A stretch of DNA of 64,000 nucleotides, from contig JAAVTG010000142.1 of NCBI GenBank assembly GCA_011947345.1, forward strand, positions 1-64,000, given 5' to 3'. The notes beneath the pieces were generated by a model, which was not told the origin of the DNA, did not search any database, and saw only the letters and a list, made by a program, of their open reading frames with translations. Of this stretch, positions 1 through 64,000 are shown piece after piece. Both the position numbers and the translations under genes were made by a program. The DNA is from Phytophthora quininea (lineage: Eukaryota > Oomycota > Peronosporomycetes > Peronosporales > Peronosporaceae). The first letter of the stretch is position 1; every line of letters starts with the position of its first letter.

Positions 1-13
1 AGGATATTGCTGA

Positions 14-172
14 GGACACTTGGAGAGACGAGATGGTCACCCCACCGAGTTCTCTCGCCACACGTCGGACTCGGAATCTGAAGCCAACGACTCGCCACCA
101 GCAGCAGATGGTTCTCAACCCCAGCTGGCGCAAGCTGCTGCTGACGTGAATGGGGCTGAGCAGGCTCGTTGA
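14..172 (+). other. Possible C-terminal coding fragment, unknown
   Basis: One plus-strand frame is open from an in-frame TGA at 11-13 to a TGA at 170-172 and encodes about 52 residues rich in Ser, Asp, Glu, Ala and Gln (for example SDSESEAND and QPQLAQAAADVNG). The composition looks like the disordered tail of a real protein, but there is no start codon, no domain and no upstream context. It could be the last exon of a gene lying left of the window, or coding sequence belonging to another retroelement. I do not recognise it. Confidence 0.2.
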
Positions 173-448
173 CCTGAGTTTTGTGTGTGTTTCTTCATGC
201 TTCAGCTCATAGTGCATCTACCGAGGGTTTTAAGCGGAGCTGGTCGTGTCGTAGTGTTTTCTTTTCTTGCAACTTTATTCCTTGTAATCATTTTCACGTT
301 CATCGATGTAACATGCAGGGTTGTTGGTGCAATAGCTTTTTCGTCTGTAGCGACGGGTTGCACCATCCCGTCGTCAGTTCAATCCTCGACAGACATAGCC
401 AGATAACTCTTACGTGATCTGGTTGCTGCCGATAATTCCACCGAGGTT
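173..448. other. Region between fragment and retrotransposon integrase, no gene seen
   Basis: No convincing coding sequence on either strand. It lies directly 3' of the minus-strand integrase stop, so it should hold the 3' untranslated part of the retrotransposon. The start of the 3' LTR cannot be recognised: nothing here resembles the 5' LTR at 8825-9856. A purine-rich run on the minus strand near 258-270 is a weak polypurine-tract candidate only. Confidence 0.3.
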
Positions 449-2503
449 TCATTCCTCATCAGCGACCTGCACCATCTGAAGACGCTGGTCGCTTTTCTTT
501 CTGCGCAAATAATCAAACAAGAGTCCGCCGCAGGACAGGTTTGCCATTGGTTCCCACGTGGGTTCATCATAGCCGACCCACTTTACTTGGAACTCACGCA
601 CGGAGCGTCCAGTCGATGTTGACAAGGGCATGCGATCGCCGAGGATTGCTTCCACCTCGTATTCACCAGTTACTTGGTCAGGTTCCCAACTATCTTCGGG
701 TAGCAATTCCTCGTCAAAGTCCAGGCGAGTGTCGTCCGTCACCCCAAGGGCTAGTCGAGTCGTCGGTCGATCCGAGAACTCGTTTACTGCTTTGAGCCGA
801 GAGATGTGCGCCACCGGATAGAATCGGTATCCACTTCGATCGGGGAGCTCTAACTCGAATGCAAAGTCCTCGACCTTGCGCTTGATGCGGAAAGGGCCGT
901 GCCACCGATGCGCTAACTTCTTGACGAGACCTGGCTTCACCTGTTCCATGTAGAGCCACACCCGGCTCCCTTCTGTGAACGGAGACCTCGGTGGCCGAGA
1001 GTGCCGATCGTCTGGACTGTTTCCACTACTTGATGAGGTCACCGAGGTTTCATTATCATTCTGGCTAGGATTGGAAGCTTTTTCCAGCCGACTGAGTGTC
1101 TTGTTGTGCTCATCAGCTCTGCGCTTCTTTTCGGTCGCTTGGTAGTCCTTGGCCATGACAAGAGCGATTTCTTGTTGCCGATTGACTTCTCGTCGCCACG
1201 CTAAAGCGTCAGACTGTCTGCCGTGACCTCGTTGGAGGGATGTTGTCATTGCTTTCATTGTTGACTGTGCGTCCCAGCCATGAACGAGGTAGAACGGAGT
1301 CTCCTTCCTTGTCGTATCTTGCGAGTTGTTAATAGCAAACACTAATCGTTCTGCGATTTCATCCCAGTCTCGTTGCAACGGGTCTTCCACGTACACTCGG
1401 ACCGAAGTCATTACTGACTTCACCGAGCGTTCCTGTTGCCCGTTTGCTTGCGGACGATAACTCAGAGTGGCTCTGGAGCGTGATTGCAGCATTTCTGCGA
1501 ACACCTGGAAGACTTCGCTCATAAAGCGAGGGTCTCTGTCGTGCCGAATCAGTGACGGCGCGCCGAAACGTCGGTAGATACATTCTTCGAAAGCTTGAGC
1601 TACCTTTATCGCGGAAGTGTCAGACATTGCCTTGGCGATGACAAATCCAGTGAATGAGCATTGGAACAGCAGCAAGGCAGTGTTCCCACTTCGGCTTTTC
1701 GGTAGCGGGATAACGAAATCCATGGAGACAATTTGGAATGGTCTGTCGGCCAGGACGTTTCCTGGTGACATTCCCTTCAGTTGTGGTCGGCTTTTGCTGG
1801 TGCAGCAATCGGGGCACGATTTGACATGCTTCTCCACATCAGCAAAGAGTCCGATCCAATAGAAGTCTGCTTTGACTCGGTGGTATGTCCGAGTGACGCC
1901 CTGATGACCCCCTTCCAACGTGTCGTGGCAAGTGTGCAGTACTTCCTGAATCATCGTTGTGGGCACGACCAGCCGGAGCTTAGTCTCTTCTCGCGGGTTT
2001 CGGCTCGACCGAGGTTTCGACCCAAGGTAGTAGAGCAGACTATCTTCAGAAAGCACAAAGTTATCAGCCCATTTGAGAGCATCTCGTGCTTCTTTATAGG
2101 GTAAGTCTTCCGTAGACCCTCTTAGCGCCAGCTTGAGGTTTTTCCATCGTAGCTCTTCATCTTGAGCCTTGCTGATGCGCCGGCGACGTTCGGCTTGGAT
2201 TTCTACAGGGTCCAGTTCCTCCACTGAGGGTTCATGAGGAGTTGTTTCTTCTCCCCGCGCCAGGGCTTCGGCGTGTCCCGAAGTCTCGTTAGGTTCTACT
2301 GTGGTCCCTTGAGGCTTCGTTGCAGCTTGATCTGTATCTGGTGGAACCTCGTTGGCAAACCTAACGCGTTTCCGCTTAGACTTCGCTTGTTGTCGTGTCA
2401 TCACAGAGATCTCAGCGTGCTCCAGTTCCTCAGGGGCGTATAACATCTCTTGAATTCGATTTAACCCCGTCAATTCGGCTTTTCGTGCTTCGCCCAGTAT
2501 CAC
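449..2503 (-). CDS. Retrotransposon integrase with C-terminal chromodomain (pol segment)
   Basis: This 684-residue open frame is the 3' third of pol. It contains the integrase HHCC zinc-binding region (HTCHDTLEGGHQG followed by KSCPDCC), then the DDE catalytic core: D in VSMDFVIPLP, D in IRHDRDPRF, E in NGQQERSV. The C-terminal 60 residues form a chromodomain (YEVEAILGDR, FQVKWVGYDEPTWEP), which in chromoviruses directs integration to marked chromatin. The frame opens without an ATG at 2503 and overlaps the upstream RNase H frame by 4 bases, so it belongs to one polyprotein rather than being a separate gene. The core catalytic residues are present, so this segment appears undamaged. Confidence 0.9.
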   Translation of the reverse strand: MILGEARKAELTGLNRIQEMLYAPEELEHAEISVMTRQQAKSKRKRVRFANEVPPDTDQAATKPQGTTVEPNETSGHAEALARGEETTPHEPSVEELDPVEIQAERRRRISKAQDEELRWKNLKLALRGSTEDLPYKEARDALKWADNFVLSEDSLLYYLGSKPRSSRNPREETKLRLVVPTTMIQEVLHTCHDTLEGGHQGVTRTYHRVKADFYWIGLFADVEKHVKSCPDCCTSKSRPQLKGMSPGNVLADRPFQIVSMDFVIPLPKSRSGNTALLLFQCSFTGFVIAKAMSDTSAIKVAQAFEECIYRRFGAPSLIRHDRDPRFMSEVFQVFAEMLQSRSRATLSYRPQANGQQERSVKSVMTSVRVYVEDPLQRDWDEIAERLVFAINNSQDTTRKETPFYLVHGWDAQSTMKAMTTSLQRGHGRQSDALAWRREVNRQQEIALVMAKDYQATEKKRRADEHNKTLSRLEKASNPSQNDNETSVTSSSSGNSPDDRHSRPPRSPFTEGSRVWLYMEQVKPGLVKKLAHRWHGPFRIKRKVEDFAFELELPDRSGYRFYPVAHISRLKAVNEFSDRPTTRLALGVTDDTRLDFDEELLPEDSWEPDQVTGEYEVEAILGDRMPLSTSTGRSVREFQVKWVGYDEPTWEPMANLSCGGLLFDYLRRKKSDQRLQMVQVADEE

Positions 2504-3694
2504 TGGCTTGTTTTCGTCTCCAACGACTCGGTGGCTAGTGAATCAGCTGCTGCGTTGTATTCTCGTACTACGTGCAAGTATTTCACCGTTTTTAGCTTTG
2601 CCACCAAATCTTTGTGCCGATTGAGCTGTGCCATTAAAGCTTCTTTCCGGCAGGCGATCACCCCTAGGGATTGCTGGATCGCGAGTCTAGAGTCGCCAAC
2701 GATTACTAAATCCTCGGCACCTTGTTCAATGGCAGCTATGACGCCATTGTTCATGCCGGTGTACTCAGCGATGTTTACCGTTGTCGACGATAGGTAAGCG
2801 TTCGCAGCGATCGCTATAGACCACTCCGGTAATTTCCACACAATCCAAGAGCAGCTTCCATAGCCACCATACTTTTCCGTCTTTGCTGAGCCGTCAAATG
2901 ACACAACGAATCCTCTGTAGTCACGTGGCAACTTCGCATAGAGCAAATTCGGGTCCATCCGAATCATCGGTGAGCCTTTGCTCGGTGGAGCTATCGGAGC
3001 TAACGTATCTTCGAGATCCATGAAGTTAGTGATTGTTGACTGCAGCAACTGTGTGAAGGTACAATCTCGCTCTTTGACTCGTTCGATCTTTAAATGCCAT
3101 GGCGACAACATCACTGCAAACTGGGTTGTCCGTCCGAACAATGATTTGGACTTGTGCACCCATTCAAGAGTGGAAAATCTCGTGTAGACGTGAATCACTC
3201 GGCCGGCTAGCTGTGTGTAGCACACCTTCAGTAATAGCAACAGAGCCAACACCTCTTTCTCCGCGGGGTGGTAATTCATTTCACTGTCTTTGAGAACTCG
3301 TCCCGCGAATCGGACCTGATGCAGCTTTCCGTCGTGTTCTTGCATCAATGTCGTGCTTAGAGCCCACTCATTAGCAAACAGCATCACGTGCACAGGCTTC
3401 GATCGGTCAAAGTGCCGGAGAATTGGAGCTTCCGCGACCTTTGCTTGAGCGCCGTGAAAGCTCGTTGAGCCGCAGAGAGGTCACCCTGGGGCCAAAGTCG
3501 TCATCCTTCAGCTGGTACAGTGCTGCACCGTAAACAGCGAAGTCTTGGATGAACCTACTGTAGTAGTTCAAGGCTCCGAGAAACGACTGCATCCCTTTCT
3601 TGGTCTGAGGGAAGGAAAGCTCGGTAATGGCTTTCATCTTCTTGGCGTCGGCTTGTATGCCCCTAGCTGAGACTTCGTGCGACAAGAAGTCCAC
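2500..3694 (-). CDS. Retrotransposon RNase H region, probably dual RNase H (pol segment)
   Basis: Two frames (3694-3407 and 3393-2500) cover the end of RT and what follows. The first carries the RT thumb/connection motif (FLGALNYYSRFIQDFA). The second begins with a gypsy-type RNase H-like stretch (FAGRVLKDSEMNYHPAEKEV) and then, about 150 residues later, a second RNase H-like domain with VVSFDGSAK, NIAEYTGMNNGV and LVIVGDSRLAI, the usual D, E, D order. Two consecutive RNase H modules suggest that an additional archaeal/cellular-type RNase H was acquired. A frame break separates the two segments at about 3400. Confidence 0.75.
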
Positions 3695-4940
3695 CTTCGA
3701 CTGTGCAAAGATGCTTTAGTGAAACTCACACTAATTCGGCATTCCGTGAATCGTGTCAGCAGTTGATCTAGAGTGGCCAGGCAGGACTCGAAAGTCTCGC
3801 CACCAAAGCAAATGTCATCCACAAATGATCGTCGATCGAAAACTGGCACTAACAAGCTCTCGTCGATCTCTCCATGGGCAAACATATTGGCAACGGGGCT
3901 GTTGATCAGTTGCAGAACAGGGTCCGCTTCCACCGAGGTTTCACGGTCCGCCTCAAACTTGGTTCGAGGCGCAGTTCCAGAATTCGGCGGCACGAGGGAA
4001 ACCTCGTCGGACCCTTTATGCCATAGTTTAGCTTGTTCTTCAGCCTCACGCATCAGATTTGCGTAGTGTTTCCATCCGCCTCTAGGCTGAACAAACCCCC
4101 ACAAGGCGTTGTCGATCATTCTCTGGTAAATCATCGGCGCGTTTTTAGACCGAACGGCATTCGCAGCCATTCAAAATGACCCAGGGCACAAACAAACGCC
4201 GAGACCTTCCGAGCTCTCAGAGTCATCATTATGGCCCAGAAGCCGCTGGCAGCATCCAGCGAGCAAAACCAAAGGTAACACTCCAAATCCGTCAGCAGGT
4301 CGTCCACCAAAGGCATGGCGTACTCCATGATAGCCGTTACAGCATTTACCATCTTGTAATCGATGCACAGTCGAATATCTTGACCGTTCTTTTTCAGTAC
4401 GATCACAATCGGCGAGGCCCATGGACTGTCCGAGAATGCGATTAGGCCTGCCTTCAAGAGTCCCTTCAGAAGCTCATAGAGTTGTCGGAGATGTCTGAGC
4501 GGTATTCGTCGAGCTCTCTGCTTGATTGGAGCGTGCCCTTGGACGTCGATATCACAAACCACCCCATAGGCAGGCGGGGGCAGCGCGTTGCCACTGCTAA
4601 TCATTATTCCCTCGTGCTTCTTTAGCACTTGGACCAACCGTTTTTGTTGGGCTGCTGTCAGGTCGGGGTTAACGACGTTCGCTCCTGCGTAGTCGAGCAC
4701 GGTCGTTGACTCCTCGGTGAGGTCCGGAAGGAACGCTAGTTCGTGAGCGTAGTCTTCCAACCCGATCTCATTTGCCGGGTGTTCGAACGAGTTCTCGTTC
4801 TTCCCTGACAGGGTAGCATTTCCCTCCGTTGTCAACCCTCGAGCGACCGAGACGAAGGTTTGTTCCAGCTGGGCTACGCTTCTACCCGAAACCTCGTTGG
4901 GGCATCCATGTCCGTCAGTAGGTTTGCCTGTCAGCATCAC
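3634..4940 (-). CDS. Retrotransposon reverse transcriptase (pol segment, frame-broken)
   Basis: Two overlapping frames (4940-4131 and 4170-3634) hold the RT domain. Fingers and palm motifs are visible: WASPIVIVLKKNGQDIRLCIDYK, which carries the usual K and CIDYR-like block, then FCSLDAASGFW with the first catalytic Asp, and LRMPFGLK. The polymerase box lies in the second frame as FVDDI, where most gypsy elements have (Y/F)xDD, so both Asp residues remain. One frame change at about 4140-4170 falls between the palm halves, just after MPFGLK. The copy as read therefore could not make a continuous RT. Confidence 0.85.
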
Positions 4941-6625
4941 CCCATGTTGTCCCCTGGATCGAAGGGAATACCATCACACCGAGCTTCTATGCTATGTGAG
5001 GTGTCCACCGAGCTTTCGTCGCTTTCTTGAGCCGTGCTGTCATCGTTTCGAAAAATCTTTTCCCAACGCTCAGCACAGCTTAATTGTCTATTGTCTCCAG
5101 CGGAAAGTTCGGCAGGACGTGCCCTGATTCCTTTAGGTGTGGAGTAAGCTGGTCTTTCGACCGGTGAGGGTTGATCAGCAAGCCATCTGTCGTACAGGAT
5201 CCGTTCCCGTTCCATCGCACTTCTGTCTTTCGATTCTGCATAGGCTAACACTTGCCATTCCTCATACTTCTTGGATGTCATCTTGACGTATCCAGGAAAC
5301 CTCGGCAAATCTCCAACAGGAACCAACTGCAACACTGGAAAATGCCGAGGACAACTCGTTAGTTGCTCGGTGACGTTTGTCAGCCGAACTACCCTTGGTT
5401 GCCCCCGCCAAAACGTCGTCACCGTTGGTACCCAGGCCGTTGTTCGCCTAACCCACACGTCATGTGTTTCCACAGAGTGCTGTCTTCTGGGCAGTTTGAA
5501 GTAGGCCTGCTCCCGTCCGGGGATATTCAAATCCCGGATGGGCCCATAAGATGAATGGCTACTCATCCGGTCTTCGACTGTCATGTTGGCGGTCTTGATC
5601 AAGGGAATCATGACCTCGTTTGGCAGTTGAGCGGTACTGTTGAACAAGTCCAGTCGGATTCCGGCCGGAATCATAAAGTCCGTTCCGAGCACCACGTCAA
5701 CGCCAGCGTTGTGCTGCATGATCCAAATCTCAAACTCATAGACAGTATCCCATCCGAGAGTAATCTTGACCAGAGCTCGGCGAGTTGTTGATACTTTGCC
5801 TTCATTTATTCCTTGCACGTCGATGCTGCGACCATGACCTTGAATATCGCGTATCCGCAGTTTCCGCGCAAAACTCGCCGAGATCACACTAACATTGGCG
5901 CCAGTGTCGAGGAGTATCCTCGTTCTGTTGTCGTTCAGCGCGCCTTTGACCAGCGCTCGCATCCTTATTCGTCGGTCGAACTTCTTGGCCGACCACCAAC
6001 CCAGTCGTTCTCCAGGTAATAGCTTCAGTACTTTCTGAAGTGGTCTTGCCTCGTTACACGTCACACTGGTTAGCCATCCTTCTGTGCCATACGAAACCTC
6101 GTTGGAGCCACTAGTGGTTCCTTGGTTCCGATAGGCACTTAATATACCTCCACCGAGGCTTCCGTCGTTGTCACTTTCACTTTCCATCGCGTCACGCTTA
6201 TCACCATTGTCGTAAGGCCATTCGCCGCCACCCACGAATGCGAAAATACAGTCCGCATCCATCGCTGGTTCGGCTAACTGTGGCAGCCCGATAGGGACCA
6301 ACCCAGTCATAGTTGGCGAGCTGTCTAGTTTAAATGACCTTCGCGCACGACGGTCTGGAGCTCGTTGGGAGCTCCTGACTGCTGACCTTCGTGCGGACGA
6401 ACTTGGCGAGGTCTTGAAAGTCGCGATAGAGTTCGCACTGGCCCACGTCATGGACCTGTTTGCAGAACTTGCAACGTCGGTAACATCGGTGGGCTGAGTG
6501 CCCCGAGGCTCCGCAGGCGGCACACGGCCCGTACTGAGGGCGACGTTCTCTGGAGGAATCTCGGTTGTAATCAGTTCTTTGCTGACGACGGTCCGATCGT
6601 CCATATGTGCCTTCAGCTGCCGCAC
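4937..6625 (-). CDS. Retrotransposon aspartic protease region (pol segment)
   Basis: The 562-residue frame encodes a retropepsin-like domain near its middle: RTRILLDTGANVSVISASFA contains the DTGA catalytic motif, followed by the flap/hydrophobic Gly region (VDVVLGTDFMIPAGI). The long N-terminal part is low-complexity and overlaps the end of the gag frame (6330-6625), the usual gag/pol arrangement. The C-terminal 200 residues form a linker before RT. The short motif NEVSYG, and similar NETS/NEVS motifs elsewhere in the polyprotein, recur here (see the repeat finding). Confidence 0.85.
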   Translation of the reverse strand: MRQLKAHMDDRTVVSKELITTEIPPENVALSTGRVPPAEPRGTQPTDVTDVASSANRSMTWASANSIATFKTSPSSSARRSAVRSSQRAPDRRARRSFKLDSSPTMTGLVPIGLPQLAEPAMDADCIFAFVGGGEWPYDNGDKRDAMESESDNDGSLGGGILSAYRNQGTTSGSNEVSYGTEGWLTSVTCNEARPLQKVLKLLPGERLGWWSAKKFDRRIRMRALVKGALNDNRTRILLDTGANVSVISASFARKLRIRDIQGHGRSIDVQGINEGKVSTTRRALVKITLGWDTVYEFEIWIMQHNAGVDVVLGTDFMIPAGIRLDLFNSTAQLPNEVMIPLIKTANMTVEDRMSSHSSYGPIRDLNIPGREQAYFKLPRRQHSVETHDVWVRRTTAWVPTVTTFWRGQPRVVRLTNVTEQLTSCPRHFPVLQLVPVGDLPRFPGYVKMTSKKYEEWQVLAYAESKDRSAMERERILYDRWLADQPSPVERPAYSTPKGIRARPAELSAGDNRQLSCAERWEKIFRNDDSTAQESDESSVDTSHSIEARCDGIPFDPGDNMG

Positions 6626-8722
6626 GACGCTCCGTGTCGTTAGCGGCGGCTAGGCGTCGGTCACAGTCTGACGAGAAATCGTCGTCGCTCTCGTCATAGT
6701 ACCGATAGTCGTCAAACGAGCTTTCATCCTCACTTTCGTCACTTCGGCGGGGCTTCCAGACATCGCTACTACGTCCGTTGGACTTCCAGTCGTCCAGTTC
6801 GGCTATTAAGTCATCCATCGAGGCTTCAGCGAGGGTGACTCTCGGGGCATTACGCGAGTCATCCCGTCGGTGGTCGTACTCGGCGACGATCGCGGCGATC
6901 GTCTCGACGACTGAATCCCCATACGAATCCTCGTTGCGGCGATATTCACGTCGAGGCTCACCATCTCGTGCCCTGGATGACCGTGACGAGGCGTCACGAG
7001 TCCTCGATGACGCGTCGCGAGTCCGGATCTTCTCTTCGCCCTTGAGGTTATCGAGGAGAATCTCTTCCAACTCTTGTGTATCGGTGATTTGGCGGTCGTA
7101 CAGCTCACGCATCAACTTGTCGTCTCCGCACGTGGTTAGAAACCTATGGATATGCTCCTTCCCGTGGCGTCCACCGTTGTCGAACTTCACTCGAGCTCCC
7201 TTAGCATAGCCATTCAGCCTATTGAGGTAGTCGCAGAGGTGCTCACTTTTCTCCCGCCGAGCACCAAAGTAGCGATCCATGGCACTTTGCGAATGGTTCG
7301 TGCAGTAGTAGCTAATGAAGGCTGCGCTCAGCTTTGGCCAGTCCTTGCGCACGTCCTTCTTGAGCTGCTTGAACCAGTATATGGCTCCTTCGCGCAGACT
7401 CAACTCGAACGGCGTGCACCACTGGCGCGACGGCGTCCGAGTCCCGTTCATTTCATAGACAAATGTACGCAACCACTGCAGTGAGTTTTCGCTCTTGCCT
7501 CGTTGTCCTCTGAACGGAGTGATGCGATCGAGAGATCGATGTGTCGCCACCTCAAGCCTCGGTGTAGGGTCCGAGTCATTCATCGTACTAAGCGCCAGTA
7601 TTTGTCTCGTCAATTCGTGAGTAGGGTTGTTGTGGTCATCGTTGTCTTCGTTGTCACTCCACATGTTGTTACGCACCCGTGGCGAATCCTCGGTGGCCCG
7701 AGAGCGTGGGTCAGAGCGTCGTCCAGAACGCTGCCCGCTACCCACCGAGGCTCGGCGATCTTCCAGTTCTCGCTCCAGACTCTTTGTCCGACCTGTCGAG
7801 CGAGGTGTCACCATATGAGAGTCTTGGAAGTACGGCGATACCTCTTTGGAGGCAAACACTCTTGGAGAATCCTCGTCACTATCCCCTTCGTAAACCTTGG
7901 ACCTCCCCGGGGTCTGAGGCAACGGAATATTGCGCGGATCGTTCATGTTCCGGGCAGGACGAGAAACCGGCTGCTTTTCCATGTTAATACCGACCACTCC
8001 GAAGGCTTCACGGAGTTTCTTCTTCCATTTGTGCAGCGTGGCCCCTGCCACCGCTGGCTTCCAGTCTTCCAGCGCTAACTCCGACGGGTAGGCTATGGTC
8101 TTCAGTCCCATTGCAGTAAGCATCGAGACTGTGCCCTCGGCCACCTGTTTAGTCGTCATCGAGTTGACTGACCATTGTAGTTCATCAGCTAATGCCGGCC
8201 AGTCAGCTCTGCGCGTGGGATGTGGTGCAAAGAGCTGCATCCACGGGTCTTTCTCGATCGCAGCGAAGCAGCGTTCGAACACTTGTTTGGCTGCAGGCGT
8301 GTCGCCGTTGATGGGCGGTCGAGACGCGGTCAACACCGAGCGTCGCGCTGCAGCCGTCGCCGAGGTTTTGACGTCCGGGGCGACTTCATCATAGTCATCT
8401 TCATCGGGATCAGATCCCACCGCTTCCAGTTCGTTAGCGAGGTTACGCGTGATCCTTGGTGTCGTGCTGCGTCCAGACGACAACACTGGTTCTTCCGGCG
8501 TCACTCCACTCACTTCGGCCACGGCGGCCTTCTCTTCGTAAACATCGTTATCCACATCCTCATGGCCATTGTCGTTGGCGTCTAGATCCCCTCCGAGTCC
8601 TCAAAGCTCACCGAGCGCTCGGTGATAGTCGCAACACGCGCCGTATCACCGGATGAATGCTCGGTGGATACTCCACCGGCCGTCGATGGGGTCGCTGGTA
8701 CCGCATTCGATCCTTTCGCCAT
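6330..8722 (-). CDS. Retrotransposon Gag with CCHC zinc knuckle
   Basis: The 741-residue main frame ends with a zinc knuckle, CAACGASGHSAHRC (CX2CX4HX4C), followed by a second Cys cluster (RCKFCKQVHDVGQC). The central part (around 6990-7480) has the gag core (LQWLRTFVYEMN, YWFKQLKKDV). The main frame opens with GTG at 8555. A better start is the ATG at 8722 (MAKGSNAVPATPS), which joins the main frame across a 1-base shift at a GGGG run near 8590. The start lies about 80 bases from the primer binding site, a normal leader length. The region between core and knuckle is Asp/Glu/Arg/Ser rich and disordered. Confidence 0.85.
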
Positions 8723-8804
8723 CTTCTTCACTTGTTTTCTTGGTTTTCTTCTTGCTCGATAACTTGGGACGTCTACACAGACGGTTCACAAAGGCTCACT
8801 CAGT

Positions 8805-8822
8805 TCCCGGGTCGCGGCACCA
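8805..8822 (-). promoter_or_regulatory. Primer binding site of the retrotransposon
   Basis: On the minus strand the sequence starts TGGTGCCGCGACCCGGGA, two bases after the LTR end. TGG pairs with the CCA tail of a tRNA, so this is the expected primer binding site for minus-strand DNA synthesis. I do not assign the tRNA identity. Confidence 0.7.
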
Positions 8823-8824
8823 GT

Positions 8825-9856
8825 TGTGGTATAGGATTCCATGTGAAAACTCGTTGGTAGTACGGATAGACTCCACCCACAACAATACGTCAACCAGGAA
8901 GGTCAACGAGAGTTGGGGCTCAAATCTGAAGACCCAGATTCAGCCCTAGCACCGGGACTGACTGGTCTTGCGATCCGTCCACGCAAACTTCCCAAGTAAA
9001 CAAACGCCACTAGCACGAGCTCGCTAGCGCGCCAAACCTCGCTGGCCCAACAGCAGAAGGGTCCAAAGCCAATTAAGGCCGACTGCGAGTCCATCGAGGT
9101 CTCAGCCTGCGGTGACCTTTAGAGAAGCGGGGAGAACACTCGACCCCGAACACAAGCGCTGGCAATTCAGCCGTCACGCTATACACACTCAACCTTGCCA
9201 CAAACTCTTGGCTTGGCCGAGGGGCGAGCACTGTCCTCACGGATAAACGTGCCCACCGACAGACATAACCCGCTCAAACGGGCGGATCCAGACGCAACGT
9301 ACCGAAGACGATTCCGCTGCCGGACTTGGCCCTTGTGTGCTTGAGGGGAAATTCTGTTCTGTATATGTAGTGCCCATTCGGGCTTATGTAAATCCTATCT
9401 TTCCTACTTTCCATACAAATATGCAGTGAAATATGATCCGTTTCCTAACTGCGACCTCGCTGAACCCACCGCCGAGGTCCCCGAAGCGTCGCCGAGCTCT
9501 CAGACTGGCCACCGAGGTTTCGGAGCGGTCGGGTCGTTGCTAGCGAGCCCTCCCAAGAGTCATCGAGGATCCAGCTGTAGCCAACGAGCTTTCCCAACAG
9601 GCACTGAGGCTCCCAACCGTCGCCGGGGCTTGGGAAGGGTCGCCTGGATCTTTGTCCGTTGGAAAAGGTGACGTCGACGTGTCACCGAACATTCTGAGGA
9701 ATGGCCAATCACAGCGCCTTCCGTTGGGCATAATGGTTCAATCCACAAAAGTGATTCCCGCCGACTGACCATTGAGACCTCGCCAGACTTAAAAATCCAG
9801 CCAATCAGGGAAGACTCCGTTGGGAATGACCGTGAGCGAATCCTCGCCACGCATCA
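8825..9856 (-). repeat. 5' LTR of the gypsy element (about 1.03 kb)
   Basis: The gag-proximal edge is set by the TGTGGTATAG/CTATACCACA end next to the primer binding site. The outer edge is estimated at about 9856, where the minus strand begins TGATGCG. The end shares the TGTGGT-TAGG pattern with the solo LTRs at 11425 and 15817, which places all three in related families. The outer 200-400 bp contain many copies of a degenerate short repeat. Without the second LTR the outer limit is good to perhaps 20 bp. Confidence 0.65.
9468..9634. repeat. Cluster of degenerate short direct repeats inside the LTR
   Basis: Seven to eight imperfect copies of a 15-17 bp unit of the type CCACCGAGGTTTC or CCAACGAGCTTTCCC occur about every 25 bp: GCCGAGGTCCCC, GCCGAGCTCTC, CACCGAGGTTTCGG, GCGAGCCCTCCC, CATCGAGGATCC, CAACGAGCTTTCCC, CACTGAGGCTCCC and CGCCGGGGCTTGG. 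The same core also appears many times in the element's coding region. Confidence 0.6.
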
Positions 9857-9897
9857 CGATGCCTCACGACTCGTCCCTGTTTCCCAGGCAAATCGCT

Positions 9898-10215
9898 TTA
9901 CCACAGTAGAGTAGTGGCGGTGGGATCGGTGGTGGGCCGATGGTGACCGCCAACAGGGCCATGGTCTCCTGCCGCCGGTCCATGGCGTGGCAGCGGCTGC
10001 TCGGCGGCGGTGCTGTGCCAGAAGCTGCGCTGGCCGTCGCACGTCTGACACCGCCGCGATGCGCTCCTGGCGCGTGGCCTCTCGAAGGCATCCCACTCGA
10101 GGAGCTCCTCACAGCAAAAGCAGCGGAGGCACTGGTGGCCAAGGCCGTCGAGGTCGAGCGGCGCACGCGTCACCTCGGCAGAGCAGCGAGCGCAGGTAAC
10201 GTTCCCACGCTCCAT
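9898..10215 (-). CDS. Small Cys-rich zinc-binding protein, unknown function
   Basis: A 105-residue frame starting at the ATG at 10215 (MERGNVTCARC). It holds three Cys pairs: CARC near residue 8, CLRCFCC near residue 35 and CQTC near residue 63. The core CFCCEELLEWDAFERP...RCQTC resembles small treble-clef or Stc1-like zinc domains (Cys pair, hydrophobic turn with a Phe, second Cys pair), but this is pattern recognition only. The C-terminal 35 residues are His/Pro/Gly rich and may be read from non-coding DNA. It sits just outside the retrotransposon LTR, with a GTGTGG-A-CCACAC palindrome just upstream of the start at 10233-10245. Real gene or fragment is undecided. Confidence 0.35.
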   Translation of the reverse strand: MERGNVTCARCSAEVTRAPLDLDGLGHQCLRCFCCEELLEWDAFERPRARSASRRCQTCDGQRSFWHSTAAEQPLPRHGPAAGDHGPVGGHHRPTTDPTATTLLW

Positions 10216-10508
10216 CGCTTTTGGTTTTGGTTGTGTGTGGACCACACTGTCGACCTCTTCATTACGTACGGTTGGTGTGTACCACCCTATTATTGGTGTG
10301 GTCCACTGTCTCGGACCTCCTTCGTTTCGCTAGGCAGCGATTGGTTGATATTGTTTTCGAGCAATGATCGCCGCCTTCGCAGGCACTCGGTAGCCAACGG
10401 CAGCGCCGGATCTTGTCCATCGAAACTCGGCAACGGACCGACCGACAGACTGACAGACAAACGGACAGACAGCAGGTTTCCCGTAGTAGTCTAAGATACA
10501 TTTATAGC
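10216..10508. other. Non-coding stretch with palindromes and a GACA-type microsatellite
   Basis: It contains the near-perfect palindrome GTGTGG-A-CCACAC at about 10233-10245, a related GGTGTGGTCCAC at about 10297, and a degenerate (GACA)n run at 10435-10474. No gene is supported here. The GTGTGGACCACA motif returns at 14334 and 14383. Confidence 0.5.
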
Positions 10509-11351
10509 ATGGACACAGTAACGGTTGCGACCATTTTCGGGAGCCACGAGCGCACAGTTCGGCGCTGGGTAGCAAAGTTCGAGAAAACTGGGTCGCCATT
10601 CAAGAGACCCAGACAGCGCGAGCGCAGCAGCAAGTGACCCCGCGAAGTTATATTGTAGTCTAGAACTATGTGAAACTTCATCCATGCTTTTATATCAAAG
10701 AGCATTAAGACGAATTGCGGCGTTAACTCTCTCATGTCAAAAATACTTCCTCCGCTTCAATTTGCCGCGCACCGCGGTTCGATTTAAACCTTACAAGAAA
10801 GAAACCGACGGAGAGGGCGGGGAATTAGCGCCAAGAGAGCGCCAAGCGTACGCTACACGGCTATTACCATTTTATAGATGCCCCGAACGACTCGTTTTTG
10901 TGGATGAGATCTCAAAAGATGGACGGTGCGTTTATCAACCAGTACTGTTTTTCTTGCTACGCTGACGTGTTTTTATTAATATTTTATAGGAGTGTGCTGC
11001 GTACACGCGCGTGGTCGAAGCGAGGCACCCCATCAGTAGTTTCTTTACCGTCCTCTTGAGGCTAGCGAATATCAGCACTTGCAGCGATGGACGTTATTTT
11101 AATTTTTTTGCATGGTGATATACTTTCGACACTTTCACGAGAAAGGAATTCCGTCATTTGTTTGCGACTAAGATTGCTCCGTCTTTGAACCCGTGGTCTT
11201 TGCCACGGTCCATTATGGTGCTCGACAACGCCAAGATACATATGTACAAGGCGTTGGAAGAGCTGGTTCACTCCATGGGGCATTTTTTCTGCCGCCATAC
11301 TCGCCAGATTTGAACCCTATCGAAGTAGCATTTTCTCTCCTGAAGCGCTAG
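10509..11351 (+). pseudogene. Tc1/mariner-type transposase remnant
   Basis: Pieces of one transposase are spread over several frames. The N-terminal helix-turn-helix is TVATIFGSHERTVRRWVAKF followed by EKTGSPFKRPR, typical of Tc1/pogo DNA-binding domains. Then comes LVFVDEISKDGR at about 10891-10926, carrying the first catalytic Asp. IMVLDNAKIHMYK at about 11213-11251 has the second Asp. FFLPPYSPDLNPIE after it, one frame over, has the last acidic residue about 33 positions later, as expected for a DDxD/E Tc1 enzyme. Stops and at least three frame changes break it. Terminal inverted repeats were not recognised, so only the coding remnant is delimited. Confidence 0.8.
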
Positions 11352-11424
11352 ATTATCAAGCATGCACGCTTGGGACATTTAAAGAGACACCAGTTGCTGT
11401 TCTCACAGCAGCGTTTCGTCACTG

Positions 11425-12250
11425 TGTGGTGTAGGAATCCACTGAACTTTCGCTAAGGTAGCAGCGAGCTTCCATATACAACAATGCACCTCCCAGAACG
11501 GTAGGCGAATGTTGGGGCGTAATCTGAAGGGACCAGATTCGACCCTGCCCGAGCCGGTGTGTCCTTCGCCGACTGACTACGCTTGCTAGCAATATACACG
11601 AGCGTAACAGGCACGAACTTTCGCCTGTACGCTCAAACACTCTTTCACACACACTAAGCCCCGTGGCACCAACAGATGAAGGTTGCCTAGTCCCGTGGAC
11701 TCTTTTACGGGGCGCCGGAGTATAACTCCAGCTGGAAGTCACGTTGGAATGCGACTAACACTCCACACAAGGGTTCTGTCACCCAACCCCTATTAATAGG
11801 GTCAAACCAAAATACACTCTAACTACCACTCTTCACTCTTGGCCTGACCAAACGAACACTCACTTCACGAAGGTCTGTGTTCGCTGGCAGGCATAACCCA
11901 CGGCAACAGAGCAAGGTGCTTACCTTGGCCGCTTGGGGGTCGGGGGAAATTCTGCTCTGTTTGTATCGCCCTCGCGGGTTCTTACTCTCTCTGAATCTAC
12001 CTTTATCGATGATGCTTTACAAATATCAAGTGAAATATGGTGGGCGCTGGCAGGGCCACTCATTCAGCCTCGCGACCAGACGAACCCTCGGAGTAGTGAC
12101 CGCCTCGGTATAGTGGCACCCAGGGTAGCGACACCCTGGGGTTTAACGAACCTTCGTCCGGTCCTGGGATTGGTCCAAAATGGTACCTTGATTCCGCCAA
12201 TAAGAGAGGCGATAGTTGGCTGCCATGATCCTTGGAGAATCACATGTACA
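11425..12250 (-). repeat. Solo LTR, copy A
   Basis: A stretch of about 826 bp beginning TGTGGTGTAG and ending near ...CACATGTACA on the plus strand. It is virtually identical in reverse orientation to 15817-16646. The internal side ends differently from copy B (ATCACATGTACA here against GCTACATCACA there). Strand is given by analogy with the gypsy element, whose TGTGGT end adjoins the primer binding site. No internal retrotransposon sequence adjoins it, hence a solo LTR. Confidence 0.7.
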
Positions 12251-12505
12251 AGGCAAATTCGACTCTGTATTAAGTAAACTATGAGTGGATCCATGGAGAC
12301 CCCATCTCAAAACCTATCATCCGCACCATTTCTATACCTGCTACTGGATGTTGTTGCTTGACCAGTCCTCTGGTGTGCCAGATCCACGCCTGGAACGGCC
12401 TCAGTTTAGTCTATACATTTACACCAAGGTCGGATAAACAACTCAATCAGAAGGACACCCTACAATCACTGTTGGCACAGTGCAGAGTGCTTCATTGCAA
12501 GTAGC

Positions 12506-12661
12506 TTGAAGGGGTTCAAGAAGGCTTTTGCCAATAGAGCTAGCGTCGTTGATGAGTTCAAGACCGGCAAGCTGTGCTCGGCTTGCCTCCAGCCGCTCGA
12601 AAACGCCCAGATGCCCGTCCGATATTATCGTATAAACGCGTCTCTCTCGAGTACACCAGGA
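12506..12661 (+). pseudogene. Possible TnpB/Fanzor-type zinc-ribbon remnant
   Basis: The open frame reads KKAFANRASVVDEFKTGKLC followed by SACLQPLE. The order hydrophobic-D-E-F-x-T-x-x-L-C-S-x-C resembles the RuvC/zinc-ribbon junction of TnpB-family proteins (E.(Y/F).TS..C..C), including eukaryotic Fanzor. Only one Cys pair is present; the second pair and the downstream Asp of the nuclease site are missing because ribosomal ITS sequence begins at about 12686. It is therefore at most a short remnant. A chance match or an unrelated zinc finger remains possible. Confidence 0.3.
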
Positions 12662-12685
12662 AGCCAGGAATTCCCAAAGCCAAAA

Positions 12686-12790
12686 ATACGGTTCACGTGG
12701 AAAAGCTTTAGGTGTGGTAATGATCCTTCCGCAGGTTCATCAACGGAATCCTTGGTACGATTTTACCTTCCTCTAAATGTCGAGGTTTAA
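12686..12790 (-). rRNA. Fragment of rDNA: 18S 3' end and start of ITS1 (pseudogene)
   Basis: On the minus strand the segment contains CATTTAGAGGAAGG, GTACCAAGG.TTCCG and AACCTGCGGAAGGATCATTA, the conserved 3' terminus of 18S rRNA, followed by CCACACCTAAAG and TTCCACGTGAACCGTAT, the start of Peronosporales ITS1. Several changes against the invariant 18S sequence (such as GTACC for GTAAC, and GTTGATG for GTAGGTG) show that it is a diverged, non-functional scrap of about 105 bp. It is isolated: no other rRNA sequence is visible around it. Confidence 0.8.
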
Positions 12791-13814
12791 AAGTTCCCAT
12801 CAGTGGGTTTAGAGCATGTCCACGGATGCCGTTTCGTCGACTCCAATCACCGTAGCCAACAAGCACCTGCGGGCTCGAAATGGGAACCATTCTTGCGGCC
12901 AACTCTTTGAGAGCCTTCTGTTTCAAACGGCAGCGATGCAGTCGTCACTTCGAGAAACTGTGGTTGGCACCAAGCTCAACGAAATGGCAGATGTGGCGCC
13001 AATAGACTTGGAGTCTTTCCGATAATAGGTTGTAGTCTGTCATCTTATAACAAGGGATGGCACGGAGAGCTCATGCATATTTCTTACGGCGCTTCTTCAG
13101 ATGTTCGTTCCAGTATCGAAACTTTCGCATCTCAGCGGCATGACGATATTGTGGTGTGCTGATTTGGGATCGCGACGTTAACGCAGGTCGAAATAGGCGC
13201 CTTCTGCCGCGGCTAGCTCTTTCACGCATCTCGTGCGAAAGAAGAAGCCCAGCGCGGGATTTCATTCGAGTGTACACGGTTGAGTAGTGATGTGACGCGG
13301 CGCTCCGAATCCGTATGTGTCGTAACACTACGTAGTTTACTGCAATTGTCCCTTCCAGCCGTTTTGTCTGCATAATAGCTCCTCTTAAACTAAGCGCCGG
13401 GTGAGAGCAGGGCTATCTTATTCAACGGAAAGTCGTCGCTGAACACCAAGTATAGTCTCCTCTAATCATCATAATCTATCAAGCTTAGACTTCGCTAATC
13501 CATCAGAAATTGTTTGGACAAGAAGTTTGCTAATTATCTGGTTGACGACCTCCTGAGCAGTTCATACTGCGACACGGAGGTCAATTGAGGGGAATGCAGC
13601 ATATGCTCATTCTAAGAGGGACTGTCGCCCGTACGGGTTAATGCCCCTTCAGACATACCTCAGAAAAAGTAAGTATGGCTTGCTGTCCTTGCCGCTGCCT
13701 CGTATGAGTTCTGACTCCCCAGTAGTGTATCGTTTCGTTGTCTTTTATGTAGATGGAAGCTACTGCCAACAATAATCGACGTTTATTCTAGTCTCATTAT
13801 CGTTTGTTGTTGCT
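12791..13814. other. Unassigned sequence between rDNA fragment and disrupted gene
   Basis: Holds only short open frames, among them 69 residues at 12816-13025 (plus, ATG start, no recognisable domain) and a basic 100-residue frame at 13071-13373 (minus). Neither shows a domain, an intron pattern or a neighbour that supports it. It sits inside the inverted LTR pair and is probably decayed repeat or gene debris. Confidence 0.3.
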
Positions 13815-15712
13815 TTGGAGGTGCCGCTACGCAACACACTGCGCTGCGAACTAACTGTGAAGACTGGAAGGCCACTCGGACACTGTCGTGATAAAGCTGT
13901 CACTCTATCATTTGATATTGGGGTATCACTGGGCTATGAGGAGATAAAGAAGAGCGTGAAATCGGTATTTGCTTCTAATGAACGATTACGTTGGAACAAT
14001 GGCTTGGAAATCTACATAAAACTCGCCAAGAATGCACTCCAGAAGGCGTTCGTCAAATTGGATCAAGATGGATTCAAGCCGTTGCTGCAAACAGCGTGGC
14101 GAAATTCTCGGTTCCGACGTAGCGGCCAAGTTGACTTCGTTGTTGACGTTTTTATATACATCGAAAAACCAAGAAGGCGGTCGTTACTACCCTGCATCGT
14201 GCAACAGAAAACCGTGTGCACCAAGTGCTGCCTCGTGTACAAGAAGCTCTAGAGACAGCTCAAGTCGACGTTGTGTGGTATAGTGCCGGGAGCTCCCGTG
14301 CCAGCCCCCGTCTCGTCGGGGCCTGAACCACTGGTGTGGACCACATCGAATCCGTACCAGGACGTACCGGGATCGGGACCAGCGGTGTGGACCACATCCA
14401 GGTACAAGTTGTCTCATCTCGTGGTCTCGGTCAAGACCTCCTCCCCGGACCATACTCAAGCCAAGTCAAGTCAGAAAATCCACCGCGAGGTGACACTCTC
14501 TCCCTGAGATGTGCCGAAGTGCCTCCCATCCGGACTATACTGGATTCAGGTCAAGTGCGATGAACCATAGTGTTCCCAAGTCAAGTCGATCAAGGTACGC
14601 ACCTGGGCCGCGTCGGGACATCGTCGGAGGCAGCGGACCCGGACCCCGGACCGGGTCCATAGTGAAATCAAGTATAGTTCATAGGAACGTAACTCGCCCC
14701 GGCGAAGGTTGGGGCGACCAATTCAGTCTACCTTTTTTCCCTCGAGCACGCAAGTGTTCTCTTCAGTGCGATCGTCTCGGACCAGGGCCACAGAGGGCCG
14801 GAGCTGTGCTTAAGGCTATCCCGGTAATATTTCCATTCTTTTTGCCTACATTCCCCAGGGAGTTAGGCATTTCATATTTGTGTGTCCCGGCAGCGGTCTG
14901 GCCGACCCGGATTTTCACATTCCATATTTCTAGGGCCTTCGCCTGGGGAGTCTTCCGTCCGAAAGAATAGATTGTATATTGTATATTGTATATTGTGTGT
15001 CGTGTTCCCGGACCCAGGCAGTGTCTGGGACCGTTGTGTGTATAACTGCCGCCCACAGCTCACCCGTACCAGGTCGAGACGTTCATTGAACAACTCGGTG
15101 ACCGGTCCTTGATAAAAAAAACCGTTTTCGAAGGGGGTACACAAGGTGAAGGTACTGACCGGCCCAGGGCCCTCCCCGTTCCCGGTCCCAAACAGGGTCC
15201 CGAAGGAATTTCCCAGTGGGAGGATCCCCAGGTCACGGCCCCGGATAAATCCCTCGTCCGGGCGGAGCCGTCTGACTCACTAGGGAGTATCACATGTACA
15301 ACACCAGGAAGTGGTAAGAAGCCCAAGCGCTACAACACAGTTGGTCCTGCTACGCTACGCTATGCGGCAACCGCTCAAGCAAGACTGCCCTACAACGAAG
15401 CGGTAGGGCCCCAGACAACACAACCTTCCGCCAGTTGCAGCATATTGACAGTTGGAACAAGAGACTACGAACTCAGTTGCCCAAGTGGACGACTTTCTCC
15501 CCGTTCAAGTGATTTTAAACGACGCCAAAGTGACGCTGCGAATGTGCGTTCAGGATCTCCGCCATGCCTTGGGCTTATCGCTGTACCCGCTATGCCCGCC
15601 ATTCCGACAACCGGTGGTGTTTGTCCCGCCGCTCGATCAAGACGTGGAAGACGTCGATCATGTGCTCAGCGATGACGGCAACGATGAAGACACAACACAA
15701 TTTATCTTTTAA
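13815..15712 (+). pseudogene. Unknown gene split by an LTR-like insertion
   Basis: The left part (13815-14273) codes for a soluble-looking protein: LSFDIGVSLGYEEIKKSVKS and LAKNALQKAFVKL, then after a 1-base frame change TTLHRATENRVHQVLPRVQE up to the insertion at 14274. The right part resumes after 15300, with HIDSWNKRLRTQLPKWTTF and, one frame over, VILNDAKVTLRMCVQDLRHA and an acidic C-terminus ending at 15712. Codon-like composition on both sides and the abrupt repeat in between suggest one gene interrupted by the element at 14274-15300. I do not recognise the family. There is no ATG at the left edge, so the true start is unknown. Confidence 0.4.
14274..15300. repeat. LTR-like insertion, copy C (about 1.03 kb)
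   Basis: It begins TGTGGTATAG, the same ten bases as the gag-proximal end of the gypsy LTR, and ends GAGTATCACATGTACA, closely matching the GAGAATCACATGTACA end of solo LTR A. Its length is close to the 1.03 kb gypsy LTR, but the interior is not obviously similar. The interior is GC-rich with repeated GTGTGGACCACATC at 14334 and 14383 and a short ATTGTAT tandem run near 14964-14996. No clean target duplication was found. The LTR call is an inference from its ends and length. Confidence 0.4.
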
Positions 15713-15816
15713 TATGTATACATTATTGCTTCAGTTACTTATATTTAAAGCCGCGTCTGAGTATCCACAGTGGCAATATAATCCGTAGCCTACTTGGTCA
15801 TGGGCTTTAGTGCAGT

Positions 15817-16646
15817 TGTGATGTAGCGATTCTCCAAAGGATCGCGGCAGCCAACTATCGCCTCTCTTATTGGCGGAATCAAGGTACCATTTTGGACCAA
15901 TCCCAGGACCGGACGAAGGTTCGTTAAACCCCAGGGTGTCGCTACCCTGGGTGCCACTATACCGAGGCGGTCACTACTCCGAGGGTTCGTCTGGTTGCGA
16001 GGCTGAATGAGTGGCCCTGCCAGCGCCCACCATATTTCACTTGATATTTGTAAAGCATCATCGATAAAGGTAGATTCAGAGAGAGTAAGAACCCGCGAGG
16101 GCGATACAAACAGAGCAGAATTTCCCCCGACCCCCAAGCGGCCAAGGTAAGCACCTTGCTCTGTTGCCGTGGGTTATGCCTGCCAGCGAACACAGACCTT
16201 CGTGAAGTGAGTGTTCGTTTGGTCAGGCCAAGAGTGAAGAGTGGTAGTTAGAGTGTATTTTGGTTTGACCCTATTAATAGGGGTTGGGTGACAGAACCCT
16301 TGTGTGGAGTGTTAGTCGCATTCCAACGTGACTTCCAGCTGGAGTTATACTCCGGCGCCCCGTAAAAGAGTCCACGGGACTAGGCAACCTTCATCTGTTG
16401 GTGCCACGGGGCTTAGTGTGTGTGAAAGAGTGTTTGAGCGTACAGGCGAAAGTTCGTGCCTGTTACGCTCGTGTATATTGCTAGCAAGCGTAGTCAGTCG
16501 GCGAAGGACACACCGGCTCGGGCAGGGTCGAATCTGGTCCCTTCAGATTACGCCCCAACATTCGCCTACCGTTCTGGGAGGTGCATTGTTGTATATGGAA
16601 GCTCGCTGCTACCTTAGCGAAAGTTCAGTGGATTCCTACACCACAA
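15817..16646 (+). repeat. Solo LTR, copy B, inverted relative to copy A
   Basis: About 830 bp from TGTGATGTAG to CTACACCACA, whose first and last ten bases form an imperfect inverted repeat, as expected for LTR ends. The body is essentially identical to copy A in reverse orientation: a 100-codon open frame is shared residue for residue. A direct 5-bp target duplication is not seen at this copy. Confidence 0.7.
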
Positions 16647-17602
16647 GTGCCCTTCCTAGCGCTTAAGACCACGAGATCTACATTGGCCCAGTCAAGCTAC
16701 GTCGGGATCACCGCGGATCAAGCAGTGCTCGGGTGATCTGGATAGTAAATTGGTCAGATCCACTCGCAGCCTGGATTCACTAGTACCAAGTGTGGATCCG
16801 AGGTCTACTGGAGTTGCTACTTGGCCAGGACGACTGATCGACCCTCAACCCCCCAAGATCACGCTATTGAAAGTGTCAAGTAAGGAAAAGGAAGACAACA
16901 CACCCCTCCCTCAAGGCAACCCCTCCTGGATCCAAGACCCAGGCCCCAGATCCAGGTAGATCCAAGCGATTACTAGTCTGGTAAATATTCAAGGACGCAG
17001 AGTGAAGATTTCCACGCTGCTCCTGACCTCCCTCATCTCGCCAAGACGTTCGAGCTTCATAGATCAAGCACCCTCGAAGCACCCGAAGAGCAGAACCAGC
17101 CCGCCGACGGGTACACAAGGTGAGCACACTTCAGCATCCCCACGGATATCAGGGTACCCCTCCATTAGTCGGTGTCTGGGTGCAGTGGAAGCGGATTTTG
17201 ATAAATCCCACTACACCACACACAAATTCCTGGACTTCCGGAGGTAAGATTTGTGCGTGTGTGTCTGGATTATGCCAGCTCGGCGAATGCGGTGAGCAGT
17301 GTGTGTGAGCGTTCATTAGCAAAGGCAAGAGTGCGTGTTGCCCGAAAGGGAGTGATTCGTGGCTCGTTCTAATCCACTATATTATCAAGAAGAGCCTATT
17401 CGCCTCCGCCTCAACCCTATTAGTCTTGGTTTTGCGGTGGCGGCTATGGAAGCACTTTCCCTATGTGTGGCTTTCTCTCTTTAGAGGAATCCTAGAGTTT
17501 GAGTGAGTGTATTGTGCGTTAAGCGTCCTAGCCAAAGATCGGAACTAGTTGCGCTGTTGGTTAGCCGAAACATTGTAGAAGAGTGCATTTGACTGGCTCT
17601 GG
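16647..17602. other. No gene seen; probable decayed repeat
   Basis: Only short open frames without domains. The sequence includes a GGTACACAAGGTGA motif near 17111 that also occurs near 15139 in the LTR-like copy C, and tandem GGATCC/CCAGG-type words around 16920-16965. This suggests further old LTR material. Confidence 0.3.
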
Positions 17603-18216
17603 GTGAGTCGAGTTGGGAGTCCTTTAGACGAAGCCTCAACTCTCGTCGAACCTTCGCAAGAGGAGAGACTTGCTGTTGTGGGCAGGCACTACTCTATTAA
17701 GGCTACGTTGCCAAGTGGATATTTCCTACACCACATGAAGCTCATTACTAGTCGGTCAGGCTCGTCGGCGTTCTTGATACTGAACTTTGATGAAGAGCCG
17801 CAGGCGTCTGGAAAAGTTCAAGACTGCCATGTTGACTGCATCTGCGCGTATACATCCTCCAACAGCGGCAATGAAATTACTGTCACGCATTTGGTTCATC
17901 GCGGCGCTGTAAAGGTTTCGAACCCATTTCGGTAGACCAGAACGGTGGCTCAGTAAAGGTCTTCTGGGAGTAGAACAGCGCTAAAAACGATTTGTTGGTC
18001 GTTGGCGGTTGAGTTCCAGACACCGCAGCACGTGCATGTTGCACAGGTGAGTCGCTTCGATACGGTTTTGCCATTGTTCCTCGCACCGGCTAAAGTTTGC
18101 TGTTGTTCCAGACGCTGGCGGCTCTGCGCCACTTCGTAGCCGGGTTAAACGCCGCCCAAGTGGTCTCCAAGCACAACAAGTTGCGCGTCACAGCGAACAC
18201 GGTGGACGTGGACTAG
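17603..18216 (+). CDS. Hypothetical gene fragment with one intron
   Basis: A 110-codon frame (17603-17935; KATLPSGYFLHHMKLITS, FLILNFDEEP, NEITVTHLVHRGAV) is followed, after a short frame-broken gap, by coding sequence AVEFQTPQHVHVAQ. This runs into a clear intron (donor GTGAGT at 18047, acceptor TTCCAG ending at 18111, 65 bp) and continues as TLAALRHFVAGLNAAQVVSK to a TAG at 18214-18216. The intron size and borders match other introns in this window, which is the main support. No ATG is visible at the left end, so the gene is 5'-truncated or its first exon is missed. The family is not recognised. Confidence 0.4.
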
Positions 18217-18588
18217 TAGAAACACTTCCTGCACAAGTAGCCCACGAGCCGACTGTACCTCGCTTTTGGCACACACGAGAGTGATGGTCCAAGACTTTCC
18301 GTCCTCTGCAAGTATGGAGTTCTGCGCAGCCACAGCCGATGACGAAAATAACAGGCCGCGCACTCGTCTCCCGTGCTGGCTGTCGCTCGAAGATGGCCAC
18401 AACCAAGGCAAGGTATCACACTGCACAAGACACCCGACGCATCAAAATGAATATATTCTTGGTAAGGTAGGAAGTAAAGCCTGCGTATTCGCGCAGCAGC
18501 AGCACTGGGGGAATGCGGTCTTGACCAACCGACGGAGCGACGCGCAGAAACAGGGTCGGCCGGCGTTGCAGGACGATCGGACGCTTGC
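18217..18588. other. Intergenic region, no gene seen
   Basis: Lies between two convergent genes (plus-strand fragment ending at 18216, minus-strand secreted protein ending at 18589). No open frame with a recognisable domain. Confidence 0.4.
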
Positions 18589-19053
18589 TTAGAGCATGGC
18601 GTAAACGGCGGCGGCCACGAGGGCGAAGGCTGAGGGCACAATGGTGGACGCACTGCTGCTGGCCGACGCGGACGCCGAGGCGCTGGCAGAGGCCTCCGTG
18701 GACGCGCTGCTCGTGGTGGTGCTGCTGGAGGCGGCGGTGCTGGCGGAGGAAGTAGTGGACGCGGCGCTGGGAGCCTCCGTGGCGGCGCGTGTGGCCTGCG
18801 GCTCGATGTCGAACTCGCTATTGGCAGACGTGTCGCCGGCCGTGACGGTGGAGTCGCTCGAGCCCGACGAGGACGACGCCATGGCGGCGGCGGACACGAA
18901 CTTGAGCGCGTTGCTGTTGGTGTTCTCGGCGGCCCTGATAACCTTGAGCTCGGCCAGCGTGGCCTCCAACTTGGTGATCTCGTCGTCGATGGCGTTGGCG
19001 CTGACGGCAGCGGCGGCGACGGCCGACAGGAGCAGCACGTTGAGCACACGCAT
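18589..19053 (-). CDS. Secreted Ser/Ala/Thr-rich protein, probably GPI-anchored
   Basis: The predicted protein is 154 residues. The ATG at 19053 was chosen because it starts a typical signal peptide: MRVLNVLLLSAVAAAAVSANA. An earlier frame extension is Arg-rich and would bury the signal. The mature N-terminus (IDDEITKLEATLAELKVIRA) is a short amphipathic helix. The rest is a mucin-like run of Ser, Ala, Thr and Glu, ending in a hydrophobic tail (IVPSAFALVAAAVYAML) after small residues, the layout of a GPI-anchor signal. In oomycetes such proteins are usually surface or wall-associated glycoproteins. There is no enzymatic domain and no RxLR-type motif. Confidence 0.65.
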   Translation of the reverse strand: MRVLNVLLLSAVAAAAVSANAIDDEITKLEATLAELKVIRAAENTNSNALKFVSAAAMASSSSGSSDSTVTAGDTSANSEFDIEPQATRAATEAPSAASTTSSASTAASSSTTTSSASTEASASASASASASSSASTIVPSAFALVAAAVYAML

Positions 19054-20224
19054 GGGCTTCAAGGAGACTCGGAGGAAGCGATTGTGGGCACGAAGCTTTG
19101 CCCTCGAGGGGTCGTCGAGTCGCAGCGGCGGGCAGTTGACTTTGACACGCATCGCGGCGGGGCTTTGCACTGCAAGTACCTGGTCTATCCACCGGCGCTG
19201 ACTTCGCCGTGACCTGGGACAACGACAAGACCGCCTTCTCCCATGGGTCTGCTTGCGTTGGGGATCCATGGGCTCTCTATCGGCGGAGAGCTCGAACGTA
19301 TAAACACTGAAGCTGGGCTAGTAGGAAAGGAAGGAACGCATAGTGAAAGACCCGGTCGGTCGGCGCCACAACGCCCCGCTGGACACGATCGGCGGTGCTG
19401 TGAAAGCATTTCCACTTCGTCGGGCCATCAATGTATCGATACCATGAAGTTGGTGCCACGTTGACGACCAACGTGAGATCTGCGCGAAGCGGTGAAGCAG
19501 CATGTCCTCCGCATTGTCGACCAACCTGTAGGCAACCGGACCAAATCCATCGAGGACAAGCCCCGACGCGCCTGCGTGCGATGGTCCATCGGCGAGAAAC
19601 GTCCTTCTGGTCGCTTGTTGTCGAGCGTGACGATGCTTGAGAAGGGCGCCGTGCGAACCAGGAGCCATCCTTACTGCTTTGAGAACACGACTCCGTCAAT
19701 AAGGCCGTTGCCGTGGCCTCGTTGGCGGAGAATCCTAGCACAACATCGTCTGACACGACAACGATGCCACTTCAAAATCACGCGCAATAGAAACCAGGAA
19801 TGGCGTGTTTCCCAACGAAGTGGGCACCTTCGAGCACCTTGCTGAGAGCTATTAATGGGAAATGCCGACCAGCGTAAGTGTGCTCTCTTCAAGGATGGCA
19901 GCGCTCGATTTCCACAAGCAACATCGTTCATGTTATTAGTGGCAGCCCAAGTCCCAAGAAATATGTCGCGAACGCCTTCCACACGTAGCTGAAAACACCT
20001 AATCCGAATTAGCGCCGTGCAGCTGATCAACTTTCCGTAAGGACATCCTTGAGAATGCCGACGATAAACTCATGAGCAACGCGAGTCAAGGCAGAAGTTT
20101 CTCCCCTAGCGAAATTATCCGCTTCCGGAAGTCTTCGATTTCCGTGCTACTTGCAGATGGCTACATTTGTTTTTAATTGTAGTTTGATTCGTCCAAAAAC
20201 GAGGGGCTACGCAGTCACCGGAAG
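19054..20224. other. Long intergenic region, no gene supported
   Basis: Several medium open frames exist on both strands (for example 159 codons, minus, 19277-19756), but none has a domain, a plausible start or a coding-like bias that separates it from its shadow frames. It may hold a decayed gene and the promoters of the divergent neighbours. Confidence 0.35.
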
Positions 20225-22436
20225 ATGCTCCGTCCGACGTTGCTGCTGGCGCGGGCGCTGCGACGCTCTGCGGCCGGTGTCAGTGCCCGCACGCTGCTAC
20301 GTGCCTCGTGGAGCGCATACACGCCGCGGACTGCACACCGACACGCCTCGATCGTGTCCCGCGGAGGCTCCGACGAGGGCCGCAAGACGCCGTCATTCGC
20401 CATCGCAGCCGCGTTCGAAGGCCACGAGGACCTGGAGGATGATGGGGGCGATGAGCATCTGTACGGCTATCAGAAGGACACAGCCGGACAGGACGAGCAG
20501 GAGAAGGCGCTGAAGGACCAGTTCTGGCGCGGCGTGGAGAAGAAGAAGCTCTGGATGCAGACACTAGCGGCGCAGAAGCTGTACGCAGCTGTCGTCAAGA
20601 GTGTGGCAGATTGTTACGCGCCGCTGTATGCGGCCATGGGGCTGGAAGGCAGATGTCCGCTGTTAGCAGTCGCCAATAGCGAGGCCAACGCGGAGACGGA
20701 ACTGGTGACGCAATTCCAGCCACTTCGCTATGACGACCTGCTCACCAAGGTCACGGAGCAAGAGGCGATGGCTCTGCTGATGATCGCCAAACTCCCCAAG
20801 CTGGCGATGACGATTATCGAGCACCGAGAAAAACTTGCCAAAGAACTCGAGAAGCGCAGGGAGAATGGGGCAGGCGTTGTACTGTCTGGAATGGAGGTCG
20901 CAAACGTGGTGACGCTAGGTCTTCAAACCCGCTCGTTCTACTCTTGGGCCATGGGAGCCTACGCCATGGCTGGAAGTGCCTATCACTCGAAATTGTACGA
21001 GATCTACAAGTTAGTTCAAGACGGTTTGATTTACCCGACGGCCAATATGAACGTCCAGTACGCTCACGCGCTGATCACAGAGAAGCGTTACGACGAAGTT
21101 TTGGAGTTCTATGATCTGACCATCCGCGACAATATCCCCGTGACGGTGTACTTCTACCGCCAACTACTAACGACACTCTTTTGACCCGCAACATCGAACG
21201 TTTGAAGCCCATGTTGGACGACATGCGTATTAAAGGCTTCAAGCTGCGCCCTGAAGACTACCTAAAAGCTATTCGGACCTTTGATGATCTCTACTTCTTA
21301 CGCGACCGGCTGATGCCATGGGCTCAACGAAAACATGTCGGGGGATGAAGAACCGCAAAAAGTGACGCCTGTGGACACGTATTTTTCATGTGTGAAGCGG
21401 ATGCGCGAGCAGGAGGACAATCCAGAGGAATTCGAAGAGCTGATGGATGCCGCGCAGAACGTGTTGGCGCTTTTCGATACGATGGTTGATGTGGACGGAC
21501 TATCGCCGCGAGATGAAGCGTTGTTTTCAAGAGTCATCACAGCGGCTGTGATCGCTCAGGAGTTTGAGCGTGTGCCGGAACTGCTGGCGTTGCACGCTGA
21601 GCATTCCGAAGCCCACAAACCTCTTAATTATGTCGGCGTGCGTATGGCTGTTAATGCGCTCTTGTTGCTGGACAAGCCTACGGAAGCGTGGGGCTCGTGC
21701 GCGAGATGTGTCCCGACCTGAAAACTCGGCAGCACGCTCACGTGGCAAACATTTTGGAATATCTGAGCTTAAAAAGCGTGGCTCTGATATCATCGCGTTA
21801 ATGCACGACCTGGAGAAATTGGATGCGCTTGCCGTGTTCTCCAATGCTGTAATCAAACGCGTGATGCCTGCGCTTTGCCGCAGTTGTGATAATGTGAACG
21901 ATGAGGAGCTCGTGGAGACGATAAATCATTTTGGGCATGTTTTCGGGACCCACTCCAATGCGCACCAACTGGGTGTGTTCTTGCGAGAATGCTGTTACAA
22001 CGGACGCATAGCTCCCGCAAAGGCAGTTTTGCAGGAGTGGATGTCTACGAAGGGCAATAAGAGGCCTATCAGGAAGCCGTCGTTGGCCATTAGGATCTTG
22101 GAGACAATTGAGAAAGCCCCAGACGGCGAGGTGGACTGGGAGTTCATGACGCAAGTGTTTGATGCGACCGACTTTTTCCACGTCAATACTGTCGGAGATC
22201 TTGAAGCCATAGTGAATGCTGCTGTGCACGCCTACGAAGCTCTTGATCAGCCTGAGGGTATCAGGAGGGTGCGTGGTGTTGCTGCCAAGCGACAGAGGCA
22301 GCTGCAGCAACACAGTGAGCACTTCTCGAAGCAGGAGAAGAAGGGAATTCGTCAGCATCGGAAACACAGGACGGCTCCTGCTAACGACAAGACAGTGATG
22401 ATCAACGGGATCCCCGTTATCTCATCGTCCGCTTAG
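20225..22436 (+). CDS. Mitochondrial helical-repeat (PPR-like) protein, frame-broken
   Basis: Starts at the ATG at 20225 with a presequence-like N-terminus rich in Arg, Ala, Ser and Leu (MLRPTLLLARALRRSAAGVS). The remainder is a long alpha-helical protein with PPR/TPR-like helix pairs (AHALITEKRYDEVLEFYDLT, ALITEKRYDE, AKAVLQEWMS). The coding sequence runs to a TAG at 22434 but changes frame at a TTTT run (about 21180), GGGGG (about 21337), GGGG (about 21693) and AAAAA (about 21772). Every break is at a homopolymer, so errors are likelier than decay. Such proteins normally bind organelle RNA. The neighbour at 22588 is of the same general type on the same strand. Confidence 0.6.
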
Positions 22437-22587
22437 ACTGCAAAGGCTCTACCGGCAGCACACTAACTGACGTCTGCTGTGCTGTTAAACGTACTTAGTC
22501 CGACACCAATACAAATAACAGCATGTTAGTTTTGCTCTAAAACGCGGGCCACACACTCCCTCGGGTCACTTCCAACGAGCGGCTCGG

Positions 22588-24713
22588 ATGCTGGCAGAGG
22601 CGGCGTGTCGCCGCTCGTCCTGGCTGCGCTCGTTAGTGTCGGCCCAGCGCCTCTCGAGGCCGCTCCAGGTACAGGCCAGCGCTCATGAGGCCGAGGACGA
22701 GCAGCGCAACGGAAACGGCAGGAACCGACGGCTCGCGAGCCATGCGCATCCGAATCCAAAGACACTGACGCTGCGGGGGCCAACGCAGCACCGATCCAAG
22801 ACCAACTCGCTGAACGTACACCTTCTGGAAGCATTGGGCGAGGCCCCCAACGCTGTGGGGGCTAAGGAAGCGCAGCAGCAGTCAGAGGAGAAGCACCTGG
22901 TGAGGCTGTCGACAAGCGCGGAGGCCGGCAAGTTCCCGGCGCTGGTGGATACGTTACGGCCGGCCCCCGAGGACGCGCAGAGGGCTCGAGCGAGTCTGCA
23001 GAAGATGGCAAGAGACCTGGCGGACCCGCGTGCGGCGTCGGTGCGCGAGTCGCGGTACCAGACAGCAGTCCGACAGCTCAAGGCAGCGACGGGGAAGCTG
23101 GATCGGATGCTGGTTAAGATGCAAAAGCAGAAGGACTTTAAGCAGGTGGAGGCGGTGGCGTATCTTTATGAGGAAGTGTTCCCGCAGTTCGCGGGCCAGA
23201 AAAGACACTGGCGGGTTATCTGTGAGCACTACGCATTAGCGCTAAACTACCAGCAGCGGTTCCAGGAGGTCATCGACAAGTTTTCGCCCTGTTTTGAGAT
23301 AAAAAGGGACGGCGACTTGGATGCAGGCAGGTCGAGCTTGCTGTCTCCACGACTGGCCGAGTCCATTTTCGTGGCTCATGGGCATTTGCGTGAAGCAGGG
23401 ATGGCTTTGGAATTGCTGGATACGCTGCAGCGGCATGGGGTACTGGTGACTAAGATCGCCTACTTCCACGTATTGAATGCGATGCTGCGCGATGAGCGAT
23501 TCACCGATTTTGAAAAAGTGATGGAGCTTTGCGAAGAGATCGTGACGAAGCTTCCAGGTGAGAATGTTCCGTTGTCATTGCTGCCAATGATCATGGCGAC
23601 TGCTGCAGCTCGAGGTGAAGGAGAACGCGCGATGAAATTCTACAACCACCCGCCAAATCTTCGCTTGGGGCCTTACACGGAGTATTATTTTGAGATCTGC
23701 TTGCAGCAGTTAAATAGCATGGGAGAGAACGGAGTGCTGATGGAAATGTACCGCAATCTGATGGAGTCCTCGGGAGCAAGTCGAACACTGAAGGAGCGCG
23801 TATCAAAGTACCTGCTTCGCAAGAAAGTGGAGCATGTCACGGCTGACATCCGCAACAAGCAGCTGAACTACGCTTGCCAGATTTTGGAGATCATGAATCA
23901 CCACAAGATATCCGCTAGTCATCACGCTATTTTCCCGCTTCTGCGTGCACTTCTCATCGACCCTGTCGCCAACGATGACGATAAGACTGAGGAAGGAAGG
24001 AATGATCCTGGTCAAATGGAATCAGCTGAGGATCTGCGCAATTTCTTTGCTCGGTATTCGGCCGCACTGGAATGGAATGCGTTCAGCTTGTGTGAAGCTG
24101 TCGTGGCAGGTGTTCGAACGCATCGTGCTGATTTAGTGGACGACTTATTCGTGTATGCCCTGGATAATGGCGTTCCCATCAAGTACGCGGCACTAGAGCA
24201 AGCGGTGGTTTTCTACTCTCGGATGGGTCTCATCCCTGACCTCGAAAGAGTTGCGGACATGGTGCGCGCATTGCGTCTGAACAAGTATATCCCCGTGGGT
24301 ATGGCTGTTACAGAGTTAGGCATGGCTGCCAACCTTCGGCTGCACCGCTACGAGGAAGTTGCCGTTCTTTTGAAGATTTCGCGTCTCGAGACGGCGAGCG
24401 GAGACGGATTTTGTGGCGCCGCTTCATGCTCAAGTCTGCACTGACGGCGTACAAGCGTCTAGGGCGGTCCGATGAAGCTCTAGCAGTGAAGACGTTGTTG
24501 CACCAGAGCTACGGCAATTTATTAGAAGGCAGGAGCTTTGATGAGGAGTTGGAAGAAGATGCAAAGGCTGGAGGTGGAGCAGAAAACGAGGATGAGGCGG
24601 AGCGGAACGATGAAATAGCCGCCACCAAGGTCGAGGTCGGCAATGTCGATAGTGGCCAACCGGGTGAGGCGGATCTGCCGTCTATGGGCCGCTTTACTAG
24701 TAGCCACCTGTAG
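22588..24713 (+). CDS. Second mitochondrial helical-repeat (PPR-like) protein
   Basis: ATG at 22588 opens a presequence-like segment (MLAEAACRRSSWLRSLVSAQ), then an Ala/Glu-rich linker and about 450 residues of helix pairs such as EAGMALELLDTLQRHGVLV and TDFEKVMELCEEIVTKLPG, typical of PPR/TPR solenoids. The main frame stops at 24442. The true C-terminus continues one frame over (SALTAYKRLGRSDEALAV, acidic tail) to 24713, with the shift at a TTTT run near 24405. It lies 151 bp downstream of the first PPR-like gene on the same strand and may be an old tandem duplicate. RNA binding in mitochondria is inferred, not shown. Confidence 0.6.
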
Positions 24714-24851
24714 TCATACTCGAACAAACAAAAGAAATAGAGGAACGTCGTGTTGGCGGCGGACGATGAGTTGCTTGCAGCTATTTGGGGTGCTGACGAC
24801 GGAGCAAATATAGCGGACGGAAGTCGTGATGTTGTCGTGGAGTCCGCAAGA

Positions 24852-25766
24852 ATGTCTGCCGAGGACGAGCTGCTGCTGCCTGTGCCGACAGAAGCGCTTG
24901 CTGTCTTTGAGCCATTCGTGCAGTGGCTGCTCGCTGCGCCGCTGGAAGACTTGGCATTGCTGCCTGATGGGATATTTTCTGGAGTGAGTGATGCCAGCGG
25001 CGAAGGAGGAGACGCGAAGAGGAAGAGGTCGGATGTAGAGCAAGAAGAGCGGCCGTCACTATTCGAAAGCAGAAGCAAAGCCCGACTGGCGCTTGCCGAG
25101 GAGGAAGGAGAGCTGGAAGCGGTTTGGGACCAATTGTCCAGTGCGCAAAGGGAATGGGAGGAACTGGACGACACACTGCTCGATTTGCAGGACGAGCTCG
25201 AGGAGGATCAAACGCAGATCGCGCTCCTGGAGCGGAGGATCATCAAACTCCTGCAGGACCGTGACTTGGCCATCGCAGAAACGTACACGACCGAGAAGCA
25301 GATCGAAGACGCGCAGTTTTTCAAGGCGCAGCAGCAGTTGCGGCGGCAAGAGGAAGAGCAGAAGAATGCGCGAGTGGCCACGGCGCTCCGTAAGCTGCTG
25401 CTGCGTCGTGAGAGCAGTGTCCCTCCTCAATCGCCATCGTCTCCACCGCTCAAGTTCTCGGAGAAGGACGTGCATCGACTTCAGAGGGAGCTGGCCGACT
25501 CGAAGGTCGCTGCGGCGCTAGCCAAGGCAGAGCTGGACGAGCGACGTAATGCGCTGCGACGCGCCGAACGCCAATGCGCTGACGTGAAGCTGGCGCTGGC
25601 CCAAGCCCAGGCCGAGGAAGACGATCTCCAGGTGTCTCTACAGCAGCTCGCCAAAGCTAGACGCAGCTCCGTCGATCAGCTGCAGCAAATTTCGCTCTTT
25701 TCGACGGCTGCACTGCCGCTCGAACCTCCGCCGGCGCCGACAGCGTCGATGAGGCAGGGTAGATAG
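24852..25766 (+). CDS. Coiled-coil protein, unknown function
   Basis: About 304 residues from the first ATG at 24852 (MSAEDELLLPVP). The open frame extends upstream to 24750 without an ATG, so an upstream exon or start may be missed. After an acidic N-terminus, residues 80-190 and 215-290 form long heptad-type coiled coils (LDDTLLDLQDELEEDQTQIA, LLERRIIKLLQDRDLAI, LQRELADSKVAAALAKAELD). There is no motor, DNA-binding or membrane segment. The gene ends 104 bp before the left edge of the recombinase array, so its 3' end directly borders the integration site. Confidence 0.55.
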   Translation: MSAEDELLLPVPTEALAVFEPFVQWLLAAPLEDLALLPDGIFSGVSDASGEGGDAKRKRSDVEQEERPSLFESRSKARLALAEEEGELEAVWDQLSSAQREWEELDDTLLDLQDELEEDQTQIALLERRIIKLLQDRDLAIAETYTTEKQIEDAQFFKAQQQLRRQEEEQKNARVATALRKLLLRRESSVPPQSPSSPPLKFSEKDVHRLQRELADSKVAAALAKAELDERRNALRRAERQCADVKLALAQAQAEEDDLQVSLQQLAKARRSSVDQLQQISLFSTAALPLEPPPAPTASMRQGR

Positions 25767-25869
25767 ATAGACTGACGGGCAATAACTCCCTTCCCAGCAG
25801 CACTTGCTCTCCATCGCTTTCAATGCTGGACGATCTCTGTCCTGTCTTGCAGTCGCGCTAATCACCTGA

Positions 25870-25873
25870 CCAT
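25870..25873. other. Left array boundary, CCAT core
   Basis: Host sequence ...CACCTGA meets CCATACCAAAA here. The same CCAT is found at 28721, 32370, 35220, 38869, 41722 and 45359. Left flank TGA-CCAT plus right flank CCAT-GAC recreate the empty site TGA-CCAT-GAC. Confidence 0.75.
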
Positions 25874-26129
25874 ACCAAAATTTATCCGACCGCCGACCTT
25901 TCCGACGCACACTAGTAGTTTGTATGAATACAAAACTCAAGTTACCCTCCTGGGAAATGCTGAAATGAGTATGCTTATACAAATTGTACATAGTTCCGTA
26001 AAAACTCGAAAAAAGTAAATACGCCGGCACGAATGACTGGCTTCGGCGACGCAAAACTCGCCGACGCGTGTCAGTGCCCAGTGACCGCCCAGGAGGGTGT
26101 ATTGAGGGGTCGTGCCGAACACGGTGCGG

Positions 26130-28454
26130 CTAGCAGGGTTGTCGCCCGCCACGAAGAACTGTGGCGGTGTTAATTCCCCCTCGGGCCTCCAACGAGTATA
26201 CCCCTGTCTTGAGCTGTACTAACCCCCACCTCAGTAGCTCAGTGGTAGAGCACCCGGAAGGGAAGGTCGTTGGGTTCGAACCCCACCTGAGGTATCTCTT
26301 ATGTTTGTGTGGAAGAAGCAGGGCGAGCGAAAACGAGGAGGGAAGAGCGTGGCGACGCGTGTGTATGGGCATCAGCGCGTGTTCGGTGTTAAAGTTGACC
26401 CGGAGACTAACGTGTATTCGGCTGTGTTCAGCGACTAACCCGTTCCAGAATGTTCTGTGTGTATCCGGGGGCAGGGTCTTGGATAGCGGGGTTTGCAGAA
26501 GCTGTTCGTGGCGCTCAATCTTGGAGTTCAACGCGCCAGAGCGGTGAAGAGAACGGAGGTGCTTAAGGACGGCACCGGAGCCACGCGAGCTGATGCCATG
26601 TTCGTCGAGAAAGGCAGCGACGGATTTCTCCGCGCGGATTCCAACGGATAGCACCTGGTCGCAGAAGTTTGCTGCCGTCGTGTCGAGGACAAAGCCGTCA
26701 TCCAAGAACAGCTTCATGTAGGCAACTACCTGCTTGGCTTCGGATCGCTGCTGCTTCGTGATCGGTGCCCGCCACATTGGTGGTTCTTGAGCGTACCAAG
26801 CGTACCAAGTCGCGTGAAGGTGAGTTACTGCTGACCTGCGCTGCTTTTTCTTGATCTGACTGACATCGGGCGCGCTAGTTGCCGGCTTGTCTCGTTTGCG
26901 TGTAGGAGCTTGCAGCTTAGCCTCAAGCGCGTCCATGCGAGCATCTTGACGCTGGACGTGCTCGATAAAGTGGTTAATCACAGCAGCCTGGTGATTGATG
27001 ATCTTCTGTTCTGCGCTTGGTTTCGTCGGTTGCTGGAGTGTGGGCTTTGCAGGTGAAGGTGTGCTATCACCACAGGACGGCTCTGGACTAGCAAGATGTG
27101 ACGACCACGCTAGTAATTCAGCGAACGAGCATCCTGCCTCTGCAACGCAGGCATCGATGCGCATGACAGCAGGGGCTTCAGCGTTCAAGGACTTCAGCAA
27201 CGGGTAGTGGCGGATCACACTTGAGGTGAGCACGTCGAGAACAGCTTGATTAACGTTGTTGCGGGCGGCTTGAAGGTTGTGGCAGGTGGTGAACAGGAGG
27301 TGCTGGAATCTGGAGATCGTGTCCCTCGTCTTCGAGTCGAATGCTGTTAAGTTTTGCAGCACCACAGATGCCTTCGCCTCGTGCCCACTGAGTATCTTGC
27401 TAACCTTGTGATCTTCTTTGCTGGTGTTGAAAATGTAGTTAAACCCCTTGTTTGTTGTGCTCATGTTCCAGGCACCTCGGTCGAAGATCCACCGTGCCGT
27501 GAGCTCATCACTCCCGTTGGCGTGCTGAGCACCGCCACGCCGGAAGGAGTGCGACGTCAGCGCTGTAGTGACTCCAGCAGCTGCAGCGATCCGGTCCAGC
27601 ACGCGGTTCACGTGGGAGTAGATGGTTGGGGTCGTCTCCGCTCCTGCTGTCGTCGGTGGCCTGAGCCCAGTAGACTCAACAGGGTGGTCGAGGACCTCCA
27701 ACAACGGCACGTCTGGAGTGAGTGAGATGGAAGCTTGGGCGGGCGTCTCGGGCAGATTGTCGATGACGTCGGGTGACGGTGCCGTCTGCATGACCAGGGC
27801 CAGCGCCATTGCTAGCAACGGGCAGGTCTCGAACTCTGTTCCGGGGAAGAGGGACAAACCTTGCTCCTCGGATGTCTTCATCCGGATGAAGCGCACGAAG
27901 AGTACGTTGCCGGCATCGATGGACACGTTGGTCTTGCGGAGAAGCGCAAGATCCGAGGCTCTCCCGAACAAGTGCCACAGGAGACACAATAGTGCAGCAT
28001 CCTGGTAGTCAGTAGAGCAGCTCGCATTAACATACAAATACACAAGCATTCGTTTTAAGTCAACCTTTGTACATGGTGGCGCCTTACTGACAAAGCCGCC
28101 GCCGTCACGCTTCATGCAAAAACTATCGAGAGTCTTCCCCATTTTCAGCAGGCGAGCTTCCAATGAGGCTCGATGCTGAGGAAACTGATCGAGCAGCCAA
28201 AGTTTTACCTGCCGATAGTACTGCATCGAGGTGTTTCGAGCCAGCGGCTTGCCTTTCCTGCCCTCATTAAAAGCGAGATGCATTCCAAACTTGTCCATAA
28301 CGGACACAAAACACCTCCCACTCTCATCACGCTCAATACACACACGCACATACTCTTCACTCACACCCTCAGACTTAAGAAACCTCATAAATGCCGCCAC
28401 TGCAGTTGCCTTTGCACGCTTCGTGTTGCCGGGCGCCAACTCCTCTAAACCCAT
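26130..28454 (-). CDS. Tyrosine recombinase YR-A, copy 1 (C-terminal frameshift)
   Basis: Start ATG at 28454 (MGLEELAPGNTKRAKAT). Residues 1-120 form a helical core-binding domain. The catalytic domain has R165 (LFGRASDL), K193 (RMKTSEEQG), H302-x-x-R305 (SHSFRRGG), W329 (RGAWNM) and the nucleophile candidate Y340 (FNYIFNT), the complete tyrosine recombinase set. Residues 345-480 are helical. A coiled-coil/basic stretch (RQDARMDALEAKLQ, KKKQRR) precedes a C-terminal WYAWYAQEPPMW region that may be the DNA-binding domain, as the GCR1_C domain is in fungal Cryptons. This copy runs 100 codons too far because a G run near 26484 lacks a base. Comparison with copy 3 puts the real stop near 26428. 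Confidence 0.85.
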   Translation of the reverse strand: MGLEELAPGNTKRAKATAVAAFMRFLKSEGVSEEYVRVCIERDESGRCFVSVMDKFGMHLAFNEGRKGKPLARNTSMQYYRQVKLWLLDQFPQHRASLEARLLKMGKTLDSFCMKRDGGGFVSKAPPCTKVDLKRMLVYLYVNASCSTDYQDAALLCLLWHLFGRASDLALLRKTNVSIDAGNVLFVRFIRMKTSEEQGLSLFPGTEFETCPLLAMALALVMQTAPSPDVIDNLPETPAQASISLTPDVPLLEVLDHPVESTGLRPPTTAGAETTPTIYSHVNRVLDRIAAAAGVTTALTSHSFRRGGAQHANGSDELTARWIFDRGAWNMSTTNKGFNYIFNTSKEDHKVSKILSGHEAKASVVLQNLTAFDSKTRDTISRFQHLLFTTCHNLQAARNNVNQAVLDVLTSSVIRHYPLLKSLNAEAPAVMRIDACVAEAGCSFAELLAWSSHLASPEPSCGDSTPSPAKPTLQQPTKPSAEQKIINHQAAVINHFIEHVQRQDARMDALEAKLQAPTRKRDKPATSAPDVSQIKKKQRRSAVTHLHATWYAWYAQEPPMWRAPITKQQRSEAKQVVAYMKLFLDDGFVLDTTAANFCDQVLSVGIRAEKSVAAFLDEHGISSRGSGAVLKHLRSLHRSGALNSKIERHEQLLQTPLSKTLPPDTHRTFWNGLVAEHSRIHVSLRVNFNTEHALMPIHTRRHALPSSFSLALLLPHKHKRYLRWGSNPTTFPSGCSTTELLRWGLVQLKTGVYSLEARGGINTATVLRGGRQPC
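26228..26293 (+). tRNA. tRNA-like sequence in element A, copy 1 (shortened anticodon arm)
   Basis: A 7-bp acceptor stem (ACCTCAG/CTGAGGT), a perfect D arm (GCTC-AGTGGTA-GAGC) and a T arm with the canonical loop (TTGGG-TTCGAAC-CCCAC, one mismatch). Internal Pol III promoter boxes are intact: A box TAGCTCAGTGG and B box GGTTCGAACCC. The middle has only 17 bases for anticodon arm plus variable loop, about five too few, and no anticodon can be read. So it is tRNA-derived rather than a working tRNA. No T-run terminator follows directly. The 3' part of the open recombinase frame in copy 1 reads through it in antisense. Confidence 0.7.
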
Positions 28455-28541
28455 GCCTCTCTAGTCGGATAAACGGAAAATATGCGAGTGATATGCTTTT
28501 GACTGCCGTTTTGAGAGGAGATACACATATTTAACGGAGCT

Positions 28542-28562
28542 TTCCGACCCGATACGTCGGAA
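28542..28562. promoter_or_regulatory. 7-7-7 palindrome in element A, copy 1
   Basis: Arms TTCCGAC and GTCGGAA around spacer CCGATAC, 87 bp upstream of the YR-A start codon and 158 bp from the element end. Inverted 7-bp arms around a 7-bp spacer are the geometry of a tyrosine recombinase core site. It could also be an operator for self-repression. Confidence 0.6.
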
Positions 28563-29029
28563 TGGCTGGCTTACATGACTTGCCTTTTCTCTAGACATGC
28601 CATTGGTCAAAACTTGGGATCAGATGCGTAGCGATTGGTTGATAATTTATATTTGAACTTTCATTGGCTTTTAAGATCTATACAAAATCATAATGAAGTC
28701 GGATAAACTGCCATATTCAACCATACAAAGGCGAGTTTACAGGCGGATTCCCAGGCTCTAAAACGGCCTGTGGGCAAAGATAGAGGCAAAAACTAAAACA
28801 TGCATTTTTAGCGCTGCAGAGCCATGTGCTCTGCAGCCGGCAAATTGACAAATGATGCTCGGCCTCCAAAATCGGGGGCCACTAAAAGAGTGGGTACGTA
28901 AAAGCCTGTTCTTACGGGCAGCGTAAATACGCTGGCTTAGTGGCCACGTGTCCACACGAACTGTGTGGCTGGCATTCACTGCCGAGCTGTCATTCGGGAT
29001 TTTGCCGCTCTCAGGCGCAAGTCCCGACC

Positions 29030-29100
29030 GCTCATGATGCCCAGTGGATGGGCCCGAGCTTAAAACACTCGGTGGCGCTGGTTCGATTCCAGCCATGAGC
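29030..29100 (+). tRNA. tRNA-like sequence in element B, copy 1 (full length)
   Basis: Folds as a complete 71-nt cloverleaf plus T discriminator: acceptor GCTCATG/CATGAGC (7 bp), D arm GCCC-AGTGGAT-GGGC, anticodon arm CGAGC-TTAAAAC-ACTCG (four pairs plus a C-A), variable loop GTGGC, T arm GCTGG-TTCGATT-CCAGC (5 bp). The loop would give anticodon AAA, a form rarely used, so decoding function is doubtful. The B box GGTTCGATTCC is perfect. It is followed almost at once by a long TG repeat. Full pairing in three stems says it is either functional or young. Confidence 0.7.
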
Positions 29101-29104
29101 TACA

Positions 29105-29131
29105 GTGCGTGTGCGTGTGCGTGTGCGTGTG

Positions 29132-29199
<68 letters not shown>

Positions 29200-29219
29200 T
29201 GTGTGTGTGTGTGCGCGCG
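29105..29219. repeat. (TG)n microsatellite, element B copy 1
   Basis: TGTGCG units followed by an interrupted (TG)n with TATG breaks. It lies just after the tRNA-like sequence. The corresponding tracts in copies 2 and 3 differ in length and interruptions. Confidence 0.9.
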
Positions 29220-29221
29220 TT

Positions 29222-29353
29222 GAGGTTAACATTGCTGTTCCATTCGGAGGTTAAGCTCTGTGTTCGATGCCGCATACAAATTCATGTTGTGTGTACTCTG
29301 TGACGAGGTTAACTTTGCTGTTCCATCTGGAGGTCAAGCTCAGTGTTCAACGC
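29222..29353. repeat. Pair of about 49-bp direct repeats in element B
   Basis: GAGGTTAACATTGCTGTTCC at 29222 and GAGGTTAACTTTGCTGTTCC at 29305 each start a block of about 49 bp that is about 85% alike by eye (CGGAGGTTAAGCTCTGTGTT against TGGAGGTCAAGCTCAGTGTT), spaced 83 bp apart. The same pair is at 35721/35804 in copy 2 and in copy 3 from about 42215. Their position between the TG tract and the chromodomain gene is constant. Confidence 0.75.
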
Positions 29354-29425
29354 AGTGTAGTGTGATGTATCTAGTGTTGTAAAGCATGTAATACACCCTG
29401 TATTAACCGTTATGATTGACTCATC

Positions 29426-29959
29426 CTATGCTTCTGTGGCGTTGAGCGAGTTGTCTTCTACAGCTTCGTCGTCGATGAAGGCTTTGCGGACAAGCAGGCG
29501 GCGCTCCTTCTCGAAGGCTGCGACGACGGTGGGATTCACGTGGCATCGAGGCTCCCAAGTCGGCTCCCAGTCCACAAGGTAGTACGTGGTGCGGTTCTCA
29601 CGCTTCCAGTTGACGAGCTTGCGCACGTAGTGCTGGGGCTCATCTTCTGGAGCGTCGACCGCGCCTTCGTCGTCTGCAGCCTCCGCGTCAACGCCAGCGT
29701 CTTCGGGAGGGACAAGCCACTCGTGTACATCGTCCAGCGTGGGGCGGCGCTTCTTCCGATCGGCAAGAGCAGCGAAGATCACCTCGAGAGCTTCGGGGAG
29801 GAGACTTGCAGAGGCGACAGTCGTGTTCAAGGTAAGTCGAAGGTGGCGAATAACTTCATCCCTGACACGTATCTTGAACGTCTTTCCAACAGCGATACAG
29901 AGGCCCTTGAACTCCTGCCTTGAGCTGACCGCTTTCTTCGAGGGCTTGCGTGAAGGCAT
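29426..29959 (-). CDS. Chromodomain protein of element B, copy 1
   Basis: 177 residues from the ATG at 29959 (MPSRKPSKKAVSSRQEF), preferred over an upstream frame start because it gives a basic N-terminus and lies after the recombinase stop. The middle (FKIRVRDEVIRHLRLTLN, LPEALEVIFAALADRK, TLDDVHEWL) is helical and loosely recalls a histone-fold or other three-helix module. After an acidic linker comes a chromodomain: HYVRKLVNWKRE, YYLVDWEPTWEP, then a C-terminal helix (VVAAFEKERRLLVRK). Chromodomains read methylated histone tails. In an integrating element this suggests chromatin targeting, as in chromoviruses. The gene lies 98 bp downstream of YR-B on the same strand, so the two may be co-expressed. 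Confidence 0.75.
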   Translation of the reverse strand: MPSRKPSKKAVSSRQEFKGLCIAVGKTFKIRVRDEVIRHLRLTLNTTVASASLLPEALEVIFAALADRKKRRPTLDDVHEWLVPPEDAGVDAEAADDEGAVDAPEDEPQHYVRKLVNWKRENRTTYYLVDWEPTWEPRCHVNPTVVAAFEKERRLLVRKAFIDDEAVEDNSLNATEA

Positions 29960-30056
29960 GGCTGCGTGTTGCGGGTGTAAGATGCAGAATGAACTTTCAA
30001 TTTCGGAGGGACAAGCGGCTGCAAGAACGACTGGCCGCGAAGGTGCGATAATGAAA

Positions 30057-32101
30057 TTAAGCTGCAATCACTAACTCAATGATGTTCTGCGTGTGTCCCG
30101 GTGAAGGATCCATGATGTGACCTCCTCGTTGTAGGTGATTGAAGCGTGCGACGTGTTCATTGAGCAAACCAGACTTGTGGAGCCCCCGCAGGTACTTCAA
30201 CACATTGTTGCCACCGCGCGCTTTGATTCCATGACCACGAAGAAATTCCAGCACCGCGACTTCGGCAGCAGCCCCGACCTCAAGGACATCGTCTCGATAG
30301 CGTGGTGAGCTTTCAACAAGCGTGAAGCCGTCGGTCAGGAAGATTTTCATGAAGCCAACAAGCCACTTCGCGTTGGACCGAGTGTGCTTTGTAGCGCCGT
30401 CGGTCGAGCTCCACATCCGCGGCTCTTGAGCGTACCACGCAAACCAGGTGTCTTTGAGGCTCGAAGCTGGAGAGGTACGTCGTCGCTTGGATGGCTGTTT
30501 GTCGCTACTTGTATCCTCACTTGTTTCCTGCAGTGTTGGTGTCCGTGCGTGTTTGTTGCAGAGCTTAGCCTCCATTACTGTCAAGCGAGCGTCGAGTGTC
30601 TTGTTCACTTGAATTAGTTGTTCAATCAAGGCGGTTTGATGGAGAAACACGGGATGCTTGGTAACATCGGTCGATGCTTCTTGTGGGGCCCCGGTATGTT
30701 GTTCCTCGGTGGGTTTTGGATCACAGGTCAGGTGAGACGACCAAGCCAGCAAGTCATTGACACAGAAGCCTTTCTCGACAGCACAAGCCTCCAGCCGCTG
30801 GATCGCAGGGCCATCAGCCGAAAGAGCCTTCAACGCTGGGTAGTGGCGGAGTAGGTACGCCATGAGAGTCTCGAGCACTGGTGCGTTGACGTTATACTGT
30901 GCGGTGTCAAGCCCAGACGAAGCGACGAATAGCGCTGATGCAACGGAGGCAATTTTCTGGTGCGTGTCCGAGTCGAAGGCGTCGAGCGACAACAGCGGGA
31001 CTTCTGCGTTGGGCTTGCGGTTGCTCAAGACGCGAGCAATCTTGTGGTCTTCTGCTGGAGTGTTGAAAACATACGCGAAGGCCTTGTTCGTCGCTGTCAT
31101 ATTCCACGCGCCTCGGTCGAAGATCCATTGCACGCACATCCCGGCCCCGTTGGCATGCTGATCTCCTCCACGACGGAAGGAGTGCGACGTCAAGCGTTCC
31201 GTGACACCGGCCTTCTGTGCGATTCTCCCCAAGACTCTGTTGACATAGCTATGGATTCCGGGGCGTCGTCGGTAAGCTTCTCCCCATCTGCAGCGTCTTC
31301 GGAGGTTTGAAGTGGAGCAACGTCTTCGGGGTGGTCGATCAAGTCGATGAGAGGCGCAGTCGGAGTCAGAGTGGCTTGCACGTTCGCGTGCTGATCAGGA
31401 AGCTGGCTCAAGAGCGAAGCTGTCGGTGCAGACTGTGTCGCGAGGGCAAGGGCGATGGCGAGCAGCGGGCACGTGGTGAAGTCGTCATCGGGGAAGAGTG
31501 AGAGCCCTTGCTCTTCCGAAGTCTTGATGCGGATGAAGCGGACGAAGAAAATATTCCCGGCGCCGATGGAGAGATTCACCTTGCGAAGCAGCGTGAGGTC
31601 AGACGCTCGTCCGAACAGGAACCACAGCAAGCACAGCAGCGCGGCGTCTTGGTAGTCGGAAGCCGTGGAAGCAGTTGAATACAGGTGCATGACCACCATC
31701 TTGAGCGACTTCTTGGTACACGCTGGGGCCTTGTTGACGAAGGTCCCAGACTCTCTCTTCATACAGTAGCGCTCCAGCACTTGGCCCTTCTTGAGCAGCG
31801 CCTTGTCTGTAGCTTGGCGAACCTGGGGGAACTGGTCCAGCAGCCAGTTCTTGGCCTGTCGGTAGTACTGCATGACCGAGTGCCTGGCCAAGAGCTGACC
31901 CTTGCGTCCTTCCTTGAAGGCCAGATACATGCCGAACTTGTCCACCACCGCTTCCAGGACAAGCGGGGCATTCTCGCGCGCCATGCACACGGCGAGATAC
32001 TCCCAGGTGACACCTTCATCAGCTAGGAACTTCTTGAACGAGCGCGCTGCGCTCTCGCGTGCGCGTTTCGTGCTAATCGGTGCGAGGTCGCGCAGGCTCA
32101 T
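30057..32101 (-). CDS. Tyrosine recombinase YR-B, copy 1 (one internal frame break)
   Basis: ATG at 32101 (MSLRDLAPISTKRARES). The first 200 residues align with YR-A without gaps, including R165 (LFGRASDL) and K193 (RIKTSEEQG). A 1-base shift at a CCCCGG run near 31262 moves the frame to IHSYVNRVLGRIAQKAG and then SHSFRRGG (H-x-x-R), RGAWNM (W) and FAYVFNT (Tyr). A coiled coil (LIEQLIQVNKTLDARLTV), a basic KRRR patch and a C-terminal FAWYAQEPRMW region follow as in YR-A. The C-terminus (DPSPGHTQNIIELV) matches that of YR-A copy 3. The same break occurs in all three copies, so it is either ancestral, a recurrent sequencing error, or programmed. Confidence 0.85.
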
Positions 32102-32191
32102 CTTGGGTCGGAGAGGTCGGAGTTTTCGTGTTATTCAGGAAATATGTGAATGAGTTGGCATTTGTATGGACATATCAATAACAGAGGGGGC

Positions 32192-32212
32192 CTCCGACCC
32201 GATATGTCGGAG
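32192..32212. promoter_or_regulatory. 7-7-7 palindrome in element B, copy 1
   Basis: Arms CTCCGAC and GTCGGAG around spacer CCGATAT, 90 bp upstream of the YR-B start and 157 bp from the element end. The spacer differs from that of element A only in its last base. Confidence 0.6.
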
Positions 32213-32727
32213 CTGCGGCTGGACAGCCTTTATAAGCGTACCCGCCCTGTGATTGGCCAAAAGGGAGGTGGATATCGATATGATTCGTTAAAACTCGGAT
32301 GCAACACTCTGATTGGTCAGTAGCTTTGATAGTGAGTTCTAGTACGGTCGGAGATTTAACGATATTCATCCATACCAAAATTTATCCGACCGCCGACCTT
32401 TCCGACGCACACTAGTAGTTTGTATGAATACAAAACTCAAGTTACCCTCCTGGGAAATGCTGAAATGAGTATGCTTATACAAATTGTACATAGTTCCGTA
32501 AAAACTCGAAAAAAGTAAATACGCCGGCACGAATGACTGGCTTCGGCGACGCAAAACTCGCCGACGCGTGTCAGTGCCCAGTGACCGCCCAGGAGGGTGT
32601 ATTGAGGGGTCGTGCCGAACACGGTGCGGCTAGCAGGGTTGTCGCCCGCCACGAAGAACTGTGGCGGTGTTAATTCCCCCTCGGGCCTCCAACGAGTATA
32701 CCCCTGTCTTGAGCTGTACTAACCCCC

Positions 32728-32793
32728 ACCTCAGTAGCTCAGTGGTAGAGCACCCGGAAGGGAAGGTCGTTGGGTTCGAACCCCACCTGAGGT
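32728..32793 (+). tRNA. tRNA-like sequence in element A, copy 2
   Basis: Identical to the copy-1 sequence, including the shortened anticodon arm. Confidence 0.7.
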
Positions 32794-32928
32794 ATCTCTT
32801 ATGTTTGTGTGGAAGAAGCAGGGCGAGCGAAAACGAGGGAGGGAAGAGCGTGGCGACGCGTGTGTATGGGCATCAGCGCGTGTTCGGTGTTAAAGTTGAC
32901 CCGGAGACTAACGTGTATTCGGCTGTGT

Positions 32929-34953
32929 TCAGCGACTAACCCGTTCCAGAATGTTCTGTGTGTATCCGGGGGCAGGGTCTTGATAGCGGGGTTTGCAGAA
33001 GCTGTTCGTGGCGCTCAATCTTGAGTTCAACGCGCCAGAGCGGTGAAGAGAACGGAGGTGCTTAAGGACGGCACCGGAGCCACGCGAGCTGATGCCATGT
33101 TCGTCGAGAAAGGCAGCGACGGATTTCTCCGCGCGGATTCCAACGGATAGCACCTGGTCGCAGAAGTTTGCTGCCGTCGTGTCGAGGACAAAGCCGTCAT
33201 CCAAGAACAGCTTCATGTAGGCAACTACCTGCTTGGCTTCGGATCGCTGCTGCTTCGTGATCGGTGCCCGCCACATTGGTGGTTCTTGAGCGTACCAAGC
33301 GTACCAAGTCGCGTGAAGGTGAGTTACTGCTGACCTGCGCTGCTTTTTCTTGATCTGACTGACATCGGGCGCGCTAGTTGCCGGCTTGTCTCGTTTGCGT
33401 GTAGGAGCTTGCAGCTTAGCCTCAAGCGCGTCCATGCGAGCATCTTGACGCTGGACGTGCTCGATAAAGTGGTTAATCACAGCAGCCTGGTGATTGATGA
33501 TCTTCTGTTCTGCGCTTGGTTTCGTCGGTTGCTGGAGTGTGGGCTTTGCAGGTGAAGGTGTGCTATCACCACAGGACGGCTCTGGACTAGCAAGATGTGA
33601 CGACCACGCTAGTAATTCAGCGAACGAGCATCCTGCCTCTGCAACGCAGGCATCGATGCGCATGACAGCAGGGGCTTCAGCGTTCAAGGACTTCAGCAAC
33701 GGGTAGTGGCGGATCACACTTGAGGTGAGCACGTCGAGAACAGCTTGATTAACGTTGTTGCGGGCGGCTTGAAGGTTGTGGCAGGTGGTGAACAGGAGGT
33801 GCTGGAATCTGGAGATCGTGTCCCTCGTCTTCGAGTCGAATGCTGTTAAGTTTTGCAGCACCACAGATGCCTTCGCCTCGTGCCCACTGAGTATCTTGCT
33901 AACCTTGTGATCTTCTTTGCTGGTGTTGAAAATGTAGTTAAACCCCTTGTTTGTTGTGCTCATGTTCCAGGCACCTCGGTCGAAGATCCACCGTGCCGTG
34001 AGCTCATCACTCCCGTTGGCGTGCTGAGCACCGCCACGCCGGAAGGAGTGCGACGTCAGCGCTGTAGTGACTCCAGCAGCTGCAGCGATCCGGTCCAGCA
34101 CGCGGTTCACGTGGGAGTAGATGGTTGGGGTCGTCTCCGCTCCTGCTGTCGTCGGTGGCCTGAGCCCAGTAGACTCAACAGGGTGGTCGAGGACCTCCAA
34201 CAACGGCACGTCTGGAGTGAGTGAGATGGAAGCTTGGGCGGGCGTCTCGGGCAGATTGTCGATGACGTCGGGTGACGGTGCCGTCTGCATGACCAGGGCC
34301 AGCGCCATTGCTAGCAACGGGCAGGTCTCGAACTCTGTTCCGGGGAAGAGGGACAAACCTTGCTCCTCGGATGTCTTCATCCGGATGAAGCGCACGAAGA
34401 GTACGTTGCCGGCATCGATGGACACGTTGGTCTTGCGGAGAAGCGCAAGATCCGAGGCTCTCCCGAACAAGTGCCACAGGAGACACAATAGTGCAGCATC
34501 CTGGTAGTCAGTAGAGCAGCTCGCATTAACATACAAATACACAAGCATTCGTTTTAAGTCAACCTTTGTACATGGTGGCGCCTTACTGACAAAGCCGCCG
34601 CCGTCACGCTTCATGCAAAAACTATCGAGAGTCTTCCCCATTTTCAGCAGGCGAGCTTCCAATGAGGCTCGATGCTGAGGAAACTGATCGAGCAGCCAAA
34701 GTTTTACCTGCCGATAGTACTGCATCGAGGTGTTTCGAGCCAGCGGCTTGCCTTTCCTGCCCTCATTAAAAGCGAGATGCATTCCAAACTTGTCCATAAC
34801 GGACACAAAACACCTCCCACTCTCATCACGCTCAATACACACACGCACATACTCTTCACTCACACCCTCAGACTTAAGAAACCTCATAAATGCCGCCACT
34901 GCAGTTGCCTTTGCACGCTTCGTGTTGCCGGGCGCCAACTCCTCTAAACCCAT
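32929..34953 (-). CDS. Tyrosine recombinase YR-A, copy 2
   Basis: 674 residues, all catalytic residues as in copy 1. Two compensating 1-base changes near 32985-33022 replace about 15 residues at the C-terminus before the frame returns to DPAPGYTQNILERVSR. The close match of that end to YR-B shows it is the natural C-terminus. Confidence 0.85.
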   Translation of the reverse strand: MGLEELAPGNTKRAKATAVAAFMRFLKSEGVSEEYVRVCIERDESGRCFVSVMDKFGMHLAFNEGRKGKPLARNTSMQYYRQVKLWLLDQFPQHRASLEARLLKMGKTLDSFCMKRDGGGFVSKAPPCTKVDLKRMLVYLYVNASCSTDYQDAALLCLLWHLFGRASDLALLRKTNVSIDAGNVLFVRFIRMKTSEEQGLSLFPGTEFETCPLLAMALALVMQTAPSPDVIDNLPETPAQASISLTPDVPLLEVLDHPVESTGLRPPTTAGAETTPTIYSHVNRVLDRIAAAAGVTTALTSHSFRRGGAQHANGSDELTARWIFDRGAWNMSTTNKGFNYIFNTSKEDHKVSKILSGHEAKASVVLQNLTAFDSKTRDTISRFQHLLFTTCHNLQAARNNVNQAVLDVLTSSVIRHYPLLKSLNAEAPAVMRIDACVAEAGCSFAELLAWSSHLASPEPSCGDSTPSPAKPTLQQPTKPSAEQKIINHQAAVINHFIEHVQRQDARMDALEAKLQAPTRKRDKPATSAPDVSQIKKKQRRSAVTHLHATWYAWYAQEPPMWRAPITKQQRSEAKQVVAYMKLFLDDGFVLDTTAANFCDQVLSVGIRAEKSVAAFLDEHGISSRGSGAVLKHLRSLHRSGALNSRLSATNSFCKPRYQDPAPGYTQNILERVSR

Positions 34954-35040
34954 GCCTCTCTAGTCGGATAAACGGAAAATATGCGAGTGATATGCTTTTG
35001 ACTGCCGTTTTGAGAGGAGATACACATATTTAACGGAGCT

Positions 35041-35061
35041 TTCCGACCCGATACGTCGGAA
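35041..35061. promoter_or_regulatory. 7-7-7 palindrome in element A, copy 2
   Basis: Identical to the site in copy 1 (arms TTCCGAC/GTCGGAA). Confidence 0.6.
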
Positions 35062-35528
35062 TGGCTGGCTTACATGACTTGCCTTTTCTCTAGACATGCC
35101 ATTGGTCAAAACTTGGGATCAGATGCGTAGCGATTGGTTGATAATTTATATTTGAACTTTCATTGGCTTTTAAGATCTATACAAAATCATAATGAAGTCG
35201 GATAAACTGCCATATTCAACCATACAAAGGCGAGTTTACAGGCGGATTCCCAGGCTCTAAAACGGCCTGTGGGCAAAGATAGAGGCAAAAAACTAAAACA
35301 TGCATTTTTAGCGCTGCAGAGCCATGTGCTCTGCAGCCGGCAAATTGACAAATGATGCTCGGCCTCCAAAATCGGGGGCCACTAAAGAGTGGGTACGTAA
35401 AAGCCTGTTCTTACGGGCAGCGTAAATACGCTGGCTTAGTGGCCACGTGTCCACACGAACTGTGTGGCTGGCATTCACTGCCGAGCTGTCATTCGGGATT
35501 TTGCCGCTCTCAGGCGCAAGTCCCGACC

Positions 35529-35599
35529 GCTCATGATGCCCAGTGGATGGGCCCGAGCTTAAAACACTCGGTGGCGCTGGTTCGATTCCAGCCATGAGC
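35529..35599 (+). tRNA. tRNA-like sequence in element B, copy 2
   Basis: Identical to copy 1; all stems preserved. Confidence 0.7.
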
Positions 35600-35603
35600 T
35601 ACA

Positions 35604-35630
35604 GTGCGTGTGCGTGTGCGTGTGCGTGTG

Positions 35631-35698
<68 letters not shown>

Positions 35699-35718
35699 TG
35701 TGTGTGTGTGTGCGCGCG
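35604..35718. repeat. (TG)n microsatellite, element B copy 2
   Basis: Same position as in copy 1 but the first TATG interruption is absent, leaving one longer pure TG run. Confidence 0.9.
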
Positions 35719-35924
35719 TTGAGGTTAACATTGCTGTTCCATTCGGAGGTTAAGCTCTGTGTTCGATGCCGCATACAAATTCATGTTGTGTGTACTCTGT
35801 GACGAGGTTAACTTTGCTGTTCCATCTGGAGGTCAAGCTCAGTGTTCAACGCAGTGTAGTGTGATGTATCTAGTGTTGTAAAGCATGTAATACACCCTGT
35901 ATTAACCGTTATGATTGACTCATC

Positions 35925-36458
35925 CTATGCTTCTGTGGCGTTGAGCGAGTTGTCTTCTACAGCTTCGTCGTCGATGAAGGCTTTGCGGACAAGCAGGCGG
36001 CGCTCCTTCTCGAAGGCTGCGACGACGGTGGGATTCACGTGGCATCGAGGCTCCCAAGTCGGCTCCCAGTCCACAAGGTAGTACGTGGTGCGGTTCTCAC
36101 GCTTCCAGTTGACGAGCTTGCGCACGTAGTGCTGGGGCTCATCTTCTGGAGCGTCGACCGCGCCTTCGTCGTCTGCAGCCTCCGCGTCAACGCCAGCGTC
36201 TTCGGGAGGGACAAGCCACTCGTGTACATCGTCCAGCGTGGGGCGGCGCTTCTTCCGATCGGCAAGAGCAGCGAAGATCACCTCGAGAGCTTCGGGGAGG
36301 AGACTTGCAGAGGCGACAGTCGTGTTCAAGGTAAGTCGAAGGTGGCGAATAACTTCATCCCTGACACGTATCTTGAACGTCTTTCCAACAGCGATACAGA
36401 GGCCCTTGAACTCCTGCCTTGAGCTGACCGCTTTCTTCGAGGGCTTGCGTGAAGGCAT
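35925..36458 (-). CDS. Chromodomain protein of element B, copy 2
   Basis: Residue-for-residue identical to copy 1 as far as I can read, with no frame break. Intactness in all copies contrasts with the frame break shared by the three YR-B genes. Confidence 0.75.
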   Translation of the reverse strand: MPSRKPSKKAVSSRQEFKGLCIAVGKTFKIRVRDEVIRHLRLTLNTTVASASLLPEALEVIFAALADRKKRRPTLDDVHEWLVPPEDAGVDAEAADDEGAVDAPEDEPQHYVRKLVNWKRENRTTYYLVDWEPTWEPRCHVNPTVVAAFEKERRLLVRKAFIDDEAVEDNSLNATEA

Positions 36459-36555
36459 GGCTGCGTGTTGCGGGTGTAAGATGCAGAATGAACTTTCAAT
36501 TTCGGAGGGACAAGCGGCTGCAAGAACGACTGGCCGCGAAGGTGCGATAATGAAA

Positions 36556-38600
36556 TTAAGCTGCAATCACTAACTCAATGATGTTCTGCGTGTGTCCCGG
36601 TGAAGGATCCATGATGTGACCTCCTCGTTGTAGGTGATTGAAGCGTGCGACGTGTTCATTGAGCAAACCAGACTTGTGGAGCCCCCGCAGGTACTTCAAC
36701 ACATTGTTGCCACCGCGCGCTTTGATTCCATGACCACGAAGAAATTCCAGCACCGCGACTTCGGCAGCAGCCCCGACCTCAAGGACATCGTCTCGATAGC
36801 GTGGTGAGCTTTCAACAAGCGTGAAGCCGTCGGTCAGGAAGATTTTCATGAAGCCAACAAGCCACTTCGCGTTGGACCGAGTGTGCTTTGTAGCGCCGTC
36901 GGTCGAGCTCCACATCCGCGGCTCTTGAGCGTACCACGCAAACCAGGTGTCTTTGAGGCTCGAAGCTGGAGAGGTACGTCGTCGCTTGGATGGCTGTTTG
37001 TCGCTACTTGTATCCTCACTTGTTTCCTGCAGTGTTGGTGTCCGTGCGTGTTTGTTGCAGAGCTTAGCCTCCATTACTGTCAAGCGAGCGTCGAGTGTCT
37101 TGTTCACTTGAATTAGTTGTTCAATCAAGGCGGTTTGATGGAGAAACACGGGATGCTTGGTAACATCGGTCGATGCTTCTTGTGGGGCCCCGGTATGTTG
37201 TTCCTCGGTGGGTTTTGGATCACAGGTCAGGTGAGACGACCAAGCCAGCAAGTCATTGACACAGAAGCCTTTCTCGACAGCACAAGCCTCCAGCCGCTGG
37301 ATCGCAGGGCCATCAGCCGAAAGAGCCTTCAACGCTGGGTAGTGGCGGAGTAGGTACGCCATGAGAGTCTCGAGCACTGGTGCGTTGACGTTATACTGTG
37401 CGGTGTCAAGCCCAGACGAAGCGACGAATAGCGCTGATGCAACGGAGGCAATTTTCTGGTGCGTGTCCGAGTCGAAGGCGTCGAGCGACAACAGCGGGAC
37501 TTCTGCGTTGGGCTTGCGGTTGCTCAAGACGCGAGCAATCTTGTGGTCTTCTGCTGGAGTGTTGAAAACATACGCGAAGGCCTTGTTCGTCGCTGTCATA
37601 TTCCACGCGCCTCGGTCGAAGATCCATTGCACGCACATCCCGGCCCCGTTGGCATGCTGATCTCCTCCACGACGGAAGGAGTGCGACGTCAAGCGTTCCG
37701 TGACACCGGCCTTCTGTGCGATTCTCCCCAAGACTCTGTTGACATAGCTATGGATTCCGGGGCGTCGTCGGTAAGCTTCTCCCCATCTGCAGCGTCTTCG
37801 GAGGTTTGAAGTGGAGCAACGTCTTCGGGGTGGTCGATCAAGTCGATGAGAGGCGCAGTCGGAGTCAGAGTGGCTTGCACGTTCGCGTGCTGATCAGGAA
37901 GCTGGCTCAAGAGCGAAGCTGTCGGTGCAGACTGTGTCGCGAGGGCAAGGGCGATGGCGAGCAGCGGGCACGTGGTGAAGTCGTCATCGGGGAAGAGTGA
38001 GAGCCCTTGCTCTTCCGAAGTCTTGATGCGGATGAAGCGGACGAAGAAAATATTCCCGGCGCCGATGGAGAGATTCACCTTGCGAAGCAGCGTGAGGTCA
38101 GACGCTCGTCCGAACAGGAACCACAGCAAGCACAGCAGCGCGGCGTCTTGGTAGTCGGAAGCCGTGGAAGCAGTTGAATACAGGTGCATGACCACCATCT
38201 TGAGCGACTTCTTGGTACACGCTGGGGCCTTGTTGACGAAGGTCCCAGACTCTCTCTTCATACAGTAGCGCTCCAGCACTTGGCCCTTCTTGAGCAGCGC
38301 CTTGTCTGTAGCTTGGCGAACCTGGGGGAACTGGTCCAGCAGCCAGTTCTTGGCCTGTCGGTAGTACTGCATGACCGAGTGCCTGGCCAAGAGCTGACCC
38401 TTGCGTCCTTCCTTGAAGGCCAGATACATGCCGAACTTGTCCACCACCGCTTCCAGGACAAGCGGGGCATTCTCGCGCGCCATGCACACGGCGAGATACT
38501 CCCAGGTGACACCTTCATCAGCTAGGAACTTCTTGAACGAGCGCGCTGCGCTCTCGCGTGCGCGTTTCGTGCTAATCGGTGCGAGGTCGCGCAGGCTCAT
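36556..38600 (-). CDS. Tyrosine recombinase YR-B, copy 2 (one internal frame break)
   Basis: Same sequence as copy 1, with the same 1-base shift at the CCCCGG run (near 37761) between the K193 region and the HSFRRGG motif. Confidence 0.85.
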
Positions 38601-38690
38601 CTTGGGTCGGAGAGGTCGGAGTTTTCGTGTTATTCAGGAAATATGTGAATGAGTTGGCATTTGTATGGACATATCAATAACAGAGGGGGC

Positions 38691-38711
38691 CTCCGACCCG
38701 ATATGTCGGAG
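38691..38711. promoter_or_regulatory. 7-7-7 palindrome in element B, copy 2
   Basis: Identical to the site in copy 1 (arms CTCCGAC/GTCGGAG). Confidence 0.6.
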
Positions 38712-39226
38712 CTGCGGCTGGACAGCCTTTATAAGCGTACCCGCCCTGTGATTGGCCAAAAGGGAGGTGGATATCGATATGATTCGTTAAAACTCGGATG
38801 CAACACTCTGATTGGTCAGTAGCTTTGATAGTGAGTTCTAGTACGGTCGGAGATTTAACGATATTCATCCATACCAAAATTTATCCGACCGCCGACCTTT
38901 CCGACGCACACTAGTAGTTTGTATGAATACAAAACTCAAGTTACCCTCCTGGGAAATGCTGAAATGAGTATGCTTATACAAATTGTACATAGTTCCGTAA
39001 AAACTCGAAAAAAGTAAATACGCCGGCACGAATGACTGGCTTCGGCGACGCAAAACTCGCCGACGCGTGTCAGTGCCCAGTGACCGCCCAGGAGGGTGTA
39101 TTGAGGGGTCGTGCCGAACACGGTGCGGCTAGCAGGGTTGTCGCCCGCCACGAAGAACTGTGGCGGTGTTAATTCCCCCTCGGGCCTCCAACGAGTATAC
39201 CCCTGTCTTGAGCTGTACTAACCCCC

Positions 39227-39292
39227 ACCTCAGTAGCTCAGTGGTAGAGCACCCGGAAGGGAAGGTCGTTGGGTTCGAACCCCACCTGAGGT
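39227..39292 (+). tRNA. tRNA-like sequence in element A, copy 3
   Basis: Identical to copies 1 and 2. Confidence 0.7.
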
Positions 39293-39427
39293 ATCTCTTA
39301 TGTTTGTGTGGAAGAAGCAGGGCGAGCGAAAACGAGGGAGGGAAGAGCGTGGCGACGCGTGTGTATGGGCATCAGCGCGTGTTCGGTGTTAAAGTTGACC
39401 CGGAGACTAACGTGTATTCGGCTGTGT

Positions 39428-41455
39428 TCAGCGACTAACCCGTTCCAGAATGTTCTGTGTGTATCCGGGGGCAGGGTCTTGGATAGCGGGGGTTTGCAGA
39501 AGCTGTTCGTGGCGCTCAATCTTGGAGTTCAACGCGCCAGAGCGGTGAAGAGAACGGAGGTGCTTAAGGACGGCACCGGAGCCACGCGAGCTGATGCCAT
39601 GTTCGTCGAGAAAGGCAGCGACGGATTTCTCCGCGCGGATTCCAACGGATAGCACCTGGTCGCAGAAGTTTGCTGCCGTCGTGTCGAGGACAAAGCCGTC
39701 ATCCAAGAACAGCTTCATGTAGGCAACTACCTGCTTGGCTTCGGATCGCTGCTGCTTCGTGATCGGTGCCCGCCACATTGGTGGTTCTTGAGCGTACCAA
39801 GCGTACCAAGTCGCGTGAAGGTGAGTTACTGCTGACCTGCGCTGCTTTTTCTTGATCTGACTGACATCGGGCGCGCTAGTTGCCGGCTTGTCTCGTTTGC
39901 GTGTAGGAGCTTGCAGCTTAGCCTCAAGCGCGTCCATGCGAGCATCTTGACGCTGGACGTGCTCGATAAAGTGGTTAATCACAGCAGCCTGGTGATTGAT
40001 GATCTTCTGTTCTGCGCTTGGTTTCGTCGGTTGCTGGAGTGTGGGCTTTGCAGGTGAAGGTGTGCTATCACCACAGGACGGCTCTGGACTAGCAAGATGT
40101 GACGACCACGCTAGTAATTCAGCGAACGAGCATCCTGCCTCTGCAACGCAGGCATCGATGCGCATGACAGCAGGGGCTTCAGCGTTCAAGGACTTCAGCA
40201 ACGGGTAGTGGCGGATCACACTTGAGGTGAGCACGTCGAGAACAGCTTGATTAACGTTGTTGCGGGCGGCTTGAAGGTTGTGGCAGGTGGTGAACAGGAG
40301 GTGCTGGAATCTGGAGATCGTGTCCCTCGTCTTCGAGTCGAATGCTGTTAAGTTTTGCAGCACCACAGATGCCTTCGCCTCGTGCCCACTGAGTATCTTG
40401 CTAACCTTGTGATCTTCTTTGCTGGTGTTGAAAATGTAGTTAAACCCCTTGTTTGTTGTGCTCATGTTCCAGGCACCTCGGTCGAAGATCCACCGTGCCG
40501 TGAGCTCATCACTCCCGTTGGCGTGCTGAGCACCGCCACGCCGGAAGGAGTGCGACGTCAGCGCTGTAGTGACTCCAGCAGCTGCAGCGATCCGGTCCAG
40601 CACGCGGTTCACGTGGGAGTAGATGGTTGGGGTCGTCTCCGCTCCTGCTGTCGTCGGTGGCCTGAGCCCAGTAGACTCAACAGGGTGGTCGAGGACCTCC
40701 AACAACGGCACGTCTGGAGTGAGTGAGATGGAAGCTTGGGCGGGCGTCTCGGGCAGATTGTCGATGACGTCGGGTGACGGTGCCGTCTGCATGACCAGGG
40801 CCAGCGCCATTGCTAGCAACGGGCAGGTCTCGAACTCTGTTCCGGGGAAGAGGGACAAACCTTGCTCCTCGGATGTCTTCATCCGGATGAAGCGCACGAA
40901 GAGTACGTTGCCGGCATCGATGGACACGTTGGTCTTGCGGAGAAGCGCAAGATCCGAGGCTCTCCCGAACAAGTGCCACAGGAGACACAATAGTGCAGCA
41001 TCCTGGTAGTCAGTAGAGCAGCTCGCATTAACATACAAATACACAAGCATTCGTTTTAAGTCAACCTTTGTACATGGTGGCGCCTTACTGACAAAGCCGC
41101 CGCCGTCACGCTTCATGCAAAAACTATCGAGAGTCTTCCCCATTTTCAGCAGGCGAGCTTCCAATGAGGCTCGATGCTGAGGAAACTGATCGAGCAGCCA
41201 AAGTTTTACCTGCCGATAGTACTGCATCGAGGTGTTTCGAGCCAGCGGCTTGCCTTTCCTGCCCTCATTAAAAGCGAGATGCATTCCAAACTTGTCCATA
41301 ACGGACACAAAACACCTCCCACTCTCATCACGCTCAATACACACACGCACATACTCTTCACTCACACCCTCAGACTTAAGAAACCTCATAAATGCCGCCA
41401 CTGCAGTTGCCTTTGCACGCTTCGTGTTGCCGGGCGCCAACTCCTCTAAACCCAT
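39428..41455 (-). CDS. Tyrosine recombinase YR-A, copy 3 (intact)
   Basis: 675 residues from ATG at 41455 to TGA at 39428; the best reference for the family. The C-terminus (ERHEQLLQTPAIQDPAPGYT, then QNILERVSR) aligns with that of YR-B (DPSPGHTQNIIELV), which supports this reading over the longer version in copy 1. All residues R165, K193, H302, R305, W329 and Y340 are present, so the enzyme may be active. Confidence 0.9.
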   Translation of the reverse strand: MGLEELAPGNTKRAKATAVAAFMRFLKSEGVSEEYVRVCIERDESGRCFVSVMDKFGMHLAFNEGRKGKPLARNTSMQYYRQVKLWLLDQFPQHRASLEARLLKMGKTLDSFCMKRDGGGFVSKAPPCTKVDLKRMLVYLYVNASCSTDYQDAALLCLLWHLFGRASDLALLRKTNVSIDAGNVLFVRFIRMKTSEEQGLSLFPGTEFETCPLLAMALALVMQTAPSPDVIDNLPETPAQASISLTPDVPLLEVLDHPVESTGLRPPTTAGAETTPTIYSHVNRVLDRIAAAAGVTTALTSHSFRRGGAQHANGSDELTARWIFDRGAWNMSTTNKGFNYIFNTSKEDHKVSKILSGHEAKASVVLQNLTAFDSKTRDTISRFQHLLFTTCHNLQAARNNVNQAVLDVLTSSVIRHYPLLKSLNAEAPAVMRIDACVAEAGCSFAELLAWSSHLASPEPSCGDSTPSPAKPTLQQPTKPSAEQKIINHQAAVINHFIEHVQRQDARMDALEAKLQAPTRKRDKPATSAPDVSQIKKKQRRSAVTHLHATWYAWYAQEPPMWRAPITKQQRSEAKQVVAYMKLFLDDGFVLDTTAANFCDQVLSVGIRAEKSVAAFLDEHGISSRGSGAVLKHLRSLHRSGALNSKIERHEQLLQTPAIQDPAPGYTQNILERVSR

Positions 41456-41542
41456 GCCTCTCTAGTCGGATAAACGGAAAATATGCGAGTGATATGCTTT
41501 TGACTGCCGTTTTGAGAGGAGATACACATATTTAACGGAGCT

Positions 41543-41563
41543 TTCCGACCCGATACGTCGGAA
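41543..41563. promoter_or_regulatory. 7-7-7 palindrome in element A, copy 3
   Basis: Identical to the other A copies. Confidence 0.6.
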
Positions 41564-42030
41564 TGGCTGGCTTACATGACTTGCCTTTTCTCTAGACATG
41601 CCATTGGTCAAAACTTGGGATCAGATGCGTAGCGATTGGTTGATAATTTATATTTGAACTTTCATTGGCTTTTAAGATCTATACAAAATCATAATGAAGT
41701 CGGATAAACTGCCATATTCAACCATACAAAGGCGAGTTTACAGGCGGATTCCCAGGCTCTAAAACGGCCTGTGGGCAAAGATAGAGGCAAAAACTAAAAC
41801 ATGCATTTTTAGCGCTGCAGAGCCATGTGCTCTGCAGCCGGCAAATTGACAAATGATGCTCGGCCTCCAAAATCGGGGGCCACTAAAAGAGTGGGTACGT
41901 AAAAGCCTGTTCTTACGGGCAGCGTAAATACGCTGGCTTAGTGGCCACGTGTCCACACGAACTGTGTGGCTGGCATTCACTGCCGAGCTGTCATTCGGGA
42001 TTTTGCCGCTCTCAGGCGCAAGTCCCGACC

Positions 42031-42101
42031 GCTCATGATGCCCAGTGGATGGGCCCGAGCTTAAAACACTCGGTGGCGCTGGTTCGATTCCAGCCATGAG
42101 C
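42031..42101 (+). tRNA. tRNA-like sequence in element B, copy 3
   Basis: Identical to copies 1 and 2. Confidence 0.7.
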
Positions 42102-42105
42102 TACA

Positions 42106-42132
42106 GTGCGTGTGCGTGTGCGTGTGCGTGTG

Positions 42133-42196
<64 letters not shown>

Positions 42197-42211
42197 TGTG
42201 TGTGTGTGCGC
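42106..42211. repeat. (TG)n microsatellite, element B copy 3
   Basis: The shortest of the three tracts. It ends GTGCGCGTTGAGG where the others read GTGCGCGCGTTGAGG. Confidence 0.9.
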
Positions 42212-42418
42212 GTTGAGGTTAACATTGCTGTTCCATTCGGAGGTTAAGCTCTGTGTTCGATGCCGCATACAAATTCATGTTGTGTGTACTCTGTGACGAG
42301 GTTAACTTTGCTGTTCCATCTGGAGGTCAAGCTCAGTGTTCAACGCAGTGTAGTGTGATGTATCTAGTGTTGTAAAGCATGTAATACACCCTGTATTAAC
42401 CGTTATGATTGACTCATC

Positions 42419-42952
42419 CTATGCTTCTGTGGCGTTGAGCGAGTTGTCTTCTACAGCTTCGTCGTCGATGAAGGCTTTGCGGACAAGCAGGCGGCGCTCC
42501 TTCTCGAAGGCTGCGACGACGGTGGGATTCACGTGGCATCGAGGCTCCCAAGTCGGCTCCCAGTCCACAAGGTAGTACGTGGTGCGGTTCTCACGCTTCC
42601 AGTTGACGAGCTTGCGCACGTAGTGCTGGGGCTCATCTTCTGGAGCGTCGACCGCGCCTTCGTCGTCTGCAGCCTCCGCGTCAACGCCAGCGTCTTCGGG
42701 AGGGACAAGCCACTCGTGTACATCGTCCAGCGTGGGGCGGCGCTTCTTCCGATCGGCAAGAGCAGCGAAGATCACCTCGAGAGCTTCGGGGAGGAGACTT
42801 GCAGAGGCGACAGTCGTGTTCAAGGTAAGTCGAAGGTGGCGAATAACTTCATCCCTGACACGTATCTTGAACGTCTTTCCAACAGCGATACAGAGGCCCT
42901 TGAACTCCTGCCTTGAGCTGACCGCTTTCTTCGAGGGCTTGCGTGAAGGCAT
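42419..42952 (-). CDS. Chromodomain protein of element B, copy 3
   Basis: Identical protein to copies 1 and 2, uninterrupted. Confidence 0.75.
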   Translation of the reverse strand: MPSRKPSKKAVSSRQEFKGLCIAVGKTFKIRVRDEVIRHLRLTLNTTVASASLLPEALEVIFAALADRKKRRPTLDDVHEWLVPPEDAGVDAEAADDEGAVDAPEDEPQHYVRKLVNWKRENRTTYYLVDWEPTWEPRCHVNPTVVAAFEKERRLLVRKAFIDDEAVEDNSLNATEA

Positions 42953-43049
42953 GGCTGCGTGTTGCGGGTGTAAGATGCAGAATGAACTTTCAATTTCGGA
43001 GGGACAAGCGGCTGCAAGAACGACTGGCCGCGAAGGTGCGATAATGAAA

Positions 43050-45090
43050 TTAAGCTGCAATCACTAACTCAATGATGTTCTGCGTGTGTCCCGGTGAAGG
43101 ATCCATGATGTGACCTCCTCGTTGTAGGTGATTGAAGCGTGCGACGTGTTCATTGAGCAAACCAGACTTGTGGAGCCCCGCAGGTACTTCAACACATTGT
43201 TGCCACCGCGCGCTTTGATTCCATGACCACGAAGAAATTCCAGCACCGCGACTTCGGCAGCAGCCCCGACCTCAAGGACATCGTCTCGATAGCGTGGTGA
43301 GCTTTCAACAAGCGTGAAGCCGTCGGTCAGGAAGATTTTCATGAAGCCAACAAGCCACTTCGCGTTGGACCGAGTGTGCTTTGTAGCGCCGTCGGTCGAG
43401 CTCCACATCCGCGGCTCTTGAGCGTACCACGCAAACCAGGTGTCTTTGAGGCTCGAAGCTGGAGAGGTACGTCGTCGCTTGGATGGCTGTTTGTCGCTAC
43501 TTGTATCCTCACTTGTTTCCTGCAGTGTTGGTGTCCGTGCGTGTTTGTTGCAGAGCTTAGCCTCCATTACTGTCAAGCGAGCGTCGAGTGTCTTGTTCAC
43601 TTGAATTAGTTGTTCAATCAAGGCGGTTTGATGGAGAAACACGGGATGCTTGGTAACATCGGTCGATGCTTCTTGTGGGGCCCCGGTATGTTGTTCCTCG
43701 GTGGGTTTTGGATCACAGGTCAGGTGAGACGACCAAGCCAGCAAGTCATTGACACAGAAGCCTTTCTCGACAGCACAAGCCTCCAGCCGCTGGATCGCAG
43801 GGCCATCAGCCGAAAGAGCCTTCAACGCTGGGTAGTGGCGGAGTAGGTACGCCATGAGAGTCTCGAGCACTGGTGCGTTGACGTTATACTGTGCGGTGTC
43901 AAGCCCAGACGAAGCGACGAATAGCGCTGATGCAACGGAGGCAATTTTCTGGTGCGTGTCCGAGTCGAAGGCGTCGAGCGACAACAGCGGGACTTCTGCG
44001 TTGGGCTTGCGGTTGCTCAAGACGCGAGCAATCTTGTGGTCTTCTGCTGGAGTGTTGAAAACATACGCGAAGGCCTTGTTCGTCGCTGTCATATTCCACG
44101 CGCCTCGGTCGAAGATCCATTGCACGCACATCCGGCCCCGTTGGCATGCTGATCTCCTCCACGACGGAAGGAGTGCGACGTCAAGCGTTCCGTGACACCG
44201 GCCTTCTGTGCGATTCTCCCAAGACTCTGTTGACATAGCTATGGATTCCGGGGCGTCGTCGGTAAGCTTCTCCCCATCTGCAGCGTCTTCGGAGGTTTGA
44301 AGTGGAGCAACGTCTTCGGGGTGGTCGATCAAGTCGATGAGAGGCGCAGTCGGAGTCAGAGTGGCTTGCACGTTCGCGTGCTGATCAGGAAGCTGGCTCA
44401 AGAGCGAAGCTGTCGGTGCAGACTGTGTCGCGAGGGCAAGGGCGATGGCGAGCAGCGGGCACGTGGTGAAGTCGTCATCGGGGAAGAGTGAGAGCCCTTG
44501 CTCTTCCGAAGTCTTGATGCGGATGAAGCGGACGAAGAAAATATTCCCGGCGCCGATGGAGAGATTCACCTTGCGAAGCAGCGTGAGGTCAGACGCTCGT
44601 CCGAACAGGAACCACAGCAAGCACAGCAGCGCGGCGTCTTGGTAGTCGGAAGCCGTGGAAGCAGTTGAATACAGGTGCATGACCACCATCTTGAGCGACT
44701 TCTTGGTACACGCTGGGGCCTTGTTGACGAAGGTCCCAGACTCTCTCTTCATACAGTAGCGCTCCAGCACTTGGCCCTTCTTGAGCAGCGCCTTGTCTGT
44801 AGCTTGGCGAACCTGGGGAACTGGTCCAGCAGCCAGTTCTTGGCCTGTCGGTAGTACTGCATGACCGAGTGCCTGGCCAAGAGCTGACCCTTGCGTCCTT
44901 CCTTGAAGGCCAGATACATGCCGAACTTGTCCACCACCGCTTCCAGGACAAGCGGGGCATTCTCGCGCGCCATGCACACGGCGAGATACTCCCAGGTGAC
45001 ACCTTCATCAGCTAGGAACTTCTTGAACGAGCGCGCTGCGCTCTCGCGTGCGCGTTTCGTGCTAATCGGTGCGAGGTCGCGCAGGCTCAT
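43050..45090 (-). CDS. Tyrosine recombinase YR-B, copy 3 (several frame breaks)
   Basis: Besides the shared break near the CCCCGG run, this copy has extra 1-base losses in homopolymers: GGGG for GGGGG near 44817, CCC for CCCC near 44220, CC for CCC near 44133 and CCCC for CCCCC near 43178. They garble short stretches. The region between R165 and the HSFRRGG box is read in a wrong frame (the box itself is lost), and the extreme C-terminus is shifted. The stop at 43050 is assigned by comparison with copy 1. Confidence 0.8.
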
Positions 45091-45180
45091 CTTGGGTCGG
45101 AGAGGTCGGAGTTTTCGTGTTATTCAGGAAATATGTGAATGAGTTGGCATTTGTATGGACATATCAATAACAGAGGGGGC

Positions 45181-45201
45181 CTCCGACCCGATATGTCGGA
45201 G
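45181..45201. promoter_or_regulatory. 7-7-7 palindrome in element B, copy 3
   Basis: Identical to the other B copies. It lies 160 bp from the methyltransferase ATG, so it now forms part of that gene's upstream region. Confidence 0.6.
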
Positions 45202-45358
45202 CTGCGGCTGGACAGCCTTTATAAGCGTACCCGCCCTGTGATTGGCCAAAAAGGAGGTGGATATCGATATGATTCGTTAAAACTCGGATGCAACACTCTG
45301 ATTGGTCAGTAGCTTTGATAGTGAGTTCTAGTACGGTCGGAGATTTAACGATATTCAT

Positions 45359-45362
45359 CCAT
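45359..45362. other. Right array boundary, CCAT core overlapping a host start codon
   Basis: Element B3 ends ...ATATTCAT and meets CCATGACGGAG. The last two bases of the core are the first two of the methyltransferase ATG (45361-45363). Confidence 0.75.
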
Positions 45363-45990
45363 GACGGAGCCCAAGCCGGTGTACTTCGACGACGACAGCG
45401 ACGAGGAGCAGAACCCCGGCGCCTTCATGTGGATCGAGGGCGACTCGCTGGCGCCGCCCTGCCAGAGCGAGCGCGACGTCGTGTCCAGGATCGTCGAAAT
45501 CGCTCGCGTGACCCCCGACGACGTGCGTCCAGTCGCTGCTGCTTCGCTCACTCCTCGCTAATGCATAACTCTTCTTGCTCTACTCTGCGCGTAGTACGTC
45601 ATGGACTTGGGCTGCGGAGATGGCCGCATCTGCATTGAAGCCGCTAAACGCTTCGGCGCGCGGGCCCGCGGCGTAGAGATCGAGGAGTTCCTCATCAAGC
45701 AGTTCCGGCAGCTCATCGCCGCCAACGGCCTGCAGCAGCTCGTGAGCGTCTCGCACGGCGACCTACTGGAGGAAGACCTGTCGAACGCCACCGTCATCGT
45801 CACCTACCTGCTGCCAGACGCGCTGGATGCGCTGACGCCCAAATTCGAGAAGTTGCTGAGGCGGAAAGACAGGAATCTCCGCATCATTTGCAACACGTGG
45901 GGCATCCGCGGCCTCACGCCGTCCGAGCGCCACGACGCCGGTCCCTACGACAACGTGCCGCTGTTCGTGTATAATAGCAGCGATTTCTAG
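45361..45990 (+). CDS. Class I SAM-dependent methyltransferase
   Basis: Two exons: 45361-45522 and 45595-45990. The 72-bp intron has donor GTGCGT, a CTAAT branch-like word and acceptor GCGTAG. Splicing in phase 0 gives VTPDD-YVMDLGCGDGRI, which restores the SAM-binding motif I. The protein is 185 residues: acidic N-terminus (YFDDDSDEEQ), motif I DLGCGDGRICIEAAKRFGA, the ribose-binding acidic residue in GVEIEE, and a motif with GDLLEEDLSNATVIV. It resembles small stand-alone methyltransferases of the FAM173/bacterial type that modify proteins, but the substrate is unknown. The recombinase array abuts the ATG, so the native promoter is displaced 19.5 kb upstream. Confidence 0.85.
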
Positions 45991-46024
45991 CCCTCGACGC
46001 ACAGGCAGGAGCCACTGCAGATGT

Positions 46025-46027
<3 letters not shown>

Positions 46028-46081
<54 letters not shown>
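46028..46081. repeat. (GA)n microsatellite
   Basis: About 27 GA units just downstream of the methyltransferase stop, in the space between two convergent genes. Confidence 0.95.
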
Positions 46082-46083
<2 letters not shown>

Positions 46084-46168
46084 CGACTTCCGACAGTAAG
46101 AGCACTCGTTGTTTCTGCTTAAAATCTACCACTTGGAGGTCTTCGTCGGTCCTGGAGATGCAGGTTGT

Positions 46169-46558
46169 TTAGGCGCTGCCTGACTTGTTGAGGCGGTGCA
46201 CCACGAACATGCTCGTGTCCAGGTAGGCCAGTGTCACGTTCTTGATGCAGTCTCGCTCCTTGGACGACAGCTCCGAGTCGGGCTTGCTGGCGCTGCACTT
46301 GTCCCAGGCCAGCGCCGTGATCTTGGAGATGGCCTGCTGGATCAACGCACGCTGCTGCTCCTCCATGATGAGCTGCTGCACCTCGGCGGCGCCCGCGGAA
46401 GCGCCTGCGGACGGCGTGGACGAGTGGGCTGATGAGTCGTAGGACGACACGGCCGGCGCGCTGTAGTCGTACGAAGGCTCCTCGTACGTGTAGGACTCGG
46501 ACGCGGGCACACTCGTGGGCTCTGACTCCTTGGTCTTGCCGAACCCGAAGAAGGACAT
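46169..46558 (-). CDS. Small Tim8/Tim13-like protein, degenerate Cys motifs
   Basis: 129 residues from ATG at 46558. An N-terminal 60-residue Ser/Tyr/Glu-rich region is followed by a two-helix hairpin: LIQQAISKITALAWDKC, then SKPDSELSSKERDCIKN and VTLAYLDTSMFVVHRL. Spacing and surrounding residues match the Tim10/DDP fold of small intermembrane-space chaperones (C-x3-C ... LSS.E..C-x3-C ... D). Only the inner Cys of each pair remains, however. It is probably a divergent Tim8-like protein that keeps one disulphide, acting in mitochondrial import. It is divergently transcribed from the gene at 46734 with 175 bp between start codons, likely a shared promoter. Confidence 0.55.
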   Translation of the reverse strand: MSFFGFGKTKESEPTSVPASESYTYEEPSYDYSAPAVSSYDSSAHSSTPSAGASAGAAEVQQLIMEEQQRALIQQAISKITALAWDKCSASKPDSELSSKERDCIKNVTLAYLDTSMFVVHRLNKSGSA

Positions 46559-46733
46559 GACTGCTGCTGCTACTGCTGCTTGGAATCAACTGCTTTGTCT
46601 GGATGAAAAGCGATCGGGATGAATACATGTACCAAGAGTAGCGTCCGGTGATCATAGTTAATGCATCGAAAAGATCGCTCCGTCCTCCCTATATTGCAAG
46701 CCCAACTCGCCTTTATTCGGAGAAGAGGAGCTG

Positions 46734-49687
46734 ATGAGCTGGCTGCGCAAGCTGCGGCAGGTGGCTGCACGCGCGTCGGACGCGCTGGCGCAGGCGGCGG
46801 ACATTGTGGCGCCTACACTGTACGAGTCCCGCGTGGAAGAGTTCCACCACCGCTGGACGACCGTGGCGCGCTTCCTGGAGTCAGTACTGTCCCGCGAGTT
46901 GGAGCCGTCGGAGCAGCGCCGCCTGCTGCTGGAGAGCCACACGCGCGACTCGCTGCACAAGATGGTGATGCTCATCTACGAGGAGGAGAACGCATCGGAC
47001 CGCATGGAGCTGGCGCTGGCTCGCTCCAAGGCCGCCATGGACGCAGCCAACGACGTGCGCGGACGCTCCCGCTCGCGCACACAGAGCCAGACACCACTGT
47101 CCCCGCAGCAGCAGGAGCACGCGAGTCGCGAGTGCCTCGAGTACCTTTTGGAGAAGCAGGTGATCCCGCATCTGTGCGAGGTAGGGCGGCGGGACAAGCC
47201 CTTCGGCATCATGTCGCTGGCCATGCAGTTCGTGGGGGCGCTGCTCAGTCGCGTCAACTACCCGATTCTGCCTACGAGAGAGGTGCACGTGTCGGTGGTG
47301 GCTTTGATCCAGGCAGCGGCCAGGAAGAGGTGGAGGACCCCGTGGTGAGGAAGTGTCTGATCAGTTTGCTCAATATCCTCTGGAAGAAGCTGCGGGGGAC
47401 CCCGTGCAGACCGAGTTCTTCTTCCTGCATGCAGATCGACTCATGATTCGCACAACGGACATGGCCAAGCAAGCGGCGGAGGATACGGGGAGTGCCGGTC
47501 GACAACGCACCGTCAGTGACGACCCGTTCATGTATCTCGGGCACCACAACACTCAAAGTGAAGTGCCGGAGCTCATTTTGTTTACAGGGTTATTGCCGCA
47601 CATGTATGCCATTGGAAAGCTGGGCGAGAAGTGTCGAGAAGCGCTGGTGATCGCGGCAGCGGTGCACGACAAGGCGCTGTGTCGATTCGTGTTGCAGCTG
47701 ACGCCGTTCTGCCACTACGCGGTGAATGGAGTGATCTCGGCGTTCGACGCTTTACCCAAGACCCTGGCGTCAACAGCCAACACACCCGCTGCTGCAGCTG
47801 CTGCTGCTAAAGAAGCCGACGGGGCTATGGAGGCGGAGCTGGGTTATCTTGCGGTCCGTCTTCGATTTTGTTGTACGTTGGCGATGGTGGCGCGGTACGA
47901 GCTAGAGGAGATGGACGAGGTCACAGGCGAACCGCAGCGGCGATCAATTGCCGACGAGCTCTTGGATCAATTCCGCTCACGGTTTTGGAAGGGCCGTTGC
48001 TCGAGGGTCTGCTGCACACATCGGAAGCTGCTGCCTGTGCTGCTACGCTCTACGCACGCATTATTCTGGAGGAACTCACGGCGTGCGGCCGTGATACTCG
48101 AGCAAACCCTTTGCTTTTCATTTATCTGCAGTTCCTTCTTGAGAACTCTGCGAATCTCGCTGGAGATGAATCAACGGGGCGGGTTCTCGCTGAAGGAGAA
48201 GAAGTTGCGACCTCAGTCGAAACGGAATCTCAAAGAAATGGTCATTCAGCAGCGCAGCAGCTACCATCCGAGTTGCTACGCCACATGGACTCGTTATCAA
48301 GTTCGCTGTGCATTGCCACGATCGATTTGTTCACTGCGGTGCTAGAGTTGCAAGACGATTACGCGGACAGCGTTTTGCTGGGAGAACCAAAACACGTTGA
48401 GTCTGTGGCAGCTGCTCCACAGAATGGTGCTGTTGATGGTGGAAGTGAAACCAGCCCGCGGAAGCGAAGGCCTTCTATACTGAGCCCAAGTGGCCAAGGC
48501 AACGGCGCGATTTGGTTTGCATCGCGATTCCCAGATTCGGCAGTGGCCTCAAATGTTCACCTGTGGAAAATTCGGGCTTTTGCTGGACTTGAAGATGCCG
48601 TTCAAGAAATCCCTGCGGCTGATGATCAAGAAGATCAAGTTCTCTCTCTGCTGTCTTATATTGCCGATGCGGAATACGCTGCATGTCAGCGTGGCCCTGA
48701 AGACACTGACGATTTTGATGACGAAGACAGTGATGACCAAGATGAGAAACCAGGTTCCCCTACAGCGTCATCAGCAGTTGAAAGCGCTGGAAGCCCATCT
48801 GCTGGTACTACTGCTAATCCGTCCTCCCCAACAAGGGGTCGTCGACTCGCACTGCTGCAGCACGCAACTCGATGAAGCCTTTGCGGGAAGTGCACCTAAG
48901 TATCAGCTTACCCTCATTTTCACCAGCCGAGCCTACTGGTTTACGGCAGCGAACGCAGTCCCAATCCGTGCGTGGTTCAGTTGTTGGGTTTGGCGCCGAA
49001 GATACACCGCTATTTGTTCGCATCGTGATGAGCCGCGTCGAACGGTTGCTGGAGAACTCTTTCCACGAGAACCTTGCGTTGTCAGGCCTGTTGTATGCTC
49101 TTGCTCAAAAGCCTGGGTGTTCTGCGATTGTTTTCGATCTGGATGACGTTTTAACGGCAGCTCAAAGCCTTCGCAGTATTTTGGAAGAGGTCTACGCCGA
49201 TGCGCTTCGCCGTTTAGGTCGCCTACCCAACGGAGCAGCGCTGCTTCAGGAACTGCGTAAAAAGCTGGTTGAAGACGACAACGACACGGCCCTGAACGAC
49301 CACGAAGCTGAGACGCGCCTTCTCTGTGGCTATGTGGTGCTGGAAGAGATTCTGAAGGAGCTGAGCTCACTCCTGTTTGCTCGTGAGCGTGTCAAGACTC
49401 TTCCCCTTAAGCCCGAGGGTTATTATCTGGAGCCAAAACGTGGTACAATCTCGCCTTCCTCGGCGATGCAGCGAGTGCGCGCGGCCTCGTCTGAGACGCT
49501 CTTCTCCGATGAGGGATCACAAACCAATAGCAATCCGTCCTCACCTCGCAAGCAAGGTAGTATTGGGAAGGAATTCGAGGAACTGCTGGCAGAAGCCGAG
49601 TCCAGCATGGAGAGCCTGCTGGTTTGCTCTACCGAAAAAGCAGCGGAGCCTTCGCTGGAAGTGGAGCTGGAGTCGCAGATTGTATAG
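46734..49687 (+). CDS. FHIP/RAI16-like protein, frame-broken
   Basis: ATG at 46734 (MSWLRKLRQVAARASDA). The N-terminal domain has the FHIP (FTS-Hook-interacting, FAM160/RAI16-like) signatures: RWTTVARFLE, LEYLLEKQVIPHLCEVG, GIMSLAMQFVGALLSRVNYP. A central region (LLPHMYAIGKLGEKCREAL) and a C-terminal block (FVRIVMSRVERLLENSFHEN, LALSGLLYALAQKPG) match the family's conserved repeats. The protein would be about 980 residues. Frames change near 47317, 47395 (GGGGG), about 47985 and about 48870. In animals and fungi FHIP links Hook and dynein to early endosomes, so a role in microtubule-based vesicle transport is likely here. The breaks look like errors in an otherwise well-conserved gene. Confidence 0.7.
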
Positions 49688-49832
49688 ACAGCAACGGACC
49701 ATTACTATAAGCGCGAACATACGAGAAATAAAACCAGTTAGAAGTGGAGAACATGGTGTGTCGAGCACGAGTGGTTTTCGAAGTCGGCTTCAGGGGGCGA
49801 GATTGTATAAGGTTGCTATTTAGCGAAGAGCC

Positions 49833-52800
49833 ATGCGCTCAACGAAGCGTGCGCGGACATTACCAGATCTACCACCACTGTCTGCTGACGAGGACTCTGT
49901 GCGAGAGCCACAGCGACGGAATCAAGCTCTGGTGAGCCAGACACGATCCGCTGGTCCTGGTCCTCGTTCCGTGCCGAAAGCATATCCGCGCCTGCGGACG
50001 CTGGCTCAGCTGACTAACGACTACGTTCGTGATCTACACGTTGGGAATTTCGTCGCTCGCAGTGAGATGCGATGGAAGAATTTTGATGGACCGACCACGC
50101 TGACCTCTGCAAGGGCTCGAACGGATGCCGTGCAACAGTCAGCTGCAGTTGTGATTCAATGTGTTTGGAGGAAACATGCAGCCGTGGTTGAATGCACACG
50201 TTTGAAGGCTGCTGTTCTGCAGCGCCAACTTAACGTCGCAGCAGGAATAACGAGACATACGGCCAGATTGACACGCGCATTAATCTGTCGGAAAGCAGAT
50301 ATCCCCGTTTGGCCGACGAATGGCATCTACTTTCACGCACCAGCGCAACTCAGTACATGGTGGATAAGTTACACAAGCGCCAAGCTACGTAGCAAAAGGC
50401 TTTTGCAGTACCCTCCGACAGTCCTCGCAATCCTAGATGTCCCCGTGAAATTGACGATTAGAAAACTCTACCTTGTGGCGTATGATTGTTACGCTTGCAG
50501 CACTGACGATTCAGTGTTGGATTCGAGCTTTTATCACTCGAGTGGTAGTGGAGAAGAGGAGGATAGAACGCTTTCGCCATCAAGCGGCAGTGAAGGTGCA
50601 AGGGTTTGTTCGTGTCTACAATGCCAAGCACATTGTTCAGTGGTTGCAACGGCAACGCGCAGCAACTGGGATCCAATGCCGCTGGCGATGTATCCTAGCA
50701 AGACGGTGCTTGCAACAGCGTCGTACTACATGGGTTGTTACACAATCCTGCGCTTCATTAATCCGCCAGGCAGCCCGGCAAGCTACTGTCAAGCTACAGA
50801 TTGCGTCAGCTCTGGCACTTCAAAAGGTCTACCGTGGTAATCGTGCACGTGCACAAGTTCGAGAGCTACTGAGCCACAATGAGCAACGCAAGTGGCGACA
50901 AAACCCCAGCAGAGGGTTTGCTCTCTTTGAAGTCAAGCGCTACGATCTAGCTGCGCTGCATTTCGAGAATTGCTTTCGGCAGGGGTCTTTACAGAGCAAT
51001 TGCCTCCAGTTCAGGTCTCGCTGGCTGGCCAGACAAATATCGAGGAAACTGTAAACCACCGAAAACTTGCGTGTGGGTCGAGAATGTCGTTCAGCTTCAG
51101 CGCCGCACCGATTAAACTAGAAAATGATTTGAAATTCCATCGAAACGATGACAATGCCTTGAATGGCGCAAGTTCAGAAGCTGTAAAGCTTGCCGGGCGA
51201 CTTCAGTTTTGGCAGGCGTACGCAACCAGTCACAGTAAAGTGTTTGAAGCAACAGGCGACGCACTAAATCTTCGGCAGGCACGTGTTGGCTGGGAAAGCT
51301 ACTTACAAGTGGATGCAGTGGCAATGTCATGGACTGCGTTTCAAAGAATCGTGACTGGTCTCGATGAGCCCAGACTTCAGTCACAATATGAACTGGCGCG
51401 GTGCATGGTATTAAGCGGAAAGATGATCGACAAGGATAAGGCTTTAGATTTGTGTTCTACACTCTTGGTGGAAATCAAAAAGCGCCGAATGGACAGCCAG
51501 AGCGGGTATTTTGTCGGTGCTGTTGGAATGGAAGCCCAGTTGCTCATGACCACCAGTATGATTCACTTCGAACAGAATCGTTTTGCTGAGTGTTGCTCTC
51601 AACTGGAAAAGCTTTTGGTCCTATCTGAGCAGTCCGCTTTTTCCGATATAGAAGTCCGCTTTACTTTAGCGTTGGTGTTGTTGAAGCGTTACGAGGAAAG
51701 TTGTCGTGATGCTCACCCTGAAAACATCGTCTTCATGGCAAAAGCGACTCAGCTGTTGAAACAGTGTTATCGAGCAATTGAATTGTGGCCATCAGTTGGA
51801 TTTTATTATGGTTGCTTACAGAGGAACGAAGCGAAGTACTTACTGACATGAGAACAGACCGGGGCTTTTCTTCTGCACCATTGCCGCGAAGGAGAGAGAA
51901 CGAGCAGTATACGGCAGGATGATGGTAACGAGAAGATTCTCCTGCAAGTGAAGTTATCCGACAAACCATTTCGAATCGCATCTATGCGCGTAGAATGTAC
52001 TGGTGATGGTTTATACAAAGTGGGCAAATCACCATCCCAGACAACGCATTTTAGTTTGCATGGGGCAATTGCAAACCTCCCGTTAGAAGCAGGTATAAAC
52101 GTGAGTCTTGGCGTCCGAAATCCACTTATATCGTCCTCGTTGAGGAGAAAGCTGCAACAATTACCGCTCGGGAAGGAATGGATGCGTGCGATGATATTGC
52201 CTTGGGAGGAGTGGGAACGCAAACTCAATGAGGTAGCCGCTTGTTCTGACGGATCCGATGGGAAGTGGAAACGGAGGAACGAAACATGGAGTGCTGTGTG
52301 CTTTGAGATAGCAAAATCGCTGGAGTGCAATCAGGCTTGGGTATTTGCAGACCTCGTTGCCCGCGAGGTGCTTGCATACTCTAAGACTCGCGCCCATCGC
52401 GCAAACGTGTGCTTTCTTGCTGCTCGAGTTGCCATACACATGATGAAGCGAACACAGGGTGCGTTGCTGATGCAGCAGGCGTACGTGGAAAAGGAAGCCA
52501 AACCAGCAGACCCGTATTTGTTCATTGGGAATTTGACAGCCGTTCAACGGGCATTGTCGCCGAACGTATCCATCGCGAAGCAGGAGCCATTTCTCAGTCG
52601 ACTTGAGCGTGTCCAGAAGCTTGAGCGCATGTGCTTGAAAGCATGGTAGTACGACAGTCTATCTCCCCATTTTCGCGGCGACTCTTTTCCGAAACCTTGC
52701 TGCTTCAACGCATTGCTGACGAGACGTACGCGGAATGTGGAGACACTTTCTTCCTTCGGAGTCTTTTGAAAGCGCACGTCTGCGCATACCTTGACAAGGG

Positions 52801-55800
52801 ATACGAAACACTTCACTTGAAATGTGCATTCGATGTCATTGCCCTGTTGTTTGAGCGCTTTCACAAGCAACAAGACCCCTCTTGGACACACTTAGCGAAT
52901 TTCGAGGCGCATTTTGGTGATCAACCATCGTTGACCAAGGACGCACCGAAAACACGCGTGTTGAATGTGAAGTTGCTACTTCTCTCGTGGCGTCATATCC
53001 CCTTTTTGCTCTGCTTTGATATGGCAGAAGTTCTCTACCGCTATAAAATACACAGCACGTCGACTCTAATCGATATGTATGAGAGTCTGTCAGGACGTAT
53101 TCATGGCTCTCAGCCTCGGACGCTAGTGTACGCATCGTACGAAGAACTGATACTGCTACGCTTAGCTTTTCTGCACATGGCAAAGGTTTCGCAAGCGGGT
53201 CATTCGTGGCTCCATGTTGACAGTGCCATTGCGGCGGTAAACGAGGTTCTCGAACAACGAGAAGTGTTTTTATCTGCGTCTGTTAAACAGAAAGCAAAAC
53301 GCATCAAGTGGCCATCCCCAATCCGCTTTCCCTTCCACTTCAGCGATGCCGAGGTACGTTTTGTCCGAGGTTTTCTAACACAGATAAAAGAAGACATGTT
53401 GCGTGTTCCTATCGAGAGAAGGACCAGTTGGAGAGATTATCACGCTTTGCACCAAGAAGTGATGGATCTTGTGAAGGCAGCTCCTTTGCCAGGTCAAGTG
53501 GATGGAAGTGGGGTCGAATGCCTGATAGTGTACGGCACCGCGTCGAGAATTTAAGAGGACTGCGGGTTTTTGTTGGCACCATGCACGATGTATCGATTCG
53601 AGATGTGCTCTTCAGCCAGCCTTTTGTGGCCGTTCAATACGAGGGGAGGGCGACGCTGACTCAAACCCAGCCAAGCTGGACGAATCTATCCCCTAGCTGG
53701 GAAGAAGACGTGGAGATTCCAATATACTCAGCTAAACCGAATGTAGTGATTAGTATGATGAACCGCACCAAGCGAAATTCTCGCTGGCAGTATGCCGAGG
53801 TGATTGGATCCGTTTTGGTGAGAATGCAGGATTTGCTTGCAACTCGGGATGGCGTGACTAGTGGGTCATATTACGATCTCGTGTCAGCAAAGTTTTATGG
53901 TCAAAGAGCACCCTATACTGGTGATGAAGAGCACTGTAACAAGAACGCGCGCATTTTCTTAGGCTTTCAGGTGGTGCTGAAAGCTCAGCTGCCAATTTCC
54001 TCGTCGGCCGCGCGAACTGCTTCATGGGCGACTCAAAGCGGAAATTGGGACCTACAAGAACTCCGAGCACAACTGCATGGGACTTCCAAACATTTGCGAC
54101 GAACCGCTGGGTGTGGAGCCGCTTTGCAGCCATGTTTATGGAGGATGGAGACCTCTTTATTGCCAAATAGTTTCTGTTAAAATCGGTGCGGATGATATCA
54201 GCTCTAAGACGACGTGCTAGTTTGGCTGGTGTTCGGCTGAATGCCGATGAAGCAGTGACTATCACAAGAGATCTGGTAGCACTTTGCCGTTGCCACAAGG
54301 CTACCCTTGGTGACTCACGCTGGGAAGAACAAGCCATCCCGCTCCTAGAGCAGGCTGAAATAATTCTGAAACGAAGTATCGTTCAGCAAGAACAAGAGAA
54401 TGGGTCATTAGTTTTGCGCACTTCACTAAATCAGCAATTGACGCTCGTCCGAACTTTGGCTGCTGACGCACAAGGTACTCCAGGTAGCATGGGCCTGCTA
54501 GAAAAAGCACTGACAAGAGAGGTTTTAGCATCATCGGTTTGGATTAAAACGACGAGTGGTGAGATGGATGGCGGCATCGCTGTGCGTTATATAAACCAAG
54601 ACACAGGCGAAATCAATTATGTCGAGCCTTTGGAATATGAAGACAAGGTGAGCAAAGCTAGCGAGACGGAGCAGCTTGCTCATCGCTTCGTCGTCATGAA
54701 TTCGGAGATGAAAGCTCGAGTTGCCTTCCACCGGGCAGAATTGCTTCGACTACACGACCAAGACCCATTCCAGTGGATCCCCATTTTCAACGAGCGGAAG
54801 AAGAAGTTCCAGTTTTTCAGTGCACATGTACCAGACGCTTATTCGCTTCCTCATGGGGACATTCATCCACCCCAACCTCCTACGTATGTCATGCTGGTAG
54901 ACGAGTTCCTGCTGTATCATGTGCTTCTCGTGCAAGATGCCTATCGCAAATATCGCTGGATAAGACGGAGACGGCGGAAACTAAGGGGGTTTCTGTCAGC
55001 GTGCATGTCGACGTGTGAGTTGTTCGCAGCTCGGCGACGATTGTTACTAAGAAGCCTAAATTGCATCCGCGTTGTGATCGACAAGGCCCAACATTTGCGC
55101 GCTGCCGATTTTCTCACAAGTGACCCATATGTGGTACTTACACTGACAGATGCAATCGGAGAGGAGGTGGCCACAGGAACAACCTGCGTGCGTTATAATA
55201 CGCTGAATCCAAAGTGGAATGAAGAATTTCACTTCCGCTACAGTTTTGCAGAACATGAAATGCAGCAGACAGCAGCGCGTGGTTTGTATGAAGATTCGTT
55301 GCGGCAACTCAGAGCTGTTTTGACGCTCCGGGTATTCGATTATGACGGTCTGGAACTGGAAAAGAAACAAAAGAGAAAGAAAGCAAAACAGACGGCGGCG
55401 CTGATGAAAAGTCGCACGATTTCCTTGGTAGGGCTGTGATCCCGCTCCGACCGTTTACACACGGCAAATGCATGACGGCGTATCTACCTCTTGTTGATGA
55501 CAAGGATGAGACTAACTCGCCCCATTCTCGAGGAACACTAACAGTTTCTGTGCATTGGAATCATTGTGACGAAGATAATTCATTGAAACTACGGGTGTTG
55601 GCAGTGATCGAGTCCAGTCGCTGATTCCTAAGAATCCAAAGCCAAGACCAGAGTTACCCACGGAGGCGATAGACGGCCTTGAGGATTGCATCAGCAGTTG
55701 GAGTTACTTCTTCAGCAACTGTGCGATTTAGCGAACGAGGTTCTGCAGCCAATGGTACTTCTACAGGAACGGATGCAGATTGCGCAGACCCAGGGAAGGA

Positions 55801-56344
55801 CTGCGGAGAAGCGAAAATGCTGGAGCGACGAATGGATGCGTTGTTAAGCACGCAGTTGCTGCCAAAACAACGAGAGCTGGCAATTGACAGCCTCATCAAG
55901 CAGGTTGGGATGATTTTCCAAACAATCCTTCGACCGATAGAGGAGTATACGACCAGCCTTAACAGTAGCTCAAGACGCGAATTGCAAGCTCTGGCGGAGA
56001 AGTGCTTGGGTGACGCTAATAAAGCATCTCGCTCACTCGAAGTGATGTCATTTGACGGTTTAAAACCTGCTGACGCTGTGGCGATGGCGTTCCAGCAGCA
56101 ACATCACGTGAAAATCTTGAACGACCAATTGCGCGTTCTCCTCGAAGCGTTTTTCGTCGGAGAAAGTTCGAAATGGCACTTTGGTCAAGAAGAAAGCGTT
56201 CATGCGGTGTATGATCGACTGACCAGCAAGAAAGCGGATGGTCACTCCAACGGCGACGTGCAAGCTGGGACGAGGATCGCAGTAGCCAAGCGCAAGCAAC
56301 GAGTTCAAAGGGCAAAACTAGAGAAGGCCTGGTATGAGCTGTGA
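49833..56344 (+). CDS. Large IQ-motif / TPR / C2-domain protein, frame-broken
   Basis: One gene of about 2100 codons spread over several frames. Order: basic disordered N-terminus; an IQ motif (AAVVIQCVWRKHAAV, about 50140) and, in the next frame, a cluster of at least four more (LTIQCWIRAFITRVV, VKVQGFVRVYNAK, ATGIQCRWRCILARR, LALQKVYRGNRARAQ, 50500-50860) expected to bind calmodulin; TPR-like helices (51000-53400); a first C2-like domain (LRVFVGTMHDVSIRDVLF, 53557 on); a WW-like stretch (INQDTGEINYVEPLEYED); a second C2 domain (RVVIDKAQHLRAADFLTSDP, TLNPKWNEEFHF); and a C-terminal helical domain (LERRMDALLSTQLLPKQREL) to 56344. At least eight 1-base frame changes interrupt it. Calcium/membrane signalling is inferred from IQ plus C2. 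I know no named homolog. Confidence 0.65.
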
Positions 56345-56396
56345 AGTCCGAAATCAAGCAAGTTTATAAACCACGCTAGGAAATGCTAGAGCGGAT

Positions 56397-57991
56397 CTAC
56401 GAGGCCAGAAACGTCCTCGTGTATTCGTCGCATTCCAGCAGCTGGAAGCGGTGCGAGCTGAAGACGAGTTCGGCACCCACCACAAAGTGCTCCAGAATGT
56501 AGCGCACGCCCTCGGGGCTCTTGTACGCGCCGCGCTCGAGGAACTTGCCGTTGACGATCCCCGAGTTACGCAGCTCCGGCTCGTAGATTGACACAGTATC
56601 GTCTGTGAGGAAGTACGTGACGATGAATCGGCGTTGCTGCTGCTCCTTGCGGCTAGAGATGAGTTTTGCCCGGAAGCGCAGAAGCATGCGGTCGAACTCG
56701 GCCATCTTGTTGAAATCCTTTCGTGGCGGTTTAGGACACAGGGAGTGGCATGAACCCAGCGAGTCTTCTTCCGTGCCAAAGCCGTTGTAAGGCGCTGGAT
56801 CAGGCTTGGGGAAAACAAACTTTTCCACAGTCGTGGACATGGCAGATGCCAATACCCGCCCCCAAGCCATTTGGTAGTAGTCGCGTGTATACTTGTCCGC
56901 GTCGACGAGCACCATGTTCCGACCAAAAACGTTGAGCACAGCACCGACGTACAGGTCCGTCTCGCCGTAGTAGCTGTCTGCGCTCGTGGGATCCTCGACA
57001 CCGCGATCCTGCTCGTCTGTCAGGTCCTGGTGCCAGTCCTTGAGAAGCCGTGCGCGGCGTAGTAGCAGCGGGAACGGATCGCGACCATTGTTGGGGCGCG
57101 CCACTTCCTTGAACTCCACCGTGTCGTCTTCGAGGAAGTAATCAAGCGTGTAGGACATGAGGTCACCATAGAGTTGGTCGCGCATGTCGTACTCGCAGTG
57201 GAAGCACAGCACCTTGCGGTTGTTGGCCAGGAATTTGCGTTTCTTCTCTGACTGTAGACGCGAGCGGATGGAGTTGCCCAACGACGCCTCCATGTACGTC
57301 TTGAGAGGGTAGCGCTGCTTGCCGTAGAAGTGATCGTGGTCGCCACCGCACATACGCGTGATTTGGTCGCGTGTGATGGTGTACTCGTCCTTGGGCAAGG
57401 GCAGCGGCGAGCCGACGTCTTCGCCTCTCTGTGCATAGTGCTCGCGAGTAAACTCGTCGCAGTCGTACAGCTTGAAGCTTCGCCCAAAGATGTACATGTC
57501 CACGCCCAAGCGCAGGTCGGCAGGCGAGTACAGCTCACCGTCGGGACGGCGTAGCTTGCAGCGCCTGAGGAAAGTGCCTTGTGGGATCCCGCTGTTGGAG
57601 ACCCGAGGTTCAATGATCTCGAAGGTTTCGTCGTGCAGGTAGAGCAAGATGGTATTTAGGCGGAGCCGCACAACTTCGAGATTGCTTTCATCCACGCTCT
57701 CGACGTAAAGCTCTGGAAACGCAGCACTTTCTGCACGTTCTGCGGCGCGAACTTGCTCTCCTCGGGGTGTTCGCCCGCCATTTTGCCAATGTCGTGGGCG
57801 GTGGTGTCGAACCGGTCAGGGTCTCGCAAGTCTAGCCTCGTCGTCAAGGGGTTCATCTGGTTCAGCGTGCTGTCCAAGCGCAGCGTTTGCTCGATCAGCT
57901 TAAAGCGCTGCGGTTTGAGGTGCGAACGCAGTCGCGGTTCGTAGTTGGTTGCACCGAGCAGCGTGTTTCTCGGCGTCGTCGTCGACGCCAT
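56397..57991 (-). CDS. EFHC1/Rib72-like DM10-domain axonemal protein
   Basis: ATG at 57991 (MASTTTPRNTLLGATNYE). After about 100 residues the frame changes near 57715 and continues through three DM10 domains: the first near LHDETFEIIEP, LGVDMYIFGRSFKLYDCDEF; the second VLCFHCEYDMRDQLYGDLMS, LEDDTVEFKEV, DPFPLLLRRARL, LNVFGRNMVLVDADKYT; the third RFIVTYFLTDDTVSIYEPEL, VGAELVFSSHRFQLLECDEY. Triple DM10 is diagnostic for EFHC1/2 and Chlamydomonas Rib72, proteins inside doublet microtubules of motile flagella. The usual C-terminal EF-hand is absent, as the frame stops just after the third DM10. This fits a zoospore-forming organism. It lies tail-to-tail with the IQ/C2 gene, 52 bp apart. Confidence 0.85.
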
Positions 57992-58277
57992 CCTTGCTAC
58001 TGAGCTTCTGTCTGCTGGAGAGCCTCGCGGTTTGAACTTGAGCCGCTGGCCTTCATGTCATGCGTGGCTGCTATTCATAGTCAATTGCAAATCGATCAAT
58101 CCCACCTGGCGCTTCATAAATACTCGACCAAAGTAGAGGTAAATATCTTCCGTCTTGTCCATGCTGGCCTGAAAATATTCGCCTCCACATCCAACATGCC
58201 CAGTGATCTCACTGGGTCTGGTTCAACTGTAATCGGGATAAGACGATACCCACAAGTGCCTTCAGTCTCACGTTGGA

Positions 58278-61200
58278 TTAATCACACAGATAAATGCGAC
58301 ACAGATCACGGAAGTAGCAGCGTAGAATGCGTTGCTCAGCGTCCTTTACTACTGAGGAGGGGTTCGAGCTGTTGAGTTCTGGGGACTGAATCAGGTTGGT
58401 CAGGAGAGTTACGTGCCTACAGAAAGAAGAGGTTAGACACTCGAAGGCAGGCTCGATGGTGAAGCAAATTCGCACCTGTCGTTTTGATATTTCGGACTCG
58501 AGTGCAAATGCACCAGCAGCTCCAAGAACGGCAGCTATAACAAATAGACACATATTCGTGATTATCGTGTAACTAGATTCGCAAAATGTCCGTACCTCCC
58601 AGAAGTACTGGAAGAATTCGACGTCGTGAGACTCAGGTGATTGCCGCAAGATGCGCAGGCCATACTTAAACTCTTCCGGAGCAAAACATTGGTACAACAC
58701 CGCTGCTGCTACATGCGCGCCGACTTTTATAAGACATTGGCTCTGTTGTAAGTACAATCAAAATGTCAGGTCTGAATCCAACAATTGCTAAGGCAATAAC
58801 GAAAAGCACGTACCAAGCGAACAAGCGAACTTTGGTCGATAATATCCACCACCGACACCATGTCGGAGAAAAGTTCGTAGCCAATGAAGCGGCTACAAGG
58901 TAGCCCTTCAGGGCTGCACGCGGATCTGCAAAAGATTAAAAAAGTTAGATTAATGTGCTCATTTGTATGGAAATAGCAACGGCAATACAAACCAGAAGCG
59001 GAAGCTAAGCGCTGCTTCGATATTGGATTCAGCAGCAAATCCGCCTTGGCGCAGTGCCATCGTGGCTCACGACTGCAACGACGCACTAGGCATTCTAAAG
59101 CCTCGCCATGCAGTTCCACCAAGTCTTCTTGAAAAGATTTCAAGAATGATACTGTAACAAACTGCGCATCTCCATTGTCGGTGCTATCTCCACCTTCCGA
59201 CCCCTTGTACACTGCCGTAGGTGCATCTGGGGCAAATGCCTCCAAAATGCAAGGTCTCCATATGGAGTGAGGTCAAAGGAGACACGATAATCACAAATGT
59301 TGCGCATGTAAGCGCGGTGCAACAAGCCAGCGGAAACACAAACTAGTGTCTCCACAATCCATATCGGAAGACTAGTCAGCAACTTCAATAATTTGACCGC
59401 GGTTTCCGTCTCGGCATCAGAATTGTCCACCCTCTTTGACCGAATCGAGTTGGTCGTTTGACGCCACTTCGACAATGTTTCCGCAACAAGCTTGTTACTT
59501 GTTGCGATGGAGAATTCTGCATGTTTGGTCCAGAGAGACTTATCACCAGAGTGTTTTGTGCCTTTCCCGCCAGTTGGAAGCCGTGGCGCCGTTAGCGACG
59601 TTAGGAATGTTGACAGTGATCCACACGCAATAGCGAACTCCAACTCGTAATGCAGTGGGGTGAAGCTTGACTGTCACCTTTGCACTGTGAAAGTAAATCC
59701 CAGCTATTATTTACCGCGCAGAACATGATTAAGGACTCTGAAAGTGCACCGCCGGCATTGTGACCCTTCCCGTCCATTGCATCATCTTGATTGCCACTAC
59801 TGTAGAAATTGGTGAGTTCCTTCTGAAGCGTAGCAATAAACATTTCCTTGTCTTCGGCACCAGTAAAAGCAAAAATGCTGCCCACATCAGCCCGCAAATG
59901 AGATTGATCTCGCTGCTTGGCTACCGATTTATGAAGGCGACTCTCCACTGATAACAAAATGCCCAGGTTCTCGGCAAAAGGCATGTTCACCAAATCGTCA
60001 ATAACCCTTATGTCTCCACAGCGACGTAGAAGTTCTGGTACCCCAGATAAATCAGCAATGCACGGGAAATGACGTGCGGTTTGAATGACGAATTGCTTGA
60101 TACGAGACTGAGCATTCACGTTCGGGGCATTTGAGAAAGCGAACCCACTCAGCGCTAAAACAAAACGCGCAAGAACAGCGAACTGTTTCTTTGCCTCCAT
60201 GACATCCTTGGCTCCGCGCGCAACCGAGTGGAAAATCTCGTCTTGAAGTAGAGGTACACACGTACCAACGCACGCCTCAAGAGGTGCAGTCTTGTCTTGG
60301 TCACCGGTTACTATTAGTGCCAGCACAGCATTTTCCATTGCCAACCGTTTGTAGAAAAACCGTATCGTGGGGGCTGCAATATGCGGGTCATCTTCCAATG
60401 AGTTGGTACTACTGGATCGTAGAAGACGCAGAGCTTGTTGCTCCAGTGCTGTTCGATACCCCGGCGGTAGTCTCGTCAACTCCGAAGCCACAATGTCGTG
60501 CTCCAGTAACTCGATCACCTTGTCCCAGTCTCGTGCCTCCCAGGCCATCTCCACCTGCAGCTTCGGCGTCTTCAGTGCTGGCCCTTCATTCACAGACTGC
60601 ACTTCCAAAACCGCTTCACACGCTGCAAGATACCCTTCCAAGCTCGCACGCTCGTCCGCTGCAAACTTGACCGCATTTTTTCTTCACTATTCTCTGCATC
60701 ATCCACCAGTTCCGAGGCGCGGCTGAAGCAGCTGTAGGCCTTTTCAAATCCGTTGAAGCTGAAAAAGTAGAGTCCTAGGTCGAAGTAGGCCTCCAACTGG
60801 GTCTGAGCAGACAGCTTGTGCTTCTCATCACTCGTCAAAATGGTCTGAATATTCTGTGCGATCTGGAGATGGTTCGCCATGAGATCCCCCAGCGCCATTT
60901 GGTACGTGGACGACATGTCCTCGCCTTCGTTGCGAGTGCTGCACGTCAGGTATCCGTTCTGCGACTGGCTCACCAGAGCCCTCAACGTCCAGCGGTTGTG
61001 CAGCACATGGGCCTCGTAGGGCTGGAGAGCGACGTCCTTGGAGAACTCGTTGCGCGCACTGGCAGGTTGCTCTGCAAAGTCCACAATGCCGTCCAGTAGA
61101 AGTCTCTGGAAATGCAAGGGCAGTGTGGCCTCGATCTTGGCAGAGGCAGCTGCATCTGCAGCGCCACTTGGGCCGCCACCAGCAGCAGCGCGCTGTAGCG

Positions 61201-61563
61201 TTTGTTGCGGACGTTGCCCTCATCAGCCACGAGCTGCGCCTGGTCCAGGAACTCGCGCACCAGCTCAATGGCCGACGTGGCGCTGTGTACGTCTCGCTCC
61301 TTCTGCTGGCGGAGAGTCTCTAGCTGTGGGTGCACAAGAGGGAGGGCGTCAGAGGGGAGGAGGGTGGAGGGAGACCAACCAGACCTCAAAACGTACGTGC
61401 TTCTGCAAAGCTTCAGGGTGTAGCAGGAACTCGAACCACGCGTAGGACGGCGCGGCCGGGGAATGTCCACCACGGGCTGCTGGAACAGAGAGCGGTACAC
61501 GCCGTCGTCCTCGTCCTGCTGCGCCGGCGTGCCCGGGCGGGGCGACCCTGGCATCAACACCAT
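58278..61563 (-). CDS. INTS8: Integrator complex subunit 8 homolog
   Basis: ATG at 61563. Exon 1 ends with AWFEFLLHPEALQKH before a GTACGT donor, the N-terminal signature of INTS8. The next exon has ELVREFLDQAQLVADEGNVR and KRYSALLLVAAQVALQMQL. TPR-like helices follow (AYFDLGLYFFSFNGFEKAYS, WDKVIELLEH, SESLIMFCAVNNSWDLLSQC). The C-terminal block reads VAAAVLYQCFAPEEFKYGLR and EFFQYFWE, spliced to LPFLELLVHLHSSPKYQNDR and, across another intron, to RILRCYFRDLCRIYLCD and the stop at 58278. Several short introns and a few frame changes are present. Integrator processes snRNA 3' ends and attenuates transcription; INTS8 joins the PP2A module to the core. The gene starts 84 bp from the end of the E2 gene upstream. 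Confidence 0.8.
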
Positions 61564-61647
61564 GGTGTATTGAGGTGTGCAGAATTTATGTGGAGAGGGT
61601 AGTCGTTATTGTGGTGCACTTTTTACTCCTTTCGTGGATGCGCTCTC

Positions 61648-63677
61648 CTACATGTCCAGAAGCAGACGACGCGGGTCGCTGACGGCCTCGGCGATGCTCT
61701 TGAGCAGCGTCACGCCTTCTCGGCCGTCGATGATGCGGTGGTCGTACGTCAGCGACAGGAACATCATGGGGCGCGGCACGACTTTGCCTTCGTGCACCGC
61801 AGGACGCATCTTGACGCCGTGCACGCCCAGAACAGCAGACTGGGGAGACGTCAGCATCGAAGTGCTGAGCAACGCGCCGTTCACGCCGCTGTTCGAGACG
61901 GTGAAGGTGCCGCCAGCCAGGTCCTCCAGAGCAAGTGTACCGTCGCGCGCCTGTTTGCCCAACGTTGCCAAGTTCTTCTCAATGTCCACAACGCTCAGCT
62001 TCTCCACGTTGCGGATCACTGGCATCACCACGCTGGATCACGCCAGAGATCATCATTAGGCCTATGGATGCCTTTGCTCAGTTACACTACGCAGACTTAC
62101 CCGCGCTCCGAGGCAACAGCCACGTTGATGTCCACAAAGTCGTTGTAGACAATCTCCTTGTTCTCCATGTCGATGACTGCAAAACATGTGCAAACCATGT
62201 TAGATCAAAGCAGACATCCAATAAAACAAGAAATCGTTCTCCTCACAGGAGTTTGCGGCCGGGATGCGCATCAGAGCCTGAGCAGTGGCCTTCAGGAACG
62301 GAGACATAATGCCAAGCTTCACACCGTGGGCCTTCTCGAAGCTCTCTCCGAGTTCTTCGCGAAGAGCAATCAGGTTGCCAAGGTCACACTCCTGGAAGGT
62401 GGATAGCATGGCCGCGTCGTTCTGAGTGTCCTTGAGGCGCTGGGATGAGCGAATCTTCAGCGCGCTCATCTGAACACGATACTCGTTGCGGTTGTATCGG
62501 CCAGTCGAAGGTGGCGAAGAAGCGCTGGCAGGAGCAACTGGAGCGGGAGCCGCAGCGTTCGTTGGGGCAGGCGCTGCAGCAACAGCCTTTTCGGCTGCTG
62601 GGGCAGATGCGGCCGCTGGGGTCGGTGCTGCAGCAGCTGCCTCGGCAGGAGCGGGAGCGGCCTTGTCAATCACGAATAGCGGCGATCCCACTTCCACAAC
62701 ATCTTCGAGCTTGGCGAGTACGCCCGTCAGCTTGCCTGAGACTGGGGCGTTTACGTCCACGCTCACCTTGTCCGTCTCCACAATCAAAACCGCCTCATCC
62801 GCGCGCACGTAGTCACCGACGCCTAAATGACAACACAGCACAGCGAGAAAAATAAGACACAAGCCTAGAGTCGCATGCCGACTTTATCTTACTCTTGAGA
62901 ATGGTCACAATAGTGCCTTCCGAGATGGAGTCACCCATCGACGGCACATTAATTGTCTCCAGATCCTCCGCAACCGAAGTGTCCACTTCCTTAGGTGGGA
63001 CGGAGTCGCTGCAGCAGTAGCAGCAGGTGCGCTGCCAGCAGTCTGCTTCACAACGCTGAAGAGCGGAGCACCAACGAGCACATTTTCGTCGATCTCAGCC
63101 AGCTGCGACTCCAGGACGCCGGCAAATGGCGCGCGCACGTCCACGCTGACCTTGTCAGTCTCCAGCACTACCACCACTTCATCTTCGGCTACAAAATCAC
63201 CGGGGCTGCAGACCAAATGTCAGTCAGAAGGAATTCCACCGACGACAACAGAACAACTCTAAACCATGGAGCTGTACCTTTCAGCCACTCGACCACAGTA
63301 CCCTCCGAGATGGAGTCGCCCATCGAAGGCACAGGTACTGACTCCGCTGTAGCTGCTCAAGCATAAACACATTGAGTTAAGCTTAGCAGCCCTACTACAG
63401 TAGCAGAACGGAAGTACTCCTACCAGAGGAGAAGGCACGAGCCCCAGTTGTCTGCGACCGCAGCATACTGCATCAAAATCAGCGTCAGCAACTGCAAAAT
63501 ATATTCCCCATGCATATTAGCCGTCCACCTCTGCGGGCGCACACCTGCGCTCTGGATCGCGGAGAAGGCGCGAGAGCTAGACGGTTGCAGCCGCGCGGAT
63601 CTCGCGACGGCGGAAGCACTGCGGCTAGCGAGCCTACTGCCGGCGCGCACGGCCCTGCCCAGGGCCTGGAAACTCAT
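61648..63677 (-). CDS. DLST: Dihydrolipoyl succinyltransferase (E2 of 2-oxoglutarate dehydrogenase), two lipoyl domains
   Basis: ATG at 63677 with a mitochondrial presequence (MSFQALGRAVRAGSRLASRS). Introns of 68-72 bp are clear at 63353-63423, 63206-63277, 62823-62892, 62177-62246 and 62033-62100; another near the presequence is not resolved. Two lipoyl domains follow: PSMGDSISEGTVVEWLK with ETDKVSVDVRAP, and PSMGDSISEGT again with ETDKVSVDVNAP (Lys is the lipoylation site). An Ala/Pro linker leads to the catalytic domain (RLKDTQNDAAMLSTFQECDL, GGTFTVSNSGVNGALLST, PQSAVLGVHGV) with the active-site TYDHRIIDGREG. A frame change lies near 62995 between the lipoyl domains. The enzyme transfers the succinyl group to CoA in the mitochondrial TCA cycle. 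The second lipoyl domain is unusual for this enzyme. Confidence 0.9.
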
Positions 63678-63826
63678 GTCTAGCAGGCTCGGTCTGGTCT
63701 TGGCTTCTGCGCGGCGCAAGCGATTGTAAAACAAACGAGGTCCCCACGCTGGCCGACCAATCAGAAAAAGGCATTTCTGAAGTTCAATTCGATGGACAGC
63801 TCGCACGAGATGGTGATCCCCCCAAC

Positions 63827-64000
63827 TCACGACTCGCTCAGCGTGGCGGCCGCGGCTTGCTCGGCTAAGCGCAGCACTGCGTCGGGGTCTTCCAGCTCCT
63901 CCATGAACGCGATCTCTTCTTCGGCTAACGAATCGGTGTCAATGCCAAGGTACGGCGCTGAATCTTCCTGCTCCAAGGAGCTCCTCAGTCGAACATTGGC
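63827..64000 (-). CDS. Acidic protein, C-terminal part (runs off the window)
   Basis: The minus strand is open from the window edge to a TGA at 63827-63829 and encodes 57 residues with LGIDTDSLAEEEIAFMEELE and LRLAEQAAAATLSES. The strongly acidic helix is typical of a regulatory or tail region; no domain can be named. The stop overlaps a GTGAGT donor-like word, so an exon end here is also possible. It lies 150 bp upstream of the E2 gene on the same strand. Confidence 0.45.
   Translation of the reverse strand, partial: ANVRLRSSLEQEDSAPYLGIDTDSLAEEEIAFMEELEDPDAVLRLAEQAAAATLSES

Follow-up and report, generated by a model that had tools for sequence, protein, structure and literature searches.

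CryptonS elements of oomycetes and of a diatom have been described as having TATGG termini and terminal direct repeats of 5 or 6 bp (Kojima and Jurka 2011, PMC3212892). The same source proposes an excised circle for the movement of Cryptons in general, and states that, as of 2011, there were no studies on Crypton movement. Its main text does not contain the word "array", has "tandem" once, in the reference list, and uses "composite" solely for MarCry-1_FO, in which a Crypton and a Mariner are joined; the non-autonomous Cryptons on record there are CryptonI-1N1_RPro and CryptonA-1N1_OL. For Phytophthora infestans, Crypton6 is reported to carry a tRNA-like infSINEp insertion (PMC3522703). Tandem integration has been described for SGI1, a bacterial integrative element (PMC2297512). 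The literature searched for Cryptons, arrays, and tandem copies yielded no description of fused or tandem Crypton arrays.

We analysed a window of 64,000 nt from Phytophthora quininea that contains an array of Crypton-type elements next to a methyltransferase gene. With a probability of roughly 0.6, we read the array as a fused CryptonS element present three times in tandem, which was made and multiplied by recombinase exchange at CCATA.

Results

The array extends from 25870 to 45358 and consists of three head-to-tail units of 6.5 kb that are 99.8% identical, the number of units being that of the assembly. Self-BLAST aligned 25870-38872 with 32370-45362 at 99.82% identity and 25870-32373 with 38869-45362 at 99.77% identity, in agreement with an earlier note on this DNA, which had described a threefold head-to-tail repeat. 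The note had also stated that the junctions inside the units share the terminal sequence of the unit ends. A search for the terminal motif ATATTCAWCCATACMAA, tolerating up to two mismatches, confirmed this with five exact matches in the window, i.e. at 28713, 32362, 35212, 38861, and 41714; the expected number is 0.01, and five matches were reached in none of 100 dinucleotide shuffles. On the forward strand, each unit comprises an element A (25870-28720, 32370-35219, and 38869-41721) followed by an element B' (28721-32369, 35220-38868, and 41722-45358). Element A of unit 1 is a complete CryptonS-like element of 2,851 bp, and both of its ends are common to solo copies elsewhere, while comparison with outside copies shows that B' of unit 1 is clipped at its 5' end and lacks a left end of 140 bp.

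The differences between the units are nearly all indels in homopolymers and in (GT)n, with few substitutions, and the B' parts of the three units are 1, 3, and 4 substitutions apart. Homopolymer indels are typical of sequencing, and the assembly contains apparent allelic duplicates with the same flanks (C829/C830, C531/C532, C855/C857, and C639/C640), so that the assembler might have expanded one unit, or another number, to three. However, unit 3 has a (GT)n length of its own and several private substitutions, and an array of different composition, C858 (see below), has a stack-free counterpart. We therefore consider such an expansion highly improbable.

The array adjoins the start codon of a host methyltransferase gene on the forward strand (45361-45990, with inferred exons at 45361-45522 and 45595-45990, the limits of which were read from the sequence). 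The nearest relatives of its product are found in Phytophthora and downy mildews. The left target repeat CCAT is located at 25870-25873, where the element reads CCATAC, and the right one at 45359-45362, both on the forward strand; the base following the right repeat completes the ATG of the methyltransferase gene. A second contig, C338, is the exact empty site: it has one CCAT between the flanks of the array, and this CCAT overlaps the methyltransferase start codon. C338 and C89 represent a natural before/after pair at this locus.

Element A encodes a recombinase, YR-A, on the reverse strand. Its open frames have 774 aa in unit 1 (26130-28454, with a C-terminus altered through homopolymer indels), 674 aa in unit 2 (32929-34953), and 675 aa in unit 3 (39428-41455). 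In an alignment of 39 sequences (P0002 and 38 among the 120 relatives listed of 175), R165, K193, H302, R306, W329, and Y340 are invariant and R305 is conserved in at least 90%; we take these residues to be the catalytic set of tyrosine recombinases. The Pfam domain Phage_integrase reached 20.6 bits in YR-A (unit 3), which is below the cut-off of 27.1, and of two PDB sequence searches one gave a single match at E 0.26 and the other none. The best structural matches of the predicted YR-A fold are Cre chains (E 2.1e-4, probability 1.00), with FLP ranking lower, at TM-scores of only 0.2-0.4.

The YR-B coding regions of B' are also on the reverse strand, at 30057-32101 in unit 1 (split into two frames, with ORFs of 303 and 391 aa), at 36556-38600 in unit 2 (likewise spread over two frames), and at 43064-45089 in unit 3 (with homopolymer indels, a 637-aa ORF at 43064-44977, and the start region in another frame). 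As assembled, YR-B is thus in no unit one open frame from its start, and it is counted as a tyrosine recombinase through its similarity to YR-A. A second ORF of B' on the same strand (29426-30067, 213 aa, in unit 1; 35925-36566 and 42419-43060 in units 2 and 3) received no Pfam name. Its chromo domain label comes solely from its relatives, which are often annotated as chromo domain-containing proteins; the Pfam domain Chromo gave a match below the cut-off in one of the five proteins scanned.

Assigned by their features, i.e. tyrosine recombinase with catalytic residues (YR-A), Cre-like predicted fold, CCATA core, and oomycete host, the elements are CryptonS-type. The conserved residues and the predicted fold agree with the earlier designation as Crypton-like recombinase elements. 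The host is indicated by the affinity of the methyltransferase and by the named organisms among the 120 YR-A relatives listed of 175, which are oomycetes (Phytophthora, Globisporangium, Aphanomyces, and Pythium). P0002 and P0003 gave no GCR1_C match in Pfam at E ≤1. CryptonF was discarded, as the recombinases scanned have no GCR1_C match beside the recombinase.

Both elements contain a tRNA-like module, at 26228-26294, 32728-32794, and 39227-39293 in A (Rfam tRNA, 42.0 bits) and at 29030-29101, 35529-35600, and 42031-42102 in B' (45.4 bits), on the forward strand in unit 1. Rfam detected both modules and ARAGORN only that of B. Ordinary tRNA genes were set aside, because ARAGORN missed the A module and its anticodon arm is short; the module is more probably derived from a tRNA than a functional tRNA itself. 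The B module has 37 matches in the genome and the A module 22, most of them apparently at listed A or B loci, although matches such as C858:57114, C639:113535, C56, and C659 may lie elsewhere.

The coding regions of A and B are about 66-69% identical at the DNA level, and YR-A shares 47-57% of its residues with the YR-B segments of the window. Because of these values A and B are separate families, as the earlier note had stated when it described them as diverged and each equipped with its own recombinase. It had further viewed each unit as two elements side by side. Two Crypton-type families are indeed present, but the reading as two complete elements is not supported, since B' lacks the 140-bp left end. 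The position 28721 (35220 and 41722 in the other units), which had been taken to be where B ordinarily begins, is an internal CCATA, from which outside copies extend 140 bp further out. Of the 31 outside copies that were fetched, 28 have this longer end; a pattern search found it in 26 of 28 copies, one further copy, off by one base, was counted by eye, and C552 has it as well. The exceptions are C134, which is unaligned in that region, and C642 and C677, which begin at the internal CCATA. The absence from B' of a left end that 28 of the 31 outside copies possess is the reason why the A-B' boundary is best read as a fusion point. Each unit is then best read as a fusion between a complete A and a B clipped at its 5' end, and has the left arm of A, the right arm of B, and two recombinase genes. 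The data fit a 6.5-kb unit that acts as a single element better than two complete elements.

C642 and C677 share a common flank and are therefore one locus, an old and decayed B with 83% and 75% identity, respectively. The start of both at the internal CCATA could mean that the internal core has been used repeatedly, or that a short B form exists. Were this CCATA a second natural left end of B, the array would be a stack of A and short-form B elements, all of them complete, and the C642/C677 locus, which has no A ahead of its B, would be compatible with that. However, it is a single locus of low identity that is rearranged further, no TCCGAC is found near the short left end, and the great majority of the fetched copies are long. 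In addition, B' in the array is 99.6% identical, with 13 substitutions, to the B copy of C543, the nearest among four outside copies compared over their full length, and C543 has the 140-bp end. A natural short form is thus quite improbable, and the high identity to a long-form copy indicates a recent origin of the clip in the array.

Elsewhere in the genome, solo copies of A and of B were found, as the earlier note had suggested looking for, and an A-B neighbour is missing from nearly all of the remaining A and B copies that were fetched. C858 contains a stack of ten elements with the order N6-B-N-B-N, which spans 11.06 kb and whose insertion point coincides precisely with the CCATA at the left end of an older B copy. 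N is 453 bp long, too short for a recombinase, has B-like ends, and occurs in a head-to-tail run of six. The same older B copy stands stack-free on C639, so that C639 and C858 form a second before/after pair, which bears out the suggestion that one site accepts repeated integrations. A genome-wide search with a junction pattern gave 14 matches, i.e. ten in C858, two in the window, and one each in C786 and C151, compared with none for a reversed control; the match in C151 has no element end on its right side.

In C786, the element immediately following A is a B that has both of its ends, so that one A-B pair was found outside the array, but not the A-B' joint of the array, which is absent from the other fetched left ends (31 outside B copies). 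The genome-wide junction pattern likewise revealed no B-A joint outside the window. The idea that A and B are partners regularly moving as a pair could draw on the three adjacent pairs of the array and on C786. However, solo copies have their own ends, nearly all lack such a neighbour, B' is without its usual left end, and in C858 B is combined with N and not with A. Joint movement, which the earlier note had considered, is thus very hard to believe. For the fusion itself, the internal CCATA of a B elsewhere might have received an A, and only the part from the left end of A to the right end of B might then have moved to the array site. A single normal A insertion would be enough to yield exactly the observed joint, i.e. 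A followed by the CCATAC of B. Yet none of the 31 fetched left ends has an A at that position, and the same product could arise from an A-B tandem like that of C786 by loss of the 140-bp end. This nested route to the fused element, a variant within the reading favoured below, is possible but less likely than not.

Among the 28 insertion sites kept, all have CCAT and 26 have CCATA (reverse complement TATGG), with at most a weak signal outside. CCATA follows 17 of 18 readable right ends of A, and 15 of 18 left ends start with it. In 44.5 kb, 45 CCATA were counted, which extrapolates to about 88,000 sites per genome; chance landing at element ends should therefore be rare, by this rough estimate. 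The motifs TCCGAC at +15/16 and GTCGGA at -23 have equal offsets in A, full B, and N. All on the forward strand, they are located at 25885-25890 (+16) and 28698-28703 (-23) in A of unit 1, and the right one at 45336-45341 (-23) in B' of unit 3 (measured on unit 1, the sequence being identical). In A they are present at 14 of 18 left and 14 of 18 right ends, and are imperfect in some copies. The array B', the first bases of which are the internal CCATA of B, is devoid of the left arm motifs. Predicted circle junctions contain inverted repeats of 10 bp (A-A), 14 bp (B-B, C543 copy), and 10 bp (N-N), each reached in 0 of 500 shuffles. The inverted repeat at A-B' has 6 bp, which is at chance level (89 of 500 shuffles), and the hybrid arm match at B-A has a modest 8 bp (15 of 500). 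Among the array junctions, arm motifs flank both sides only at B'-A.

The units may owe their multiplication to homologous recombination. After a recombinase-made fusion at CCATA, tandem copies would then have arisen between already duplicated units, through replication slippage or through unequal homologous exchange. Long tandem repeats are readily expanded by homologous exchange, and the near-identity of the units with few substitutions is compatible with it, as is the likeness of the two B copies in the C858 stack (99.3%). However, the step from one to two units would still require an exchange between short ends, and the listed junctions are on CCATA. Furthermore, the mixed order in C858, with B copies 26 substitutions apart, does not fit one simple recent duplication. 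We regard this origin of the tandem copies as unlikely.

Discussion

We favour multiplication by the recombinase. A complete A would have been joined, at its right-end CCATA core, to the internal CCATA 140 bp inside B, so that B would have been deprived of its left end together with the left arm motifs. The fused element, with hybrid arms and two recombinase genes, or its parts one after another, would have entered the CCAT at the host start codon. Multiplication would have followed through tyrosine-recombinase exchange at B'-A, via an excised circle integrating repeatedly or via unequal exchange between sister copies. The recombinase would have bound the arm motifs and made both the fusion and the tandem copies, probably in this order, with a circle as the putative intermediate. 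As a counterpoint, A-B' and B'-A were found at the array only, so that movement of the fusion as a whole unit is a candidate, and the fusion may have formed and multiplied in place.

Taken together, the results suggest that these recombinase-driven elements use their own ends both to stack on each other and to fuse. As a tentative generalisation, to which we assign somewhat less than an even chance, eukaryotic tyrosine-recombinase transposons would behave like bacterial integrative elements. Their ends would be re-used as attachment sites, families would stack at one site, and stray CCATA recombination would fuse two families into one. The new element would have two recombinases and hybrid ends, and the 6.5-kb unit would be an example of it, present in one of two alleles. 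Two before/after pairs (C338 versus C89 and C639 versus C858) are available in this genome, and its insertion sites give a target rule, namely CCAT followed preferably by A. Three families have candidate recombinase arms whose offsets are fixed, and the fused element leads to predictions of recombining versus non-recombining junctions. The excision-and-integration model is therefore directly testable. The A-B' fusion represents one route by which new composite mobile elements can arise.

Comparison with Cre/loxP and FLP shows that the predicted YR-A fold is Cre-like, while YR-A has in addition a long C-terminal region and candidate arms away from the core. With CryptonS as described in the main text of Kojima and Jurka (2011, PMC3212892), the elements share the tyrosine recombinase, CCATA, the oomycete host, and the absence of GCR1_C; the fused two-recombinase unit, the before/after stack, and the arm motifs are new here. 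N, which is too short for a recombinase and has B-like ends, resembles the non-autonomous Cryptons on record but differs by its head-to-tail run of six. A tRNA-like module toward the element end is common to Crypton6 as reported and to the present elements, where it occurs in two families. The outcome resembles that reported for SGI1 (PMC2297512), i.e. a tandem site-specific element; however, SGI1 is bacterial and has specific attachment sites, whereas the array is eukaryotic and has a target of 4-5 bp.

Array structure and insertion site

Comparison of the window with itself confirmed the proposed tandem array, i.e. three head-to-tail units, as assembled, at 25870-45358 with 99.8% identity. 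The terminal motif occurs five times in the window, versus 0.01 expected. The units differ by homopolymer indels, the length of a (GT)n tract and a handful of substitutions, and the three B parts are 1, 3 and 4 substitutions apart.

A flank search of the assembly (87.2 Mb, 993 contigs), where the window lies at C89:1-64000, revealed a second locus, on contig C338, where the left and right flanks of the array are separated by CCAT alone. The left flanks are 99.1-99.2% identical across 1.5-2.4 kb, the right flanks 99% across the first 663 bases and 96.4% across 2.2 kb (29 mismatches and 50 gap positions). Because the flanks match at these identities, C338 most likely carries the other allele. 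The sequence at the site is CACCTGA-CCAT-GACGG, with the ATG that initiates a methyltransferase gene: four of the seven aligned relatives start in the same column, and three at most two residues away. On the allele with the array, the 5′ flank and this start codon thus lie 19.5 kb apart.

Elsewhere in the window, an inverted repeat of 823 bp (11420-12241 and 15828-16649, 99.4% identity) has a 3.6-kb middle, and the region contains two ORFs of at least 150 aa. A target repeat was not evident at its printed ends.

Dispersed copies and target site

The left end of A gave 21 matches in the assembly and the right end 26, each total including the three window copies. At the 20 A loci fetched outside the window, 18 left ends and 18 right ends were present. 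Fifteen of the left ends start with CCATA (exceptions L016, L022 and L024), and 17 right ends are followed by CCATA, one of them (L028) with the boundary one base off; the exception is L022 on C129. The flanks vary between loci, judged by eye and with possible allelic doubles included, save for two copies on C527 with a common left flank and some recurrent repeats. A is a complete, dispersed element. The two C527 copies (L013, 220300-227300, and L014, 231000-238000) lie 10.7 kb apart and are 99.96% identical in A; their left flank is common for about 2 kb, to the edge of the fetched stretch, and their right sides diverge from just past CCATA, which points to a duplication with a breakpoint at an A end.

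A tally was made of 28 sites with both flanks read (13 of A, 14 of B, and the window), of which 28 have CCAT and 26 CCATA; B right ends were chosen by a query containing CCA, so that CCA is partly given by construction, while the following T and A are free of this. Beyond this motif, the two positions that follow show weak preferences, and the left side carries no more than 0.16 bits. The tally contains L013 and L014, right flanks that recur (L013/C129, C372/C576), and L015, whose right side is a B element. It leaves out A loci with a broken, missing or shifted end (L016, L022, L024 to L028), allelic doubles (C829, C531, C855, C640), the C858 copies, damaged or one-ended B loci (C551, C412, C514, two more in C786, C134, C420, C552, C419, C639 minus, C642, C677), and two copies that were merely left unentered, the B of C786 and C50 at 170476-174049 (left end CTATA, right side CCATA).

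The missing left end of B

A query with the start of B in the window (28721-29020) gave 39 matches, three of them within the window; the left-end region was fetched for 31 of the other 36, and the other five are additional fragments that lie on C642, C677 and C420. In 28 of the 31 fetched copies, a 140-bp left end precedes the B start of the window (last bases found by script in 26, by eye in L052, with one base different, and by alignment in C552, where all 140 bp align at 88%). It usually reads CCATAGC(GT)AAAA...CTCCGACC or a close variant. The copy on C134 (L080) gave no alignment to it. In the window, this end is missing, and the right end of A stands in its stead, joined at an internal CCATA. 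The earlier note's reading of two Crypton-type families was supported, and that of B as a complete element was not; we denote the clipped form B′.

A rival explanation of the A/B′ boundary is a short form of B. The B copies on C642 and C677 start from position 2 of B in the window, lack the 140-bp end, have no A, and represent one locus because their flank is common. When B′ is compared in full with four B copies from outside the window (C543, C786 and two in C858), the nearest is that of C543, at 99.6% identity (13 substitutions); the C786 copy, which follows an A, differs by 81 substitutions. Since the C543 copy has the 140-bp end, the clip in the array is a recent event, distinct from the older one in C642/C677. 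Because, in addition, 28 of 31 copies start further out, a fusion point is the best reading of the A/B′ boundary.

The C642 (L082, 127700-130700) and C677 (L096, 1850-2420) copies are decayed and lie beside unrelated sequence, with additional B fragments in inverted arrangement. At the start of C858 (L065, 1-190), two B right ends, one of them inverted, face each other over a short stretch of ATATCC-type repeats.

Stacking at element ends

The suggestion that one site accepts repeated integrations is borne out by a second locus. On C858, from 29616 to 40675, six copies of N (453 bp, with B-like ends) are followed by B, N, B and N ahead of a diverged B copy. The minus strand of C639 has the same left flank (94.5% identity) and diverged B copy (93.9%) with nothing between, so that the two loci differ by 11.06 kb at the CCATA. 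They provide a natural before/after comparison of stacking at the end of an element itself; at 94% identity they could be alleles or else duplicates of greater age, and whether C858 gained the stack or C639 lost it is an inference.

The search for A-B pairs proposed earlier found A and B dispersed outside the window and a single pair with both B ends, on C786, where B directly follows A. The junction pattern, with at most one mismatch, occurs 14 times genome-wide (C858 10, window 2, C786 1, C151 1) and never in the reversed control; the right side of the C151 match is other than an element end. CCATA occurs 45 times in 44.5 kb outside the array, or by extrapolation some 88,000 times per genome; on this estimate, random choice of CCATA would yield far fewer than the three stacked loci seen among the few dozen insertions.

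In L022 (C129:109000-116000), an N copy is joined at CCATA within the right end of A, ten bases short of the usual end, another case of the core being used internally. N copies in C636, C643, C566 and C622 are split in the region of positions 287-380; the other sequence that intervenes, about 2.5 to 10.6 kb, may represent insertions at CCAT inside N.

Candidate arm motifs

In A, in N and in two full B copies, TCCGAC occupies offset +15 or +16, counted from the left end, and GTCGGA offset −23, counted from the right end. Inverted repeats across the would-be circle junctions measure 10 bp (A/A), 14 bp (B/B, C543) and 10 bp (N/N), each matched in 0 of 500 shuffles preserving single-base content only; the hybrid B/A junction has 8 bp (15 of 500) and A/B′ 6 bp, no more than chance (89 of 500). 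The motif is in place at 14 of 18 left and 14 of 18 right ends of A and, with the offset left free, present in 24 of 26 left-end and 26 of 28 right-end regions of B. The array junction with motifs on both sides is B′/A, the unit boundary, which fits repetition of the dimer rather than of A or B′ alone.

Encoded proteins and tRNA-like modules

Relatives of YR-A, the recombinase of A (675 aa, unit 3), occur in many oomycetes (175 at E ≤0.001 among 7,987 candidates scored). In an alignment of this protein (P0002) with 38 relatives from the best 120 of the 175, there is no variation at R165, K193, H302, R306, W329 and Y340 and almost none at R305; we take these seven to be the catalytic residues. 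The predicted model has a mean pLDDT of 80.8, with values <50 at residues 323-341, tyrosine included; Cre chains are its best match (E 2.1e-4), with low TM-scores of 0.2-0.4. In the assembly, YR-B, the recombinase of B, is split over frames in each of the three units. A second ORF in B (213 aa) has 44 relatives, often named chromo domain-containing; one of five proteins scanned had a Pfam chromo match, below the cut-off. By eye, a Phytophthora citrophthora protein (P0031, 834 aa) appears to combine a recombinase and a stretch resembling this ORF in one prediction.

A (26228-26294) and B′ (29030-29101) each contain one tRNA-like module on the strand opposite the recombinase. That of A is among its least diverged 67-bp stretches (over 12 outside copies, 11 of 278 sliding windows show equal or lower divergence).

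Proposed origin and comparison with known elements

The recombinase of the elements offers the best explanation for both the fusion and the stacking at CCATA. An A/B tandem could have shed the 140-bp left end of B, or A could have entered the internal CCATA of a B copy, after which A plus the rest of B would have moved; both routes yield the same product. Growth to three units may have involved the recombinase or homologous exchange.

The tRNA-like modules are like in kind to the tRNA-like SINE inside Crypton6 of P. infestans, as described in PMC3522703, and since that SINE is already in print, they are not new in kind. No description of such arrays was found in the literature searched, with subscription journals mostly outside the search. 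By the features tested, the array elements are CryptonS, a known kind; new relative to known CryptonS are the fused two-family unit and the stacked arrays.
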